Assembly: GCF_001651805.1 (NCBI RefSeq)
Contig: NZ_CP015839.1
Location: 1,116,001 to 1,180,000, forward strand
DNA length: 64,000 nt
Source of the DNA: Marinobacterium aestuarii
GTDB taxonomy: Bacteria; Pseudomonadota; Gammaproteobacteria; Pseudomonadales; Balneatricaceae
Reading direction: 5' to 3'
In this document: piece after piece, positions 1 through 64,000 of the stretch
How positions within the stretch are numbered: the first letter of the stretch is position 1
Layout: each line of letters starts with the position of its first letter
Notes under the pieces: generated by a model
The model's input: the letters and a program-made list of their open reading frames with translations, nothing else
Told to the model about the DNA's origin: nothing
The model's database searches: none
Made by a program: the position numbers and the translations under genes

Positions 1-84
1 ACCCCAGTTGTCGAGGCTGCCGAACAGGCCGTGCAGGATGAGCAGGGGCTCGCCCTGGCCTTGAATCTGGTGATGCAATTGCAT
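1..84 (-). CDS. alpha/beta hydrolase, YbfF-like esterase (N-terminal fragment)
   Basis: Only the first 28 codons lie in the window; the gene runs off the left edge. Read on the minus strand from the ATG at 84, the peptide starts MQLHHQIQGQGEPL and continues into LILHGLFGSLDNWG. The HGLFGSxDNW segment is the oxyanion-hole region typical of YbfF-type alpha/beta-fold esterases, which hydrolyse short acyl esters and acyl-CoA in vitro. The catalytic Ser, Asp and His would lie outside the window. It follows fklB on the same strand, but a MITE-like element (136-319) separates the two. Seen: the N-terminal motif. Inferred: family membership. Substrate is unknown. Confidence 0.75.
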   Translation of the reverse strand, partial: MQLHHQIQGQGEPLLILHGLFGSLDNWG

Positions 85-135
85 GGATGGCTCCGTGCCT
101 CTGGCTCGGCACCAGAGCGGGTTGTACGGGGAATG

Positions 136-319
136 GCTCCCGCTAGCAGCCTGTCGGACTTAACACTGATCTACTGCGGAAAAGCCGAATTTGGTCAATT
201 TATGTGCTCTTTTTTGTTAAATAGAACCACTATTCGCCTCAAAAGAGCCCAAAAACTGCCTCAAATCGGCCTTTCCCTCGCTACGATCGGTCAAGCCCGA
301 TAGGCTGCCAGGCGGGAGC
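136..319 (-). mobile_element. MITE-like element, copy A
   Basis: A non-coding stretch bounded by imperfect inverted repeats: GCTCCCGCTAGCAGCCTGTC at the left, and the reverse complement of about 312-319 plus 295-310 at the right, roughly 27 bp with few differences. Its core (217-245) is identical over 29 bases to the reverse complement of 5092-5120 in copy B. Similarity to copy B extends with substitutions over about 150 bp, including blocks around GTAGCGAG and AGCACA. There is no ORF inside that looks real. The layout fits a miniature inverted-repeat element mobilised in trans by an unidentified transposase. No clear target duplication was found. Confidence 0.6.
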
Positions 320-353
320 GCGGTAACGCGACTCGATCAGGCGCGGGGCCGGA

Positions 354-977
354 TCAGAGGATTTCCAGCAGCTCTACGTCGAAGATCAGGGTGGCGTAGG
401 GCGGGATGCCACCGGGGGAACCCTGAGCACCGTAGGCCAGGTTATAAGGCACGTACAGGCGCCATTTGGCACCCTTGGACATCAGCTGCAGAGCCTGGGT
501 CCAGCCTGCGATAACGCCGCCGACCGGGAATTCAGCCGGCTGGCCACGGTCGTAGGAGCTGTCGAAGACTTTGCCGTCGATGAAGGTGCCGTGGTAATGA
601 ACCTGCACCTTGGAGTCGGCTGTCGGGCTAACGCTGCCATCGCCGGCGTTAACAACTTCATACTGCAAGCCGGATTCGAGGGTGGTAACACCGTCGCGCT
701 GGCCGTTCTCGCTCAGGAAAGCTTCGCCGACAGCGGAAAATTCCTTGGCTTCGGCTTCTTTCTGCTCGCTCAGACGACGATTGATCTCATTGAAAGCCGC
801 CTGAATGTCGGCAACTTCAACGCGCAGTTCCAGGTTGTTGTAGGCATCCTTGATGCCGGTGGCAACCGCATCCAGATCCAGGCCTTCAAAGCCGCCCTGT
901 GCCAGCTGATCGCCCATCTGGCGACCAATGCCGTAGCTCGCGTGTTGTTCCAGTGTTTCCAGTTTCAGTTCAGACAT
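354..977 (-). CDS. fklB: FKBP-type peptidyl-prolyl cis-trans isomerase FklB
   Basis: 207 residues, close to E. coli FklB (206). Residues 1-90 form the helical dimerisation domain and open MSELKLETLEQHASYGIG, matching the conserved QASYGIG region of FkpA_N. Residues about 100-207 are the FKBP domain with the usual VHYHGTFIDGKVFDSS, FPVGGVIAGW and LAYG elements, ending in VELLEIL as in E. coli. It catalyses cis/trans isomerisation of X-Pro bonds. There is no signal peptide, so it is probably cytoplasmic. It lies downstream of the M23 peptidase and xseA on the same strand with a 57-bp gap that could carry its own promoter. Confidence 0.95.
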   Translation of the reverse strand: MSELKLETLEQHASYGIGRQMGDQLAQGGFEGLDLDAVATGIKDAYNNLELRVEVADIQAAFNEINRRLSEQKEAEAKEFSAVGEAFLSENGQRDGVTTLESGLQYEVVNAGDGSVSPTADSKVQVHYHGTFIDGKVFDSSYDRGQPAEFPVGGVIAGWTQALQLMSKGAKWRLYVPYNLAYGAQGSPGGIPPYATLIFDVELLEIL

Positions 978-1034
978 GCATAACCCTGTCGGTTCTGTGA
1001 TTTTAAAAGCGGGCAGGCTACCACAAGCGGCGCT

Positions 1035-1910
1035 TTATTTCTTGTCGATAAATGGCTGCTCGTTGACAAACAGCAACGGGTCGACCCGTGCGTTGTTAAG
1101 GCTAAGACTCCAGTGCAGGTGGGCTCCGGTGACGCGGCCAGTCTTGCCAACCAGCCCCAGCTGTTCGCCGGCGGCCATGCTTTGGCCCGGCGCTACATCG
1201 ATACGGCTGAGGTGGCAGTAGAGACTGCTGAGGCCAAAACCGTGATCGACAATAATGGTATTGCCGTTGAAAAAGTAGTTGCCGGTGGCGCGCACGACGC
1301 CTGGCGCCGGTGCCCGTATAGGTGCGCCTTCGGGGGCGGCGATATCGAGACCACTGTGGGGGTTGCGCGGCTGCTGGTTAAAGTAGCGCTTGAGGCCAAA
1401 GGGGCTGCTGAAGCGCCCGTCTGCCGGCAAGGCGAAATGCAGCACCGGAGCTGCGGGTTCAGACCAGTAACTGAAGGCTGCATCCATCTCGGCTCTTTCT
1501 CGCGTCCAGCGTTTCAGGTCCTCCGGATCCGGGTCTACATGGCGTTTGTTTTTAACGGTCAGGTACTGCGCCTTGTAGGTCTTGTCTTTGATATCGAAAG
1601 CCAGGGCCTTGCCGTTGATATCCAGTTGCTGCGAGGCGCTGGCATCGGCGTCCAGGGGGATGCCGACGACGGCGAGCCACTGGTCGGGGCCGGCTGCGGG
1701 GTTCGGTACCACCAGTACCCGGGCATCCTGATAGCTGACCCTGGGCGCGGCGGCGGCCTGGAAGGGCACCAGGGCCACGCCGCCGGGTACGCGGGACTCC
1801 TGCGGAAGTCGGCTGTCGGCGCTGGCGGCGTGGGCCGTCAGCAGGCTGCCGAGCAGCAACACCGGCAGCAAAAGCTGTTTGGATATCCGGTTGGAAAGCG
1901 GTGCGGGCAT
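1035..1910 (-). CDS. M23-family metallopeptidase, exported
   Basis: 291 residues. The N-terminus has basic residues followed by a hydrophobic run (LLLPVLLLGSLLTAHAASA), read as a Sec signal peptide cleaved near residue 31. The C-terminal half is a LytM/M23 domain: HSGLDIAAPEG supplies the HxxxD zinc ligands and HLHW the second histidine motif, so the active site looks intact. Predicted periplasmic or outer-membrane-facing endopeptidase acting on peptidoglycan cross-links. Its ATG shares one base with the xseA TAA (TAATG), so the two genes are almost certainly cotranscribed and translationally coupled. Precise substrate is unknown. Confidence 0.9.
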   Translation of the reverse strand: MPAPLSNRISKQLLLPVLLLGSLLTAHAASADSRLPQESRVPGGVALVPFQAAAAPRVSYQDARVLVVPNPAAGPDQWLAVVGIPLDADASASQQLDINGKALAFDIKDKTYKAQYLTVKNKRHVDPDPEDLKRWTRERAEMDAAFSYWSEPAAPVLHFALPADGRFSSPFGLKRYFNQQPRNPHSGLDIAAPEGAPIRAPAPGVVRATGNYFFNGNTIIVDHGFGLSSLYCHLSRIDVAPGQSMAAGEQLGLVGKTGRVTGAHLHWSLSLNNARVDPLLFVNEQPFIDKK

Positions 1911-3262
1911 TAGCGGTTCTCGTCGGGCATCAGGGTGGCGGTAACCCGGCTGTGCACGCGGCCTTTGGCCAGGCGGGTTTCGATCAGGTCGTCAACCGCA
2001 AGCAGGCTGGCATCGTCGATGACCTGGCCGCGGTTGTCCTGCACTATGGCGTAGCCACGCTCCAGCGTGGCCAGCGGGCTCACGGCGTTCAATTGGCCGG
2101 CCATGGCGGCGCTGCGCAGACGCTTGTCGTGCAGCAGGTAGTGCATCTGGCGCTCCAACTGCATGCGCAGGGCGGCCAGGTGCTGGCGCAGCTGGGCAAT
2201 CTGGCGCTGCGGGCGACTCTGTACCAGCCGAGCCTGCTGGCGTTCGAGCCGGGTGCGCTTGTCGCTGAGCAGGCGCAGGGCGGCCTTGCGCAGGCGCAGT
2301 TCCAGCTCATCCAGACGCTGGGCGCGTTCGCGCAGGCGCTCCCCGGGGTGACGCAGTCGGCGCTGCAGTGCGATCAGGCGTTCCTGATACTGCTGCAGCT
2401 GTTGTCCGAGCCGTGCCTGCAGGCGCCTGCGTGCCTGGTCGAGGCGCAGCTGCAGTTCGCGCTGATCGGGGGTCAACAGCTCGGCGGCGGCGGAGGGAGT
2501 GGGGGCGCGCAGGTCGGCGACAAAGTCGCTGATCGATATATCGGTTTCATGGCCCACGGCGCTGACGACGGGGATGCGACAGGCGTGAATGGCACGGGCC
2601 ACGCTCTCTTCATTAAAGGGCCACAGGTCCTCCAGTGAGCCGCCGCCGCGGCCAATAATAATCACGTCACACTGATCGTGTTGCTGGGCCAATTTCAGCG
2701 CTCGCACCAGGGCGGGGGCCGCTTCCGCACCTTGTACGGCGCTGGGATAGAGCGTGACGGGCAGGCCGGGGAAACGGCGCTTCAGCACGCTGAGAATATC
2801 GTGGATGGCGGCGCCCGTGGGCGAGGTGATCACGCCCAGGTGGCGCGGGTGCGCTGGCAAAGGCTGCTTGCCGGCCTGGTCAAACAGGCCCTCGGCGTCG
2901 AGGCGCAGTTTCAGGGCTTCGAATGCCTGCTGCAGTTGGCCAACACCGCTTTCTTCCATGTAATCGCAGATCAGCTGGAATTCGCCACGGCCCTCATAAA
3001 GGGATACCTTGGCCCGCACCATGACCTGATCACCATCCCTGGGGCGGTATTTCAGGAACTGGCTGCGGTTGCGAAACAGCGCGCAGCGCACCTGGGCGCG
3101 TTCATCCTTGAGGGTGAAATACCAGTGGCCGGAACTGGGGCGCACAAAATTCGATATTTCCCCCTGTACCTGAATCATCATGAACGAGCTTTCCAGCAAG
3201 GATCGGGCCTGCCGGTTAAGGTCGGAAACGGAGAGGGCGTGGGTCTGGGCTTTTAGGATCAT
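1910..3262 (-). CDS. xseA: exodeoxyribonuclease VII large subunit
   Basis: 450 residues (E. coli 456). An N-terminal OB-fold domain (about 1-100, with the segment [20 protein letters not shown]) is followed by the catalytic region containing [25 protein letters not shown] and SAVGHETD. A long coiled-coil-rich C-terminal half is full of Arg, Gln and Leu. With XseB it degrades single-stranded DNA to oligonucleotides. xseB is not in the window. It is transcribed divergently from guaB, as in many gammaproteobacteria, and its stop overlaps the M23 peptidase start by one base. Confidence 0.97.
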
Positions 3263-3415
3263 GGCTGCATCTTAAGGAGGCGCCGAACAAGTCGCAATAG
3301 GGCGTATTCGCACCGGGATAAGCGGTTGTCGGTTGCGTCTGTGTTAGCCTGTGTGCGACGGCGGCCAGAGAGAGCCGCCTGGCCCGGATACAGGCTGGTC
3401 AGAGGTTAATCGTTT

Positions 3416-4965
<1,550 letters not shown>

Positions 4966-4984
4966 ACCTTGTAACATCTCCGAC

Positions 4985-5021
4985 AAATGGGGTGGCAACT
5001 GACCGCTCCATTTTTTTTTTT
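4985..5021 (+). terminator. Rho-independent terminator after guaB
   Basis: An 11-bp stem (4985-4995 with 5003-5013, two G-U pairs) with a 7-base loop is followed by an uninterrupted run of T to 5021. It should cut most guaB transcripts before guaA, so guaA probably has additional initiation from the 5021-5227 region. Confidence 0.85.
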
Positions 5022-5193
5022 GCCAGGAGGCTGTCCGATAATGCTGGCCGTAGCGAGAGCCGACTGATTTGAGCTGATTTTGGTGATGTTTTGAGGCGAA
5101 TAGTGGTTCTATTTAACGAAAAACAGCACAGAAAACAGCCAAACTCAGGTGGTTCGCAGCAGGTTGAGTATTGTTGGCCAGTCTCCTAGTGCA
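5021..5193 (+). mobile_element. MITE-like element, copy B, between guaB and guaA
   Basis: The ends are imperfect inverted repeats: AGGAGGCTGTCCGATAATGC at the left versus the reverse complement of about 5170-5189 at the right. Positions 5092-5120 match copy A (217-245, opposite strand) at 29 of 29 bases, with partial similarity along the rest. No coding capacity. It sits in the guaB-guaA intergenic space immediately after the guaB terminator, so it may supply or disrupt the guaA promoter. Confidence 0.6.
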
Positions 5194-5227
5194 TTAGTTG
5201 CCCGGCAACCGGTGGAGACACTGTCGA

Positions 5228-6808
5228 ATGACACAAGATATTCATGCACAACGCATCCTGATCCTGGATTTTGGTTCCCAGTACACCCAGCTGATCGCGC
5301 GCAGGGTTCGCGAAATCGGTGTGTACAGCGAAATTCATCCCTGGGATATGGACGAAACGGCCATCCGCGAGTTCGCCCCTGTGGGTATTATCCTCGCCGG
5401 CGGTCCTGAATCGGTCACCGAGTATGATTCGCCCCGTGCGCCCCAGGCCGTGTTTGACCTGGGTATTCCGGTGCTGGGCATCTGCTACGGCATGCAGACC
5501 ATGGCCGAACAGCTGGGCGGCAAGGTTGAGACTTCCGACAAGCGCGAGTTCGGCTATGCCAAGGTACGCCTTGCCGGCAGCCCGAGCCGTCTGCTCGAAG
5601 GTATTGAGGATCATCTGGCCAACAACGGCTCGCTGATTCTGGATGTGTGGATGAGCCACGGCGACAAGGTCACCGAGCTGCCGGAAGGTTTTGCGATCAT
5701 CGCATCCACCGATTCTGCGCCAGTGGCAGCCATGTGCGATCCCAAGCGCAAGCTCTATGGCGTGCAGTTCCATCCTGAGGTGACACACACCAAGCAGGGT
5801 GGTCGCATCCTCGAGCGTTTCGTGCGTGAAATCTGCAACACCGACGGCCTCTGGACGGCGGCGAACATTGTCAGCGACCTGACCGCCAAGGTGCGTGCCC
5901 AGGTTGGCAATCAGAAGGTTCTGCTGGGATTGTCTGGGGGTGTGGATTCGTCTGTTGTGGCGGCGCTGCTGCACAAGGCGATTGGCGATCAGCTGACCTG
6001 TGTGTTTGTCGATAACGGCCTGCTGCGCAAGAACGAAGGCGATCATGTCATGGACATGTTTGCCCAGAACATGGGTGTGCGCGTGGTCCGTGCCAATGCC
6101 CAGGAAAAGTTCCTGTCCCGTCTGCTGGGTGAAAATGACCCGGAGAAGAAGCGCAAGCTGATCGGCAACACCTTTATCGAAGTCTTCGATGAAGAAGCCA
6201 CCACGCTGAAGGACGTTAACTTCCTGGCGCAGGGGACTATCTATCCGGACGTAATCGAGTCTGCGGCCTCCAAGACAGGCAAGGCGCACGTGATCAAGTC
6301 GCACCACAACGTGGGCGGCCTGCCGGATGACATGCAGTTTGAACTGGTTGAGCCGCTGCGCGAACTCTTCAAGGATGAAGTGCGCAAGATAGGTCTGGAG
6401 CTGGGCCTGCCCTACGATATGGTCTACCGTCACCCCTTCCCGGGTCCGGGTCTGGGCGTACGTATTCTGGGTGAAGTCAAAAAGGAATACGCCGATATCC
6501 TGCGTGAGGCGGATGCCATCTTTATTGAAGAGCTGCACAACGCCGGCTGGTATCACAAGACCAGCCAGGCTTTTGCTGTCTTCCTGCCGGTGAAGTCCGT
6601 GGGTGTGGTGGGTGACGGTCGCCGTTACGAATACGTCATCGCGCTGCGCGCTGTCGAAACCATCGATTTCATGACTGCCCGCTGGGCGCACCTGCCCTAC
6701 GAGCTGCTGGAAACCGTATCAAGCCGCGTGATCAACGAGATCCCGCAGGTATCCCGCGTGACCTATGATGTGTCCAGCAAGCCGCCGGCCACTATCGAGT
6801 GGGAATGA
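5228..6808 (+). CDS. guaA: GMP synthase (glutamine-hydrolysing)
   Basis: 526 residues (E. coli 525). It converts XMP to GMP using glutamine and ATP. The N-terminal class I glutamine amidotransferase domain has the nucleophile Cys86 in GICYGMQ and His/Glu in QFHPEVTHT. The ATP pyrophosphatase domain has the SGGVDSS P-loop near residue 235. The C-terminal dimerisation domain ends TIEWE like other GuaA proteins. The ATG at 5228 is chosen over an upstream in-frame start because [19 protein letters not shown] aligns with the family N-terminus and GGAG at 5214-5217 serves as ribosome-binding site. Confidence 0.98.
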
Positions 6809-6826
6809 TCGTTAACTAAGTGATCC

Positions 6827-6852
6827 AAAAGCCCGCTGCTGCGGGCTTTTTT
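6827..6852 (+). terminator. Rho-independent terminator after guaA
   Basis: AAAAGCCCGC, loop TGCT, GCGGGCTTTTTT: a GC-rich 6-bp core stem extended by A-T pairs and followed by T6. The A-tract on the 5' side would also permit function on the opposite strand. A GGA-hairpin array begins immediately after it. Confidence 0.92.
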
Positions 6853-6990
6853 ATACATGGATGTATTTATCCTGCGTGTGCATGGATGCACAAAAGCAGG
6901 GTTTATACATGGATGTATTTATCCTGCGTGTGCACGGATGCACAAAAGCAGGGTTTATGTACAGTATGCCGCGAGCGCAGGGATGCGCAG
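6852..6990 (+). repeat. GGA-loop hairpin array 1 (guaA-tadA)
   Basis: Two tandem 52-bp units, each with TACATGGATGTA (6854-6865; 6906-6917) and a TGTGCAyGGATGCACA hairpin (6877-6892; 6929-6944), followed by GCGCAGGGATGCGC (6975-6988). All five small palindromes put GGA in the loop when read on the plus strand. The same modules recur in arrays 2-4. Here both flanking genes are on the plus strand, and no minus-strand GGA hairpin is present. The array forms part of the tadA leader. Confidence 0.85.
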
Positions 6991-7010
6991 GGGCGGCGGC
7001 AGGAGAGGGC

Positions 7011-7544
7011 ATGGTTGACGAGCAGCGAACGATCGACGAGCGCTGGATGGATGAGGCGCTGCTGATGGCCATGCAGGCCGATGCCGCCGGTGAGGTGCCG
7101 GTCGGTGCCGTGGTGGTACTGGATGGCGAGATTATCGGCCGTGGCTGGAACAGGCCCATCAGCGGCCATGATCCCACCGCCCATGCCGAGATCATGGCGC
7201 TGCGCGAGGCGGCGGCGGCGATCGGCAATTACCGTCTGGTGGGGGCGGACCTGTATGTCACCATCGAGCCGTGCACCATGTGTGCCGGTGCCATAGTGCA
7301 CGGGCGCATCCGTCGGCTGGTGTTTGGCGCCACTGAGCCCAAGTCCGGTGCTGTGGTCAGCAACGGCCAGTTGTTGCAGCAGGCCTGGCTGAATCACGGC
7401 GTTGTGGTAGAGGGCGGTATAAGGGCGCAGCAGTGCAGCGAGCGCATCAGTGATTTCTTTCACCGTCGCCGGGAACAGAAGCGGGCTCAGAAGCAGGCGT
7501 CGCGGGCTCTTCCGGAGGCTGCGCCGGGCGATGGGCAGGGCTGA
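7011..7544 (+). CDS. tadA: tRNA-specific adenosine deaminase
   Basis: 177 residues (E. coli TadA 167). It deaminates wobble A34 to inosine in tRNA-Arg(ACG). The zinc site is intact: HAE in TAHAEIMAL (catalytic Glu) and PCTMC (EPCTMCAGAIVHGRI). The longer open frame upstream runs through the repeat array and is not used; ATG at 7011 is preceded by a strong AGGAGAGG (7001-7008). It is located after guaA and before the convergent mltF, a common gammaproteobacterial order. The leader carries five GGA-loop hairpins, the last ending 22 bases before the start. Confidence 0.96.
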   Translation: MVDEQRTIDERWMDEALLMAMQADAAGEVPVGAVVVLDGEIIGRGWNRPISGHDPTAHAEIMALREAAAAIGNYRLVGADLYVTIEPCTMCAGAIVHGRIRRLVFGATEPKSGAVVSNGQLLQQAWLNHGVVVEGGIRAQQCSERISDFFHRRREQKRAQKQASRALPEAAPGDGQG

Positions 7545-7623
7545 GCGCGCAGAGTGATAGGGCGGACGGTCTTCCTGCGGCTTTTGATCAGCGTTTCGCC
7601 GGGGCTGGGCTCCGGTGAAGCGC

Positions 7624-9087
7624 TTAAAGTGTTGGTGGCAGGGTTTCCAGTACGGCCTCGCCGGGGCTGGGTTCCGATACTGTGTTGTCGCGGTTTTGGC
7701 GAATACGGTCTAGTTGTTTTTCCCAGCGCAGCAGGTCGATGTATTTCTGGATATTGTTGACGTAGAGCACGGGCTCATAGCCGCGGGCGTACCCCAGGCG
7801 CACGGTGCTATAGTATTTTTCCTTGGTTAGCAGGGGCAGGTGTTTGGCGACATCCTCCCAGCTATCGGGGTTCTTGCCAGCGCGCTGTGTAAGGATGCGG
7901 GCATCTTCAAGGTGGCCGAAGCCGACGTTGTAGCCGGCCAGGGCCATCCAGGTGTGATCGGGCTCGGGGATGCGCTCGGGAATCTGGTTCTTTACGCTGA
8001 TCAGGTAGTGGGCGCCGCCGATGATGCTCTGGATGGGGTCGGTGCGATCCTCCACGCCCACTTCCGAGGCCGCGGCATTGGTCAGCATCATGATGCCCTT
8101 TACGCCGGTGGGGGAGACCGCCGCCGGATTCCAGTGTGACTCCTGGTAGGCCACCGAGGCGAGCAGGGTCCAGTCGATATCGGTTTCCTGTTCGGCGATG
8201 TAAAAGTACTGCTCGTATTCCGGCAGGCGCTCGCGCAGGTCTTTCTTGAAAGTGACGGTATCGAAGTAATTGAGGGCGTTGCTGCGCTCGAAGTATTTTT
8301 CCCGCAGCTGGCGAATCAGTTCGCGGGTTTCTGCCTTGGCAAAGAACTGGTTCAGCGCTTCCAGCATGGAGCCGTCCTGCAGTTTGGGCAGCATCCAGGC
8401 GACGGGTTGGGGCTGTTCCAGTGCAAAGGCTTTTTCGAGGCCAGGGAAGAAGGAGTACTGGCCGTCGAAGCGGATGCTGTCGGCAATGGTGTAATCGATC
8501 TCCTGGTTGTGCACCTGTTCCAGCAGGTCGTTGACACTGAGCGCGTCTGTTTCTTCCCAGCTCAGCTCCGGAAAGTCCTGTTGGTACTGGCGCAGCAGTT
8601 CGCTGTGGCTGGAGTTGGCGACCACGCGGATCTGCTTGCCGATCAGGTCCTTGATGGAGGTGGGGGCGGGCTTGCCCTGGGTGACGCGGTAGATCAGGTT
8701 GGCGGCGCTTTCCATGTAGGGCGGTGCGAAGCTGAAGTCCTGCTGACGCTCGGGGGTGATGGTCAGGCCGGCGGCGGCGAGGTGGGCGCTGCGCTCGCGT
8801 ACCTGACGCAGCAGGTCGGAGAAGTTGTCCGGGATCTGCAGTTCCAGTCGCACGCCTATCTCGCTGGCGAAGGCCTGGGCGAGCTCATATTCGAAGCCGG
8901 AGGGCTCGCCCTTGTCGAGAAAATAGTCGCTGGGGGTGTTGCGGGTCGCCAGGCGCAGCACGCCGCGTTCCTGGATAACTTCCAGTCGCGTCAGGCTGTT
9001 GTAGCTCACAAGTGCCGGAAAACTCAGCAAAACAAGCAGGCTGAGCAGGATAAGGGCATCTTTGCGGCGATGAAGGTTCAGCAACAT
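7624..9087 (-). CDS. mltF: membrane-bound lytic murein transglycosylase F
   Basis: 487 residues. A short N-terminal hydrophobic segment ([19 protein letters not shown], about residues 10-28) serves as signal or anchor. It is followed by a periplasmic solute-binding-like domain (about 35-265, with [15 protein letters not shown]) and an SLT lysozyme-like domain (about 285-455). The catalytic Glu is in YQESHWNP, with GIMMLT and AGYNVG motifs. It cleaves glycan strands to 1,6-anhydromuropeptides. The start at 9087 is chosen over a frame extending 51 codons further because that extension would overlap the purL leader and lacks a signal-like sequence. Divergent from purL across 108 bp. Confidence 0.95.
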
Positions 9088-9195
9088 AGTTCGGGCTTTT
9101 CTGGTATCCGTAGGGCTGTTTCGGTAAAATTCAGGGCCTGTTTTTTCTGTAATCCCTGTCCGTCCAGGCATACTTTCAAGAGGCTCGAAAACGAC

Positions 9196-12100
9196 ATGCT
9201 CGTACTGCGTGGAGCGCCCGCTCTTTCTGCATTCCGTCACGAAAAGCTGCTGTCAGCCCTGCAATCCAAAGTTGCAGCGGTTACGGCGCTCTACGGCGAG
9301 TTCATCCATTTTGCCGACCTCAAGCAGGAGCTGGCGGATAGCCAGCGTAATGTACTGGATCGTATCCTGCGTTACGGCCCCAAAGCCGAAGCCGGTGAGC
9401 CCCAGGGTGAACTGGTGCTGGTGGTTCCCCGTCCCGGCACCATTTCACCCTGGTCCTCCAAGGCGACCGACATTGCCCGCAACTGTGGTCTGTCTGACGT
9501 CAAGCGCCTCGAGCGTGGTGTGGCGTACTATATTCAGTCATCCCAGGCGCTGGATCAAGCCGATCGTGCGCTGATTCGTGCAGAGCTGCAGGATCGTATG
9601 GTTGAAGCCGTGCTGGGTTCGCTGGACGAAGCCGCGCAGCTGTTTGTGGAGGACGTGCCACAGCCGCTGAGTCGCGTTGATGTGCTGGGCGGTGGGCGTG
9701 ATGCCCTGGCTCAGGCCAATACGGCTCTGGGTCTGGCACTGGCCGACGACGAGATCGACTACCTGGTCGACAGCTTCAAGGGGCTGGATCGCAATCCGAC
9801 CGACGTCGAGCTGATGATGTTTGCCCAGGCCAACTCCGAACATTGCCGTCACAAGATCTTCAATGCCTCCTGGGATATCGACGGTGAAGAGCAGGATCGT
9901 TCCCTGTTTGCGATGATCCGCAACACCCACGAACTGGGCGGTGAAGGCGTGCTATCGGCGTACAAGGATAACGCCGCTGTTATCGTTGGCAGCCGGGCCG
10001 GACGCTTCTACCCGGATGCTGAAAGCCGCGAATATGGCGCCAATCAGGAAGATATCCACATCCTGATCAAGGTTGAGACGCACAACCATCCGACCGCCAT
10101 TGCGCCCCACCCGGGTGCAGCAACGGGCTCCGGTGGCGAGATTCGCGACGAAGGTGCGACGGGGCGTGGCGGCAAGCCGAAGGCGGGTCTGACCGGTTTC
10201 AGCGTTTCCGACCTGAATATCCCAGGTTTTGTGCAGCCCTGGGAATCCCAGTACGGCAAGCCGGACCGCATTGTCTCGGCGCTGGATATCATGCTCGAAG
10301 GCCCCATAGGTGGTGCGGCTTTCAACAACGAATTTGGCCGCCCGGCCCTGACGGGCTACTTCCGTACCTTTGAGCAGCGCGTCAACGGTGCTGCCGGCGA
10401 GGAAGTGCGTGGTTACCACAAGCCCATCATGCTGGCGGGTGGTCTGGGCAATATCCGTGGGGATCATGTCGAAAAAGGCGAGATCCAGACCGGCGCCAAG
10501 CTGGTGTGCCTCGGCGGGCCTGCCATGCAGATCGGTCTGGGCGGCGGGGCGGCATCGTCCATGTCCTCCGGCACTTCTTCCGAAGATCTGGATTTTGCAT
10601 CGGTGCAGCGTGGCAACCCCGAGCTGGAGCGCCGCTGCCAGGAAGTCATCGATCAGTGCTGGCAGATGGGCGACGTCAACCCCATCGCCTTTATTCATGA
10701 CGTCGGCGCGGGCGGTCTGTCCAATGCCTTCCCCGAGCTGGTAAAGGACGGCGGTCGCGGCGGTGATTTCGGGCTGCGCAATATCAACAGTGACGAGCCT
10801 GGCATGACGCCGCTGGCCATCTGGTGCAACGAGGCGCAGGAACGCTATGTGCTGGCGGTGCAACCGCAGGACATGGCGCGCTTCGAAGCTATCTGTGCCC
10901 GTGAGCGCTGCCCCTATGCCATCGTCGGTGAGGCGACGCAAGAGCATCACCTGACGCTTGGCGATACGCATTTTGATAACAAGCCGGTGGATCTGCCGAT
11001 GAGCGTGCTCTTCGGCAAGCCGCCGAAGATGCACCGCAGCGTGCAGCGCAGCAGCTACGAGGTGGCCGAGTTCTCGACCGATGGTATCGTGCTGGGTGAA
11101 GCGGTTGAGCGCGTGCTGCGTCTGCCGGCGGTGGGTTCCAAGTCTTTCCTGATCACCATTGGCGACCGCTCCATTACCGGCCAGGTGGCCCGTGACCAGA
11201 TGGTCGGTCCCTGGCAGGTGCCGGTGGCGGACTGTGCCGTCACCACTTCGGCCTACGATACCTATGCTGGTGAAGCCATGGCGCTGGGCGAGCGTACGCC
11301 GCTGGCGCTGGTGGATGGCCCGGCTTCCGGGCGCATGGCCATCGGCGAGACCCTGACCAACCTGGCGGCGGCGCGCATTGGCGAGATCGGCGAAGTGCGG
11401 CTGTCGGCCAACTGGATGTGTGCTGCCGGTCACCCGGGTGAAGATGAAAAACTCTATGACACAGTGCGTGCCGTTGGCATGGAGCTGTGCCCGCAGCTGG
11501 GCATTACCGTGCCGGTGGGCAAGGATTCCATGTCCATGCGTACTGTCTGGGATGACAATGGCGAGCAGAAGAGCGTTACTGCACCACTGTCGCTGATTAT
11601 TTCCGGCTTTGCGCCGGTGCTGGATGCGCGCAAGACACTGACGCCGCAACTGCGTACCGACAAGGGCGAAACCGATCTGATCCTGCTGGATCTGGGTAAC
11701 GGCCAGAACCGCCTGGGACTGTCTGCGCTGGCGCAGGTGTATAGCCAGGTCGGTCAGTCGGTACCGGATGTGGATGATGCCGATCAGTTGGCAGCGTTCT
11801 TTGCCGCCATTCAGGAGTTGAACGAGCAGGATCTGCTGCTGGCGTACCATGACCGTTCTGATGGTGGTCTGCTTGCGACCGTGGCTGAAATGGCCTTTGC
11901 CGGTCATGCCGGTGTGGATCTGCATCTTGATCTGCTGGCGGCGGATGCATCCGAAATCGCGGCGGCGCTTTTTGCCGAAGAGCTTGGTGCCGTGGTGCAG
12001 GTCTCCAGGGCTGATACCGAAACCGTACTGACGGAGCTTAACGCTGCGGGTCTGGGCGATATTGCCAAGGTTATAGGTTCGCTGAATGACGACGATCAGC

Positions 12101-13098
12101 TGTGTATTCACTTCGATGACGAAGAAGTGTACAGCGCTGCACGCATTGAGCTGCAGCGGGTCTGGTCTGAAACCTCCTACCGCATTCAGGCGCTGCGTGA
12201 TAACTCCGAATGTGCCCAGCAGGAATTCGATACCCTGCTGGATGCGGCGGATCCTGGTCTGCATGCCGAGCTGAGCTTTGATCAGAACGAAGATGTGGCA
12301 GCGCCTTTCATTAATACCGGTGCGCGTCCGCGCATTGCGGTGCTGCGTGAGCAGGGCGTTAACGGTCAGGTGGAGATGGCGGCGGCCTTTGACAAGGCCG
12401 GCTTTGCGGCGGTGGATGTGCACATGAGTGACATCATTTCCGGGCGTCGCACGCTGGAAGAGTTCAAGGGCCTGGTGGCCTGCGGCGGCTTCTCCTACGG
12501 TGACGTACTGGGCGCCGGTGAAGGCTGGGCCAAGTCGATACTGTTCAACGCTGTCGCGCGGGAGCAGTTCGAAGCCTACTTCAACCGTACCGATACCTTT
12601 GCGCTGGGTATCTGTAACGGCTGTCAGATGCTATCCAACCTGCATGAGCTGATTCCGGGCGCAGGACTCTGGCCGCACTTCGTGCGTAATATGTCCGAGC
12701 AGTTCGAAGCCCGCGTCGCCATGGTGGAGGTGCAGCAGAGTGCGTCCATTCTGCTGCAGGGGATGCAGGGTTCGCGCATGCCGATCGCTATTGCCCATGG
12801 TGAGGGCCGTGCGGAGTTCCGTGACGAAGCGCACCTGATCGGATTGCAGGGTGCTGGAGACATTGCGCTGCGCTATGTGGATAACTATGGCCGCGTGACC
12901 GAGCAGTATCCGGCCAACCCGAACGGCTCGCCGGTCGGTATTGGTGGTGTGACCACGGCGGATGGCCGTGTCACCATCATGATGCCGCATCCGGAGCGTG
13001 TGTTCAGGGCTGTGCAGAACTCCTGGGCGCCGGACGCCTGGGAAGAAGACGGCGCCTGGATGCGCATGTTCCGCAATGCCCGCGTCTGGGTTGGCTAA
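9196..13098 (+). CDS. purL: phosphoribosylformylglycinamidine synthase
   Basis: 1300 residues (E. coli 1295), the single-chain large PurL of proteobacteria. It converts FGAR plus glutamine and ATP to FGAM in purine synthesis. An N-terminal PurS-like domain and linker is followed by duplicated AIRS-type synthetase domains ([19 protein letters not shown] near residue 300; [18 protein letters not shown] near 890). The C-terminal glutaminase domain has nucleophile Cys1140 in GICNGCQM and the [10 protein letters not shown] histidine. The start [19 protein letters not shown] is the family N-terminus; AGAGG lies about 12 bases upstream. The open frame continues far upstream but that part is antisense to mltF. 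Confidence 0.98.
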
Positions 13099-13121
13099 AC
13101 CGCTTTCCCTCGCTCGAAACT

Positions 13122-13151
13122 AAAACGGCAGCCCTCGGGCTGCCGTTTTTT
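13122..13151 (+). terminator. Rho-independent terminator after purL
   Basis: ACGGCAGCC, a CTCG loop, GGCTGCCGT and a T6 tract. It is flanked by AAA on the 5' side. Array 2 follows directly. Confidence 0.92.
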
Positions 13152-13317
13152 GTACAGGGATGTACTTATCCTACGGGCGCATGGATGCGCTGGAGTAGGG
13201 TTTATACAGGGACGTATGTATCCCGCGTGCGCATGGATGCGCAGGAGCGGGGTTTACAGGGACGTACTTTATTGTTATTTGCTCCTGCAATAACAATAGT
13301 CCCGCCATCCCTGGCGG
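13152..13317. repeat. GGA-loop hairpin array 2 (purL / ompA-like junction)
   Basis: Plus-strand hairpins: GTACAGGGATGTAC (13152-13165), GCGCATGGATGCGC (13177-13190), TACAGGGACGTA (13205-13216), GCGCATGGATGCGC (13229-13242), TACAGGGACGTA (13255-13266). Then two minus-strand hairpins: stem 13270-13282/13287-13298 with TCCT on plus (AGGA loop on minus), and 13302-13317, which reads CCGCCAGGGATGGCGG on minus. The change of strand falls within a junction between convergent genes. The first hairpin matches the CsrA consensus RUACARGGAUGU at every position. Confidence 0.85.
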
Positions 13318-13368
13318 TCATCCTACTAGCGCATGGGGTCTGCAGCTGCGAGCTGGAATCACAGGCAC

Positions 13369-13397
13369 AAAAAAAGCCGGCAGATGCCGGCTTTTTT
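13369..13397 (-). terminator. terminator of the OmpA-like gene
   Basis: Read on the minus strand: GCCGGCATCTGCCGGC followed by seven T; on the plus strand the same hairpin ends in T6, so it can act in both directions. It lies just after the stop of the OmpA-like gene. Confidence 0.9.
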
Positions 13398-13412
13398 ACC
13401 GCTTAAGAAAGA

Positions 13413-14027
13413 TTACATGTCTTTCTTGTCACCGGAGATCTGCACGTCTACACGACGGTCTGCGCGCAGGCAGGCAATCAGAGCAGCGCCGCGGCCGGAG
13501 CAGCTGGCGACAGGTGCGGATTCGCCCAGGGAGCTGACGCTGATCTTGCCACCATCAACGCCGGCAGCACGCAGCTCGGAAGCAACGGCTTCAGCGCGAC
13601 GCTGGCCCAGACGCTGGTTGTAATCGGCGTTGCCGATAAAGTCAGCGTTACCGACCAGATCTACGTTGTCCAGCTTGGACATGGAGCCAATGTAGTTAAC
13701 GATGGCGCTGATGTCTTCTTCAACCTTGGCGCTGTCGAAGTCGAAGAACAGGCTGAATTTTTTGTCAGCGCTGACCATCATTGGCGCGGCGGGAACCGGA
13801 GCCGGAGCGGGTTCTTCGGCTTTAGCCATGGCCTGGTAGCCGTCGCAGCCTTCAACTGTGGCATCTGCTTCGGTGAAGAAGCCGGTGTGCCAGCATTCAC
13901 CGAAGCTGTTGCGCCAGATAGTGGCGGAAGAGTCTTCAACGTAGCCTTGATTGGTTGGGTGCGCCTGGGCGACGGCAGACAAAGTCATAGCCAAAGCGAC
14001 ACCGGCGGAGAGGGCAAACTTTTTCAT
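13413..14027 (-). CDS. OmpA-family outer membrane protein, peptidoglycan-binding
   Basis: 204 residues. Signal peptide MKKFALSAGVALAMTLSAVAQA, cleaved before HPTN. Residues about 25-70 contain a short cysteine-bearing segment (GECWHTGFF, VEGCDGY) seen in OmpA-like proteins that lack the full beta-barrel, then an Ala/Pro-rich hinge (about 72-82). The C-terminal OmpA domain (about 90-200) has FFDFDSAKV, DFIGNADYNQRLGQRRAEAV and the RRVDVQI end, the segments that bind meso-diaminopimelate. It is probably a periplasmic protein tethering envelope and peptidoglycan rather than a porin. AAGGAAA ribosome-binding site upstream. Monocistronic with a strong terminator. Confidence 0.9.
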   Translation of the reverse strand: MKKFALSAGVALAMTLSAVAQAHPTNQGYVEDSSATIWRNSFGECWHTGFFTEADATVEGCDGYQAMAKAEEPAPAPVPAAPMMVSADKKFSLFFDFDSAKVEEDISAIVNYIGSMSKLDNVDLVGNADFIGNADYNQRLGQRRAEAVASELRAAGVDGGKISVSSLGESAPVASCSGRGAALIACLRADRRVDVQISGDKKDM

Positions 14028-14219
14028 AGTAAGATTTCCTTGTGCCTGTTGTGGGTGGTCAGTCTATAAAAATAGCCCAAATTCTCTCCCACGGTTCCTG
14101 AATGATGGTTGAATGTAACCGTCAACGTCCGTGGTGGCCAGGGGTACTTTTCACAGCTGTAGACAGCTACCGGTTACGGTATAGCTAATCGGCAACATAC
14201 TAACATACAGATTGTGTGA

Positions 14220-14519
14220 TTATGGTAAAACTTTTTTGTAAGGTTTTACCGTAACGCGCGCGTATACGTCTGCCTTTATATAGGGGTCTTCATTGGCCCA
14301 GGTCTGTGCCGCTTCCAGCGAACTGAATTGCGCAATAACCAGGCTACCAGTAAAACCTGCTGGGCCCGGATCTTCACTGTCAATTGCCGGGTGTGGCCCG
14401 GCTACGAGCAGAAGTCCTTCATTCTTAAGCTGTTCGAGGCGGGCAAGGTGCTCGGGCCGTGCCTGCAGTCGTCGCTCCAGGCTATCGGGTTTATCCTCGG
14501 CCATGATTGCGTAAAACAT
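14220..14519 (-). CDS. yciI: YciI family protein
   Basis: 99 residues, the YciI length. It starts [17 protein letters not shown], with the conserved His/Asp pair of the family represented by RPEHLARL and [13 protein letters not shown]. The family has a ferredoxin-like fold related to muconolactone isomerase; its reaction is unknown. It lies 30 bp downstream of yciB on the same strand, as in E. coli and Pseudomonas. The last codons and stop overlap a 10-bp inverted repeat (about 14223-14249) with no T tract. Confidence 0.93.
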
Positions 14520-14549
14520 GTTACCGGTACTCCTCTTTTTTTGTATGCG

Positions 14550-15092
14550 TTATTTTGGGGTGTCGCTCTGGATATGCCGGGACATGTAGAACCCCTGAGC
14601 CAGGATAAATACAAAAGTGAGTCCAAGCATACCGAACAGTTTGAAGTTTACCCAGGCTTCTTCACTCAGAGAGTAGGCCACCGCAAGGTTGGCAATGCCC
14701 ATGCTGATGAAGAATATAACCCAGGCGATGTTGAGGTTGCGCCACGCCTGTGCTGGCAGGGCTATATTGGCATCCATGAGTCGCTGCACAACCGTTTTTT
14801 TGCCGATAAACTGGCTGCCCAGAAATACGGCGCCAAAGAGCCAGTTAACGACGGTGGGCTTCCACTGAATAAATGTCTTGTCCTGAAAAATGACGGTGGC
14901 CCCGCCCATTAGCACCACCAGTACCAGGGTGACCAGTTGCATTTTCTCGATACGGTGAGTGCGTATCCAGGTGTACAGCATCTGCAGCATGGTGGCCGGG
15001 ATCAGCACGGCGGTTGCCAGGATGATGTCCCCGCTGGTCTTGTAGACGGCAAAGAAGATGATGATGGGTAAAAAATCGAGTAAAAGTTTCAT
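14550..15092 (-). CDS. yciB: inner membrane-spanning protein YciB (septation protein A family)
   Basis: 180 residues with about five hydrophobic helices (FLPIIIFFAVY, ILATAVLIPATMLQMLY, LVTLVLVVLMGGATVIF, NLNIAWVIFFISMGIANLAV, LFGMLGLTFVFILAQGFYM). The motif FQDKTFIQWKPTVVNWLFG is characteristic of the family. In E. coli, YciB affects envelope integrity and interacts with divisome and elongasome proteins; a Shigella homologue was named IspA for its septation role. It probably forms an operon with yciI and is divergent from rnm. Confidence 0.95.
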   Translation of the reverse strand: MKLLLDFLPIIIFFAVYKTSGDIILATAVLIPATMLQMLYTWIRTHRIEKMQLVTLVLVVLMGGATVIFQDKTFIQWKPTVVNWLFGAVFLGSQFIGKKTVVQRLMDANIALPAQAWRNLNIAWVIFFISMGIANLAVAYSLSEEAWVNFKLFGMLGLTFVFILAQGFYMSRHIQSDTPK

Positions 15093-15137
15093 GGGCTTGA
15101 TGTCTACTGTGTGGAGCCCCAGTATAAAGGCCTGTTC

Positions 15138-15998
15138 ATGACTTATAAACCGGACCCTGTAATGGTATTACCGAAATATGATCTGCATTGTCACACGACG
15201 GCTTCCGACGGTGTGCTGAGTCCTGTCGAGCTGGTGGCCAGGGCGGCGGATCAGGGGGTTGAGGTGCTGGCGATCACTGATCATGACAGTGTTGCTGCTC
15301 TACAGCAGGCTTCGGTGGTGGCCCAGGCGGCCAATATACGTCTGTTGCCGGGGGTTGAGCTTACGGCCAGCTGGGGTTCCCGGGTCGTGCATCTGGTGGG
15401 TCTTGGTTTTGATCCGACGGCGCCGTCGCTGCAGCGTTACCTTGAGGGCCTGACGGAACTGCGAACGGATCGGGCGCAGCGTATCGCCAAGAGGCTGATT
15501 GGCCGCAAGTTGCCGGATCTGTTGCCGGCTGTGCTGGAGCTGGCGGGGGGCGGTCAGGTGGGGCGGCCGCATTTTGCCATGGCTCTGGTGGCCGCCGGTG
15601 TCTGTGAAACCGAGCAGCAGGCGTTTAAAAACTATCTGGGTACCGGAAAGGTAGGGGATGTGCAGATGGCCTGGCCGGCCATGTCGGTGGCGCTGGATTT
15701 GTTGCACTATACCGGGGGCGTGGGAATATTGGCGCACCCTACCAAGTATCGCCTTACCTTTACTCGGTTGCGCTCTCTGTTGACGGATTTTATTGCTGCT
15801 GGTGGCGACGGTATTGAAGTGAGTTATTCGGGTATAAAGCCGGAGCATCAGCGGGAATTGCAAAAGATTGCCCGTAAAATGGATCTGATGGTATCAGCCG
15901 GCAGTGATTTTCATCAGCCAGGCAAGCCCTGGGTGGAACTTGGGCGTTTTCAGCCGCCGGATACTGAGTGCCGGCATGTGTTGTCCTCTCTTCTTTAG
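15138..15998 (+). CDS. rnm: PHP-domain 5'-3' exoribonuclease/3',5'-nucleotide bisphosphate phosphatase (YciV/TrpH, RNase AM)
   Basis: 286 residues. PHP metal-binding motifs are intact: YDLHCHTTASDG at the N-terminus, AITDHDSV near residue 50, GILAHPTKY and GSDFHQPG toward the C-terminus. E. coli YciV/RNase AM trims 5' ends of rRNA and also hydrolyses pAp-type nucleotides. The ATG at 15138 (AAAGG eight bases upstream) is preferred; a GTG nine codons upstream at 15111 and an ATG at 15162 are alternatives. Its neighbours yciO and rluB match the E. coli yciV-yciO-rluB order. Confidence 0.93.
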   Translation: MTYKPDPVMVLPKYDLHCHTTASDGVLSPVELVARAADQGVEVLAITDHDSVAALQQASVVAQAANIRLLPGVELTASWGSRVVHLVGLGFDPTAPSLQRYLEGLTELRTDRAQRIAKRLIGRKLPDLLPAVLELAGGGQVGRPHFAMALVAAGVCETEQQAFKNYLGTGKVGDVQMAWPAMSVALDLLHYTGGVGILAHPTKYRLTFTRLRSLLTDFIAAGGDGIEVSYSGIKPEHQRELQKIARKMDLMVSAGSDFHQPGKPWVELGRFQPPDTECRHVLSSLL

Positions 15999-16055
15999 TC
16001 CTCTGTGCTGGGCTACACTGCGCCTTGAGAGGGAATCAGGACAGGCAGGCTAATC

Positions 16056-16676
16056 GTGAGTCAATTTTTTCAGATACATCAGGAAAATCCCCAAAAGCGT
16101 CTGGTTCAGCAGGCGGCCGAGATAATCAGGCAAGGCGGGGTTGTCGTCTATCCCACGGATTGTGCCTATGCCCTGGGGTGTCATTTGGGTGACAAGTCGG
16201 CGATGGAGCGCATTCAGCGTATTCGCAAGCTTGATGACAAGCATAACTTTACGCTGGTGTGTCAGGATCTGAGTGAAATCAGTACTTACGCCAAGATGGA
16301 TAATCAGTGCTATCGCCTCATCAAGGCGCATACGCCTGGGGCTTACACCTTTATCCTGAATGCGACCAGCGAAGTTCCGCGCCGGCTGATGCACCCCAAG
16401 CGCCGCACCATTGGTATCCGTATTCCCAATAATCCAATTGCACTGGCGCTGATGGAAGCCCTTGGTGAGCCTATTATGAGCACGTCCCTGATTTTGCCGG
16501 GGGATGTTGAGCCGCTGGCGGATCCTTATGAGATCCGTGATTTGCTGCAGCACAGTGTCGACCTGGTTATCGATGGTGGTTATTGCGGCGTTGAGGCTAC
16601 AACCGTGGTTAATCTGGTGGACGGTGTGCCGGAGATCATTCGCCAGGGCGCGGGGCCAATAGGTACTCTTGCCTGA
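16056..16676 (+). CDS. yciO: YciO, Sua5/YrdC-family protein
   Basis: 206 residues, GTG start; MSQFFQIHQENPQKRLVQQA aligns with E. coli YciO from its first residue. The YrdC fold is indicated by VVVYPTDCAYALGC and STSLILPG. The family includes threonylcarbamoyl-AMP synthases for tRNA t6A; YciO itself has weak or unproven activity in that role. The segment HNFTLVCQDLSEISTYA is typical of YciO rather than TsaC. It lies 57 bp downstream of rnm. Confidence 0.93.
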   Translation: MSQFFQIHQENPQKRLVQQAAEIIRQGGVVVYPTDCAYALGCHLGDKSAMERIQRIRKLDDKHNFTLVCQDLSEISTYAKMDNQCYRLIKAHTPGAYTFILNATSEVPRRLMHPKRRTIGIRIPNNPIALALMEALGEPIMSTSLILPGDVEPLADPYEIRDLLQHSVDLVIDGGYCGVEATTVVNLVDGVPEIIRQGAGPIGTLA

Positions 16677-16775
16677 GGCGGTTTTGCTGCGCTGCGCCAT
16701 TTACTTTCGGGTAACTGGGGCGGTGCGGTTTCAGGGTGGTTAAATGAGATGGTGCTTTAATTAAGGCCGCTTTAC

Positions 16776-16803
16776 TTGAAATTAATAGTTTTAGAACGAT
16801 AAT
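16776..16803 (+). promoter_or_regulatory. sigma-70 promoter upstream of the H-NS-like gene
   Basis: TTGAAA (16776-16781) and GATAAT (16798-16803) with a 16-base spacer, in a markedly AT-rich 60-bp stretch that contrasts with neighbouring DNA. The predicted start lies about 35 bases before the coding sequence. AT-rich DNA of this kind could also be bound by the H-NS-like product itself (autoregulation, inferred). Confidence 0.65.
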
Positions 16804-16842
16804 TGCCTTATCCATTCTCTCTAATTTGCGAGCGCCCGGCCC

Positions 16843-17238
16843 ATGTCTGATTTTGTGAAAGTCCTCACCCGCAAAAACTCACTGCGCAAGCAGTGTCAGG
16901 ATATGTCTGTTGCTGATGTCGAAAAGGTACTGGCGGACCTGAATGAAATACTTGAGGAACGTCATGCTGAAGAAGCTCAGGCGCAGGCTGCCGAACAGCA
17001 GAGGATGAAAAAAATTGCCGAGATTCGCAAGCGCATGGATGATGCGGGTATCGGGCTGGATGACTTGAAGGCGATCAAGGCCTCGGAGGGTCCCAAGCGC
17101 AAGGTTGAGGCGAAATATCGTATCAAGGGTGCCGGCGGTACAGTGCATGAGTGGTCGGGGCGTGGTCGTACACCGGTGGCGTTTAATGAGTACTTTGAAA
17201 AGCATGGTGTCACCAAGGAAGATACCCTTATCAAATAG
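16843..17238 (+). CDS. H-NS-family nucleoid-associated protein
   Basis: 131 residues. The N-terminal coiled-coil (about 1-65: LADLNEILEERHAEEAQAQ and following) would mediate oligomerisation. The C-terminal DNA-binding domain carries EWSGRGRTPVAF, corresponding to the TWTGQGRTP minor-groove loop of E. coli H-NS. Family function: binding and silencing of AT-rich DNA. No clear Shine-Dalgarno sequence precedes the ATG. Not MvaT-like. It is a single gene with its own promoter and a terminator-like hairpin. Which of several H-NS paralogues it represents cannot be told. Confidence 0.9.
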   Translation: MSDFVKVLTRKNSLRKQCQDMSVADVEKVLADLNEILEERHAEEAQAQAAEQQRMKKIAEIRKRMDDAGIGLDDLKAIKASEGPKRKVEAKYRIKGAGGTVHEWSGRGRTPVAFNEYFEKHGVTKEDTLIK

Positions 17239-17260
17239 GTTACGTGCTATTATTCGTCGA

Positions 17261-17292
17261 AGCTCTCCACGACAATCATGGGGGGCTTTTTT
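17261..17292 (+). terminator. probable terminator after the H-NS-like gene
   Basis: AGCTCTCC (17261-17268) pairs with GGGGGGCT (17280-17287), including G-U pairs, followed by T6. The loop is rather long (11 bases). Confidence 0.6.
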
Positions 17293-17312
17293 GGTTTTAA
17301 AGGAAGCGTCAA

Positions 17313-18164
17313 ATGTCAGATGAAAAACTGCAAAAAGTACTGGCGCGCTCCGGATTGGGCTCACGTCGTGAGATGGAGCGTTGGATCGGCGAGGGTCGTT
17401 TCACCATTGATGGTGCAACGGCAACGCTTGGCGATCGTATTGGGCCTAAGGCTCAGGTTTTGATGAATGGCCGCGAGGTCAAACTGGTATTCGAGCGCGA
17501 AAGTCAGCGCCGGGTACTGATTTATAACAAGCCTCTGGGTGAGATATCGACGCGCCACGATCCTGAAGGTCGCAAGACCGTATTCAGCCATCTGCCGCCG
17601 CTGAACCAGGGGCGCTGGATTGCCATTGGTCGTCTGGATATTAATACCAGTGGTCTGCTGCTGTTTACCACCGATGGCGATCTGGCCAATGCGATGATGC
17701 ATCCGTCTGCCGAGATCGATCGTGAGTACGCGGTGCGTGTGCTGGGCAATGTTGATGAGGCCATGTTGGCCCGCCTGAAAGAGGGCGTGTTGCTGGAAGA
17801 CGGCATGGCGCGCTTTACCGATGTGCAGTTCTTTGACGGTGAGGGTGCCAACAAGTGGTACCACTGTGTGGTGATGGAAGGCCGCAACCGTGAAGTACGT
17901 CGCCTGTGGGAATCCCAGGGCATTCAGGTCAGCCGTCTCAAACGCGTGCGCTACGGGCCGCTATTCCTGCCCAGCGACGTTCCCGTCGGTACCTGGAAAG
18001 AACTGGCGCCCAAGGAAATCACCAATCTTGGCAAGATGCTGGAGCTGAAAGAGAAGCGGCCGGTGAAACTCGATACCAAGGAGAAGGAAGTGCTGGAGCG
18101 CCGTTACAAGCGCCAGCGCAGCCGTCGTGAGGTAGGTGGTCGTCGCAAGCCTTCGGGCGAATAA
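17313..18164 (+). CDS. rluB: 23S rRNA pseudouridine(2605) synthase
   Basis: 283 residues. An N-terminal S4 domain (MSDEKLQKVLARSGLGSRR, 1-60) is followed by the RsuA-type catalytic domain, with the catalytic Asp in GRLDINTSGLLLFT and later VMEGRNREVRRLWE. The C-terminal tail is strongly basic (RRYKRQRSRREVGGRRKP), as in RluB. It modifies U2605 of 23S rRNA. In E. coli the gene sits near yciO and yciV, supporting RluB over RsuA or RluE. AAAGGAAG lies upstream of the ATG. Confidence 0.94.
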   Translation: MSDEKLQKVLARSGLGSRREMERWIGEGRFTIDGATATLGDRIGPKAQVLMNGREVKLVFERESQRRVLIYNKPLGEISTRHDPEGRKTVFSHLPPLNQGRWIAIGRLDINTSGLLLFTTDGDLANAMMHPSAEIDREYAVRVLGNVDEAMLARLKEGVLLEDGMARFTDVQFFDGEGANKWYHCVVMEGRNREVRRLWESQGIQVSRLKRVRYGPLFLPSDVPVGTWKELAPKEITNLGKMLELKEKRPVKLDTKEKEVLERRYKRQRSRREVGGRRKPSGE

Positions 18165-18179
18165 GTGATATGAGTGCCC

Positions 18180-18212
18180 GGTGCTATCCGTTGCGGATCG
18201 CACCGCTTTTTT
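18180..18212 (+). terminator. terminator after rluB
   Basis: GGTGC-T-ATCCG, loop TTG, CGGAT-C-GCACC: a 10-bp stem with one internal mismatch, followed after GC by T6. Confidence 0.8.
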
Positions 18213-18220
18213 GCAAAGTT

Positions 18221-18248
18221 ACCGCTTACCGCTTACCGCTTACCGCTT
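18221..18248. repeat. 4 x 7-bp tandem repeat (ACCGCTT)
   Basis: Four exact head-to-tail copies of ACCGCTT in the 173-bp space between convergent rluB and yciK. Nothing coding overlaps it. Such a heptamer array can change copy number by slippage, but no gene expression element depends on it visibly. Confidence 0.95.
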
Positions 18249-18337
18249 CTGCTTTATGTCCGGCCCGGGTTCCCTTTAAAGGTCAGGCCGTTTCCCGTTC
18301 AAGATCGCTTTACACCCTGCACAATCAGAATTGCGGC

Positions 18338-19078
18338 TTACTGGGCATCCAGTGACTGGCCGTTGATCGTCTTGCTGTCCGGCCCCATCAGATACAGGTA
18401 CAGCGGCATGATCTGCTCGGGCGTGGGGTTGGTCTCTGGGTTTTCGGCTGGGTAGGCGCTGGCGCGCATCTGGGTGCGGGTGGCGCCGGGGTTGATGCAG
18501 TTAACGCGGGTGTTGCTGGTGTTTTCCAGTTCCTGCGCCAGAATCTGCGCCAGCCCTTCGGTGGCAAACTTTGATACGCTGTAGGCGCCCCAGTAAGCCT
18601 TGCCGGTGCGGCCAACGCTGGAGGTTGTGAAGACGATGGAGCTATCCTGGCTTTCCTTGAGCAGGGGTATCAGGGCCTGGGTCAGCATAAAGCCTGCATT
18701 GACGTTCACCTGCATGACCTGGTTCCATACCACCGGATCATAGGATTCTATGGGGGTGCGCAGGCCCAGCAGGCTGGCGTTATGCAGTAGTCCGTCCAGA
18801 TGGCCGAACTCCTGCTCCAGGGTGTTGGCCAGTTCCTGATATTCGTGCTCGGTCGCGCTCTCGAGGTTTAATGGCACTATGGCGGGCTGAGGGTGGCCGG
18901 CGGCTTCTATTTCGTCGTACACCTGCTCCAGTTTTTCCAGTGTGCGCCCAACCAGCACAACAGTAGCCCCCAGGGCTGCATAGGCGAGGGCGGCGGCGCG
19001 GCCGATGCCTGCACCTGCGCCGGTGACAAGGATAATGCGGTCTTGCAGCAGGTTTTCAGGAGCTTTGTATTCGAACAT
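18338..19078 (-). CDS. yciK: YciK family short-chain oxidoreductase
   Basis: 246 residues, SDR fold. The NAD(P) motif GAGAGIGRAAALAYA lies near residue 20, the NAG-equivalent is HNAS, and the active-site Ser and YSVSK (Tyr/Lys) are at about 145-165. The YciK subgroup signature is the N-terminal FEYKAPENLLQDRIILVTGA. Substrate unknown. In Pseudomonas the same order ubiG-mupP-yciK is found; here the three genes are tightly packed on the minus strand (30 bp after mupP). Confidence 0.92.
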   Translation of the reverse strand: MFEYKAPENLLQDRIILVTGAGAGIGRAAALAYAALGATVVLVGRTLEKLEQVYDEIEAAGHPQPAIVPLNLESATEHEYQELANTLEQEFGHLDGLLHNASLLGLRTPIESYDPVVWNQVMQVNVNAGFMLTQALIPLLKESQDSSIVFTTSSVGRTGKAYWGAYSVSKFATEGLAQILAQELENTSNTRVNCINPGATRTQMRASAYPAENPETNPTPEQIMPLYLYLMGPDSKTINGQSLDAQ

Positions 19079-19108
19079 GAAACTTCCTTCACGGGCCGGC
19101 GGCCGGGT

Positions 19109-19795
19109 TCAACTCAGGCGATAAAGGGATTGTAGCAGGGGTTTGATGGCATCGGCGTGATCAACGCTGTGATCGCTGCGCCAGTCGCGCGGGTCCTCGT
19201 CGGGCCCGATGTAGCCGTAGAGTGCCGCAATGGTGCTGAGTCCTGCCCGGCGCCCGGCTTCGATGTCGCGGATGTGGTCGCCGACATAGACGCTGTTCTC
19301 TGGTGTGCAGTCCAGTTCCCTGCAGGCCAGCCAGATGGATTCCGGGTGGGGCTTGCGGTGCTGTACCTGCTCGGGGCAGATAATGGTGCCGGCGCGGTGA
19401 TGCAGGTTGAGTCGCTGCAGTAGCTTGTGGGTGTAGAGTTCCGGTTTGTTGGTAACGATGCCCCAGGGAATGGCGCAGTGCTCGAGCCAGTCGAGCAGCG
19501 GCATGATGCCCGCGAAGGGCTCGGTCTTGATGGCCAGGTGTTCAAGGTAGATATCCAGAAAGCGCTGGCGCAGCCTGGCAACTCTGGGGTGGTCCTCCGG
19601 CAGACCGAACGCCGTGCAGACCATGGCGGTGGCGCCGTTGGATACCTGCTGGCGCAGCGCATCAAAATCCTGCGCACTATGCTGCTCCTGGGCCAGCAGG
19701 CGGTTGATCACCCAGATAAAGTCCGGCGCTGTGTCGAGCAGGGTACCGTCCAGGTCGAACAGTACCGCCTGCAGTGGGGTGTCGGGCTGGGTCAT
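19109..19795 (-). CDS. mupP: N-acetylmuramic acid 6-phosphate phosphatase (HAD family)
   Basis: 228 residues. HAD motif I is FDLDGTLLDT; motif II falls around GIVTNK; Lys occurs in KPHPESI (motif III) and Asp in YVGDHIRDIEAGRRAG (motif IV). It resembles phosphoglycolate phosphatase, but its position between ubiG and yciK is that of Pseudomonas mupP. MupP feeds the MurNAc recycling route that bypasses de novo UDP-MurNAc synthesis. It starts one base after the ubiG stop. Gph activity remains possible; the assignment rests largely on context. Confidence 0.85.
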   Translation of the reverse strand: MTQPDTPLQAVLFDLDGTLLDTAPDFIWVINRLLAQEQHSAQDFDALRQQVSNGATAMVCTAFGLPEDHPRVARLRQRFLDIYLEHLAIKTEPFAGIMPLLDWLEHCAIPWGIVTNKPELYTHKLLQRLNLHHRAGTIICPEQVQHRKPHPESIWLACRELDCTPENSVYVGDHIRDIEAGRRAGLSTIAALYGYIGPDEDPRDWRSDHSVDHADAIKPLLQSLYRLS

Positions 19796-19796
19796 C

Positions 19797-20513
19797 TTAT
19801 TCGGGCTTGCTCGCGGCCATGATGTAGTTCACATCCACATCCCTGGGATCCAGTTTGTACACCTTGGTCAGGGGGTTGTAGGTCATGCCGGTGACATCAT
19901 TCAGGCGCAACCCGGCTTCGCGTATCCAGCGGCCAAGCTCGGACGGGCGGATGAACTTGTTGAAATCATGGGTGCCCTTGGGGACCAGTTTGAGCAGGTG
20001 CTCGGCGCCGAGGATGGCGAACAGATAGCTTTTCGGGTTCTTGTTCAGGGTCGAGAAGAACAGCTTGCCACCGGGGCGGGTCAGGCGGGCGCAGGCGCTG
20101 ACGATGGATGACGGGTCCGGTACATGCTCCAGCATTTCCAGGCAGGTGATAACATCGAAACTCTCGGGGGCTTCGTCGGCCAGTTGTTCCACGGTGACCT
20201 GGCGGTAATTGATCATGATGCCGCTTTCCAGGCCGTGCAGTTTGGCAACTTTCAGTGGCGCCTCGCCCATGTCGATACCTGAAACCTCGGCGCCTCGCTG
20301 CGCCATGGATTCCGACAGTATGCCGCCGCCGCACCCCACATCCAGCACGCGCTTGCCAGCCAGGGGCGCGATGCGGTCGATGTAGCCCACGCGCAGCGGG
20401 TTGATATCGTGCAGTGGCTTGAACTCGCTGTTGCGGTCCCACCAGCGGCTCGCCAGTTCTTCAAATTTGGCGATCTCGTCCGGATCAATGTTGCGGTTGT
20501 GCGAATCGGTCAT
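19797..20513 (-). CDS. ubiG: ubiquinone biosynthesis O-methyltransferase
   Basis: 238 residues (E. coli 240). SAM-binding motif [19 protein letters not shown] near residue 55, with post-motifs [12 protein letters not shown]. It performs both O-methylations of the ubiquinone ring. The start [26 protein letters not shown] at 20513 aligns with the family; a further in-frame ATG 13 codons upstream is less likely. First gene of the ubiG-mupP-yciK operon, divergent from gyrA with 214 bp between. Confidence 0.96.
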
Positions 20514-20651
20514 GGTGGCTGTTTTCGCTGACAGTAAAAGGATGGCGGTCATTCTAGCATCGGGCTTGAAGTGAATACAGGTCGGGCCCGGCTGCTGTCA
20601 ACGGGGTCTGACGCAACGCCTTCTTTTTAAGGGAATCTTTGCATTGCTTTG

Positions 20652-20660
20652 TGGTATACT
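20652..20660 (+). promoter_or_regulatory. gyrA promoter, extended -10
   Basis: TGGTATACT: TATACT (20655-20660) preceded by the TGN extended -10 element. No good -35 hexamer is present at 16-18 bases, as expected for an extended -10 promoter. The leader to the gyrA ATG is about 60 bases. Confidence 0.65.
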
Positions 20661-20727
20661 CGCCCGGTTAAAAACGCCGGAATACCGGCCCTATCGAGCA
20701 GACCGGATCTAAGGAAAGCTGAGACGA

Positions 20728-23385
20728 ATGGGTGATCTAGCCAAAGAGATTCTGCCAGTCAATATCGAGGACGAGCTGAAACAGTCGTACCTGGATTATG
20801 CCATGAGCGTGATTGTCGGTCGGGCGTTGCCAGACGTGCGCGACGGCCTCAAGCCTGTGCATCGCAGAGTGCTGTTCGCGATGAGCGAACTGAACAATGA
20901 CTGGAACAAACCATATAAAAAGTCCGCTCGTGTCGTTGGTGACGTGATCGGTAAATACCACCCCCACGGCGACAGTGCCGTGTACGACACTATTGTGCGA
21001 ATGGCGCAGGATTTTTCCATGCGCTATCCGCTGGTCGACGGCCAGGGCAACTTCGGCTCCGTCGATGGTGATTCCGCGGCAGCCATGCGTTACACCGAAA
21101 TCCGCATGGCCAAGATCTCCCATGATCTGCTGGCGGATCTCGACAAGGAAACCGTCGACTTTGTGCCCAACTATGACGGCACGGAACAGATTCCCGACGT
21201 GCTGCCGACCCGTGTGCCCAACCTGCTGATAAACGGTTCATCCGGTATAGCAGTGGGCATGGCGACCAACATACCGCCGCATAACCTGTCCGAGGTCGTG
21301 CGCGGCTGTATCGCGCTGATCGATGACAGCACGCTGACGGTTGATGACTTGATGGAATACATCCCCGGGCCGGACTTCCCGACCGGCGGTATCATCAATG
21401 GTCGTGCCGGTATTCTGGAAGCCTATCGCACGGGTCGCGGTCGTATCTATGTGCGTGCCAAGCACCATGTGGAAGAAGATCCCAAGACTCACCGTTCGAC
21501 GATTATCGTCACCGAGATTCCGTACCAGCTGAACAAGGCTCGACTGATCGAAAAGATCGCCGACCTGGTGAAGGAAAAACGCCTGGAAGGCATTTCCGAG
21601 CTGCGGGACGAGTCCGACAAGGACGGCATGCGGATCGTGATCGAACTGCGTCGCGGTGAAGTACCCGAGGTAGTGGTCAACAACCTGTTTGCCCAGACGC
21701 AGATGGAAAGCGTCTTTGGCATCAACGTTGTTGCCCTGGTGGACAACCAGCCGAAGATTCTGGATCTCAAGTCGCTGATCGAAAACTTCGTTCGCCACAG
21801 GCGCGAAGTGGTCACCCGTCGTACGGTGTACCTGCTGCGCAAGGCGCGTGAACGCGGTCATATCCTTGAGGGTCTGGCGGTTGCACTGGCCAATATCGAT
21901 CCGGTCATTGAGCTGATCAAGCGCTCGCCGACACCGGCTGAGGCGAAAGAAGGTCTTGTCGCCATGGCCTGGGAGCCTGGCAACGTGCTGGAAATGCTCG
22001 AGCGTGCCGGCGAAGACGCCTGCCGTCCGGACGATCTCGAGCCGCAGTTTGGCCTGCGCGAAGGGCGCTATCACCTGTCGCCGGTTCAGGCACAGGCGAT
22101 TCTGGATCTGCGTCTGCACCGCCTGACCGGGCTGGAGCATGAAAAGCTGATCGGTGAATACCGCGAACTGCTGGAGCGCATTGCCGAACTGCTGGAAATT
22201 CTGGGATCTCACACCCGCCTGATGGAAGTCATCCGCGAAGAGCTGGAAGCCGTGCTGGAAGAGTACGGTGACGAGCGTCGCACCGAGATTACGGCTTCGC
22301 GTCGTGACCTGACGGTGGCGGATCTGATTACCGTCGAAGACATGGTCGTGACCATTTCCCACGGCGGTTATGCCAAGACCCAGCCGCTGACGGACTATCA
22401 GGCGCAGCGCCGTGGTGGTCGTGGCAAGTCGGCGACGACGATGAAAGATGAAGACTTCATCGAACATCTGCTGATCGCCAGTACCCACGATACCATTCTG
22501 TGCTTCACCAGCCGTGGCAAGGTGTACTGGTTGCGGGTGTTTGAAATTCCCCAGGCCAGCCGCGCGGCCCGTGGTCGTCCGATCGTGAATATTCTGCCGC
22601 TGGAAGAGGGTGAGCGTATCACCACCATCCTGCCGGTAAATGAATACCGCGAAGACCGTTTTGTCTTTATGGCGACCGCCAACGGTACAGTGAAGAAAAC
22701 ACCGCTCAACAGCTTCTCCCGTCCGCGTACCAGTGGTCTGATTGCGCTGGGGCTGGATGAGGGCGACACCCTGATCGGTGCCGCCATCACCACCGGTGAA
22801 GACGACATTCTGCTCGTGACCAGCGCCGGCAAGGCGATGCGTTTCGAGGAAGATGCCGTTCGCGCCATGGGTCGTCTGGCGCGCGGTGTACGCGGTGTGC
22901 GCATGCAGCCGGGTACCTCGGTGATTTCCTTGATCATTCCGCAGCCTGAAGGCAAGGTGCTGACGGCATCGGCCCGCGGCTTTGGCAAGCGCACCGCCAT
23001 GGAAGACTTCCCCCGTAAGGGACGTGGTGGTCAGGGCGTGATTGCGATGCAGTGTACCGATCGCAACGGCGAACTGGCAGGTGCCGTGCAGGTGTTTACC
23101 GGGGATGACGTGATGCTGATCAGCAATCGCGGCACCATGGTTCGCACCCGTACCGAGGAAATCTCGGAGCTGAGCCGCAACACCCAGGGCGTAATGCTGA
23201 TTCGGGTAGCCGAAGATGAAACCCTGGTCGGCCTGGCCCGTATCGAAGAGCCGGAAGAAGTCGAACTGCCGGAAGGTAGCGAGGAGCTTGATGGCGAAAC
23301 GATTGATGGCGAATCCACAGTCGTGGATGCCGATCAGGGCAGCGATGCGCCAGAGCAGGCCCCTGCGCCTGACACCGAGGCGTAA
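20728..23385 (+). CDS. gyrA: DNA gyrase subunit A
   Basis: 885 residues. It introduces negative supercoils with GyrB. Catalytic Tyr122 (MRYTEIRM) and the quinolone-resistance region GDSAVYD show Ser83 and Asp87, the wild-type pair. The C-terminal beta-pinwheel has the GyrA box QRRGGRGKS, followed by an acidic tail ([14 protein letters not shown] and onward). AAGGAAAG lies upstream of the ATG. It heads the gyrA-serC-pheA-hisC-tyrA/aroA-cmk-rpsA gene string. Confidence 0.98.
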
Positions 23386-23389
23386 TCCC

Positions 23390-23413
23390 GCGGCGGCCCT
23401 TCGGGGCCGTCGC
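23390..23413 (+). terminator. intercistronic UUCG hairpin between gyrA and serC
   Basis: GCGGCGGCCC-TTCG-GGGCCGTCGC forms a 10-bp GC-rich stem closed by a stable UUCG tetraloop, but there is no T tract (CTTATTA follows). It is more likely an mRNA stabiliser or a partial attenuator than a full terminator. Confidence 0.5.
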
Positions 23414-23452
23414 CTTATTATCTGTAACCTTGGATCGAGTGTGAGCGAGAAC

Positions 23453-24535
23453 ATGAGTCGCAAATACAATTTCAGTGCTGGTCCCGCGGCGTTGCCGGCA
23501 GAGGTCCTGGAACAGGCCCGTGATGAAATGCTCGACTGGCATGGCCAGGGGCTGTCGATCATGGAAATGAGCCATCGCAGCGATGCCTTTGTGTCGGTTG
23601 CCGAGCAGGCCGAGCAGGATCTGCGCGACCTTATGTCCATTCCGGACAACTACAGGGTGCTCTTCCTGCAGGGGGGCGCGACCAGTCAGTTTGCCATGGT
23701 GCCGCTGAACCTGCTGGGCGACAAGACCAGCGCTGACTATATCAATACCGGTATCTGGTCCAAGAAAGGTATCGCTGAAGCCCGGCGCTATGGCTATGTG
23801 CGTATTGCCGGCAGCACCGAATCCGAGCAGTTCACGCGCGTGCCGACCCAGGACGAGCTTGAGCTGGATCCCAATGCTGCCTATGTACACTACACACCGA
23901 ATGAAACCATCGGTGGTGTCGAGTACAACTATATTCCGGACACCGGATCGGTGCCGCTGGTGGCGGACATGTCTTCCAGTATTCTGTCCCGGGAAATTGA
24001 TGTCAGCCGTTTCGGACTCATCTATGCCGGTGCGCAGAAAAACATAGGTCCTGCGGGTCTGACAGTGGTAATCGTGCGCGAAGACCTGCTCGGCAAGGCG
24101 GCGGCAGCAACGCCCGCCATGTTCGATTATCAGGTGCATGCCGGTGCGGACTCCATGAACAACACACCGCCAACCTTCGGCTGGTATCTGGCGGGGCTGG
24201 TGTTTAAGTGGCTCAAGCGCCAGGGTGGTGTGGCGGCTATCGAAGCGGTGAACCGTCGCAAGGCGGCCAAACTCTATGACTATATAGATAGCAGCAGCTT
24301 TTACGCCAACCCCATAGCACCGGACTGCCGTTCCTGGATGAACGTGCCCTTCACCCTGGCGAACGCCGGGCTGGATGGCATGTTCCTAGAGCAGGCTGAA
24401 GCTGCGGGTCTGCTTAACCTGCAGGGGCACCGTTCAGTGGGTGGCATGCGGGCGAGTCTTTACAATGCGGTGCCTGAAGCCGCTGTGGATGCCTTGATTG
24501 AGTTCATGCAGACATTTGCGCAGCAGCACGCTTAA
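23453..24535 (+). CDS. serC: phosphoserine aminotransferase
   Basis: 360 residues (E. coli 362). PLP enzyme making 3-phosphoserine (serine synthesis) and 4-phosphohydroxythreonine (PLP synthesis). N-terminus MSRKYNFSAGPAALPAEVLEQ is diagnostic; GGATSQFAMVP binds PLP phosphate; the Schiff-base Lys is in IYAGAQKNIGPAG. The open frame extends far upstream into gyrA but the family start is 23453. It is followed 24 bp later by pheA. Confidence 0.98.
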   Translation: MSRKYNFSAGPAALPAEVLEQARDEMLDWHGQGLSIMEMSHRSDAFVSVAEQAEQDLRDLMSIPDNYRVLFLQGGATSQFAMVPLNLLGDKTSADYINTGIWSKKGIAEARRYGYVRIAGSTESEQFTRVPTQDELELDPNAAYVHYTPNETIGGVEYNYIPDTGSVPLVADMSSSILSREIDVSRFGLIYAGAQKNIGPAGLTVVIVREDLLGKAAAATPAMFDYQVHAGADSMNNTPPTFGWYLAGLVFKWLKRQGGVAAIEAVNRRKAAKLYDYIDSSSFYANPIAPDCRSWMNVPFTLANAGLDGMFLEQAEAAGLLNLQGHRSVGGMRASLYNAVPEAAVDALIEFMQTFAQQHA

Positions 24536-24559
24536 GTCAGATATGAGAGTGGCATAGCC

Positions 24560-25663
24560 ATGAGTGACCAGGAAAAGGAACTGCAGGTTCTGCGTGATCA
24601 GATCGATCAGATCGATCAGCAGCTTCAGACGCTGCTTAACCAGCGTGCGGCCTGTGCTCAACAGGTAGCCGAGGTGAAGCAGAAGTATCAGGGCAGCCGC
24701 GATGCGGTGTTCTACAGGCCCGAACGCGAAGCCCAGGTGCTGCGTCGGGTGATGGAGCGCAACACCGGGCCTTTGCCTGAGCGGGATGTCGCACGCTTGT
24801 TCCGTGAGGTCATGTCCGCCTGTCTGGCGCTGGAACAGCCGATGCGGATCGCCTTCCTGGGGCCCGAGGGTACCTTTACCCAGCAGGCGGCGGTGAAACA
24901 CTTTGGCCTGTCGGCGATTACTGCGCCCCTGGCGTCGCTGGATGAGGTCTTTCGCGAGGTTGAAGCAGGGACCGCGCACTATGGCGTGGTACCGATCGAA
25001 AACACCAGTGAAGGCATGGTTAACCACACCTTGCACCTGTTTTCGCGTTTTCGGCTGTCGATCGTCGGCGAGGTGGAGCTGAACATCCACCATCACCTGT
25101 TGGTGCGCCCGACTATTGATCGCAATGCCGTCACCCGGATCTATGCCACCCAGTCGGCGCTGTCCCAGTGCCGTAGCTGGCTGGACGCGCATTATCCCTC
25201 GGTGGAGCGGGTCGCAGTAGCGACCAATGCCGATGCTGCGCGCCAGGCCTCGATCGAAACCGATGTTGGTCTGGCTGCCGCCATTGGCAGCGAGCTGGCC
25301 ATCGAGTTGTACCCGTTGCAGGTTGCGGTGCGCAATATCGAGGATCAGGCCGAAAGCAGCAGTCGCTTCCTGATTCTGGGGTGCCAGGATGTCGGCCCCA
25401 GTGGTCACGACAAGACCTCCATTCTGGTATGCGCCCACGACAAGCCGGGCGCACTCTATGATCTGCTGGCACCGTTCCGCCTGCGTGGCATCAGCCTGAC
25501 GCGGATCGAAACCCGTACCCTGTCGGGGCCCTGGAGCAGCGTATTTTATATCGATTTCGAAGGCCATGTATCTGATGCGCCTGTGCAGGCGTTGTTCAAG
25601 GATCTGGAGGCGGAGTCGCTTGAACTCAAGCTCCTTGGATCTTACCCGCAGGCGGTGTTGTAA
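24560..25663 (+). CDS. pheA: bifunctional chorismate mutase/prephenate dehydratase (P-protein)
   Basis: 367 residues. Chorismate mutase domain (about 1-90, QVLRDQIDQIDQQLQTLLNQR), prephenate dehydratase (about 95-272, IAFLGPEGTFTQQAA and VPIENTSEGMVN) and a C-terminal ACT domain (about 283-363) with GALYDLL and ESRP-equivalent LTRIETRT for phenylalanine feedback. No leader-peptide attenuator is seen in the 24-bp gap after serC, so control is probably by feedback and by operon transcription. Confidence 0.97.
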   Translation: MSDQEKELQVLRDQIDQIDQQLQTLLNQRAACAQQVAEVKQKYQGSRDAVFYRPEREAQVLRRVMERNTGPLPERDVARLFREVMSACLALEQPMRIAFLGPEGTFTQQAAVKHFGLSAITAPLASLDEVFREVEAGTAHYGVVPIENTSEGMVNHTLHLFSRFRLSIVGEVELNIHHHLLVRPTIDRNAVTRIYATQSALSQCRSWLDAHYPSVERVAVATNADAARQASIETDVGLAAAIGSELAIELYPLQVAVRNIEDQAESSSRFLILGCQDVGPSGHDKTSILVCAHDKPGALYDLLAPFRLRGISLTRIETRTLSGPWSSVFYIDFEGHVSDAPVQALFKDLEAESLELKLLGSYPQAVL

Positions 25664-25685
25664 GCGTCATCGCAGGAGTCGCAAT

Positions 25686-26789
25686 ATGGGTTGTGATTTT
25701 ATCGCCCGGGCTACCCCGGGTGTGCAGGGGCTACAGCCGTACGTCCCCGGCAAGCCGGCGCAGGAGCTCGAACGCGAGCTGGGCCTGACCGACATCATCA
25801 AACTGGCCAGCAATGAAAACCCCCTTGGCCCAAGCCCTGTCGCCCTGGCCGCGGCGCAGCAGGCGCTGGCCGAACTGCACCTTTATCCCGATGCCAGCGG
25901 CTATCGTCTGAAGCAGGCGTTGCAGCAGCACTACGGCCTTAGCCCAGACTGCATTACCCTGGGCAATGGTTCCAATGATGTACTGGAACTGATTGCCCGG
26001 GCTTTTCTGCGCCCAGGCGATGAGGTGGTCTACTCCCAGTATGCGTTTCTGGTGTATCCGATCATTACCCAGGCCAGCAGCGCCACGGCGGTGGTGACCG
26101 AGGCGCGGGACTGGGGGCATGATCTGGATGCCATGCTGGCGGCCGTGACCGAACGCACCCGCCTGGTGTTTATCGCCAACCCCAATAATCCTACGGGCAC
26201 CTGGTTAAGCCGGGCGCAGCTCTGTGCCTTTATGGATGCGCTGCCTGTGTCTGTAGTGCTGGTGCTGGATGAGGCCTACACCGAATACAGCGAAGATCCT
26301 GACTTTCCCGATGGCCTTGAGCTGCTGGCACGCTATCCGAACCTGGTTGTGACCCGAACCTTCTCCAAGGCCTGGGGACTGGCGGGCCTGCGGGTCGGCT
26401 TTGCCGCCGCCAACAGAGAGATTACGGATCTGCTGAACCGGGTGCGCCAGCCGTTCAATGTTTCGGGGCCGGCGCTGGCGGCGGCCGAAGCCGTGCTGCA
26501 GGATCGGGCGTACCTGGCGCGTACGCTGGAGACTAATCGCGCCGGCATGCGTCAACTGATAGACGGGCTGAAGCGTCTGGGGCTGGCGGTGATTCCCTCG
26601 GCGGGCAACTTTGTCTGTGTCGGCCTGGGGCGCCCGGCGGGGCCGGTTTATCAGCAGCTGTTAGAGCGCGGGGTTATTGTGCGCCCGGTGGCCAACTATC
26701 AGATGCCGGATCATCTGCGCATCAGCATAGGCCTCCTGGCACAGAATCTGCGTTGTCTGCAGGTGCTCGAAGAGGTTTTGTCTGCGTGA
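25686..26789 (+). CDS. hisC: histidinol-phosphate aminotransferase
   Basis: 367 residues. Fold-type I aminotransferase with KLASNENPLGPSP at the N-terminus, NPNNPTGTWL, DEAYTEY and the PLP lysine in TFSKAWGLAGLRVGF. In Pseudomonas the same position between pheA and tyrA/aroA is held by hisC2; enzymes of this type also transaminate aromatic keto acids, which fits the aromatic context. ATG at 25686 is chosen: GCAGGAG lies 7 bases before it, while the longer frame overlaps pheA. Confidence 0.94.
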   Translation: MGCDFIARATPGVQGLQPYVPGKPAQELERELGLTDIIKLASNENPLGPSPVALAAAQQALAELHLYPDASGYRLKQALQQHYGLSPDCITLGNGSNDVLELIARAFLRPGDEVVYSQYAFLVYPIITQASSATAVVTEARDWGHDLDAMLAAVTERTRLVFIANPNNPTGTWLSRAQLCAFMDALPVSVVLVLDEAYTEYSEDPDFPDGLELLARYPNLVVTRTFSKAWGLAGLRVGFAAANREITDLLNRVRQPFNVSGPALAAAEAVLQDRAYLARTLETNRAGMRQLIDGLKRLGLAVIPSAGNFVCVGLGRPAGPVYQQLLERGVIVRPVANYQMPDHLRISIGLLAQNLRCLQVLEEVLSA

Positions 26790-28999
26790 GGTTTCCCATC
26801 AACAACGTACTGGTTATCGGCCTGGGGCTGATAGGCGGTTCCCTGGCCAAGGCGCTGAAGCATCGACGCTACTGCCAGCGAGTGGTTGGTTATGACCGTA
26901 ATACCGCTGAGCTCGAGGCCGGGCTTGCGCTGGGCGTGATTGACGAGGCGGCACATGATCTGCGCCAGGCTGTCGCCGCCGCCGATCTGGTGGTGCTGGC
27001 GGTGCCGGTCAAGGCGACCGATGCGGTGCTGGCAGACATCAGTACGGCGCTGCGCCCGCATACCCTGTTGACCGATGTCGGCAGTACCAAGGGCAATGTG
27101 GTGGCGGCGGCCGAAGCGGTATTCGGCAGCTTGCCCGCCACCTTTGTCCCCGGTCACCCGATTGCCGGGTCTGAGAAAAGCGGTGTGGCGGCGGCCGATG
27201 CGCACCTGTTCGAGCGTCACAAGGTGATCCTCACGCCAACGGCCGAGTCCTCCGCTGAAGCCACTTTGGTGATTGCTCGCATGTGGCAGGCCGTCGGCGC
27301 CGAGGTGCTGCAGATGGAGGTGGCGCGGCATGATCAGGTACTGGCCGCGACCAGTCATCTGCCGCATCTGCTGGCGTTCTCCCTGGTCGACACCTTGGCC
27401 GCAGAAGCGGCCAATACCGATATCTTTCGCTATGCTGCCGGCGGCTTTCGGGACTTTACCCGCATCGCGGCTTCAGACCCCACCATGTGGCATGACATCT
27501 GCCTGACCAATGGTGATGCCATACTGGCACAGCTGGATCGCTTCAGTGCCGGTGTCGAAAAGCTGCGCCATGCCATCAGTTCGGCCGACAGTCAGGCGAT
27601 GTTGGGTATTTTCACCCGCGCCAAGGCGTCGCGGGATCATTTCAGCCGCATATTGTCGAGCTCCGCCTATTCACAGAAACAGCACAGCGCTGCGGTCAGT
27701 TATCGGGCGCAGCAGGGATCTGCGCTGGCAGGCCAGGTACGGCTGCCGGGCGACAAGTCGATTTCGCACCGGGCCATCATGCTGGGCTCCCTGGCGACAG
27801 GTATCACGCGGATCGAGGGCTTCCTTGAAAGTGAAGACAGCCTCGCCACGCTGCAGGCGTTTCGCGATATGGGGGTGGTGATCGAAGGGCCTCACCAGGG
27901 TGCCGTGAAGATCTACGGCGTTGGTCTGCAGGGTCTGCAGCCGCCGCCGGGTCCGCTCTATCTGGGGCGTTCGGCCATGTCGATGCGACTGCTGTGCGGT
28001 GTGCTGGCGGGCCAGAGTTTTGATACCGAGCTGACGGGCGACGCTTCGCTGTCGAGCTGGTCGATGGAGCAGGTGGTGCGGCCGCTGCGTCAGATGGGCG
28101 CGCAGATAGATACTGCAGATGGTTGCCTGCCTCCGCTGCAGATTCGCGGTGGCCAGTCGCTGCAGGGTATTGCGCAGCAGTTGCCGTTGGCCAGCGCCCA
28201 GGTCAAGTCGGCGCTGTTGCTGGCCGGGCTCTACGCCAGTGGTACCACGACGGTCATCGAGCCTGCGCCGTCCCGCGATCATACCGAGCGCATGCTGCAG
28301 GGGCTGGGCTGGACGCTGGATCGCCCCAGGGGGCAGGTGGCGCTGCAGGCCGGTGGCCAGTTGCAGGCGGCCCGGATCAATGTGCCGGGTGATATGTCCC
28401 TGGCGGCATTTTTTATCGTCGGCGCGGCGATTTCGCCGGGCTCAGAGCTGCTGCTTGAACATGTGGGTATTAATCCGACTCGCATCGGCCTGATCGAGAT
28501 ACTGCGTCTGATGGGGGCAGATATCACATTCGATAATGCCACCGAGGTGGGGGGCGAGCCGGTTGCGGATCTTCGCGTACGTTACCGTCCATTGCGAGCC
28601 ATCGAGGTTCCGGACGCACTGCTGGCTCGCGCCAGTGATGAGCTGCCGCTGTTGATGGCGGCTGCCGCCTGTGCCGAGGGCACCACCTGGATTCGCGGCA
28701 TCGGTGAGCTGCGTTACGGGCTGGATGCATTGCTGCAGGCCCTGGTGGCAGGGCTGGATGAGCTGGGCGTTGAGGCTCTGGTGGGCGCTGGCAGTGTTTG
28801 CGTCAGAGGAGGCCACATCGGTGGCGGTGAGCTCAGTGCCTCTGGCGACTATCGTGTCGCCTTGGCGTTTGCGGCCCTCTCGCTGCGTGCCAGCGGCGAA
28901 GTTCATATTACGGAATGTGCCTGTCTTGAGGCTGCATTCCCCGAGTTTGTTGCCCTCGCCTGTCAGGCGGGGTTCAGAATAGGTAAGGAGAGGGACTGA
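26786..28999 (+). CDS. tyrA-aroA: fused prephenate dehydrogenase/3-phosphoshikimate 1-carboxyvinyltransferase
   Basis: 737 residues. The N-terminal TyrA domain (about 1-295) has the NAD motif [15 protein letters not shown] and [11 protein letters not shown]. The C-terminal EPSP synthase (about 300-737) has [32 protein letters not shown] and [11 protein letters not shown]. The fusion is known in Pseudomonas. GTG at 26786 overlaps the hisC stop as GTGA, with AGAGG ten bases upstream. It makes 4-hydroxyphenylpyruvate and EPSP, so one polypeptide serves two non-consecutive steps of aromatic synthesis. Confidence 0.96.
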
Positions 29000-29697
29000 T
29001 GGTCTCGAAGCAATTGAGCGTGCCGGTAATCAGCATTGACGGTCCCAGTGGTTCAGGCAAGGGAACCATCTGCCGCCTGCTGGCGCGCCAGCTGGGGTGG
29101 CATCTGCTGGACAGCGGTGCCCTGTATCGACTGACAGCACTGGCGGCAAGACATCACGGCGTTGCGCTGGATGACGAGGAAGCGCTGGTGGTGCTGGCGG
29201 CGCATCTGGATGTGAAGTTTGTGCCGCGCGGTGAAGAGAATGAGGTGCAGGTGCTGCTTGAAGGCGAAGAAGTGACCCAGCAGATTCGTACCGAAGAAGC
29301 CGGCGCCGATGCGTCCCGGGTGGCTGCCTGTGGGCCTGTGCGCGAGGCTTTGCTGGAGCGCCAGCGTGCATTTCGCGAGGCCCCAGGGCTGATCGCAGAC
29401 GGGCGCGACATGGGCACGGTGGTGTTCCCCGCTGCCGAGTTGAAAATATATCTGGATGCCAGTGCGCAAGAGCGTGCGCGGCGCCGTTATAACCAGTTGA
29501 TAAATAAGGGTCTCGGTGCTAGCCTTGATACGATATTGGTTGATATTCAAGCACGTGACGACCGCGATATGAACCGCGCCGTGGCGCCGCTGAAACCCGC
29601 GAGCGATGCGGTGATTCTGGACTCAACCCAGATGAGTATTGACGAGGTTTTGAAGGTGGTTATGGATCAGGCCAGACACAAGGGTTTGACCTGGTAG
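28999..29697 (+). CDS. cmk: cytidylate kinase
   Basis: 232 residues. P-loop GPSGSGKGT, then DSGALYR and the [11 protein letters not shown] motif of CMP kinases. It phosphorylates CMP and dCMP. The ATG shares one base with the preceding TGA (TGATG) and is preceded by AAGGAGAGGG, indicating coupled translation with tyrA-aroA. Confidence 0.97.
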
Positions 29698-29725
29698 GTT
29701 TCTGTTTTGTGAGGATGGGGCGGTA

Positions 29726-31408
29726 ATGAGCGAAAGTTTTGCCGAACTCTTTGAGGAAAGCCTCAAGGACCTGAAGATGGCGCCTGGCTCCATCGTCACG
29801 GGAACAGTGGTCGCGATCGAAAATGACTTTGTCATGGTGCATGCGGGCCTCAAATCTGAAGGCTTTATTCCCCGAGAGCAGTTTTTCAATGAGCAGGGTG
29901 AGCTGGAGATTGCCGTCGGCGATACCGTGCAGGTGTCACTTGAAGCGGTTGAAGACGGCTTTGGCGCCACCATGCTGTCCCGCGAGAAGGCCAAGCGCGC
30001 CGAAAGCTGGAATCTGCTGGAGCAGGCGTTCGAGAACGACGAGGTCGTCAAAGGCATGATCGTCGGCAAGGTGCGCGGTGGTTTTACCGTGGATCTGGAT
30101 ACCGTACAGGCCTTCCTGCCGGGCTCGCTGGTCGACATTCGCCCCATTCGTGATACCGCCCACCTTGAAGGTGTGGAGCTTGAATTCAAGCTGGTGAAGC
30201 TGGACGCCAAGCGCAACAATATAGTGGTATCCCGTCGTGCGGTACTGCAGGCCTCTTACAACGAGGAGCGCGACAAGTTGCTGTCGCAGCTCAAGGAAGG
30301 CGTCGTTATCAAGGGTATCGTCAAGAACCTGACCGATTACGGTGCCTTTATAGACCTGGGTGGTCTGGATGGGCTGCTGCACATTACCGACATTGCCTGG
30401 AAGCGGGTGAAGCATCCGAGCGAAGTGTTGCAGGTTGGCGATGAGATCGACGTCAAGGTGCTGCGATTTGATACCGAGCGCAATCGTGTATCCCTGGGGC
30501 TGAAACAGCTCAGTCAGGATCCCTGGCTGACGCTGATGGATGGCCATGGAGTCGGTACAAGGTCAAGCGCCCGGGTCACCAATGTGGCCGACTATGGCTG
30601 CTTTGCGGAGATCGAGGCCGGTGTCGAAGGTCTGGTGCATGTGTCCGAAATGGACTGGACCAACAAGAACGTGCACCCCTCCAAGGTGGTGCAGGTGGGC
30701 GACGAGATCGAAGTCATGGTGCTCGATATCGACACCGATCGACGTCGTATCTCGCTGGGCATGAAACAGTGCCGCGACAATCCGTGGCAGGCTTTTGCCA
30801 GCAGATACAGCAAGGGCGATACCCTGAGCGGAAAGATTCGTTCCATTACCGACTTTGGCGTCTTTATCGGCCTGGATGGTGGTATCGATGGCCTGGTACA
30901 CCTGTCCGATCTGTCCTGGGATCTGCCGGGCGAGCAGGTCGCCAAAACCCTCAGCAAGGGTGACGACTTGACCGCCGTGCTCTTGTCGATCGATACCGAG
31001 CGCGAGCGTATTGCGCTGGGCGTCAAGCAACTGGCGGGGGATCCGTTTGGAGACTTTGCCGCGCAGTTCGGCAAGGGCGCGCTTGTGACCGGAACTGTGA
31101 CTGAGGTGGATGCCAGGCAGGTTAGCCTGCAGCTGGCAGACGGCATCACCGGTGTGTTGCGGGCGGGAGATGTATCGGTTGAGCACGGCAACAACCTGGC
31201 GGCCCATTTCAAGGTGGGTGATGCGGTTGAAGCGTCCGTTATCAATGTGGATCGGCGTAATCGCAGTATCCAGCTGTCGCAGAAGCAACGCGATGCCAGG
31301 GTTGATCAACAGGCACTCAAGACGGTTCAGGAGCAACCGGTGGTATCCGCCGGCCCGACGACCATTGGTGACCTGATCAAGGCGCAAATGAACAAGTCGG
31401 ATAGTTGA
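29726..31408 (+). CDS. rpsA: 30S ribosomal protein S1
   Basis: 560 residues with six S1 repeats, as in E. coli (557): about 20-90, 105-170, 190-260, 275-347, 362-434 and 448-518, recognised by repeated GAFIDL, GCFAEI and GVFIGL and DGLVH cores. It binds mRNA leaders and promotes initiation on the ribosome. It starts 28 bp after cmk and is closed by a strong terminator. Confidence 0.98.
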
Positions 31409-31410
31409 TC

Positions 31411-31440
31411 AGCAGGGAGAGCTTGGCTCTCCCTGTTTGT
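31411..31440 (+). terminator. Rho-independent terminator after rpsA
   Basis: CAGGGAGAGC-TTG-GCTCTCCCTG is a perfect 10-bp stem followed by TTTGT. The T run is interrupted, so some read-through into ihfB is possible. Confidence 0.85.
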
Positions 31441-31516
31441 ATCACCGGTATATGGCGGCCAAGCGCCAGTGGAATGAAGGCTTGCCAAATAGCCTGAATC
31501 TTTAGGGAGAGTTGTC

Positions 31517-31810
31517 ATGACCAAGTCAGAGTTGATTGAACGACTGATAGATCGTCATAATCAGCTATCTGTAAAGGACGTCGAGCTTGCCGTCAAAACG
31601 ATGCTGGATCATATGACCGAGGCGCTGGCGCATGGTGACAGGATCGAGATTCGCGGCTTTGGCAGTTTTTCGTTACACTACCGCGCACCTCGGGTGGGAC
31701 GTAATCCCAAGACCGGTGAGTCGGTGCCATTGACGGCCAAGCATGTGCCGCATTTTAAACCTGGCAAGGAACTGCGGGAGCAGGTCAATGACAGTCTGTC
31801 TGAATACTAG
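31517..31810 (+). CDS. ihfB: integration host factor subunit beta
   Basis: 97 residues. DNABII fold with [34 protein letters not shown] (the DNA-bending arm, proline at its tip) and [12 protein letters not shown]. It pairs with IhfA to bend DNA. AGGGAGAG precedes the ATG. The rpsA-ihfB order is conserved in gammaproteobacteria. Confidence 0.98.
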
Positions 31811-31845
31811 AGTTTATCTACTCTGCCTGTTGGAGGCTTGATCCG

Positions 31846-32151
31846 GTGCGCTGGTTGAGAACGCTACTACTCGTTGTTTTGTGTCTCGTTGTCCTGTTCG
31901 TCGGGATACTCTTCACTATTCATAATACCGACAAGGTCTCGATTGACCTGATCCTGGTGCAGTTGCCCCAGGCCAGCCTGTCGCTCTGGCTGATTGCCGC
32001 TTTTGTCTGCGGCGGCATTCTCGGGATATTGCTCAGCAGTGTCGCCGTGCTGGGTCTCAAAACCCGCCTGCGTTCGGCCCGCAAGCGCCTGGCCGTGGCG
32101 CAGCATGATCTGGAGCAGCAGCGTGCTCTGGTGGCCAAAGACAGCGTCTGA
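31846..32151 (+). CDS. lapA: LapA family protein (DUF1049)
   Basis: 101 residues, GTG start preceded by TGGAGG. Two membrane helices (TLLLVVLCLVVLFVGILF, about 6-24; LWLIAAFVCGGILGILLSS, about 47-66) flank a short periplasmic segment with the family N-x-D pattern (HNTDKVSIDLILVQLP), then a basic cytoplasmic coiled coil. In E. coli LapA (YciS) works with LapB (YciM) in controlling LpxC and LPS assembly. The lapB gene that normally follows is missing here. Confidence 0.92.
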   Translation: MRWLRTLLLVVLCLVVLFVGILFTIHNTDKVSIDLILVQLPQASLSLWLIAAFVCGGILGILLSSVAVLGLKTRLRSARKRLAVAQHDLEQQRALVAKDSV

Positions 32152-32440
32152 TGGCTCTATAGGTCGCAATCAAACACAGGCGACTCAGATCCCTGTGTTT
32201 GATTCTGCTGTGCTTTTGGCTCACCTCTGTTATTCCCTCCCTGCTTGATACCCCCTCTGTTCATGGCCTCTCTTCATCGTCTAAATCTAAGCATCTGTGC
32301 TCGCGCCGAGGCACGATTCTGTTTGTGTACAATGGAGCCTGCAAACTGCACTTTTGGCTGTATAATAGGCGCCGCGCGGCATTCTATGGCCGCTGCATAC
32401 CGGCCTGATGGCAGAGTGAACGCTAACACACGAGGGTTTC
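32152..32440 (+). promoter_or_regulatory. lapA-pyrF intergenic region with hairpin and pyrF promoter
   Basis: 289 bp without a credible gene. A perfect 13-bp inverted repeat (32168-32180 with 32192-32204) lies just after lapA, but its T-rich segment comes late, so termination is uncertain. A perfect TATAAT at 32361-32366 is the likely pyrF -10; the -35 is weak. No fragment recognisable as lapB was seen. An ORF at 32199-32408 has no protein-like features. Confidence 0.55.
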
Positions 32441-33154
32441 ATGGCAACGGATTCAAAACAGGTACTGGTCGCGCTGGACTACCCCGATCAGGCCCAGGCC
32501 ATCGCAATGGCGCAACGACTCGATCCGGCGCAGTGTCGGCTCAAGGTGGGCAAGGAGCTGTTTACCCGCAGCGGGCCGGCAATTGTGGAAACACTGCAAG
32601 GCCGCGGTTTTGATGTGTTCCTCGACCTCAAGTTCCACGACATACCCAATACCACCGCCAAGGCGGTACGGGCCGCGGCCGAGCTTGGCGTCTGGATGGT
32701 GAATGTCCATGCGTCGGGCGGGCGCCGCATGATGGAAGCCGCGCGCAATGAGATCGACAGTGTTGCCGGCAGCAAGACGCTGCTGATTGCCGTTACCGTG
32801 CTGACCAGCATGGAGCGGCAGGATCTCTGCGATATCGGTATCGATATCGAGCCGCTTGAGCATGTAAAACGACTGGCTCAGCTCACCGAGCGCAGTGGTC
32901 TGGATGGCGTGGTCTGTTCGGCCCAGGAAGTGGGGCCGCTGCGCGGCTTGATCGGCGCCGATTTCAAGCTGGTAACACCAGGCATTCGCCCGGCCAATGC
33001 GGATGCCGGTGACCAGCGCCGCATCATGACGCCGGCGCAGGCGGTGCAGGCCGGCAGTGACTATCTCGTGATTGGGCGGCCTATAACCCAGGCGGCAGAT
33101 CCGCTGGCGGTGCTCGAAAGCATTCAGCAGGAGCTGGCTCAACTTCGCGGCTGA
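32441..33154 (+). CDS. pyrF: orotidine 5'-phosphate decarboxylase
   Basis: 237 residues. TIM barrel with the catalytic KxxDxKxxD-type segment in [12 protein letters not shown] and VALDYPD at the N-terminus; later VTPGIRP and IGRPIT bind the phosphate. Last step of UMP synthesis. It is separated from lapA by 289 bp and carries its own probable promoter. Confidence 0.97.
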
Positions 33155-33184
33155 GTGGCGCAAATTCGACCTCTGTGCTATCCC

Positions 33185-33221
33185 TATTTAACAGCCTAAC
33201 AGGTACGTTGGCTGTTAAATA
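33185..33221. promoter_or_regulatory. 12-bp perfect inverted repeat upstream of the ComEA-like gene
   Basis: TATTTAACAGCC (33185-33196) and GGCTGTTAAATA (33210-33221) are exact inverted copies 13 bases apart, ending 18 bases before the ATG and just before AAGGAGG. It may be an operator, or a hairpin that ends pyrF transcription and shapes the leader. There is no T tract, so a conventional terminator is unlikely. Confidence 0.6.
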
Positions 33222-33239
33222 AATAACAAGGAGGTTCAT

Positions 33240-33527
33240 ATGAACTCTCGAATATTGCGTGCCCTGCTGTTGACGTTCTGCCTCGCTTTTGTGCCTCTCT
33301 CTGTGGCTCAAGCGGATACTCTGGATATCAATACCGCCACTGCTGAGCAGTTATCCAGCGTGATGGTTGGCGTCGGACCTGCCAAGGCCCAGGCCATTGT
33401 GGATTATCGCGATAGCAAGGGTCCCTTTGGCAGTGTTGATGAACTCAGTGCAGTAAAGGGCATAGGCGCATCAACAGTAGATAAGAACCGGGAATTGATT
33501 AGCGTGACGTCGGCGCCTGCCAAGTAG
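33240..33527 (+). CDS. ComEA-like helix-hairpin-helix protein, exported
   Basis: 95 residues. Signal peptide MNSRILRALLLTFCLAFVPLSVAQA (cut near AQA-DT), followed by two HhH motifs, DINTATAEQLSSVMVGVGPAKAQ and ELSAVKGIGASTVDKN. Periplasmic ComEA proteins bind incoming DNA during natural transformation and act as a ratchet; small proteins of this type are also found in non-competent species. A consensus AAGGAGG precedes the ATG. No other competence gene is nearby. Confidence 0.9.
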   Translation: MNSRILRALLLTFCLAFVPLSVAQADTLDINTATAEQLSSVMVGVGPAKAQAIVDYRDSKGPFGSVDELSAVKGIGASTVDKNRELISVTSAPAK

Positions 33528-33548
33528 CGTTACCCCGGCTCGCAAATG

Positions 33549-33576
33549 AAACGGCACCTGCACAGGTGCCGTTTTT
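33549..33576 (+). terminator. Rho-independent terminator after the ComEA-like gene
   Basis: AACGGCACCTG, CA, CAGGTGCCGTTTTT: a long stem with T5. Array 3 begins three bases later. Confidence 0.92.
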
Positions 33577-33578
33577 AT

Positions 33579-33714
33579 GTACAGGGATGTATGTATCCCG
33601 CGGGCGCATGGATGCGCAGGAGTGGGGTTTACAGGGATGTATGTATCCTGCGGGCGCATGGCCGTTCCCTGAAAAGTGCTCCTGCATTTTCAGGATTTCC
33701 ACCATCCCTGGCGG
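33579..33714. repeat. GGA-loop hairpin array 3 (ComEA-like / AEC transporter junction)
   Basis: Plus-strand hairpins: TACAGGGATGTA (33580-33591 and 33630-33641) and GCGCATGGATGCGC (33604-33617). A further GCGCATGG is truncated at about 33654. Minus-strand hairpins: stem 33669-33679/33684-33693 with AGGA in the loop on minus, and 33699-33714 (CCGCCAGGGATGGTGG on minus, one mismatch). The order plus-type then minus-type matches array 2 and again lies between convergent genes. The first site matches the CsrA consensus at all 12 positions. Confidence 0.85.
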
Positions 33715-33745
33715 TCATGCGCAGAGGCGAAAGCAGGCGCGGTGG

Positions 33746-34639
33746 TTAGAGAATAAAGGCCAGCGTCAGCGGAATGATCACCAGACTGGCAATATTGCTC
33801 AGCAGTACAATGGATGCCACCTGCTGCGGCTCCTGGTTGTAACGCTCGGCCACCAGGTAGTTCAGCAGTGCCGGCGGCAGGGCGCCGAACAAAATCAGAT
33901 AGCGGAACTGGGTATCATCCAGCTGCATGACCTGCTGCGTTGCCAGTGCCATCAGAATCCCACTGAGCGGACACAGGATTGCGCCTATGACACCGCTGCG
34001 CCAGTTCGACAAATCAATACTCAGCATGCGTACGCCCAGCGAAAACAGCATCAGCGGGATGGCGATCTGCCCCAGCATGTCGATAAAGGTTTTCGCATAG
34101 ACGGGCAGTACCCAGCCTGCACTGCTGATCACCAGACCTGCGATGGCGGCGAGGATCATGGGAATACGCAGCATTGAAAGTGGATGCGTGCGGGGGTTGA
34201 GCATGTACATGCCGAGGGTGAAATGCAGGGTGTTTTCCACCAGAAAAAGCACCACAGCCGCGGGCAGGGCATAGTCACCAAAGGCCAGCACGGCCAGTGG
34301 AATCCCGAGATTGCCGCTGTTGTTGAACATCATGGGGGGTAAAAAGGTCTTGGGGTGAATGCCGATCAGGCGGCAAAACGGCGCCAGCAGGAGCCCGGAG
34401 CCAATGACCACGCAGACCGCTGCGATCGCCAGCGGCTGGTAGAGTGCCAGATCAAAGGACTGGTCCGCCATGACGGACAGTATCAGGGCCGGCGTGAAGA
34501 CATCCATGTTTACGCGGTTGGCCACCGACATGTCGGTGTGAATGCGGCGCGCATAGAAATAGCCCACGGTGACAATGGCGACGAGCGGGAAGACGACCTG
34601 GAAAATGCGTTCCAGTAGCAGGAGAGAAGCGTCGTCCAT
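33746..34639 (-). CDS. AEC family transporter
   Basis: 297 residues with about ten hydrophobic segments arranged as two five-helix halves, typical of auxin-efflux-carrier-like transporters. The conserved NSGNLGIPLAVLAFGDYA segment is the helix-break motif of the first half. Bacterial AEC members export or exchange small organic acids such as malate and malonate. Its substrate is unknown; the neighbouring organic-acid genes suggest a carboxylate, by inference only. It is convergent with the ComEA-like gene. Confidence 0.9.
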   Translation of the reverse strand: MDDASLLLLERIFQVVFPLVAIVTVGYFYARRIHTDMSVANRVNMDVFTPALILSVMADQSFDLALYQPLAIAAVCVVIGSGLLLAPFCRLIGIHPKTFLPPMMFNNSGNLGIPLAVLAFGDYALPAAVVLFLVENTLHFTLGMYMLNPRTHPLSMLRIPMILAAIAGLVISSAGWVLPVYAKTFIDMLGQIAIPLMLFSLGVRMLSIDLSNWRSGVIGAILCPLSGILMALATQQVMQLDDTQFRYLILFGALPPALLNYLVAERYNQEPQQVASIVLLSNIASLVIIPLTLAFIL

Positions 34640-34813
34640 TGATATTTTTCCCTGGGCAGTAAAAGCGGTGGCACCGGTCGACGCAGGTCGCTTCGGTATG
34701 AGGGGCAGGCGGCATCACATCAGGCGGTGCAGTAAACGCGATCTAGGCACGCCGTACCCGGGCTACAGATTGTAGCCTGAGTGCGACATGGTACTGTCCC
34801 TGTTTTGCCTGAA

Positions 34814-37687
34814 TCAAGCCTGTTGAATAGGCGGGGGTGTCTCTTGGGTTGCAGCCTGTGCCTGAGGCGCCCCGGCGCGGGAGCATTCATCCAGCAGGTA
34901 GACAATCGAGTGGTAATCAATACCGCTGTGATGCGTCAGGCCAATCTCGCAGGTACGGCTGGTGGATACGCCCTGTTGGCAGCCCTGTACGGCCTGGTTC
35001 AGGGTGCGCAGCGCTGAGGCATTCAGTGCCGGGGTGGTGAAGCCCTTGTCGCCGGCAAAGCCGCAGCAGCCTATGTTCTCCGGTATCACCAGTTTGGTGG
35101 TGCACTGGCCGACGATGCGTTTAAGCGCCTCGGTTTGCCCCATGCGGCTCGCACTGCAGGTGACGTGCAAGGCTACGGGCTCAGTGCGCGGCTGGAATTC
35201 AAGGCGCGGCAGCAGGAACTGGTCGATAAAGTCCACGCTGTCGAACAGGCGGATACGGCTGTCCAGCAACTCCTTCAGTCGCAGGCTGCAGGGGCTGGTG
35301 TCCGAATACACCGGCAGGGCGCCGTTTTCGCTGGCGGCGAGCAGCATGTCGGCGGTTTCGTCGCGTTTGAAGTCGGCGGCCTCGAACATGCCCTTGGACT
35401 GAAACGGCATGCCACAGCACTGTCCTTCCAGTTCCTGTGGATAAATCACCTCATATCCGGCTTTTTGTAGCAGGGCTTCGGTCACTTGGACCAAGGAGCG
35501 GTTGTCGGCGCTGCCCCGGGCGGGCCCCATGGTCCGGCTGGCACAGCTGGGCAGATAGACCACCCTGGGTCTGTCGCTGTCGGGCCTTGCTGTCTTGTTG
35601 TGAATTTTGGCGGCGGGTCTTGGCATGGCCTCGGTCCAGAGCGGAATGCGCTCGCCGCTGAGCTTGCGCAGATTGCCGGTGATGCTTTTCATGGCAGTGC
35701 TGCCGAGCAGGCCGTGGGCGCCATCGGCCAGGCGAAAGACGGCTTTGCTGGTGCGATTGAGGCCGCCGTAATGTTCGGCCAGCCACTGGGCGAGCCGGGT
35801 CTGGTTTTCGTTGTCGCGGCTGCGGATCGAACGGGTCAGGTCGCCGGTATTGATGCCCACCGGGCAGCTGGTGGAGCAAAGGCCGCAGCCTGCACAGGTA
35901 TCGGTGCCCTGGTAGCGATATTCCTCGCGCATGAGGGCGAGGCGCTCGGGGTCTTCGTTGCTGGCTTCCAGACGGGCTATTTCACGCCAGATAACGATGC
36001 GCTGGCGCGGCGTCAGGGTCAGGGCCCGGGACGGGCAGCTCGCTTCGCAAAAGCCGCATTCGATACATTTGTCGATAATTGCATCGGCTGCAGGCATGGG
36101 TTTAAGGTTGGCCAGATGTACCCGCGGATCACGGTTGAGCAGCACGCCAGGGTTCAGAATGTTGAGCGGGTCGAGCAGTTCCTTGAGTTGCCACATCAAC
36201 TGATAGGCATCCTTGCCCCATTCGAGCTCCACGTAGGGCGCCATGTTGCGTCCGGTGCCGTGTTCCGCCTTGAGCGAACCGTCGTAGCGCCCAACTACCA
36301 TCTGTGCCACATCATCCATCAGGCCTTCATAGCGCCTCAAGGCATCGTCAGTGTCAAAAGCCTGGGTGAAAACAAAGTGCAGATTGCCCTCCAGTGCATG
36401 GCCAAAAATCAGCGCATCGGTGTAATCCCATTTCTGGAAGATAAGGTGCAGGTCGGCTACTGCGTCTGCCAGGCGTTCTACCGGGAAGGCGACATCTTCA
36501 ATAATGACGGTCGTACCGGTTTCGCGTACCGCGCCCACGGCGGGGAAAAGCCCCTTGCGGATGGCCCAGTACTGGGCGCATTCGGCCGTCTCGGTGCTAA
36601 AGCGTGCTGGCTGTAGCGTGGGCAGGTGCTCGATGGCAGCACTAATGGCACTGACCTGTTGCGCCAGGGCATCGGTGCTGGCGGCGCGGGTTTCAACCAG
36701 CAGGGCGGTGACACCATCCGGTAGCTGCTTTATAAAGTCGGGCATGCCGGGTTTGTTCTCGACCGAGCGCAGACCGGCCCTGTCGATCAGCTCCACCGCC
36801 GCCACGGGCGTGGGCTTGAGCAAAGCCACGGCCTCACAGCAGCTGTGTAGCTGTTCGAAGAAAATCAGTGCCGAGGCTTTGTGGGGGTGATCATCGACGG
36901 TGTTATAGGTGATCTCGGCCATAAAACCCAGAGTGCCTTCGGAGCCGATCATCAGGTGCTGCAAGATTTCGATCGGGTCCTGGTATTCGGTGAGGGCATT
37001 GAGCGCGTAACCGGTGGTATTTTTAAGGCGATACTTGTGCGCAATGCGCCGGCGTAGCGTTGCGTTTTCCCGCGTCTGGCGAGCCAGGCCTGCGAGGGTT
37101 TCCAGCAGTATGCGGTGGCTTTTGCGAAAGGCCGTTACCGATTCGGGTCTTGCGGTGTCGAGCAGAGTGCCATCGGCCAGAATCAGGCGCATGCTGGCCA
37201 GGGTATTGAAGCTGTTCTGCGCCGTGCCGCAGCACATGCCACTGGCATTGTTGGCGGCGATGCCGCCGATCATGGCGCTGTTAATGGATGCAGGGTCAGG
37301 GCCTATCTTCTTGTTAAAGGGCGCCAGGTAGCGGTTGGCATGGCCACCGATAACCCCCGGTTGCAGGCTGATGGCCAGGGCATGATCGTGCAGCCGATGG
37401 CCCTTCCAGCCATCGCCAAGTTGTACCAGTACCGAGTCGGTAATGGCCTGGCCTGACAAACTGGTGCCCGCCGCTCTGAAGGTGAGGGGGATTTGCTGCG
37501 CGCCCGCCAGGCGTATCAGCTGGATAACCTCCTGTTCGGACTCAATCCGCACCACTATCTTGGGCTGCAGGCGATAGAAGCTTGCATCCGTGCCGTAGGC
37601 GAGGGTACGCAGCGGGTCTGTGATCAGTCGTGTCTGCGGGATAAAGGCTGCAACTTCCTGCAGGAATGCGGAGTAAGCCGGTTTCAT
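34814..37687 (-). CDS. FAD-binding/Fe-S D-2-hydroxyacid dehydrogenase (D-lactate dehydrogenase-like)
   Basis: 957 residues. FAD-binding PCMH domain (about 35-270; FRAAGTSLSGQAITD, GGIAANNASGMCCG) and FAD-oxidase C-terminal domain (about 275-520). Two [4Fe-4S] motifs follow, CIECGFCEASCP near 537 and CAGCGLCSTSCP near 596, then two CCG domains near 754 (CCGMPF) and 872 (CCGFAG). This architecture is that of quinone-linked Dld-II of Pseudomonas and of YdiJ, which oxidise D-lactate or D-2-hydroxyglutarate. It is the last gene downstream of the TRAP transporter genes (121-bp gap), so it probably oxidises what they import. Substrate is inferred. Confidence 0.88.
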   Translation of the reverse strand: MKPAYSAFLQEVAAFIPQTRLITDPLRTLAYGTDASFYRLQPKIVVRIESEQEVIQLIRLAGAQQIPLTFRAAGTSLSGQAITDSVLVQLGDGWKGHRLHDHALAISLQPGVIGGHANRYLAPFNKKIGPDPASINSAMIGGIAANNASGMCCGTAQNSFNTLASMRLILADGTLLDTARPESVTAFRKSHRILLETLAGLARQTRENATLRRRIAHKYRLKNTTGYALNALTEYQDPIEILQHLMIGSEGTLGFMAEITYNTVDDHPHKASALIFFEQLHSCCEAVALLKPTPVAAVELIDRAGLRSVENKPGMPDFIKQLPDGVTALLVETRAASTDALAQQVSAISAAIEHLPTLQPARFSTETAECAQYWAIRKGLFPAVGAVRETGTTVIIEDVAFPVERLADAVADLHLIFQKWDYTDALIFGHALEGNLHFVFTQAFDTDDALRRYEGLMDDVAQMVVGRYDGSLKAEHGTGRNMAPYVELEWGKDAYQLMWQLKELLDPLNILNPGVLLNRDPRVHLANLKPMPAADAIIDKCIECGFCEASCPSRALTLTPRQRIVIWREIARLEASNEDPERLALMREEYRYQGTDTCAGCGLCSTSCPVGINTGDLTRSIRSRDNENQTRLAQWLAEHYGGLNRTSKAVFRLADGAHGLLGSTAMKSITGNLRKLSGERIPLWTEAMPRPAAKIHNKTARPDSDRPRVVYLPSCASRTMGPARGSADNRSLVQVTEALLQKAGYEVIYPQELEGQCCGMPFQSKGMFEAADFKRDETADMLLAASENGALPVYSDTSPCSLRLKELLDSRIRLFDSVDFIDQFLLPRLEFQPRTEPVALHVTCSASRMGQTEALKRIVGQCTTKLVIPENIGCCGFAGDKGFTTPALNASALRTLNQAVQGCQQGVSTSRTCEIGLTHHSGIDYHSIVYLLDECSRAGAPQAQAATQETPPPIQQA

Positions 37688-37808
37688 CTGTTGATAGCCT
37701 CACCTGGGCGGCATGACCGCGCAGGACATTGTTCACAAGGGTGAAAAGATAAAAAGTTGTATCGCTACTCAGTTAAACGGGCAGCCGGGTCAGCCCGGAA
37801 TCTGCCTG

Positions 37809-39194
37809 TTAGCCGTAGGCATTGGCCGGCAGCCAGAGCACCAGCTGGGGCCAGAATACCAGGATCAGCAGGGCGATGAGCTGCAGGGCGATGAACGGCA
37901 TCACGCCGCGGTAGATATCGCCCAGGCGCACCTCGGGTGGACAGACGCCCTTGAGGTAAAACAGCGCAAAGCCCACCGGTGGCGTCAGGAAGGAGGTCTG
38001 CAATGTCATGGCGACCAGCATCACGAACCACACCAGCTCCGGGTTATCCACCACGCCGTAGCCATCGATCTCGATACCCAGCGCCGAGATCACCGGCGCC
38101 AGCAGCGGCAGGATGATCAGGGTGATCTCGATCCAGTCGAGGAAGAACCCGAGCAGGAAGATCACCCCCAGGATGAAGAAGATGATGCCGTAGGGACCAA
38201 AGGGCAGCCCGGTAAGGAAGGATTCGATCAGTTCGTCACCGCCGAGCTCGCGCAGCACCAGGGCAAAGCAGGTCGCTCCGATAAAGATGGCGAAGATATA
38301 GGCCGTGGTGTTGGTGGTGCCGCGCACCACATCGTGCAGCACCCTGAGGCTGAACTTGCGGTTGTACATCGCCAGCAGGGTGGCGCCGAGCGCACCTACG
38401 CCCGAGGCTTCGGTGGGGGTGGCGATGCCGCCAAAGATCGACCCCAGCACGACGAAAATCAGCAGCAGGGTCGGCAGCACCGCCCGCAGCACGTTGAGTA
38501 CGATGGGCCAGGTCACGGGCTTGGCATCCACCGGCACCGGCGCGGCGGCGGGTTTTACCAGGCCGTAGATCAGGATATAAACGATATAGAGCCCGCCGAG
38601 CATGAGCCCGGGGATCACGGCGCCCATGAACAGATCACCCACGGACAGCGCCAGCTGGTCGGCCATGATCACCAGCATGATGCTGGGCGGAATCAGAATG
38701 CCGAGGGTGCCGGCCGAGGCGATGGTGCCCAGTGCCAGTGGCATCGAATAACCCTGCTTGGTCATGGCCGGCAGTGACATCACCGCCAGCAGCACGACAG
38801 AGGCACCGATGATGCCGGTGGAGGCCGCGAGGATAATGCCGATGGCGGTGACGGTGATCGCCAGGCCGCCACGCACACGGCCGAACAGCTCCTGCATGGA
38901 GTGCATCAGGCGCTCGGCCACACCGGACTTGTCGAGCATGATGCCCATAAAGATAAACATCGGCAGCGCCACCAGGATCCAGTTGTCCATGATCTTGTAG
39001 AGCCTGTTCACCACCAGGCCCAGGGTCAGGTAGTCGAGCCCGGTAATCGTATCGAAATAGGTGTCGGCCAGCTGGCCGATAAAGGCGAACAGGATGCCCA
39101 GGCCACCCAGCACCCAGGCCACCGGAAAGCCGGTAAACAGCAGCGCGATAAAGGACAGAAACATCGCGATCACAAGAATTGCATTGATATCCAT
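37809..39194 (-). CDS. TRAP transporter large permease (DctM-like)
   Basis: 461 residues with about twelve hydrophobic segments. DctM signatures: FTGFPVAWVLGGLG at the N-terminus, LPMFIFMG, GASVVLLAVMSLPAM, GTLGILIPPSIMLVI and the C-terminal TPPVGFALFYLKG. It forms the ion-coupled translocation pathway with DctQ. A Pro/Ala-rich cytoplasmic loop lies near residues 225-240. It starts five bases before the end of dctQ's spacing and belongs to the dctPQM-dehydrogenase operon. Confidence 0.95.
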   Translation of the reverse strand: MDINAILVIAMFLSFIALLFTGFPVAWVLGGLGILFAFIGQLADTYFDTITGLDYLTLGLVVNRLYKIMDNWILVALPMFIFMGIMLDKSGVAERLMHSMQELFGRVRGGLAITVTAIGIILAASTGIIGASVVLLAVMSLPAMTKQGYSMPLALGTIASAGTLGILIPPSIMLVIMADQLALSVGDLFMGAVIPGLMLGGLYIVYILIYGLVKPAAAPVPVDAKPVTWPIVLNVLRAVLPTLLLIFVVLGSIFGGIATPTEASGVGALGATLLAMYNRKFSLRVLHDVVRGTTNTTAYIFAIFIGATCFALVLRELGGDELIESFLTGLPFGPYGIIFFILGVIFLLGFFLDWIEITLIILPLLAPVISALGIEIDGYGVVDNPELVWFVMLVAMTLQTSFLTPPVGFALFYLKGVCPPEVRLGDIYRGVMPFIALQLIALLILVFWPQLVLWLPANAYG

Positions 39195-39199
39195 GTTTC

Positions 39200-39730
39200 T
39201 TATTCTCCGCGCAGCAGCAAAACAGACTCACGAAAAAGGCGCGACAGTACCGCCAGGGCCAGCAACGCGAAACTGGCCGGAATCACGCCCTTGATCAGCC
39301 AACGCCAGGGCAGGCCCGAGGGCGCCGAGGAGCTTTCGTTGATGCGGTAGGAGTCGTACAGAAAATCCAGGCTGTGCAGAAAAATCACCGTAATAAAGGG
39401 CAACAACAGGCACAGAATGCCGAGGATCTCGACCAGGCGCTTGCTGCGGGTTTTGAAACGGCTGTGGAACAGATCCACGCGGATATGGGCATCGGTGGTC
39501 TGGGCGTAGGCCAGGCCAAACATCACGCCCAGGGCATAGAGGTGCCACTGCAGTTCTTCCAGCGCGATCAGGCCATGGGAAAAACCCTTGCGCAGCGTGA
39601 CCTGCAGGATAATTACCAGCACCAGCAGCACATAGCTCCAGCCAATGGCCAGGGTAAGGCGCTGAATCAGGCGGTCGATGCGATCCGCCAGGGGTACGGT
39701 GTCAGGAGAGGGGGGGTCTTTGTGAGTCAC
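39200..39730 (-). CDS. TRAP transporter small permease (DctQ-like)
   Basis: 176 residues with four predicted membrane helices (LAIGWSYVLLVLVIILQV, GVMFGLAYAQ, LCLLLPFITVIFLHSL, VIPASFALLALAVLSRL) and the family ALEELQWHLYALGVMFGLAY motif. It pairs with DctM. A strong terminator separates it from dctP upstream, so dctQM expression depends on read-through. Confidence 0.93.
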   Translation of the reverse strand: MTHKDPPSPDTVPLADRIDRLIQRLTLAIGWSYVLLVLVIILQVTLRKGFSHGLIALEELQWHLYALGVMFGLAYAQTTDAHIRVDLFHSRFKTRSKRLVEILGILCLLLPFITVIFLHSLDFLYDSYRINESSSAPSGLPWRWLIKGVIPASFALLALAVLSRLFRESVLLLRGE

Positions 39731-39770
39731 CGGGAACGACCTTCGAGTTCAGGATAAGGACGGGAGGCGT

Positions 39771-39798
39771 AAAAAAAGCCGGGGCATGACGCCCCGGC
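39771..39798 (-). terminator. terminator/attenuator between dctP and dctQ
   Basis: On the minus strand GCCGGGGC-GTCAT-GCCCCGGC is followed by T7. It lies between two genes of one transporter, which would lower DctQ/DctM relative to the binding protein, as is usual for TRAP and ABC systems. Confidence 0.9.
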
Positions 39799-39805
39799 GA
39801 AGGTG

Positions 39806-40894
39806 TTACTCGGTGCGGCTGCGCGGCAGGAAGGCGTTGGCTTCCCACAGGTCATAGCCTGCGCGGAAGGTGCTCAGGTCATCCCAGACTTTCTTGAAGA
39901 AAGGGTCTTCGGCGGATTTTTCCACGGCGACTTCATCCCAGGTGCTCTTGAAGGTATCCAGCATGGTCTGGTTCCAGTAACGGATATGCACGCCATCTTC
40001 CTTGGCCTTGGCCATCACCGGGAACTGCATGGCCTCGCCTTCGGCCACCGAGTTGGTCATGGATGCCATGCAGATGGTTTCAATCGTTGCCTGCTGGCCT
40101 TCGCTCATGCCGTTCCAGGCGTCCTTGTTGACCAGCAACTCGAAGATGGTGGCCTGCTGATGCCAGCCCGGGAAGTAGTTGTACTTGACGATCTTGCTCA
40201 GGCCCAGGCGCTGATCGATGGCCGGCTGGGAGAACTCGGTGGCGTCTATGGCGCCTTTCTCCAGTGCTCCGAAAATCTCGCCGCCCGGCAGCTGCACTGT
40301 ACCCACGCCGAGTTTTTCCATCACCGAGGCACCCAGGCCGAAGAAGCGCATGTTCAGGCCCTTCAGGTCTTCAGGCTTGTCGATCGGCTTGGCGAACCAG
40401 CCCGAGGTTTCCGGAGACAGGATGGCGCAGGGCAGTACCTTGACGTTAAATCCGGCGCTGTCGTACATCTCCTGGTACAGGCTCAGGCCGTTGCCGTAGT
40501 ACATCCAGGCCATGTATTCACCCGCCTCGGGGCCAAAGGGGACGGCGGAGAACAGGGCGGCGGCCGGAATTTTGCCCTGCCAGTAACCGGCGGTGGCATA
40601 GCCGGAGTTCACCTTGCCGGACGATACCGCATCGAGGATCTCCGGCGGGCTGACCAGTTTGCCGGGCTCATAGACCTTCATGCGGATGTTACCGTCGCTG
40701 ACCTTGTCAAGCCGATCTGCGACCCAGGTGATGGTGGTGCCCAGCGCCGGCAGATTGGTTGCAAAGGCGATGGGGGTTTTCAGCAGTATTTTTTCGGCTG
40801 CCAGTGCCCGGGGGCTGGCGACCATGAAGGCGCTGCCGGTGAAAATGGCGCTGATGACGGCAGCGGACATGAGGCTTTTGGAGAATTTCTTCAT
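39806..40894 (-). CDS. TRAP transporter substrate-binding protein (DctP/TakP-like)
   Basis: 362 residues. Signal peptide of about 33 residues ending ALAA before EKIL. The mature protein has TRAP features: GTVQLPGGEIFGALEKGAID and the ligand-binding arginine region in MRFFGLGASVMEK. The pattern PGGEIFGALEKGAIDATEFS resembles TakP-type proteins that bind 2-oxo or 2-hydroxy monocarboxylates such as pyruvate and lactate, rather than DctP for C4-dicarboxylates. A PdhR-like operator just upstream and the linked dehydrogenase support a pyruvate/lactate ligand. Ligand identity is inferred. Confidence 0.9.
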   Translation of the reverse strand: MKKFSKSLMSAAVISAIFTGSAFMVASPRALAAEKILLKTPIAFATNLPALGTTITWVADRLDKVSDGNIRMKVYEPGKLVSPPEILDAVSSGKVNSGYATAGYWQGKIPAAALFSAVPFGPEAGEYMAWMYYGNGLSLYQEMYDSAGFNVKVLPCAILSPETSGWFAKPIDKPEDLKGLNMRFFGLGASVMEKLGVGTVQLPGGEIFGALEKGAIDATEFSQPAIDQRLGLSKIVKYNYFPGWHQQATIFELLVNKDAWNGMSEGQQATIETICMASMTNSVAEGEAMQFPVMAKAKEDGVHIRYWNQTMLDTFKSTWDEVAVEKSAEDPFFKKVWDDLSTFRAGYDLWEANAFLPRSRTE

Positions 40895-40972
40895 GAAGTG
40901 TCCTCGGGGTGGAGCTGATTATTTTTGTTGGAATTCTGTGCTTTCGCATGCGACCGGATGGCCACTGTTTTT

Positions 40973-40987
40973 ATTGGTCTTACCAAT
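40973..40987. promoter_or_regulatory. PdhR-like operator upstream of dctP
   Basis: ATTGGTCTTACCAAT; with one flanking base it reads AATTGGTAAGACCAAT on the minus strand, 16 of 17 positions of the E. coli PdhR consensus AATTGGTAAGACCAATT. It lies about 20 bases downstream of the predicted dctP -10, so a bound repressor would block transcript initiation or elongation. Confidence 0.85.
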
Positions 40988-41006
40988 TTACCTCTCCAGT
41001 GTTGTT

Positions 41007-41036
41007 ACTGTATTTTTTCTGTACAACGCTTGTCAA
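41007..41036 (-). promoter_or_regulatory. sigma-70 promoter of the dctPQM operon
   Basis: Minus strand: TTGACA (41036-41031), 18-base spacer, TACAGT (41012-41007). The predicted start is near 41000, upstream of the PdhR-like operator. Confidence 0.65.
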
Positions 41037-41092
41037 CTTTTTCACCATTAAAACCAAAGCTCCCGTATTTGTTAGCGTTTCAGGGGAGGGTC

Positions 41093-41121
41093 TTGATATC
41101 AACGATCTGATAAGGTAGAAA
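41093..41121 (+). promoter_or_regulatory. probable pdhR promoter
   Basis: TTGATA (41093-41098), 17-base spacer, TAGAAA (41116-41121). The PdhR-like operator 41122-41136 abuts the -10, consistent with autorepression. Confidence 0.5.
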
Positions 41122-41136
41122 ACTGGTATTACCAAT
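41122..41136. promoter_or_regulatory. PdhR-like operator upstream of pdhR
   Basis: ACTGGTATTACCAAT, one base from a perfect ATTGGT-N3-ACCAAT palindrome. It is the second such site in the 363-bp dctP-pdhR divergent region. Confidence 0.8.
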
Positions 41137-41257
41137 TATTGCGCTGGCCTGTGCTGACCCGGTGAATTACAACTATAGGCGCCCAGTTAAAAAGCGCCGT
41201 AACATGACGGTTTTATTAGGGTTTTATCATGCTGTTGGTACAGCGGGAGGGATTAAG

Positions 41258-42019
41258 GTGGCCTATCAGCGGGTAAAACAACCCAAAATTTCCGATGTCA
41301 TAGTGCAGCAGATAGAGGAAATGATTCTCGAAGGTACGCTTAAGCCGGGTCAGAAGTTGCTGCCCGAGCGGGAGCTGGCCAAGCAGTTTGATGTTTCACG
41401 TCCATCGCTGCGTGAAGCGGTGCAGAAACTGGCGGCCCGTGGTTTGCTGGTGAGCCGCCAGGGCGGCGGCACCTATGTTTCCGAAGAGCTGGGTGCTTCC
41501 TTTTCCGATCCGTTGCTGGAGCTGTTCAAGACGCATCCGGAAGCGCAGTATGATCTGCTGGAGTTTCGCCACGCCCTTGAGGGTGTCTCGGCCTACTATG
41601 CAGCGCTGCGCAGTACGGCCGCCGACCGGGAAGAGATCCAGACGCGCTATGATGAGCTGCAGCACTTTCACAGCTGCAAGGAGTTCAGCAAGGAGGTGGA
41701 CGCCGATGTTGAGTTCCATCTCGCCATCGCCGCAGCGACCCACAACATGGTGCTGTTGCACATGATGCGCGCGCTCTTCAGTTTGCTGCGCCAGCACATC
41801 ACCGACAACCTGTTGAATATTTACCCCAGGCCCGGCTACCGGGAAAAGATCCATGACCAGCACCGGGTGCTGATGACTGCTATCCTTGCCGGTGAGCCGG
41901 ACAACGCGCGCAAGGCTGCCCACCACCATATTGCCTATGTTGAAGAGGCCTTGCTGGAAGGGGAACGGGAAAATACCCGTCAGGAACGGGCGCTGCGCCG
42001 GGCTAATGCCGGTGTTTAA
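41258..42019 (+). CDS. pdhR: pyruvate dehydrogenase complex repressor PdhR (GntR/FCD family)
   Basis: 253 residues (E. coli 254). An N-terminal winged helix (about 1-72) contains LLPERELAKQFDVSRPSLREAVQKL, nearly identical to E. coli PdhR including the recognition helix. The C-terminal FCD effector domain (about 95-235) carries the metal-ligand pattern around EFHLAIAAATHN and HRVLMTAILAG. It senses pyruvate. GTG at 41258 is chosen: GGGAGG lies 7 bases upstream and the protein then begins (V)AYQRVKQPKISDVI like E. coli MAYSKIRQPKLSDVI. It is followed by aceE and aceF as in E. coli and is divergent from the TRAP operon. Confidence 0.95.
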   Translation: MAYQRVKQPKISDVIVQQIEEMILEGTLKPGQKLLPERELAKQFDVSRPSLREAVQKLAARGLLVSRQGGGTYVSEELGASFSDPLLELFKTHPEAQYDLLEFRHALEGVSAYYAALRSTAADREEIQTRYDELQHFHSCKEFSKEVDADVEFHLAIAAATHNMVLLHMMRALFSLLRQHITDNLLNIYPRPGYREKIHDQHRVLMTAILAGEPDNARKAAHHHIAYVEEALLEGERENTRQERALRRANAGV

Positions 42020-42146
42020 TGGTACTTTTGAGACGCGATGTCGCAATTTGGCCGAGATTGGCGTGTAACTCAGGTCAGTGCTGGAGCCCGCAGTCGCAGC
42101 ATGCCCGCCAGGGCTGAGAAAACGTAGATTTCAGTTTGGTATTATT

Positions 42147-42162
42147 ACTACAAAAATGTAGT
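42147..42162. promoter_or_regulatory. inverted repeat 1 upstream of aceE
   Basis: ACTACA-AAAA-TGTAGT, a 6-bp palindrome with a 4-base spacer. It shares the TGTAGT half-site with the palindrome at 42219-42235, 57 bases further downstream. Confidence 0.6.
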
Positions 42163-42218
42163 CTGGAGACGGTTTTGTTGCCATCAATATCCAATATGTG
42201 CATAATATTGACGCCATT

Positions 42219-42235
42219 CTGTAGTAATACTACAG
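42219..42235. promoter_or_regulatory. perfect 17-bp palindrome upstream of aceE
   Basis: CTGTAGTAATACTACAG is symmetric about its central base. The inner TAGTAATACTA fits the general GntR/FCD operator form TNGT-N3-ACNA but differs from the TGGT-N3-ACCA PdhR sites next door. TTGACG at 42208-42213 just upstream could be a -35, with the palindrome filling the spacer, so occupancy would block the promoter. The cognate regulator is unknown. Confidence 0.7.
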
Positions 42236-42347
42236 GATAATAAGAACGAGAAGATGGCAGGGCGCGGGAAGCCTGAACAACAGGCTGTTCCGTCTTAACG
42301 CTTACGTGGGATTGACTGCTCGAATAAGAATGAGTGGAGAAAGCAAA

Positions 42348-45005
42348 GTGCAAGAATTCGTTGAAGATATTGATCCGATAGAAACCCATGAATGGTTGGA
42401 TGCACTGGAGTCTGTTGCCAAAAGCGACGGCGATGATCGTGCACGGTTTATTCTCAAACAGCTGGGGCGCAAGGCCGCTGATATCGGCGTAGGTAGCGTC
42501 GGTGCCACTACGACCCCATACCGCAACACTATCGCCCCCAAAGACGAAAGTCGCATGCCGGGCGATTTGTTTGTTGAGCGTCGTATCCGTTCCTTTATTC
42601 GCTGGAACGCGATGGCGATGGTCATGCGCGCCAACGACAACAAGGAAGGCCTGGGTGGTCACATCTCCAGCTTCTCGTCGTCCGCCACGCTGTACGATAT
42701 TGGCTTTAACTACTTTTTCCGCGGCAATGAAGGCGAGCAGGATGCCGACATGGTGTTCTTCCAGGGGCATATTTCCCCCGGTATTTACGCCCGCGCCTAT
42801 CTTGAAGGTCGTCTGACCGAAGAGCAGCTCGACAACTTCCGCCGCGAAGTGGACGGCAATGGTCTGTCGTCCTATCCCCATCCCTGGCTGATGCCGAACT
42901 TCTGGCAGTTCCCGACCGTGTCCATGGGTCTGGGGCCGATTCAGGCGATCTACCAGGCGCACGTCATGCGCTACCTGTCTGCCCGTAGCCTGATCAATCG
43001 CGGTGATCGCAAGATCTGGGCTTTCCTGGGCGACGGTGAGTGCGATGAGCCGGAAACCCTGGGTGCCATTTCCCTGGCCGGCCGTGAACATCTCGAAAAC
43101 CTGATCTTCGTTATCAACTGCAACCTGCAGCGCCTCGACGGGCCGGTACGCGGTAACGGCAAGATTGTGCAGGAGCTCGAAGGCATCTTCCGTGGCGCCG
43201 GCTGGAACGTGGTCAAGTGCCTGTGGGGCCGCCACTGGGATCCGCTGCTGGAAAAAGACACAACTGGCTTGCTGCAAAAGCGCATGGACGAAGTCTGTGA
43301 CGGCGAGCTGCAGAACTACAAGGCCAACGGCGGTGCTTACACCCGCGAGCATTTCTTCGGCAAGTACCCGGAACTGCTTGAGATGGTGAAGGATATGTCC
43401 GATCAGGACATCATGAACCTGAACCGCGGTGGTCATGACCCGTACAAGGTCTATGCGGCTTACCAGTCTGCCTATCAGCACAAGGGTCAGCCCACCGTTA
43501 TCCTGGCGCAAACCGTCAAGGGTTACGGTACAGGCACCTCAGGCGAAGCCAAGAATGACACCCACTCCATCAAGAAAGTGGCTGTCGACGACCTGAAAGA
43601 CTTCCGCGACCGCTTCAATATTCCGTTGACCGATGAGCAGCTGAACGACGTTCCGTACTACCGTCCGTCGCCTGATTCGCCGGAAATGAAGTACATGTTC
43701 GAGCGCCGCAAGCAGCTCGGCGGCTTCTACCCGACCCGTCGCACCGAGTTTGACGTGCTGGAAACGCCGGCACTGGATGCCTTTGCCAGCCAGCTCAAGT
43801 CCAGCGGTGAGCGTGAGCTCTCGACCCAGATGGGTCTGAACCGTGTCTTGAACGTGCTGGTCAAGGACAAGCAGATTGGCAACCGCATAGTGCCGATCGT
43901 TCCGGACGAAGCCCGTACCTTTGGTATGGAAGGCATGTTCCGTCAGCTGGGTATCTACACCTCGGCCGGCCAGCGTTATGTACCCCATGACTCTGACCAG
44001 ATCATGTTCTACAAGGAATCCAAGACCGGTCAGGTGCTGGAAGAGGGTATCAATGAAGCCGGTGCATTCTCTGCCTGGCTGGCCTGTGCCACCTCCTACA
44101 GCAACAACAACTGCCCGATGGTGCCGTTCTACATCTTCTACTCGATGTTCGGCTTCCAGCGTGTCATGGATCTGATCTGGGCGGCCGGCGACAGCCAGGC
44201 GCGCGGTTTCCTGATCGGCGCCACCTCTGGTCGTACTACCCTGAACGGCGAAGGCCTGCAGCACCAGGATGGTCACAGCCACCTGATGGCGCAGATGATC
44301 CCGAACTGCGTCAGCTACGATCCGACCTACGCCTATGAAGTGACCGTCATCGTCCAGGACGGCCTTGAGCGCATGTACAAGAAGCAGGAAAACCGCTTCT
44401 ACTACATCACCACGATGAACGAAAACTACACCCATCCGGAAATGCCGGTGGGTGCAGAGGACGCCATCATCAAGGGCATGTACCTGCTTGAAGAAGGCAA
44501 GAGCGCCGACCTCAAGGTACAGCTTATGGGCTGTGGCACCATCCTGCGTGAAGTGCGTGAAGCCGCGATCATTCTGCGTGAAGAATACGGTATTGAATCC
44601 GATGTCTGGAGCACCACCTCGATCAATGAGCTGCGCCGCGAGGCACAGGAAGTTGATCGCTGGAACATGATGCACCCGACCGACGAGCCGCGCGTACCCT
44701 ACGTGACCGAGTGCCTGCAGGACCGTCAGGGTCCGGTTATCGCCTCGACCGACTACATGCGCATGTTCGCCGATCAGCTGCGCGAATTTATCCCGCACCG
44801 CTACAAGGTGCTGGGTACCGATGGTTTCGGCCGTTCCGATACGCGCACCAAGCTGCGTGAGTTCTTCGAAGTTAACCGTTACTACGTCGTTCTGGCTGCG
44901 CTCAAGGCGCTGCAGGAAGAAGGCAAGGTGCCTGCAACCGATGTTGCCAAGGCGATGCAGAAGTTCAATCTGAACCCGGAAAAACCGGCGCCCTGGACCG
45001 TTTAA
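42348..45005 (+). CDS. aceE: pyruvate dehydrogenase E1 component (homodimeric)
   Basis: 885 residues (E. coli 887). It decarboxylates pyruvate on thiamine diphosphate and acetylates E2. The ThDP motif is GDGECDEPETLGA through NCNLQRLDGPV; YFQGHISPG-type (FFQGHISPGIYARAYLEGRL) and EGLQHQDGHSH segments are diagnostic. GTG at 42348 is preferred because GGAG at 42335-42338 lies 9 bases upstream and the N-terminus (MQEFVEDIDPIETHEWLDAL) then matches the family length; ATG 42330 and GTG 42306 are in-frame alternatives. A 328-bp leader with two palindromes separates it from pdhR. Confidence 0.97.
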   Translation: MQEFVEDIDPIETHEWLDALESVAKSDGDDRARFILKQLGRKAADIGVGSVGATTTPYRNTIAPKDESRMPGDLFVERRIRSFIRWNAMAMVMRANDNKEGLGGHISSFSSSATLYDIGFNYFFRGNEGEQDADMVFFQGHISPGIYARAYLEGRLTEEQLDNFRREVDGNGLSSYPHPWLMPNFWQFPTVSMGLGPIQAIYQAHVMRYLSARSLINRGDRKIWAFLGDGECDEPETLGAISLAGREHLENLIFVINCNLQRLDGPVRGNGKIVQELEGIFRGAGWNVVKCLWGRHWDPLLEKDTTGLLQKRMDEVCDGELQNYKANGGAYTREHFFGKYPELLEMVKDMSDQDIMNLNRGGHDPYKVYAAYQSAYQHKGQPTVILAQTVKGYGTGTSGEAKNDTHSIKKVAVDDLKDFRDRFNIPLTDEQLNDVPYYRPSPDSPEMKYMFERRKQLGGFYPTRRTEFDVLETPALDAFASQLKSSGERELSTQMGLNRVLNVLVKDKQIGNRIVPIVPDEARTFGMEGMFRQLGIYTSAGQRYVPHDSDQIMFYKESKTGQVLEEGINEAGAFSAWLACATSYSNNNCPMVPFYIFYSMFGFQRVMDLIWAAGDSQARGFLIGATSGRTTLNGEGLQHQDGHSHLMAQMIPNCVSYDPTYAYEVTVIVQDGLERMYKKQENRFYYITTMNENYTHPEMPVGAEDAIIKGMYLLEEGKSADLKVQLMGCGTILREVREAAIILREEYGIESDVWSTTSINELRREAQEVDRWNMMHPTDEPRVPYVTECLQDRQGPVIASTDYMRMFADQLREFIPHRYKVLGTDGFGRSDTRTKLREFFEVNRYYVVLAALKALQEEGKVPATDVAKAMQKFNLNPEKPAPWTV

Positions 45006-45053
45006 GGCTCCTGTGAACTTCGTAACGGTTGAGAATTAGTAGAGGACATTATC

Positions 45054-47015
45054 GTGAGCACAATCACAATTAGCGTTCCAGACCTCAGTGGCGCCTCGGA
45101 TGTCGATGTCGTTGAGGTACTGGTCAAGGCGGGCGATGTTATCGCCGAGGGCGACAGCCTGATTGCCGTTGAGACCGACAAGGCCTCAATGGAAGTACCG
45201 TCCACCCATGGCGGTACAGTCAAGGAAGTGATTATCAAGGAGGGTGGCACCTGCAACGAAGGTGACCAGATTCTGATTCTGGAAACGGGCGCGGCAGCGG
45301 CCCCCGAAGCTTCCGCAACAGCAGCTCCGGCTGCTGCGGCTCCTGCTCCAGCCCCCGCGGCGGCACCTGCGGCACCTGCTGCAGCTGCTGCTGCGGCAAG
45401 TGTTGAAGAAGTCCGGGTGCCGGATCTCAGCGGTGCCTCCGATGTTGACGTGGTTGAAGTCCTGGTCAAGGCTGGTGATGTGATTGCCGAGGGCGACAGC
45501 CTGATCGCGGTCGAAACCGACAAGGCGTCCATGGAAGTGCCGGCCCCGATGGGCGGCACGGTCAAGGAAGTCAAGATTGTGGCCGGCGGCACCTGCAATG
45601 AAGGTGACCTGATCCTGACGCTGGAGGTTGCAGGCAGTGCAGCATCGGCGCCCCAGGCTCAGGCGCAGGCTCCGGCCGCTGCGCCTGCAGCAGCCCCGGC
45701 CCCTGCAGCAGCTCCGGCTGTAGCCGGTGGTATCGAAGAGGTTCGGGTGCCGGATCTCAGCGGTGCCACCGATGTGGACGTGATTGAAGTCCTGGTCAAG
45801 GTCGGTGATGTCATTGCCGAGGGCGACAGCCTGATCGCGGTTGAGACCGACAAGGCCTCGATGGAAGTGCCGGCGCCCAAGGGCGGTACCGTCAAGTCCG
45901 TCAGCATCAGTGCCGGTGGTACCTGCAACGAAGGTGATCTGATCATCACGCTGGAAGTGGCCGGTAGTGCTGCGGTCGCGGCGCCCGCTGCTGCACCTGC
46001 TGCGGCTCCCGCTGCTGCAGCTGCACCCGTGGCGGCACCTGCTGCGCCTGCCAAGGCGGCGCCAGGCGCGACCGTTAACCAGGCACTGGAGCAGAAGAAC
46101 CGTGCCGTGCACGCAGGCCCGGCCGTTCGCGCCATCGCCCGCGAGTTCGGGGTTGATCTGTCGCTGGTGGCAGGTTCAGGCCGTCGTGGTCGTGTCGTCA
46201 AGGAAGACGTGCAGAACTACGTCAAGGTCTCGCTCAAGGCGCTGGCCGAGAAGCCTGCTGCTGGTGTTGCCACCGGCTCCGGTATTCCGGCCGTCCCTGC
46301 GATCGATTTCAGCCAGTTTGGCGAGATTGAACTGCAGAAGATGAGCAAGATTGCCAAGGTGACGGCGGCGAACATGACCCGTTGCTGGCTCAATGTGCCG
46401 CACGTGACCCAGTTCGACAAGGCGGACATCACCGAGCTGGAAGCCTTCCGCAAGGAAATGAAGGACGCCGCAGCGAAAGAGGGCGTCAAGCTCACGCCGC
46501 TGCCGTTCATCATCAAGGCGGTGGCTCAGGCGCTGAAGGAGAACCCCAAGTTCAACGCCTCTCTGCATGCTGATGGCGAGCACATAGTGCTGAAGAAATA
46601 CATCAACGTCGGTCTGGCGGTGGATACGCCAAACGGCCTGATGGTGCCGGTGATCAAGGATGCGGACAAGAAGTCCATCTACGAGCTGTCCCGGGAAGCG
46701 AACGAACTGGCTGGCAAGGCCAAGGATCGCAAGCTGAAACCCAACGAGATGCAGGGCTGCTGCTTTACTATCTCGAGCCTGGGTGGCATTGGCGGTACTG
46801 GCTTTACGCCTATAGTACCGGCGCCGGAAGTTGGCATCCTGGGTGTATCCAAGGCAGACATAGAGCCGCGCTGGAATGGCAAGGAGTTCGAGCCGCGCCT
46901 GATGCTGCCGCTGTGTCTGTCCTATGACCACCGGGCGATTAATGGCGGGGATGCAGGACGCTTCCTGACCTACCTGAACAGTCTGCTGAGCGATATCCGT
47001 CGCTTGGTGCTGTAG
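45054..47015 (+). CDS. aceF: pyruvate dehydrogenase E2 component, dihydrolipoyl acetyltransferase
   Basis: 653 residues, GTG start with AGAGG upstream. Three lipoyl domains (about 2-75, 119-195, 229-305), each with the lipoylation motif ETDKASMEVP, are joined by flexible Ala/Pro linkers. A peripheral subunit-binding domain (about 352-388, AGPAVRAIAREFGVD) and the catalytic domain (about 420-653) with SYDHRAINGG follow. Asn replaces the usual Asp after DHRAI, as in several Pseudomonas-type E2 proteins. It transfers acetyl to CoA in the 24-mer core. No lpd (E3) gene follows. Confidence 0.97.
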   Translation: MSTITISVPDLSGASDVDVVEVLVKAGDVIAEGDSLIAVETDKASMEVPSTHGGTVKEVIIKEGGTCNEGDQILILETGAAAAPEASATAAPAAAAPAPAPAAAPAAPAAAAAAASVEEVRVPDLSGASDVDVVEVLVKAGDVIAEGDSLIAVETDKASMEVPAPMGGTVKEVKIVAGGTCNEGDLILTLEVAGSAASAPQAQAQAPAAAPAAAPAPAAAPAVAGGIEEVRVPDLSGATDVDVIEVLVKVGDVIAEGDSLIAVETDKASMEVPAPKGGTVKSVSISAGGTCNEGDLIITLEVAGSAAVAAPAAAPAAAPAAAAAPVAAPAAPAKAAPGATVNQALEQKNRAVHAGPAVRAIAREFGVDLSLVAGSGRRGRVVKEDVQNYVKVSLKALAEKPAAGVATGSGIPAVPAIDFSQFGEIELQKMSKIAKVTAANMTRCWLNVPHVTQFDKADITELEAFRKEMKDAAAKEGVKLTPLPFIIKAVAQALKENPKFNASLHADGEHIVLKKYINVGLAVDTPNGLMVPVIKDADKKSIYELSREANELAGKAKDRKLKPNEMQGCCFTISSLGGIGGTGFTPIVPAPEVGILGVSKADIEPRWNGKEFEPRLMLPLCLSYDHRAINGGDAGRFLTYLNSLLSDIRRLVL

Positions 47016-47049
47016 CACTTTGGAAAGACCCACTTCCAAAACCTTGGCG

Positions 47050-47078
47050 TCAGGGCCCTGTTTGGGGTCCTGATTTTT
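47050..47078 (+). terminator. Rho-independent terminator after aceF
   Basis: TCAGGGCCC pairs with GGGGTCCTGA (one wobble), followed by T6. A second, stronger hairpin lies about 85 bases on. Confidence 0.75.
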
Positions 47079-47161
47079 TACCGGTCTGCTCTGCAAGCCG
47101 TGCCCGGGAAAGGGAAGCGTTTTTACACAGCTACAGACTCATGTATTTAACCAATACAAAC

Positions 47162-47191
47162 AAAAGGCCACTCAATCGAGTGGCCTTTTTT
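47162..47191 (+). terminator. second terminator downstream of aceF
   Basis: AAAAGGCCACTC-AATC-GAGTGGCCTTTTTT: a perfect stem flanked by A4 and T6, able to work on both strands. Array 4 begins at once after it. Confidence 0.9.
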
Positions 47192-47192
47192 A

Positions 47193-47348
47193 TACAGGGA
47201 CGTATGTTGGCATTTTTTGCTCCTGCAAAAATGCCATTTCCGCCATCCTTGGCGGTCCCTGCCTTTTGCTCCTGCAAAGCCAGAGTTCCCGCCGTCCCTG
47301 GCGGTCATCCTGCGGGTGCAATGGATGCACACGACTACAGGGATGTAG
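47193..47348. repeat. GGA-loop hairpin array 4 (aceF / ugd junction)
   Basis: Plus-strand TACAGGGACGTA (47193-47204). Then two minus-strand pairs: AGGA-loop hairpin 47208-47236 with 47240-47255 (CCGCCAAGGATGGCGG on minus), and AGGA-loop hairpin 47259-47283 with 47289-47304 (CCGCCAGGGACGGCGG on minus). Finally plus-strand GTGCAATGGATGCAC (47316-47330) and CTACAGGGATGTAG (47335-47348). It lies between convergent aceF and ugd. The minus-type pair is duplicated here. Confidence 0.85.
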
Positions 47349-47409
47349 GAGATAGGGCGGCGCAGGAGCCAAAGCCGAGGAGCAGGGCTCCGTAGCTACC
47401 CATCGCAGT

Positions 47410-48759
47410 TTAGTCGCGGGGCATGGCCTGCAGTGAATCCCCGCGGCCGACGGCGTAGTAGGCCAGGCCCGCCCTGGCGACATCCTGCGGCGAGTAGAGG
47501 TTGCGGCCATCCACGATCAGGGGGGTGCGTAGCTGGGTTTTGAGCCAGGCGAAATCCAGGGTGCGAAAGGCTTTCCATTCAGTACAGATCACCAGGGCAT
47601 CGGCATCTACCACCGCCAGTTCACGGGTGGCGGCCAGGCTGAGGTCGGCGCGCGTGCCGTAGATGCGGTGGCACTCGTTGAGGGCTTCGGGGTCGTAGGC
47701 GCTGACGCTGGCGCCGGCCTCCCACAGGGCTTCCATCAGGGTGCGACTCGGCGCCTCGCGCATATCGTCGGTATTGGGCTTGAAGGCCAATCCCCAGATA
47801 GCGATGCGCTTGCCGCGCAGGTCCTTGCCCAGGCCCTGTTGCAGCTTGTGGAACAGGGTCTGTTTCTGCTGCTGGTTGACCCGCTCCACCGCATTGAGCA
47901 ACGGTGCCTCGTGGCCGACATCCAGCGCCGTGCGGGTGAGCGCCTTGACGTCCTTGGGGAAGCAGGAGCCGCCATAACCACAGCCGGGGTAGATGAAGTG
48001 ATAGCCAATGCGCGGATCCGAGCCGATGCCCTTGCGCACCTGTTCTATGTCGACCCCCAGACGTTCGGCCAGCTGGGCCAGCTCGTTCATGAAGCTGATC
48101 TTGGTGGCGAGCATGGCATTGGCGGCGTACTTGGTCAGCTCGGCGGCGCGCAGATCCATGAACATCAGTTTGTCGCGGTTACGGTTATAGGGGCCGTAGC
48201 ACTCGCGCATCAGGCCGCGCACCCGCTCGCTGTCGGTGCCGATGACAATGCGGGCCGCCTTGGTGAAGTCCTCAATGGCGGCACCTTCCTTGAGAAACTC
48301 AGGATTGGAGCAGACATCAAACTCGGGGCGGGTCTGGCGTGCTGACAATACACTGCTGATTTCCTCGCGTACCCGGTCTGCGGTGCCCACGGGCACGGTG
48401 GATTTGTCGACCACCACCTTGTAGTCCGTCATGTGGCTGCCGATGGTGCGGGCCACCGTCAGCACGTGACGCAGGTCCGCGGAGCCGTCGTCATCGGGGG
48501 GCGTACCCACGGCTATAAATTGCAGCTGGCCGTGGGCGACACCGCGCTCTGCCGAGGTGCTGAACTGCAGCCGGCCTTCGCTGTGGTTGCGCTTGAGCAT
48601 GGATTCAAGGCCAGGCTCGTAGATCGGCAGGCGGCCCTGATTCAGGCCATCAATCTTGGTCTGATCAATATCGATGCACAGAACATCATGGCCAACGTCC
48701 GCCAGGCAGGTTCCCGTGACCAGGCCGACATAGCCACTGCCAAATACCGTGATTTTCAT
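47410..48759 (-). CDS. ugd: UDP-glucose 6-dehydrogenase
   Basis: 449 residues. N-terminal NAD domain ([24 protein letters not shown]), the central helix region, and the catalytic cysteine in [14 protein letters not shown]; the C-terminal UDP-binding domain has [16 protein letters not shown]. It oxidises UDP-glucose twice to UDP-glucuronate. galU (substrate supply) and a UDP-glucuronate epimerase (product use) are adjacent, so the three define a uronic-acid nucleotide-sugar set for capsule, exopolysaccharide or LPS. Divergent from the epimerase gene. Confidence 0.97.
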
Positions 48760-48949
48760 AGCTTTCCCGCGTTGAAACAGAGATGTTCTGAAGACTAACT
48801 CTAGTGCAGCCTGATGCCCAGAGTCTGTCGGGTTTTGATTACAGTTTCTTGATGCTGCCTGAGTCGGACTGGCAGTTAATGATATAGTGCGGTCTTAACG
48901 ACAGGGGCATGGGTGCTTCTGCTGCATGGGCTGAGTCAAGGGTTGGCAG

Positions 48950-49963
48950 ATGAAGGTACTCATTACCGGAGTTGCGGGTTTTATCGGGTTCCATGTGGCC
49001 AGGCGCCTGCTGTCTGAAGGCTGGCAGGTACTGGGGCTGGACAGCCTGAATGACTACTATGACCCGGCACTGAAACAGGCACGTCTCGCGTTACTGAGGC
49101 CCCAGGCCGGTTTTCGCTTTGCAGGCGCGGATCTGGCGGACAGGTCTGCGATGGAGGCGCTCTTTGCCGACCAGCCGTTTGATCGCGTTATCCATCTTGC
49201 GGCCCAGGCGGGGGTGCGTTATTCGCTGGAAAACCCCCATGCCTATGTGGATGCCAATCTGGCGGGCCTGCTGAACGTGCTCGAAGGCTGCCGGGCTCAG
49301 CAGGTGGCGCATCTGGTCTATGCTTCGTCGAGTTCGGTTTACGGGCTCAATACCCAGGTCCCCTTTGCCGAGTCGGATGCGGTTGATCACCCGGTGTCTC
49401 TTTACGCCGCCACCAAGAAATCCGGAGAGTTGCTGGCCCACTCCTACTCCCACCTCTATGGTCTGCCGGCCACCGGGCTGCGCTTTTTTACCGTCTACGG
49501 CCCCTGGGGGCGTCCGGATATGGCGCCGATCAAGTTTGCCCGCGCCATCAGTGCCGGCGAGGCGATTGATGTCTACAACCAGGGGGACATGAGCCGCGAC
49601 TTCACCTATATCGATGATATCGTCGAGGGTGTGGTGCAGGTGCTGGATCAGATTCCCGCAGCGCAGCCGGGCTGGACGCCGGAGCAGGGCAGCCGCGGCC
49701 AGAGCTCGGCGCCGTATCGGATCTTCAATATAGGTGCGGGTCAGCCGGTGGGGCTGCTGGACTTTATTCAGACACTGGAAGCGGCGTTAGGTGTACAGGC
49801 TCGTAAGAACTTCCTGCCGATGCAGCCTGGCGATGTGGCCCGTACCTGGGCCTCAACTGAAGCACTGCGGCAACAGACCGGATTTAGTCCTGCGGTGGGG
49901 CTGGAGGAAGGTGTCGGCAAGTTCGTTGACTGGTACAGAGCCTATTACGGCCCGTCGGTTTGA
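48950..49963 (+). CDS. NAD-dependent UDP-glucuronate 4-epimerase-like protein
   Basis: 337 residues. Extended SDR: GVAGFIGFHVARRLLSEGW (NAD motif), HLAAQAGVRYSLENPHAYVDAN, catalytic Ser-Ser-Ser and YAATKK (Tyr/Lys), and FFTVYGPWGRPDMA. These segments, particularly AGVRYS and YGPWGRPDMA, are those of UDP-glucuronate 4-epimerases (GAE/LpsL/Cap1J), which make UDP-galacturonate. The neighbour ugd produces its substrate. A UDP-GlcNAc-type epimerase is less likely. A strong bidirectional terminator follows. Confidence 0.92.
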   Translation: MKVLITGVAGFIGFHVARRLLSEGWQVLGLDSLNDYYDPALKQARLALLRPQAGFRFAGADLADRSAMEALFADQPFDRVIHLAAQAGVRYSLENPHAYVDANLAGLLNVLEGCRAQQVAHLVYASSSSVYGLNTQVPFAESDAVDHPVSLYAATKKSGELLAHSYSHLYGLPATGLRFFTVYGPWGRPDMAPIKFARAISAGEAIDVYNQGDMSRDFTYIDDIVEGVVQVLDQIPAAQPGWTPEQGSRGQSSAPYRIFNIGAGQPVGLLDFIQTLEAALGVQARKNFLPMQPGDVARTWASTEALRQQTGFSPAVGLEEGVGKFVDWYRAYYGPSV

Positions 49964-49981
49964 GGGGAGCGCGACAGAATT

Positions 49982-50019
49982 AAAAAGGGGGCAGCGTGCA
50001 TGGCACGCTGCCCCTTTTT
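49982..50019. terminator. bidirectional terminator between the epimerase gene and galU
   Basis: A long stem with A5 before and T5 after: the GGGGCAGCGTGC region pairs with GCACGCTGCCCC. It serves the two convergent genes. Confidence 0.93.
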
Positions 50020-50031
50020 AGTCAGGCTGGA

Positions 50032-50940
50032 TCAGGCCTGATCCAGCTCGTCGAGCTGCTGCTTGAGAAATTCACGCAGCTCAGGGCCTGTGTGCGGGCT
50101 TTGCAGGCCGAAGACCATGTTGGCCTGCAGGTAACCCAGCTTGTTGCCGCAGTCATAGGACTTGCCCTCCATATGGTAGGCCTCCATCGGCGTTTCCTTG
50201 AGCAGGGCGGCCATGGCGTCGGTCAGCTGGATTTCACCGCCGGCTCCGCGCGGGGTGGATTTAAGCAGCTGCATAATGCGCGCCGGCAGTATGTAACGTC
50301 CCACGATCGCCAGGTTTGAGGGCGCCGTGCCGGGAGCCGGTTTTTCCACCATGCCCTGAATCGGGTGCGCATCGCCACCCTGCAGGACGGCACCGGCGCA
50401 ATCGACAATGCCGTAGCGCTCGGCGTGCTCGTGCGGCACCGGCTCCACCATGATCTGCGGGTGCTCGTTGCGGCTGAAGGCAGCCATCATGCCGGCCATG
50501 TCAACGTGGCCGCTATCGGCGGTGCGGTTGTTGATCAGTACGTCCGGCAGCATGACCGCGAAGGGTTCGTCACCGATAATGCCGGCGGCGCAGAGGACGG
50601 CGTGGCCAAGGCCCTGGGCGCTGGGCTGGCGTACCGAGATGATTTCCACATCAGGCGGCTGGATGTTGCGCACTGAGGCAAGTTCCGCGATTTTGCCCTT
50701 GATCTCTAGCTGGGCTTCGAGCTCGTAGTGGGCATCGAAGTGGTTTTCAATGGCTTCCTTGCCGGAGCGCGTCACCAGAATAATCTTGGTAATGCCTGCC
50801 GCGACGGCTTCTTCCACCACGCGCTGGATGACCGGCTTGTCGCCGACCGGCAGCATTTCCTTGGGGATGGCCTTGCTGGCGGGCAAAACACGGGTGCCGA
50901 GTCCGGCAACGGGGATTATGGCTTTGGTCACTTTACGCAT
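50032..50940 (-). CDS. galU: UTP-glucose-1-phosphate uridylyltransferase
   Basis: 302 residues, the E. coli length. Nucleotidyltransferase signature AIIPVAGLGTRVLPASKAIPKEMLPVGDKP, then SVRQPSAQGLGHAVLCA and GMVEKPAPGTAPSNLA. It makes UDP-glucose. MRKVTKAIIPVAG at 50940 aligns with the family; the frame continues 17 codons upstream but without homology-like sequence. It supplies Ugd. Confidence 0.97.
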   Translation of the reverse strand: MRKVTKAIIPVAGLGTRVLPASKAIPKEMLPVGDKPVIQRVVEEAVAAGITKIILVTRSGKEAIENHFDAHYELEAQLEIKGKIAELASVRNIQPPDVEIISVRQPSAQGLGHAVLCAAGIIGDEPFAVMLPDVLINNRTADSGHVDMAGMMAAFSRNEHPQIMVEPVPHEHAERYGIVDCAGAVLQGGDAHPIQGMVEKPAPGTAPSNLAIVGRYILPARIMQLLKSTPRGAGGEIQLTDAMAALLKETPMEAYHMEGKSYDCGNKLGYLQANMVFGLQSPHTGPELREFLKQQLDELDQA

Positions 50941-51027
50941 CGGTGATGGGGCTCTTTGATGTTTTAATTTCCTGGTGCAATCGGATGACACAGCGTCATC
51001 CGGTGCGGTGATTTATAGCAGGCAATA

Positions 51028-51594
51028 TCAGGCGCGGGTCATGAACTTCCCGGTTTCCGTATTGATCTTGATCTTCTCGCCCTGCTTGATGTACTCCGGT
51101 ACCTGCAGCTCAAGCCCGTTGGTCATGATGGCGGGCTTGGTGCGCCCGGTGGCGCTTGCCGCCTGCATGCCGGGCACGCACTCGGCCACTTCCATGATAA
51201 CGGTGGCGGGCAATTCGACAGTGACGATCTCGCCTTCGATCAGCAGCGCGACTATGCCTTCAAGTCCGTCACTCAGAAACGGCAGCTGGCTTTCGATGCT
51301 GCTGCCGTTGAGGTAGTACTGGCTGTAGTCTTCGGTATCCATGAAGGTGAAGAGGTCGTCTTCGCGGTATAGGTAGGACACCTTGCGCCGTTCCAGCGAG
51401 ACGTTCTTGACCAGGTCATCACCGGTGAAAGTGACTTCGTGCTTGCCACCTTCGGGCAGCAAATTGAAACGCACCTTGTACAGGGTGCTGGCACCACGGG
51501 AGGTGGGGTTGCGCACATCGACATGTTGCACCACATAGACATGTCCATTGAGCTCGACGACATGGCCCCGCTTGAGTTCGGATGCTTTGGGCAT
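51028..51594 (-). CDS. efpL: elongation factor P-like protein EfpL (YeiP)
   Basis: 188 residues. Three EF-P-type beta-barrel domains. The N-terminus MPKASELKRGHVVELNGHVYVVQHVDV and the loop NPTSRGASTLYKVRF correspond to YeiP/EfpL, which has Arg in the tip loop (SRGAS) where canonical EF-P carries a modified Lys. The C-terminus has LELQVPEYIKQGEKIKINTETG. EfpL relieves ribosome stalling at XPP motifs without lysine modification. Start chosen at 51594 over an ATG seven codons upstream. Confidence 0.93.
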   Translation of the reverse strand: MPKASELKRGHVVELNGHVYVVQHVDVRNPTSRGASTLYKVRFNLLPEGGKHEVTFTGDDLVKNVSLERRKVSYLYREDDLFTFMDTEDYSQYYLNGSSIESQLPFLSDGLEGIVALLIEGEIVTVELPATVIMEVAECVPGMQAASATGRTKPAIMTNGLELQVPEYIKQGEKIKINTETGKFMTRA

Positions 51595-51741
51595 CGAATA
51601 AAACCTCGTGATCACAAAATTGGGAGACTGGCGGCTCGACCCTTTAGCGGGCGACGCTCTGCTACAGGCTCCGGGATTGGCATTTTAGGAGAAAACCGCC
51701 GCGCCGCGATACTGATTTAAACGCAGGCCGGTGATTTCGCG

Positions 51742-52632
51742 TCAAGCCTCCAGGCGCTGCACGTCCACCGCGACCCGGGGCGCCTGGGGTTTGCCGCCGT
51801 CAAACAGCACGCCGCGCAGCGGCGCCACATCGGAGTAATCCCGGCCCCAGGCCGTGGTAATGTGCTGTTCGGCCGGCATGTTGTCGTTGGTGGGGTCGAA
51901 TTCGAACCAGCCTTCCTCCGGCGAATAGAGCGAGAACCAGGCGTGGGAGGCGTCTGAACCCACCATTTTCACCTGTCCGGGCGGCGGCAGGGTTTCGAGA
52001 TAACCGCTGACATAGCGCGCCGGGTAACCCAGGGCCCGCAGGCAGCCGATGGCCAGATGGGCAAAGTCCTGACAGACGCCACGGCGGTGCTCCAGCACAT
52101 CGGACAGTGGCGTAGCTACTGTGGTGAAGGCTGGATCATAGGTGAAATCGGTGAAGATGCGGTGCGTCAAGTCGCGGGCAGCCGAGAGTAGCGGCCGGTC
52201 GGGGGTGAAGGAGGGCGCCGCATAGTCGCGCAGTGCATCCATGGCCTTGATCATCGGCGAGTCGAGCACGAACTCGCGCGCCACCAGGGTGGATTTTGTC
52301 TGGTTGGTCTTCAGCGCTTCCAGTGCCTGGGCGCAGGTACTGCCCAGATCCAGGTTCAGCTCGGGGCTGGCGCGGCCCTCGTCAATGCGAATATCGCTGG
52401 TGATCTCGACCGACAGCTTGCGGTGGGGCACCTCAATGGAGAAGTGTACTATGTTGTTGCCGAAGTAGTCCTTGCGCTTGCGGCTGTAGGCCGGCATGGG
52501 GCTTATCTGCAGCTTGCTGCTCAGGCAGTTCTGGTAGCTGGTGTTGCGCGGCTGCAGATGGGCCAGGTTGTAGCACAGGCTGACCGGGTGCTGGTATTCG
52601 TACTCGGTCAGATGTCGGATGCGGTAGATCAT
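51742..52632 (-). CDS. transglutaminase-like protease-fold protein (Bact_transglu_N + TGc)
   Basis: 296 residues. The N-terminal Bact_transglu_N domain (MIYRIRHLTEYEYQHPVSLCYNLAHL, about 1-90) is followed by a transglutaminase core with an intact triad: Cys in RRGVCQDFAH, His in DASHAWFSLY, Asp in FDPTND. There is no signal peptide. The ATG overlaps the stop of the ATP-grasp/alpha-E gene as ATGA, so the two are coupled. In this gene family the TG fold probably acts as an amidohydrolase, amidase or ligase on the peptide product of the ATP-grasp enzyme. No member has a firmly established reaction that I know of. Last gene of the five-gene cluster. Confidence 0.9.
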   Translation of the reverse strand: MIYRIRHLTEYEYQHPVSLCYNLAHLQPRNTSYQNCLSSKLQISPMPAYSRKRKDYFGNNIVHFSIEVPHRKLSVEITSDIRIDEGRASPELNLDLGSTCAQALEALKTNQTKSTLVAREFVLDSPMIKAMDALRDYAAPSFTPDRPLLSAARDLTHRIFTDFTYDPAFTTVATPLSDVLEHRRGVCQDFAHLAIGCLRALGYPARYVSGYLETLPPPGQVKMVGSDASHAWFSLYSPEEGWFEFDPTNDNMPAEQHITTAWGRDYSDVAPLRGVLFDGGKPQAPRVAVDVQRLEA

Positions 52633-55205
52633 AGTTCGCCATTCCACCCGGTGTTCACCAGCTGCTGAGGGCCGCCGGTGTGATCGAAGAAGTCTTCACT
52701 GACCGCCACGGCGGTTTCGTTCAGGCGCTGCTGTACCTGCTGCAGCAGCTTGTCGAGCTGGACGCGGCTTTGCAGTTTTTCATCCACTACCGCCAGGGCG
52801 CGCATGTCAGCCAGGCGCACCGCCGCCGATATTTCCAGTACCAGCCGCTGATTGCGCGGCAGTTCCGGCCCCTTGCCGCGATTGGGCAGCTCGCTCAGAT
52901 CCTTGAACAGCTTGTCGAGCTGATAGATCAGGGAGCGCGGGTTGCTGCGATCAATCAGCAGCAGGCCCAGGCCACTGACAATGTTGGTTTCAGCCCGGAA
53001 GCGGCGGCGGTAGGTATTCAGGGCTTCGGTCGACAGCAGTGCCGATTCCAGTGCCAGCGGCTCGCTGGGGTCGACGTTGACCGGCACCAGCAGGTGGCGC
53101 AGCAGTGAGGCCACCTGCTGGGCCTTTTCAAGCCGGCGGCCGATCTGCAGGAAGCGCCAGCCCAGGCCGCGGAACATGCTGTCCTGGTACAGGCCGCTCA
53201 GGGCCAGCAGGGCGGAGATCAGCGGATCCAGTGTTTCTTCCGGTGCCGATGCCATGCCACGGGTCACGGCGTCTTCGAGGCCGTTCAGCTCATCGCGTAT
53301 GTCGTTGATAATGCGCTGAATATCGGCCGAGAGCAGTTCCTTGACCTCCTCGGCGCAGTTGAGCATGGCAATCAGTGAGGCCTTGACGCTGCCGGTACGC
53401 CGGGCATCGCTGATCACTGACAGCAGTTCAGGTTCTGGCTTGCGCAGCAGCTCCAGGTTGTCCCGGGTGAAGCCAGGCAGGGTCAGTGTTACCTCGGAGA
53501 CGGCCCGCAGCAGCAGCCGTTCGGCGCCCTTGGGCAAAATAACGGCGCTGTTGAGCTGGACGAAGACGGTACGCAGTACGCGGATGGCGGCGTCGGCGCG
53601 TTCGGAATAGCGGCCCATCCAGAACAGGTTTTCCACCATGCGGCTTGGCAGGGTGGTGTACTGGTGGATATGGCTGAGGCTTTCGCCGCCAGGGCCAGCC
53701 TGCAGGGTCAGCTGTTTTTCCGGTTCCGAGGCCAGTACCCAGGTGTCCTTGCTGAGGGAACCGAGCTGGTTGGAAATCAGGCGACTGTCGTTAGCGATGC
53801 CCACTCGGGTCATGCCGCCTGGCATCACCGAATAGGAGCCTTCGCCTGCGACCGAGAAACTGCGCAGCACCGAGGGGCGCGAGTGCATGGCGCCCTTGTG
53901 CCAGCTGGGCGCCGAGGACGGGGCTATGTATTCCTGTGCCGTATAGTGCAGCGGATTAAGCCGGATGCGCTCGATCAGCTCTTGGCGCTCAGAAGCGGGC
54001 AGGTCGCAGCCAAAGATACTGAACTCGCCGGCGCGGCGCGCACAGCGCTTGATGACCAGCTTGTCGATATTCGCCAGCACATGGGCAAGATCGCCGGCAT
54101 CGCCGCACCAGTAAGTCTTGACCGAGGCCAGCTGCAGTTCGTGGCCGAGGAAAAACTGGCTGATTTGCGGCATGTATTTCAGCAGCGCGGTGTTTTCCAG
54201 TACGCCGCTGCCCATGGGGTTGGCCACCACGACCCGGCCTGAACGTACCACTTCCAGTAGCCCCGGCACGCCCAGGCGCGAATCGCTCTTGAGCTCGACC
54301 GGATCACAGAAGTTGTCATCGACGCGGCGCAGTATGACATCCACCCGGGTGAGGCCATCGAGGGACTTCATCCAGACGTAGCCGTTGCGCACCGTCAGGT
54401 CGCCGCCCTGTACCAGGGGGTAGCCAAGGTAGTTGGCCAGGTAAGTGTGTTCGAAGTAAGTCTCGCTGTAGGCGCCGGGCGTCAGTATGACGATGCTGGG
54501 CAGCTCACCGCCGGCCAGGTTGCCCGGCGGAGCGAGGCGGGTCAGGGTGTGGCGCAAGGTGGTAAAGAACAGTGACAGCCGGTGTACGTGGCTGTCGCGG
54601 AACAGGCTGGGGAAAACACGCCGCATAACGGTGCGGTTTTCCAGCGCATAGCCCGCTCCGCTTGGCGTCTGGGTGCGGTCACCGATGATGACCATGTTGC
54701 CGTCGGCACCGCGCACCATATCGGCGCTGTGCAGTATCAGCTGGTGGTCGCCCTGCAGCTTGATATCCTGGCACGGGCGCAGAAAGCCGCCGTGGCTGTA
54801 TATCAGCTCTGCCGGCAGTATGCCGCAGCGCAGCAGCTCGCGAGGGCCGTAGATATCCTTGAGCAGCAGATCGAGCAGTTCAGCGCGCTCGCTCAGGCCG
54901 GTTTCAATCTGGTTCCATTCCTCGCTGGCGATCAGCAGTGGAACCGGGTCCAGCCCCCAGGTGTGACTGGCCAGGGACGCGCTGGACAGCGTATAGGTGG
55001 CGCCGTCATCCCGCAGGATGCGTTCGGCCTTGCGCTGGCGATCATTCAGGGCGTCGGGGCCCAGAACATTCAGGCTCTCCAGTAAGTATTCCCAGTGGCT
55101 GCGCATGCTGCCATCGGGAGCATAAACCTCATCCATGAGCCCCGCCGGACGCGGGTAAACCAGGGCATTGCCCTGGTTTGATTGTTGCTGTTGGGAAAAG
55201 CTCAT
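52629..55205 (-). CDS. fused circularly permuted ATP-grasp and alpha-E protein
   Basis: 858 residues. Residues about 30-500 form a circularly permuted type 2 ATP-grasp (COG2308/DUF404-407-like), with VVIGDRTQTPSGAGYALENR, ILTPGAYSETYFEHTYLA, LDGLTRVDVILRRVDD and VVANPMGSGVLEN. From about 520 an alpha-E domain (COG2307/DUF403) starts at LPSRMVENLFWMGRYSERAD with its ER motif and fills the rest. The same two activities are encoded separately at 59590-61044 and 58664-59593. Expected chemistry is ATP-dependent COOH-NH2 ligation; substrates are unknown. It ends in a 4-base overlap with the small transglutaminase gene. Confidence 0.9.
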   Translation of the reverse strand: MSFSQQQQSNQGNALVYPRPAGLMDEVYAPDGSMRSHWEYLLESLNVLGPDALNDRQRKAERILRDDGATYTLSSASLASHTWGLDPVPLLIASEEWNQIETGLSERAELLDLLLKDIYGPRELLRCGILPAELIYSHGGFLRPCQDIKLQGDHQLILHSADMVRGADGNMVIIGDRTQTPSGAGYALENRTVMRRVFPSLFRDSHVHRLSLFFTTLRHTLTRLAPPGNLAGGELPSIVILTPGAYSETYFEHTYLANYLGYPLVQGGDLTVRNGYVWMKSLDGLTRVDVILRRVDDNFCDPVELKSDSRLGVPGLLEVVRSGRVVVANPMGSGVLENTALLKYMPQISQFFLGHELQLASVKTYWCGDAGDLAHVLANIDKLVIKRCARRAGEFSIFGCDLPASERQELIERIRLNPLHYTAQEYIAPSSAPSWHKGAMHSRPSVLRSFSVAGEGSYSVMPGGMTRVGIANDSRLISNQLGSLSKDTWVLASEPEKQLTLQAGPGGESLSHIHQYTTLPSRMVENLFWMGRYSERADAAIRVLRTVFVQLNSAVILPKGAERLLLRAVSEVTLTLPGFTRDNLELLRKPEPELLSVISDARRTGSVKASLIAMLNCAEEVKELLSADIQRIINDIRDELNGLEDAVTRGMASAPEETLDPLISALLALSGLYQDSMFRGLGWRFLQIGRRLEKAQQVASLLRHLLVPVNVDPSEPLALESALLSTEALNTYRRRFRAETNIVSGLGLLLIDRSNPRSLIYQLDKLFKDLSELPNRGKGPELPRNQRLVLEISAAVRLADMRALAVVDEKLQSRVQLDKLLQQVQQRLNETAVAVSEDFFDHTGGPQQLVNTGWNGEL

Positions 55206-55289
55206 TCGGCGTGAACCTGTCTCGTCGAGAGGTGTTGTCAGGAAGGTTCAGCATAGTATACCCGAGACCGGGGCCAAGCCGTGCTTCCG

Positions 55290-58200
55290 TTACGGCTGGC
55301 GGCGCAGGTCCAGGGTGTGGGGATACTCGTTGGTGGGCTCTTCCGGGGGAGGTGCCATCGGGTGCGGTGCTTTCTGGTGAGGAAAGAAATCGCGAATGGC
55401 GTCGAACTGCGACAGCGGCTCCTGGGGGCCGGGCGTATGGCCGAATTCCCAGAAGCGGTTGACGCGCCTGGCTTCGGCTTCAAAGCCGTTGACCGGGAAG
55501 CTGTCATAACTGCGCCCACCCGGATGGCGTACATGGTAGGTGCAGCCGCCAATGGACTGGCCGTTCCAGGTATCGATCAGGTCGAACACCAGGGGCGCAT
55601 GCACGCCTATGGTGGGGTGCAGTGCCGAGGGAGGCTGCCAGGCACGGTAGCGCACGCCGGCGACATACTCGCCGGTGCGGCCGGTGTTGCACAGCGGTAC
55701 CCGACGACCATTGCAGGCCAGCACGTAGCGGCCTTCGGTCAGGCCGCTGACTTTTACCTGCAGACGCTCCAGTGACGAGTCGACATAGCGGGAGGTGCCG
55801 AAGCTGCTGATTTCCTCGCCCAGTACGTGCCAGGGTTCGATGGCCCAGCGCAGCTCCAGCTTGATATCGTCGATGTTCACGCGACCATAGTGCGGGTAGC
55901 GGAACTCTTCGAAGGGTGCCAGCCAGGAGAGCTGGAACGGGCAGCCATGCTGTTGCAGGTCCTTCACCACATCCTGTACATCGGCCCAGGTATAGTGCGG
56001 CAGCATGAAGCGATCGTGCAGCTCGGTGCCCCAGCGCACCAGGGGCTTGTGATACGGCTCTTTCCAGAAGCGCACCAGCAGGGCGCGAATCAGCAGCGCC
56101 TGCACCAGCGCCATGCGCGGATGGGGCGGCATTTCAAAGCCGCGGAATTCCAGGATGCCCAGGCGACCGGTGGCGCTGCCGGGGGCATAGAGCTTGTCGA
56201 TGCAGAACTCCGAGCGATGGGTGTTACCGGTGATGTCGACCAGCAGGTTGCGCATCAGGCGGTCGATCAGCCAGGGCTGATCGACCAGTCCCTCAGGCAT
56301 CTGCTGGAAGGCAATCTCGAGTTCATAGAGCGCCTCATCACGGCCCTCGTCGACCCGGGGAGCCTGGCTGGTGGGGCCGATAAACATGCCGGAAAACAGG
56401 TACGACAGGCTGGGATGATGCTGCCAGTAGGTCACCAGACTGCGCAGTATGTCGGGCCTGCGCAGCAGTGGGCTGTCCTGGGGTGTGGCGCCACCCAGGG
56501 TGATATGGTTGCCGCCGCCGGTACCGCTGTGGCGGCCATCCACCATAAAGGACTCGGTGCCAAGGCGGGACTGATGCGCCTCCTCGTAGAGGGTGATCAT
56601 GTTGTCGGTCAGTTCGCGCCAGTTGTTGGCCGGGTGAATATTGACCTCGATAACGCCGGGGTCCGGTGTGACCAGCAGGCGCAGCAGGCGGGCGTCTTTG
56701 GGCGGTTCATAGCCCTCCAGCACCACCGGCAATTCGAGTTCGGCGGCGGTGCGCTCAATGGCGCTGATCAGCAGCACATAGGATTCCAGTGCCTTGATGG
56801 GCGGCAGGAACAGGTGCAGGCGACCATTGCGTGCCTCTATGCACAGGGCTGTGTGCAGCACCTTGCTGGCGGCTGTTGCCTCCTGGGTGCTGGCGGGCTC
56901 AGGCGCGGCCTTCATGCGGGTCTGGGCATGGCCTGCGGTAAAGCGGTTGATGTCGTAGACGGTGCTTTTCAGCGGCGGATGTTCGGCAAAGGGATCGGGA
57001 TCAGGTTCAACCTCGCGCTCTTCCTTGCTCACCCAGGGCAGGGAGTTGAGCGGCAGGCGAAAGCCCAGCGGCGCATCGCCCGGAATCAGCACCAGGGCAC
57101 CGCGTCGCATCTCCCAGCTACAGCTGCGCCAGCTTGAACCCAGTTCGTCCCGCCCCAGTGGCAGCACATAGCCGCTGGGGGTGTTGAGGCCGCGTTGCAG
57201 CAGCCTGGCCAGGCGCTGGCGTTCGAGGTCGTCCGACAGGTCCGCCTTGAGCGGGTCCAGGTTGGCCGGCAGTTGCTGTTCCTTGTCGAGGTAATAGAGG
57301 GCGTCTTCGTAGGCCGGGTGTATGTGCTTGTCGGACACCTCCAGATTGGCGCACAGGCGGTCGATAAAACGCTGGGCATCCTCCAGCTTGTGCCCCAGGT
57401 TCTGATCCACCCGGGCCAGCAGTTTGGGATTGTGCCACAGGGGTTCGCCGTCCTGGCGCCAGAAACAGCCCAGCGCCCAGCGCGGTGTTTCCTCGCCGGG
57501 GTACCACTTGCCCTGGCCGTAATGCAGCACGGCGCCGGGTGCGAAACGGTCACGCAGGCGCAGCAGCAGTGTTTTGGCGAGGCGCAGCTTGTCGGCGCCA
57601 AGGGCTTCGGTGTTCCACTGGGCGGACTCCATATCATCGATGGAGACGAAGGTCGGCTCGCCGCCCATGGTCAGGCGCACGTCCAGCGCATCCAGGTCCG
57701 CGTCTACGGCTTCGCCCAGGGCCTGGATTGCCTGCCACTGTTCCTCGGCGTAGGGTTTGGTGACCCGGGGGTCTTCATGGATGCGGTAGACCTTGTTGCT
57801 GTACTCGAACTCGACTTCGCACTCGTCCATGGCGCCGCTGATGGGTGCGGCAGAAGCCGGGTCCGGGGTGCAGGCGAGGGGAATATGGCCTTCGCCGGTC
57901 ATCAGGCCCGAGGTGGGATCCAGTCCGATCCAGCCGGCGCCAGGGATATAAACTTCGCACCAGGCGTGCAGGTCGGTAAAGTCAGCCTCCGGACCGCTGG
58001 GGCCGTCGAGGGATTTTACGTCGGAGCTCAGCTGAATCAGATAGCCGGAAGCAAAGCGCGCGGCCAGCCCGAGGCTGCGCAGGATCTGTACCATCAGCCA
58101 GGCGCTGTCGCGGCATGAGCCCTTTTTCAGTTCCAGGGTTTCCTGGCAGCTCTGAATGCCGGCTTCAAAGCGCAGGCCGTAGCCGATTTCCTGTTGCAGG

Positions 58201-58655
58201 CGCTGATTGAGCGACACCATGAAATCATTGATCGGCGTTTTCTCGCGCGGCACAGAAGCAACCCATTCCTGCAGCAGCGGGCTGTCAGGTTCGGTGCACT
58301 CGAGGTAGGGCGCCAGTTCCTTCTGCTGGCTTGCGTCGTACTCGAACGGGAACTGCTCGGCGTACTTTTCGACGAAGAAGTCGAACGGGTTGATCACCGT
58401 CATATCGGCGATAACTTCAACTTCTATGCACAGCTCAGTGGTCTTTTCCGGGAAGACCAGCCGGGCCAGAAAGTTGCCGAACGGGTCCTGCTGCCAGTTG
58501 ATAAAGTGGTTTTCCGGCGTGACCTTGAGCGAGTAGCTGTGAATCTGGGTTCTTGAATGGGCCGCCGGGCGCAGGCGCAACACGTGGGGCGCCAGGTTCA
58601 CGTGACGGTCAAACTTGTACCGCGTCAGGTGGTGAATCTTGGTCCGAATAGTCAT
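55290..58655 (-). CDS. transglutaminase domain fused to DUF2126 putative amidoligase
   Basis: 1121 residues. Bact_transglu_N domain (about 1-85, IRTKIHHLTRYKFDRHVNLAPHVLRLRP), then a TG core with Cys in ELKKGSCRDSAW (near residue 178), His in DLHAWCEVYIPG and Asp in GLDPTSGL. From about 320 to the end is a DUF2126 region (LTMGGEPTFVSIDD, GGGNHITLGGA, LFSGMFIGPTSQAPRVDEGR), described in the literature as a putative amidoligase of the glutamine-synthetase-like superfamily. Length matches the family. It lies 8 bp after the stand-alone alpha-E gene and 84 bp before the fused ATP-grasp/alpha-E gene. Confidence 0.9.
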   Translation of the reverse strand: MTIRTKIHHLTRYKFDRHVNLAPHVLRLRPAAHSRTQIHSYSLKVTPENHFINWQQDPFGNFLARLVFPEKTTELCIEVEVIADMTVINPFDFFVEKYAEQFPFEYDASQQKELAPYLECTEPDSPLLQEWVASVPREKTPINDFMVSLNQRLQQEIGYGLRFEAGIQSCQETLELKKGSCRDSAWLMVQILRSLGLAARFASGYLIQLSSDVKSLDGPSGPEADFTDLHAWCEVYIPGAGWIGLDPTSGLMTGEGHIPLACTPDPASAAPISGAMDECEVEFEYSNKVYRIHEDPRVTKPYAEEQWQAIQALGEAVDADLDALDVRLTMGGEPTFVSIDDMESAQWNTEALGADKLRLAKTLLLRLRDRFAPGAVLHYGQGKWYPGEETPRWALGCFWRQDGEPLWHNPKLLARVDQNLGHKLEDAQRFIDRLCANLEVSDKHIHPAYEDALYYLDKEQQLPANLDPLKADLSDDLERQRLARLLQRGLNTPSGYVLPLGRDELGSSWRSCSWEMRRGALVLIPGDAPLGFRLPLNSLPWVSKEEREVEPDPDPFAEHPPLKSTVYDINRFTAGHAQTRMKAAPEPASTQEATAASKVLHTALCIEARNGRLHLFLPPIKALESYVLLISAIERTAAELELPVVLEGYEPPKDARLLRLLVTPDPGVIEVNIHPANNWRELTDNMITLYEEAHQSRLGTESFMVDGRHSGTGGGNHITLGGATPQDSPLLRRPDILRSLVTYWQHHPSLSYLFSGMFIGPTSQAPRVDEGRDEALYELEIAFQQMPEGLVDQPWLIDRLMRNLLVDITGNTHRSEFCIDKLYAPGSATGRLGILEFRGFEMPPHPRMALVQALLIRALLVRFWKEPYHKPLVRWGTELHDRFMLPHYTWADVQDVVKDLQQHGCPFQLSWLAPFEEFRYPHYGRVNIDDIKLELRWAIEPWHVLGEEISSFGTSRYVDSSLERLQVKVSGLTEGRYVLACNGRRVPLCNTGRTGEYVAGVRYRAWQPPSALHPTIGVHAPLVFDLIDTWNGQSIGGCTYHVRHPGGRSYDSFPVNGFEAEARRVNRFWEFGHTPGPQEPLSQFDAIRDFFPHQKAPHPMAPPPEEPTNEYPHTLDLRRQP

Positions 58656-58663
58656 CTTGACCC

Positions 58664-59593
58664 CTAGTCGTGAGCAAACCAGTTGCTTGCAATATGGTTG
58701 TGGGCCTCGGCCAGCACTAATTGCTGATCGTTCAGGTAGTCACGAAAATCGGGACTCAGGCAGAAGCCGTCGCGGATATCGTGTTTCGGCAGCTGTGGCT
58801 TGATGGACGCGTAGCGCTTGCCGGCGGTGGGCAGCCTGGCGGTGGCGGAGCTGATCTGATCGAGGCAGAAACCCACCGAGCGCGGGAAGTGTTCGTCACT
58901 GAGCAGAAAGCGCGCCACATCGGAACCATTGACCGCTGTGCGCATGGTGCGACGGTAGGCCATGTAGGCGCTGCCGGAGCGCAGTACATTGCCCCATACA
59001 ATCTGCGACAGGTTGGTGGTGTCGTTGTCCTCGGACAGCTGCAGTACGGCGGCGCCGGCGTCCAGCAGGCGGGTGGTCATGTCGGCGCGCTCCAGGTTGC
59101 AGCCCAGGCGCATGAAGTGCCAGGCCGCATCGCGGCTCATGGTGCCGAGCAGCAGGCCATTGATGCCCTGGCACCCCTCGATGATGCCGTTAAGAAAGGC
59201 GTGGCGGCCGTTGCGGTTGATGCCCTGCTGGATATCGTTGCGGGCGAACAGCAGCAGTTCGTTGACCAGTTCCCAGGCTTCGGCTGGCAGTACGTCGCGG
59301 GCCGTGCGGATGTTTTCGCGCAGCATGGTAAGGGACGACAGCATGGAGCTGGGGTTGGTGTCGTCGGCGAGGGTGAATTTCACCACATTGCGCTCGTCCT
59401 GTACCTTGTAGCGTTCAAAAAACAGCTCGGTACCGCTGTTGATGATGACCAGATTGAACCAGCCGATATTGACACTGCGGGGCAGGTCGAACAGCAGGTT
59501 GTCGTAGACGCTGACCAGGCGTGCGGTATTTTCGACGCGCTCCAGATAGCGCGCCGCCCAGTAAATTCTCTCAGCTACACGGGACAGCATCAT
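58664..59593 (-). CDS. alpha-E domain protein (DUF403)
   Basis: 309 residues, almost entirely helical. It opens MMLSRVAERIYWAARYLERVENTARLV, with the conserved ER motif that names the domain. No catalytic residues are known. In genomes it travels with circularly permuted ATP-grasp proteins and may bind or present the substrate. Its ATG overlaps the stop of the upstream ATP-grasp gene as ATGA, indicating tight stoichiometric coupling. Confidence 0.92.
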   Translation of the reverse strand: MMLSRVAERIYWAARYLERVENTARLVSVYDNLLFDLPRSVNIGWFNLVIINSGTELFFERYKVQDERNVVKFTLADDTNPSSMLSSLTMLRENIRTARDVLPAEAWELVNELLLFARNDIQQGINRNGRHAFLNGIIEGCQGINGLLLGTMSRDAAWHFMRLGCNLERADMTTRLLDAGAAVLQLSEDNDTTNLSQIVWGNVLRSGSAYMAYRRTMRTAVNGSDVARFLLSDEHFPRSVGFCLDQISSATARLPTAGKRYASIKPQLPKHDIRDGFCLSPDFRDYLNDQQLVLAEAHNHIASNWFAHD

Positions 59594-61044
59594 TTGGCCT
59601 CCGTATCAACGATCCAGGTATCCTTGCTGCCGCCACCCTGGGATGAGTTCACCACCAGAGAGCCCTTTTTCATGGCCACGCGGGTCAGCCCGCCGGTGGT
59701 CACATAGACGTCCTTGCCCTGCAGAATAAAGGGGCGCAGGTCCAGGTGACGCGGCTCAAGCTTGTTGTTGTCCACCAGGGTGGGCGCAGTTGAGAGCGCC
59801 AGGGTGGGCTGGGCGATATAGTTGCGCGGGTTGGACTTGATCAGTTCGGCAAATTTGGCCTGATCCTTCTTGGTGGAGTGGGGGCCAACCAGCATGCCAT
59901 AACCGCCGGATTCATTGGCCGGCTTGACCACCAGCTTGTCCAGGTTCTCCAGCACGTAGGCGCGGTCCTTGTCGTTCTCGCACAGGAAGGTCTTGACGTT
60001 GCGCAGCAGTGGCTCCTCATCGAGGTAGTACTTGATGAGCTGGGGTACATAGGCGTAGATGACCTTGTCATCGGCAACGCCTGCGCCCGGTGCATTGGCC
60101 AGGGCCACGTTGCCGGCTTTCCAGGCGCGCATGAGGCCGGGCACGCCCAGCACCGAACTCTTGTCAAAGACTTCGGGATCGAGGAAGAGATCGTCGATGC
60201 GGCGGTAGATCACATCCACCCGGGTGAGGCCGTCGATGGTGCGCATGAAGACCAGATCGTCTTCACTGACCACCAGGTCGCTGCCCTCCACCAGTTCTGC
60301 GCCCATCTGCTGGGCCAGAAAGGCGTGCTCAAAATAGGCCGAGTTGAAGATGCCCGGGGTCAGCACCACGATTTCGGGTTGCTTGACCTTGCGCGGTGAC
60401 AGGGCGGCCAGGGTGTCGAACAGCTGGGCCGGGTAGTCATCGATCGGCATGATATTGTCGTTTTCGAACAGCTCCGGCAGTACCCGTTTGGTGATGGCGC
60501 GATTTTCCAGCATGTAAGACACGCCGGACGGCACCCGCAGGTTGTCTTCCAGCACATAGAATTCGCCGTCGCCATCACGCACCAGGTCGGTGCCGCAGAT
60601 ATGGGCCCAGACGCCATGGGGCGGCGATACGCCGACGCACTCGGGGCGAAAGTTGACGGAGTTCTCGATCAGGTGGCGTGGAATAATGCCGTCGTTGATA
60701 ACATTCTGATCGTGGTACAGATCGTTGATGAACATGTTCAGTACGCGCAGACGCTGTTTCAGCCCGGCGGCGGTCTTGTCCCACTGCTTGCGGGAGATGG
60801 TGCGGGGAATAAGGTCAAAGGGCCAGGCCCGGTCGATGTTTCCTTCCTCGGTATATACCGTAAAGCTGACCCCCATTTCCTGGATGGTCGCCTCGGCCAT
60901 AAGGCGGCGTTTCTCAAGCTCTTCTTCATCGAGACTGGCAAGGTAGTTGGCAAGCTTGCGAGCCGGTGCTCTGGCGTTGCCAGGGGAGCTGATCAATTCA
61001 TCGAAGAAACCACCGCTGTCGTACTGCTTCCAATCGATACTCAT
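59590..61044 (-). CDS. circularly permuted type 2 ATP-grasp protein
   Basis: 484 residues. Motifs parallel to the ATP-grasp half of the 858-residue protein: FYVLEDNLRVPSGVSYMLENR, VVLTPGIFNSAYFEHAFLAQ, DGLTRVDVIYRRIDDLFLDP, VALANAPGAGVADDK and ESGGYGMLVGP. Read as a predicted ATP-dependent carboxylate-amine ligase for peptide bond-like linkages; substrate unknown. First gene of the five-gene cluster; the 550 bp upstream hold its promoter and an inverted repeat at 61111-61132. Confidence 0.93.
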   Translation of the reverse strand: MSIDWKQYDSGGFFDELISSPGNARAPARKLANYLASLDEEELEKRRLMAEATIQEMGVSFTVYTEEGNIDRAWPFDLIPRTISRKQWDKTAAGLKQRLRVLNMFINDLYHDQNVINDGIIPRHLIENSVNFRPECVGVSPPHGVWAHICGTDLVRDGDGEFYVLEDNLRVPSGVSYMLENRAITKRVLPELFENDNIMPIDDYPAQLFDTLAALSPRKVKQPEIVVLTPGIFNSAYFEHAFLAQQMGAELVEGSDLVVSEDDLVFMRTIDGLTRVDVIYRRIDDLFLDPEVFDKSSVLGVPGLMRAWKAGNVALANAPGAGVADDKVIYAYVPQLIKYYLDEEPLLRNVKTFLCENDKDRAYVLENLDKLVVKPANESGGYGMLVGPHSTKKDQAKFAELIKSNPRNYIAQPTLALSTAPTLVDNNKLEPRHLDLRPFILQGKDVYVTTGGLTRVAMKKGSLVVNSSQGGGSKDTWIVDTEAK

Positions 61045-61507
61045 GGTTTATGCCTTCTGCTGATCCCTGTTGCATTCCAACTCACCAAAGTGAGGCATGT
61101 TTCAATCCATTAACGGGCACAGTGCCCCGTTATGGTGATGCCTGACCGGGAGGGCTGTCGAAAAGTCGCATCTTGCTACTCTGATACCGTTCATGCAGCA
61201 ATTTGCAGGCCAGAATGCAGGCTGCAGAGACGGATCGGCGAGTGACTCAGCCGATACAGTGTAGCAGTGGCGGGCTTGTGCGTGATCGGGCGCGCAATAA
61301 AAGTCACAGCAAATTCAGTGGGCTGCGCATGATTTTTGAATTTAAGCGGGTGTTGTTAAGTGAGTGTTGCGTCTGGATCGGAGGGCGCAGCGATACCGCG
61401 GGCTTGCCGGCAGGTGTGGCAATGTGCAGGAGCTGTATTGGGGGTGTATTGGGGCTGCATAAGGGTGAACGGAAGATGTTGCAAAGGACTATATAAAGAG
61501 AGGGTAT
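61045..61507. other. non-coding region upstream of the ATP-grasp cluster
   Basis: About 460 bp with no convincing gene; an ORF at 61203-61496 on plus has no recognisable features. It contains an imperfect palindrome (61111-61132, TAACGGG...CCCGTTA) about 70 bp before the ATP-grasp start, a plausible operator. No sigma-54 or clear sigma-70 promoter was recognised on the minus strand by eye. Confidence 0.5.
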
Positions 61508-61536
61508 AAAAAACAGCAGTTGATATGAGCGCTGCT
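61508..61536 (-). terminator. possible terminator of the tRNA-Pro operon
   Basis: Minus strand: AGCAG, 12-base loop, CTGCT, G, then T6. The stem is short, so the call is tentative, but it is the first hairpin with a T run after the second tRNA. Confidence 0.5.
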
Positions 61537-61592
61537 TGGGACGGATCTTGCTTATCTAGAAGGAGCTGTATCAGAAGAAGCGATATCAGATT

Positions 61593-61669
61593 TGGTCGGG
61601 GTAACAGGATTTGAACCTACGACCCCTGCCTCCCGAAGACAGTGCTCTACCAGGCTGAGCTATACCCCG
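61593..61669 (-). tRNA. tRNA-Pro (anticodon CGG), copy 2 in transcription order
   Basis: 77 nt with encoded CCA. Acceptor stem CGGGGTA/TACCCCG, discriminator A, D arm GCTCAGCCTGGTAGAGC, anticodon stem CTGTC/GGCAG with loop TTCGGGA (anticodon CGG, reads CCG), and T arm with GGTTCAAATCC. It differs from copy 1 only by a compensatory acceptor-stem pair, as far as I can see. Confidence 0.95.
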
Positions 61670-61749
61670 ACGTATCTGACGTGCTGCTGCAGCCAAGGCT
61701 GCGGTGGTCTAAGACCCAACTGCGAAACAGTTGTTGAAGCGGGAAAGTT

Positions 61750-61826
61750 TGGTCGGGATAACAGGATTTGAACCTACGACCCCTGCCTCCCGAAGACAGT
61801 GCTCTACCAGGCTGAGCTATATCCCG
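61750..61826 (-). tRNA. tRNA-Pro (anticodon CGG), copy 1 in transcription order
   Basis: 77 nt with encoded CCA, acceptor stem CGGGATA/TATCCCG and the same body and CGG anticodon as copy 2. The G-C pair of copy 2 is A-T here, with both strands of the stem changed. Transcribed from the promoter at 61878-61905. Confidence 0.95.
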
Positions 61827-61877
61827 AACCTATGCCCTCAGCAGGCCTTTGGACAGGTCTGCTGTGAACAGGGCGAA

Positions 61878-61905
61878 ATTATAATCCGGGCTCGGATGAT
61901 GTCAA
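61878..61905 (-). promoter_or_regulatory. strong promoter of the tRNA-Pro genes
   Basis: Perfect TTGACA (61905-61900) and perfect TATAAT (61883-61878) on the minus strand with a 16-base spacer, followed by a C-rich discriminator (TTTCGCCC). This is the form expected of a growth-rate-controlled stable RNA promoter. It lies 52 bases before the first tRNA. Confidence 0.9.
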
Positions 61906-61945
61906 GGCTGTTTTATAAAACAAGCGCTTAGGCATCAGTTGCGTA

Positions 61946-62302
61946 TTATTGCATTTCAACTTCGCCGAGGCGGTTGGCGGTTTCCGGGCAGGCCAGGCGA
62001 TCGGTGGCGACCAGAACATTGGCCAGATGATCATAAGCCACGCGCTGCTGCTTGAGGATCTGCTCGGCTTCGGTCAGGGCTTCCTCGACGCTGATTTGGC
62101 CGCTGCGGTGGTCCTGGCTGATCGTCAGGCTGCGTTTGTCGTTGGCGACGATACGCTTGTAGGTATTCTTGGCTTCAATGTTGAGACGAAAGCAGGCGGC
62201 ATAGATGCCATCCTTGAGGTTTTGTGCGCTTGCAGGCTCTTCGGCTCGGCCAGGGGCGGCGCTGAGTAACAGCAGCACGAAAAGCGGGAAAGTCCTTTTC
62301 AT
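61946..62302 (-). CDS. hypothetical small exported protein
   Basis: 118 residues. A clear signal peptide, MKRTFPLFVLLLLSAAPGRA, is cut before EEPA. The mature part is helical and charged, with two cysteines (AACFRL and LACPETAN) that could form a disulfide. I do not recognise the family. Its codon use and signal peptide suggest a real gene. It lies upstream of and on the same strand as the tRNAs, and divergent from the HerA-like gene. Confidence 0.75.
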   Translation of the reverse strand: MKRTFPLFVLLLLSAAPGRAEEPASAQNLKDGIYAACFRLNIEAKNTYKRIVANDKRSLTISQDHRSGQISVEEALTEAEQILKQQRVAYDHLANVLVATDRLACPETANRLGEVEMQ

Positions 62303-62552
62303 TCAGTAACTCCGGTAGGCGGCTTGGCTATGGCGCTGTCAGTATAGCGTAGCCTTGGCGTTGATTATGCATAGTTCTACGGCGCACCTGTAGCGTCATT
62401 TATAGGGGAAATCTGCAGGCGGTCTGGGCCCTGCGTATTCTCCCTTGTTGGCAAAGTGCGCCTGGCGAGTGGGCTGTTACACTGTGGCGAGAGTATTCAG
62501 GGCGTGCTGTGCGACGGTGTTTGCCCAACGGGAAAGAGCGGAGGAGTTGCGT

Positions 62553-64000
62553 ATGTCATCAGGGAATCTGGCGCTGGGGCGCAGCGTTGCGGGTAAGGAT
62601 GTTGAGTTGCCGCTGATTATGGCGAACCGCCATGGCTTGATCGCAGGCGCTACCGGTACCGGCAAGACCGTCAGTTTGCAGACCATGGCGGAAGGCTTTG
62701 CCCGCAGCGGTGTGCCTGTGTTCATGACGGACGTAAAGGGGGACCTGTCGGGCCTGGCCGCAGAGGGGCGTGGGCACCCGAAGATCGCCGAACGAGTGGC
62801 GCTGCTGGGGCTTGATGATTATCGTCCAAGGTCGGCGCCGGTGGTGTTCTGGGACCTGCTGGGGGTCAGGGGGCACCCGGTGCGTACGACTGTGTCGGAC
62901 ATGGGGCCGCTGTTGCTGAGTCACCTGCTGGAGCTCAACGAGACTCAGTCCGGCGTGCTCTATGCCTGTTTTCGCATTGCCGACGATGAAGGGCTTTTGC
63001 TGCTGGATCTGAAAGACCTGCAGGCGATGCTGGCCTGGATGGGCGAGAATCGCAGCGCGCTGGGCAGTCGCTACGGCAATATCGCCAGCGCCAGTATAGG
63101 GGCTATCCAGCGGCGTCTGCTGATGCTGGAGTCCGAGGGCGCGGCGCAGTTCTTTGGCGAACCCGCGCTGCAGATGGCGGATCTGATGCAACGGGATTTT
63201 TCCGGCAATGGTGTGATCAGCGTGCTGGATGCAACGGCGCTGATGACAAGGCCAAGGCTCTACTCCACTTTTTTACTCTGGTTGCTGTCTGAGCTGTTTG
63301 AGCAGTTGCCGGAAGTCGGTGACAAGGCCGAGCCAAAACTGGTGTTTTTTTTCGACGAAGCACATTTGCTGTTTGATCGCGCGCCCCGCGCGCTGCTCGA
63401 CAAGGTGGAGCAGGTGGTACGGCTGATTCGTTCCAAGGGCGTCGGGATCTATTTTGTCAGTCAGAGCCCGGGTGATATACCGCAGGACATTCTGGGTCAG
63501 CTGGGGCACCGGGTGCAGCATGCGCTGCGGGCCTTCACGCCTAAAGATCGCAAGGTGGTCAAGGCGGCGGCCCAGACGTTCCGTGCCGCCCCGGGAGTGG
63601 ACACCGAGCAGCTGATAACTGCGCTGGGTGTGGGTGAGGCGCTGGTGTCGGTGCTGGATACCTCCAGTGTGCCGACGGAGGTGGCGCACACCCTGGTGCG
63701 CCCGCCGGAGTCGCGCCTGGGGCCGCTGGAGGATGTTGAGCGGGTGCAGCTTCTGTCCCGTTCGCCCATGGGAGCCCGCTACGATGAAATGGTGGATCGG
63801 GAGTCGGCCTTCGAGCTGCTGAAAGCGCGCAGTGAAAAGGTACTCTCGAGCGAGGCTGCAGCGCTGGCGGATGCGCCTGTGGATGAAAAAAAGTCGCGCA
63901 AGTCGAGTGGGCGGGCCAGCAGTGGTCTGTTTGGCAGCCTGGCGAAAAGCGCGATGCGTGCGATTGGCACCCAGCTTGGACGCCAGATCGTACGCGGGTT
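62553..64000 (+). CDS. HerA-like ATPase of the YjgR/DUF853 family (C-terminus cut by window end)
   Basis: The open frame runs from ATG 62553, preceded by GAGGAG (62541-62546), to the window edge without a stop, 482 complete codons. E. coli YjgR has 500, so only a short tail is missing. Walker A is GATGTGKT, Walker [12 protein letters not shown], and the arginine-finger region lies around [11 protein letters not shown]; the family segments [17 protein letters not shown] and [21 protein letters not shown] are conserved. It is a predicted hexameric P-loop ATPase of the FtsK/HerA superfamily. Its cellular role is unknown. Confidence 0.93.

Follow-up and report, generated by a model that had tools for sequence, protein, structure and literature searches.

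Terminator-adjacent mosaic repeats of GGA-tipped hairpins in Marinobacterium aestuarii resemble CsrA/RsmA binding sites

The sRNAs CsrB/CsrC and RsmX/Y/Z (Rfam clan CL00106) present GGA-loop hairpins in series, as do the arrays described here. For RsmE the high-affinity consensus is a hexaloop ANGGAX set directly on a stem, as part of PMC4005645 gives it. The TwoAYGGAY RNA (RF01731) of the same clan shares with the arrays its paired GGA-tip hairpins and is, in portions of PMC4333381, predicted to bind CsrA. In E. coli the RrA, RrB and RrF RNAs are read-through products made between dual terminators, and bind CsrA with only modest effects in cells (extracts of PMC8144298). Short intergenic palindromes in inverted mosaics are also features that the arrays share with REP/BIME elements and their RAYT (TnpAREP) proteins, on a partial account (PMC8266576). 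A literature search lying mostly outside subscription journals returned no recognisable description of the present repeat family.

In the 64,000-nucleotide stretch of DNA analysed (the window), reading of all four intergenic arrays places them where the initial annotation had put them, and its estimate of about 24 short palindromes holds, there being 24 GGA-class hairpins, far above chance (5, 7, 5 and 7 in arrays 1 to 4, by hairpin scan and reading, some with a G-U or A-C pair). These are part of a widespread repeat family and compose two mosaic units of about 50 nt, A-B and D'C', the latter being C-D read on its own GGA strand, and each unit comprises two hairpins with the GGA tip on one strand. 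Each array begins directly 3' of a terminator, a feature absent from the initial annotation, and the parts are as follows.

6828..6852, + strand: intrinsic terminator of the upstream + gene (protein end PATIEWE), hairpin and T-tract, by eye
6853..7002, + strand: array 1, A-B-A-B-(A remnant)-B, by hairpin scan and reading
13124..13151, + strand: intrinsic terminator before array 2, by eye, missed by the terminator scan
13152..13266, + strand: array 2, A-B-A-B-A part, by hairpin scan and reading
13268..13319, − strand: array 2, single D'C' unit flanked by A and by a broken B that runs to about 13336, by repeat model and reading
33550..33577, + strand: intrinsic terminator before array 3, by eye
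33579..33641, + strand: array 3, A-B-A part, by hairpin scan and reading
33645..33738, + strand: array 3, second B, its loop split by a D'C' unit, by eye
33665..33716, − strand: array 3, the D'C' unit within that B loop, by repeat model
47162..47191, both strands: terminator before array 4, apparently two-way (− strand by scan, + strand by eye)
47192..47205, + strand: array 4, A hairpin, by hairpin scan and reading
47206..47306, − strand: array 4, two tandem D'C' units, missing at the same site in a relative (G001), by site comparison and repeat model
47307..47350, + strand: array 4, B hairpin and CTACAGGGATGTAG hairpin, by hairpin scan and reading

The + terminators of arrays 2 and 4 were called by eye and are unlisted by the scan, probably because it counted the A/T flanks as stem.

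We tentatively read the arrays as mobile modular repeats whose conserved function would be an RNA hairpin that binds CsrA/RsmA, a reading drawn from the sequence and held with slightly less than even confidence. The SELEX consensus quoted in the initial annotation is reportedly RUACARGGAUGU, and the claimed match at 12 of 12 positions proved correct at both 13152-13163 and 33579-33590, each of which reads GTACAGGGATGT. Among 117 perfect four-base-loop hairpins of the window with arms of at least 5, 17 have an NGGA or TCCN loop (3.1 expected). Tips lie about 25 nt apart within arrays. The earlier claim that GGA shows on one strand stands for each hairpin and fails for a common strand: the A (TACA) and B (GCGCA) designs have GGA on the + strand and the D (GCCA) and C (AGGA) designs on the − strand, 16 hairpins to 8, and so no single transcript exposes all tips; that 8 of the 24 show UCC on the + strand counts against CsrA binding. 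Several GGA loops on one strand, as in a CsrB/RsmZ-type sRNA, are found in array 1, whose five tips are all on the + strand and which extends into the leader of the next + gene, and on the − strand of array 4 (two D' and two C' tips).

The A, B and D' hairpins have the hexaloop on a stem, in the form C-ANGGAN-G; A', with its five-base loop, and C', with a four-base AGGA loop, do not. The genome has one csrA copy, near-canonical, sharing 53 of 57 aligned residues with 1y00. Across the genome the TACAGGGANGTA pattern occurs at 20 places and its reversed control at none. In an even 1.6 Mb sample of the genome, ANGGAN or its complement fills 52 of 494 intergenic six-base loops closed by C-G (background 0.86%) and 17 of 2597 in coding sequence (0.67%), five-base AGGAN tips make up 16 of 488 intergenic (1.0%), and four-base AGGA tips show no enrichment (5/455; background 1.0%), the bulge of the C hairpin lying outside the design of that count. 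Repeats are concentrated in the window: two models built from own-genome copies, R1 and R2, give 4 and 5 matches in its 64 kb versus 14 and 10 in the 1.6 Mb sampled. Counting against CsrA, GGA-centred hexaloops open with A in no more than 93 of 277 cases in the own sample and 104 of 239 in other species. When six-base-loop hairpins were collected from 11 orthologous array stretches whatever their loop sequence, ANGGAN or its complement turned up in 36 of 64; the other 28 include terminators and flanks.

The initial annotation's likeness to CsrA sites can be taken further, through covarying stems, a GGA strand that appears favoured for folding and a best RsmZ match at array 4. In D'C', 10 of 15 pairs have changed on both sides with 94.5% paired; in A-B the figures are 6 of 13 and 100% within the genome, and 10 of 13 and 99.5% across genera (score 0.511 versus at most 0.179 in slid controls). 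Outer stems around B and C, not remarked on before, also covary. Alignment A1 holds 14 of 21 A-B candidates (the rest mostly in the overlapping B-A register), A2 17 of 21 D'C' candidates (leaving out chance matches 1122972 and 1163332, decayed unit 3053019 and overlapping match 3053045), A3 nine with six-base loops in both A and B, and A4 15 of 51 segments; their patterns demanded a GGA tip, and so the constancy of the tip is partly built in. On the GGA strand G-U pairs outnumber A-C pairs by 75:25, 34:11 and 21:4 in stems of four, five and six pairs, against 12:9, 21:19, 13:11 and 13:13 at four control tips; strict de-duplication leaves 32:14, the figures by stem being 18:9 and 14:5, a modest excess once copies are collapsed, and neither three-pair stems (78:68) nor C-type tips (5:5) show it. 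Single-stranded DNA would also give such an excess, which is counted against CsrA.

With the RsmZ model (RF00166) array 4 is the best match genome-wide (E 5e-4, 27.1 bits versus a gathering score of 44), and the same search gives below-cut-off matches in 8 of 14 control genomes. At gathering scores the window yields two tRNAs only, with no array passing and no RF01731 match, and one of 18 other-species loci, Thalassolituus L265, has RF01731 above gathering, beside a D'C' unit. Weak matches to RsmX, RsmY, RsmZ and leaders were set aside, being on the analyst's reading mostly terminators plus GGA loops. Also against CsrA binding, in many A-B units the GGAT of A can pair instead with a following ATCC, and some tips are buried when arrays 1 and 3 are folded computationally over their full length. 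The modest cellular effects of RrA, RrB and RrF weigh on the same side.

The same hairpins could be purely selfish REP/BIME-like repeats, with an HUH-type transposase reading the loop in single-stranded DNA and the CsrA likeness a coincidence, which we regard as possible but doubtful. Mobility is what this account shares with ours: where array 4 has its two D'C' units the relative has an empty site (one site) without an obvious target duplication, which together with terminal inverted repeats would mark a MITE, units are nested in 7 of 13 arrays, C-D interrupting A-B and running opposite to it in all 13 arrays that hold both, some relatives have lost arrays, a point against the CsrA reading, with patchy gain and loss, and D'C' occurs very patchily in 81 of 369 genomes of the class. 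TnpAREP proteins touch loops or stem irregularities, according to parts of PMC8266576, and C' keeps a one-base bulge; in 13 of the 20 listed D' units of other species the letters just before the unit are GAC, which could be a guide-like motif. What speaks against it is that several repeat families with unrelated flanks carry the same tip, and that this tip matches the CsrA consensus, free positions included. In the REPs of RAYT proteins a tetranucleotide, most often GTAG, is conserved on the 5' side of the palindrome; no GTAG precedes the hairpins in alignments A2 and A3 or in other-species flanks. A script finds GTAG palindromes at 10 of 16 RAYT-like loci. A RAYT gene flanked by the same modules, which the initial annotation had envisaged, did not appear: none of the 16 loci is flanked by A-B or D'C', save for one D'C' unit 245 bp from an own-genome RAYT (L077). 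Assignment of loci as RAYT-like or IS200-like relied on E-value and frame, and placed L400, L401, L416 and L419 in neither class. A GGA hairpin of the type seen in the arrays lies at the start of six of the 16 RAYT-like genes. A RAYT origin of the arrays was rejected, since the palindromes of the resident genes (two IS200 copies and two RAYT-like genes) are different. Also rejected, on spacing, was an autonomous element in which D' and C' enclose a gene, C' lying 18-40 nt from D' in 148 cases and not in 16, only one of which has an unpaired C' farther off (170 nt), and 46 C' being without a nearby exact-stem D', among loci from L263 on, a set biased by being picked mostly with the D'C' pattern. 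The REP/BIME-like alternative of the initial annotation survives as a mobile mosaic and not, by these tests, as the REPs of resident RAYT genes, and the CsrA-site and mobile-repeat readings need not exclude each other.

The setting of the arrays raises a role in transcription or RNA decay independent of CsrA, be it back-up termination, insulation of convergent genes or a barrier to 3' exonucleases. A-B lies just past a terminator in the orientation of that terminator's gene, adjoining the T-tract at 19 of 20 own-genome sites checked, and of the 48 sampled intergenic tips whose two neighbours are known, 29 lie between convergent genes, pairs that hold 24% of such intergenic DNA. We consider this role improbable: the hairpins follow the T-tract and so would leave a terminated mRNA unprotected, the role has no need of a fixed ANGGAN tip, and array 1 lies between tandem genes, which we take to be guaA (the gene ending PATIEWE) and tadA. 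Confinement of C-D units to convergent pairs was rejected on an array at 1073300 between tandem genes, and dual terminators as a general rule likewise, as inspection by eye showed them just at 1826 kb and next to array 2. Control in cis of the next gene alone, CsrA acting through hairpins near a start codon, would suit array 1, where the outer stem of the last B stops some 12 nt short of the likely tadA start (7011), and the six RAYT-like genes above, and is very improbable as the genes on either side of arrays 2, 3 and 4 converge, leaving those arrays no start codon downstream.

Returning to repeats that conserve a CsrA-binding hairpin, RNA polymerase would read through the terminator, or arrive from a convergent gene, to give an RNA carrying roughly three to five GGA hairpins at a spacing of some 25 nt. 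CsrA dimers would occupy neighbouring hairpins, and each array would in this way act as a small decoy whose output follows read-through. The units would spread, via an enzyme, either in the form of single-stranded DNA hairpins or through copying from array to array. Since the repeats apparently travel through the genomes of a large bacterial class, they are possible mobile decoys for CsrA. A plain sponge is opposed by a scan around arrays 2 and 4 that gave no sigma-70-like promoter (chance mean 0.2-0.3), the sub-gathering Rfam scores, the reversed hairpins, the alternative pairing and the patchy gain and loss.

Intergenic palindromes without an assigned role occur in many genomes. Were these working CsrA sites, titration of CsrA would be set by dozens of movable loci beyond a few sRNAs, target predictions for the Csr network would have to count the repeats, and a class of mobile element would be linked to a global post-transcriptional regulator, all directly testable in cultured species. 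A bolder extension, which we think a long shot, is that a class-wide mobile family conserves the CsrA recognition hairpin and its terminator-hung repeats form a distributed decoy tunable by copy number, with CsrA holding down RAYT-type genes, a sizeable share of which begin translation at a hairpin of this kind, until abundant decoys release them, and so regulator and repeats would control each other.

Set against the known systems, array 4 read on the − strand ends in a terminator and is the best RsmZ match of the genome, but unlike CsrB and the Rsm sRNAs the arrays are dispersed, multicopy, in both orientations, mobile and below gathering scores, with no promoter found at the two scanned. 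The tips here are mostly AGGGAY or ATGGAY, in contrast to TwoAYGGAY, and the arrays show repetition and terminator anchoring, which the portions of PMC4333381 describing that RNA do not mention. From REP/BIME elements they differ in having no GTAG and in leaving the RAYT loci read here unflanked. With RrA, RrB and RrF they share an RNA arising by read-through of a first terminator, as proposed here, and CsrA binding, as predicted here; those RNAs, however, are three nearly identical rRNA-operon copies, whereas the arrays are mobile mosaics.

The four arrays that the initial annotation placed at window 6852-6990 (array 1), 13152-13317 (array 2), 33579-33714 (array 3) and 47193-47348 (array 4) are confirmed on reading the sequence, and the genome carrying them is a single contig of 5.19 Mb, of which the window covers bases 1116001-1180000. 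Two unit types make up the arrays, A-B and, on the opposite strand, D'C' (kb positions are those of the genome):

Unit A-B: hairpin A (GTACAGGGATGTAC or a variant of it) followed by hairpin B, GCGCATGGATGCGC, within an outer stem (e.g. TCCTGC/GCAGGG)
Unit D'C', opposite strand: hairpin D', CCGCCAGGGATGGCGG, followed by hairpin C'
Hairpin C': tip GCAGGAGC on a long stem that varies in sequence and has a single-base bulge
A': shorter-loop form, GTTCAGGATGAAC / GTACAGGAAGTAC, standing in for A in some arrays
D'C' between A and B: 344, 1129, 1163, 3670 and 5117 kb
D'C' inside the B loop: 1073 and 1149 kb

Tips are mostly spaced 24-27 nt apart, and 8 of the 24 window hairpins are in the reversed orientation. 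D'C' runs opposite to A-B in all 13 of the own-genome arrays read that hold both types, and breaks into an A-B unit in seven of them. The repeats are real, ordered and widespread, and the arrays are a mosaic of mobile repeats.

Of 20 own-genome sites that hold an A-type module of this family, 19 have their first A 0-2 nt past four or more consecutive T, which in most cases end an evident terminator (the sole exception is 1955828). The set includes one lone A at 3849 kb and omits loci with D' or C' alone (near 241, 879 and 3053 kb), the model matches at 255885, 2761461, 2767877, 3853383 and 4934424, and those other families in which a comparable GTACATGGATGTAC hairpin occurs. Among 27 distinct A-B starts in relatives' loci 20 follow a T-tract, six a previous B and one neither; the chance of such T-tract placement for an intergenic base is 2.2%. 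A bare pattern follows a T-tract in 8 of its 26 matches in a 1.6 Mb sample, the remainder falling on inner modules, on other families or in coding sequence.

Of the window's 117 hairpins with a four-base loop and arms of 5 or more, 17 belong to the GGA class, against 3.1 expected. Among six-base-loop hairpins with a closing C-G pair in 80 evenly spaced 20 kb stretches of the genome, the C-ANGGAN-G tip occurs in 52 of the 494 intergenic and in 17 of the 2597 coding ones, the coding borders being approximate, as called by a simple script of our own. ATGGAT and AGGGAT, complements included, are the commonest two intergenic hexaloops there; enrichment is mild for five-base AGGAN tips (16/488) and absent for four-base AGGA tips (5/455).

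The structure of the arrays seems to be selected. For D'C' in the own genome both sides have changed in 10 of 15 pairs with 94.5% of cells paired, and none of 500 shuffles reaches the observed cells paired and covariation score. For A-B both sides have changed in 6 of 13 pairs in the own genome (100% paired) and in 10 of 13 across genera (99.5% paired), with a cross-genera covariation score of 0.511 against at most 0.179 for slid controls, in an alignment where the Sedimenticola row (L318) has its inner stem misaligned. The constant tip in these alignments is partly built in, because rows were chosen by patterns or models demanding the tip and favouring pairing. Without that demand, ANGGAN or its complement occupies 36 of 64 perfect six-base-loop hairpins in 11 orthologous array stretches; the other 28 include terminators, flanks, copies in decay and an alternative fold of A, in which its GGAT pairs with the ATCC behind A. 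RNA of the array strand folds better than shuffles in five stretches (z −2.1 to −6.8), and for whole arrays 1 and 3 the predicted folds favour some long-range pairing.

As to which strand folds, G-U and A-C pairs were counted, independently of the models, in stems that carry a C-ANGGAN-G tip and a single odd pair. Over all loci, stems of three, four, five and six pairs give G-U:A-C ratios of 78:68, 75:25, 34:11 and 21:4, against about 1:1 at four control tips; at C-type tips the excess is absent (5:5). Restricted to distinct stems of the even sample and of 118 other-species contigs lacking pattern units, the ratios are 18:9 (p 0.06) and 14:5 (p 0.03) respectively; at five pairs they are 7:5 and 8:3. 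Odd pairs in the alignments are 10 G-U to 5 A-C (D'C', own genome) and 3 to 0 (A-B across genera). The excess of G-U over A-C indicates that it is probably the GGA strand that folds, the effect being modest.

Gain and loss were followed in six congeners (G001-G006), whose sites were located through the flanking genes (identity 80-95%) and then read:

Array 1: found in G001, G003 and G006; reduced to a remnant in G002; missing from G004 and G005
Array 2: present in G001, G002, G003 and G006; in G004 an array is attached instead to the convergent gene's terminator; in G005 no array in the ~200 nt remaining before the contig end
Array 3: found in G001 and G002; in decayed form in G003; missing from G004, G005 and G006
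Array 4: true neighbour recovered from G001 only, where A is followed directly by B; the own genome has two D'C' units between them, with no obvious target duplication

The models match at least 44 (A-B) and at least 45 (D'C') of 115 genomes at E ≤0.01, the own genome included. The D'C' model matches 81 of 369 genomes and 66 of 272 genera of the class (E ≤0.001), and 39 of 398 genomes in a draw from the phylum; 14 of these lie outside the class, eight of them in one family (f244; E down to 1.4e-11) and the others weak. The exact D'C' pattern occurs in at least 118 stretches; among the 80 matches listed nearly all bear gammaproteobacterial names, five being named just Proteobacteria and one a Coriobacteriaceae MAG. 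Sedimenticola has the full layout, terminator-A-B-A-[C-D]-B-A, with the same tips and different stem sequences. Exact D'C' units also occur in eight stretches of IMG/VR viral contigs (L381-L388), and four further loci (L325, L330, L369, L316) hold another two-hairpin repeat with different spacers and ANGGAN tips 23-27 nt apart.

Several other repeats of the genome, with unrelated flanks, have CA(T/G)GGATG hairpins (e.g. TGAAGCAGGGATGCTTCA, AAGCTACAGGGATGTAGCTT, GGTACATGGATGTACC):

Other repeat families with ANGGAT tips: genome ~13587, 658294, 1917183, 2603618, 2876349, 3134186, 3707788 and 3973551

A shared partner that reads the tip would account for its presence between unrelated flanks more simply than repeated coincidence. 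At a separate locus (L254) a GACACAGGGAGGTGTC hairpin overlies the likely ribosome-binding site of a gene whose protein starts MSISDWPAQERPRERLLSLG and which we take to encode RadC.

A transposase reading the loops is a serious rival explanation of the arrays, and RAYT-like Y1_Tnp genes at 16 loci (two own-genome, 14 the best of their genomes) were compared to test the REP idea. Seven ANGGAN hairpins whose arms measure 4 or more are spread over six of the 16, where 0.14 would be expected per 3.3 kb, and at six loci, of this and related genomes, translation starts at a C-A(A/T)GGAT-G hairpin:

Start hairpins with arms of at least 4: L076, L410, L412, L414
Start hairpins with 3-bp arms: L077, L409

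The 3-bp cases were spotted by eye after the first count, so that arms of at least 4 alone give 4/16; a similar hairpin within codons 1-5 of L404 was left out. The baseline is 3 of 1227 called genes in the sample, one being array 1 miscalled as a gene start. The two own-genome genes, L076 and L077, are each surrounded by distinct palindromic repeats of their own: at L076 a script gives five GTAG palindromes, at L077 it gives none and repeated imperfect ones are visible by eye.

Binding of CsrA in cells would be the best single explanation of the arrays, whose tips equal CsrA sites. The product of the genome's one csrA match shares 53 of 57 aligned residues with PDB 1y00 and has clear similarity to 2jpp, these two being presumably E. 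coli CsrA and P. fluorescens RsmE. The high-affinity site is described, in a portion of PMC4005645, as an ANGGAX hexaloop sitting directly on a stem; hairpins A, B and D' match this definition, and A' and C' fall outside it. In window 6970-7011 the outer stem of array 1's last B stops ~12 nt short of the likely start codon of tadA. Array 1 may act on translation. A genome search with RF00166 gave as best match the − strand of array 4, where the array ends in a terminator, under the gathering score, and weak matches also occur in 8 of 14 control genomes. CsrA binding was predicted by like reasoning for TwoAYGGAY, as a part of PMC4333381 has it. One such RNA, slightly over the gathering score, adjoins a D'C' unit in Thalassolituus (L265 541-671). 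A precedent, in the abstract of PMC8144298, is a CsrA-binding RNA with just modest in-cell effects, made by read-through between two terminators.
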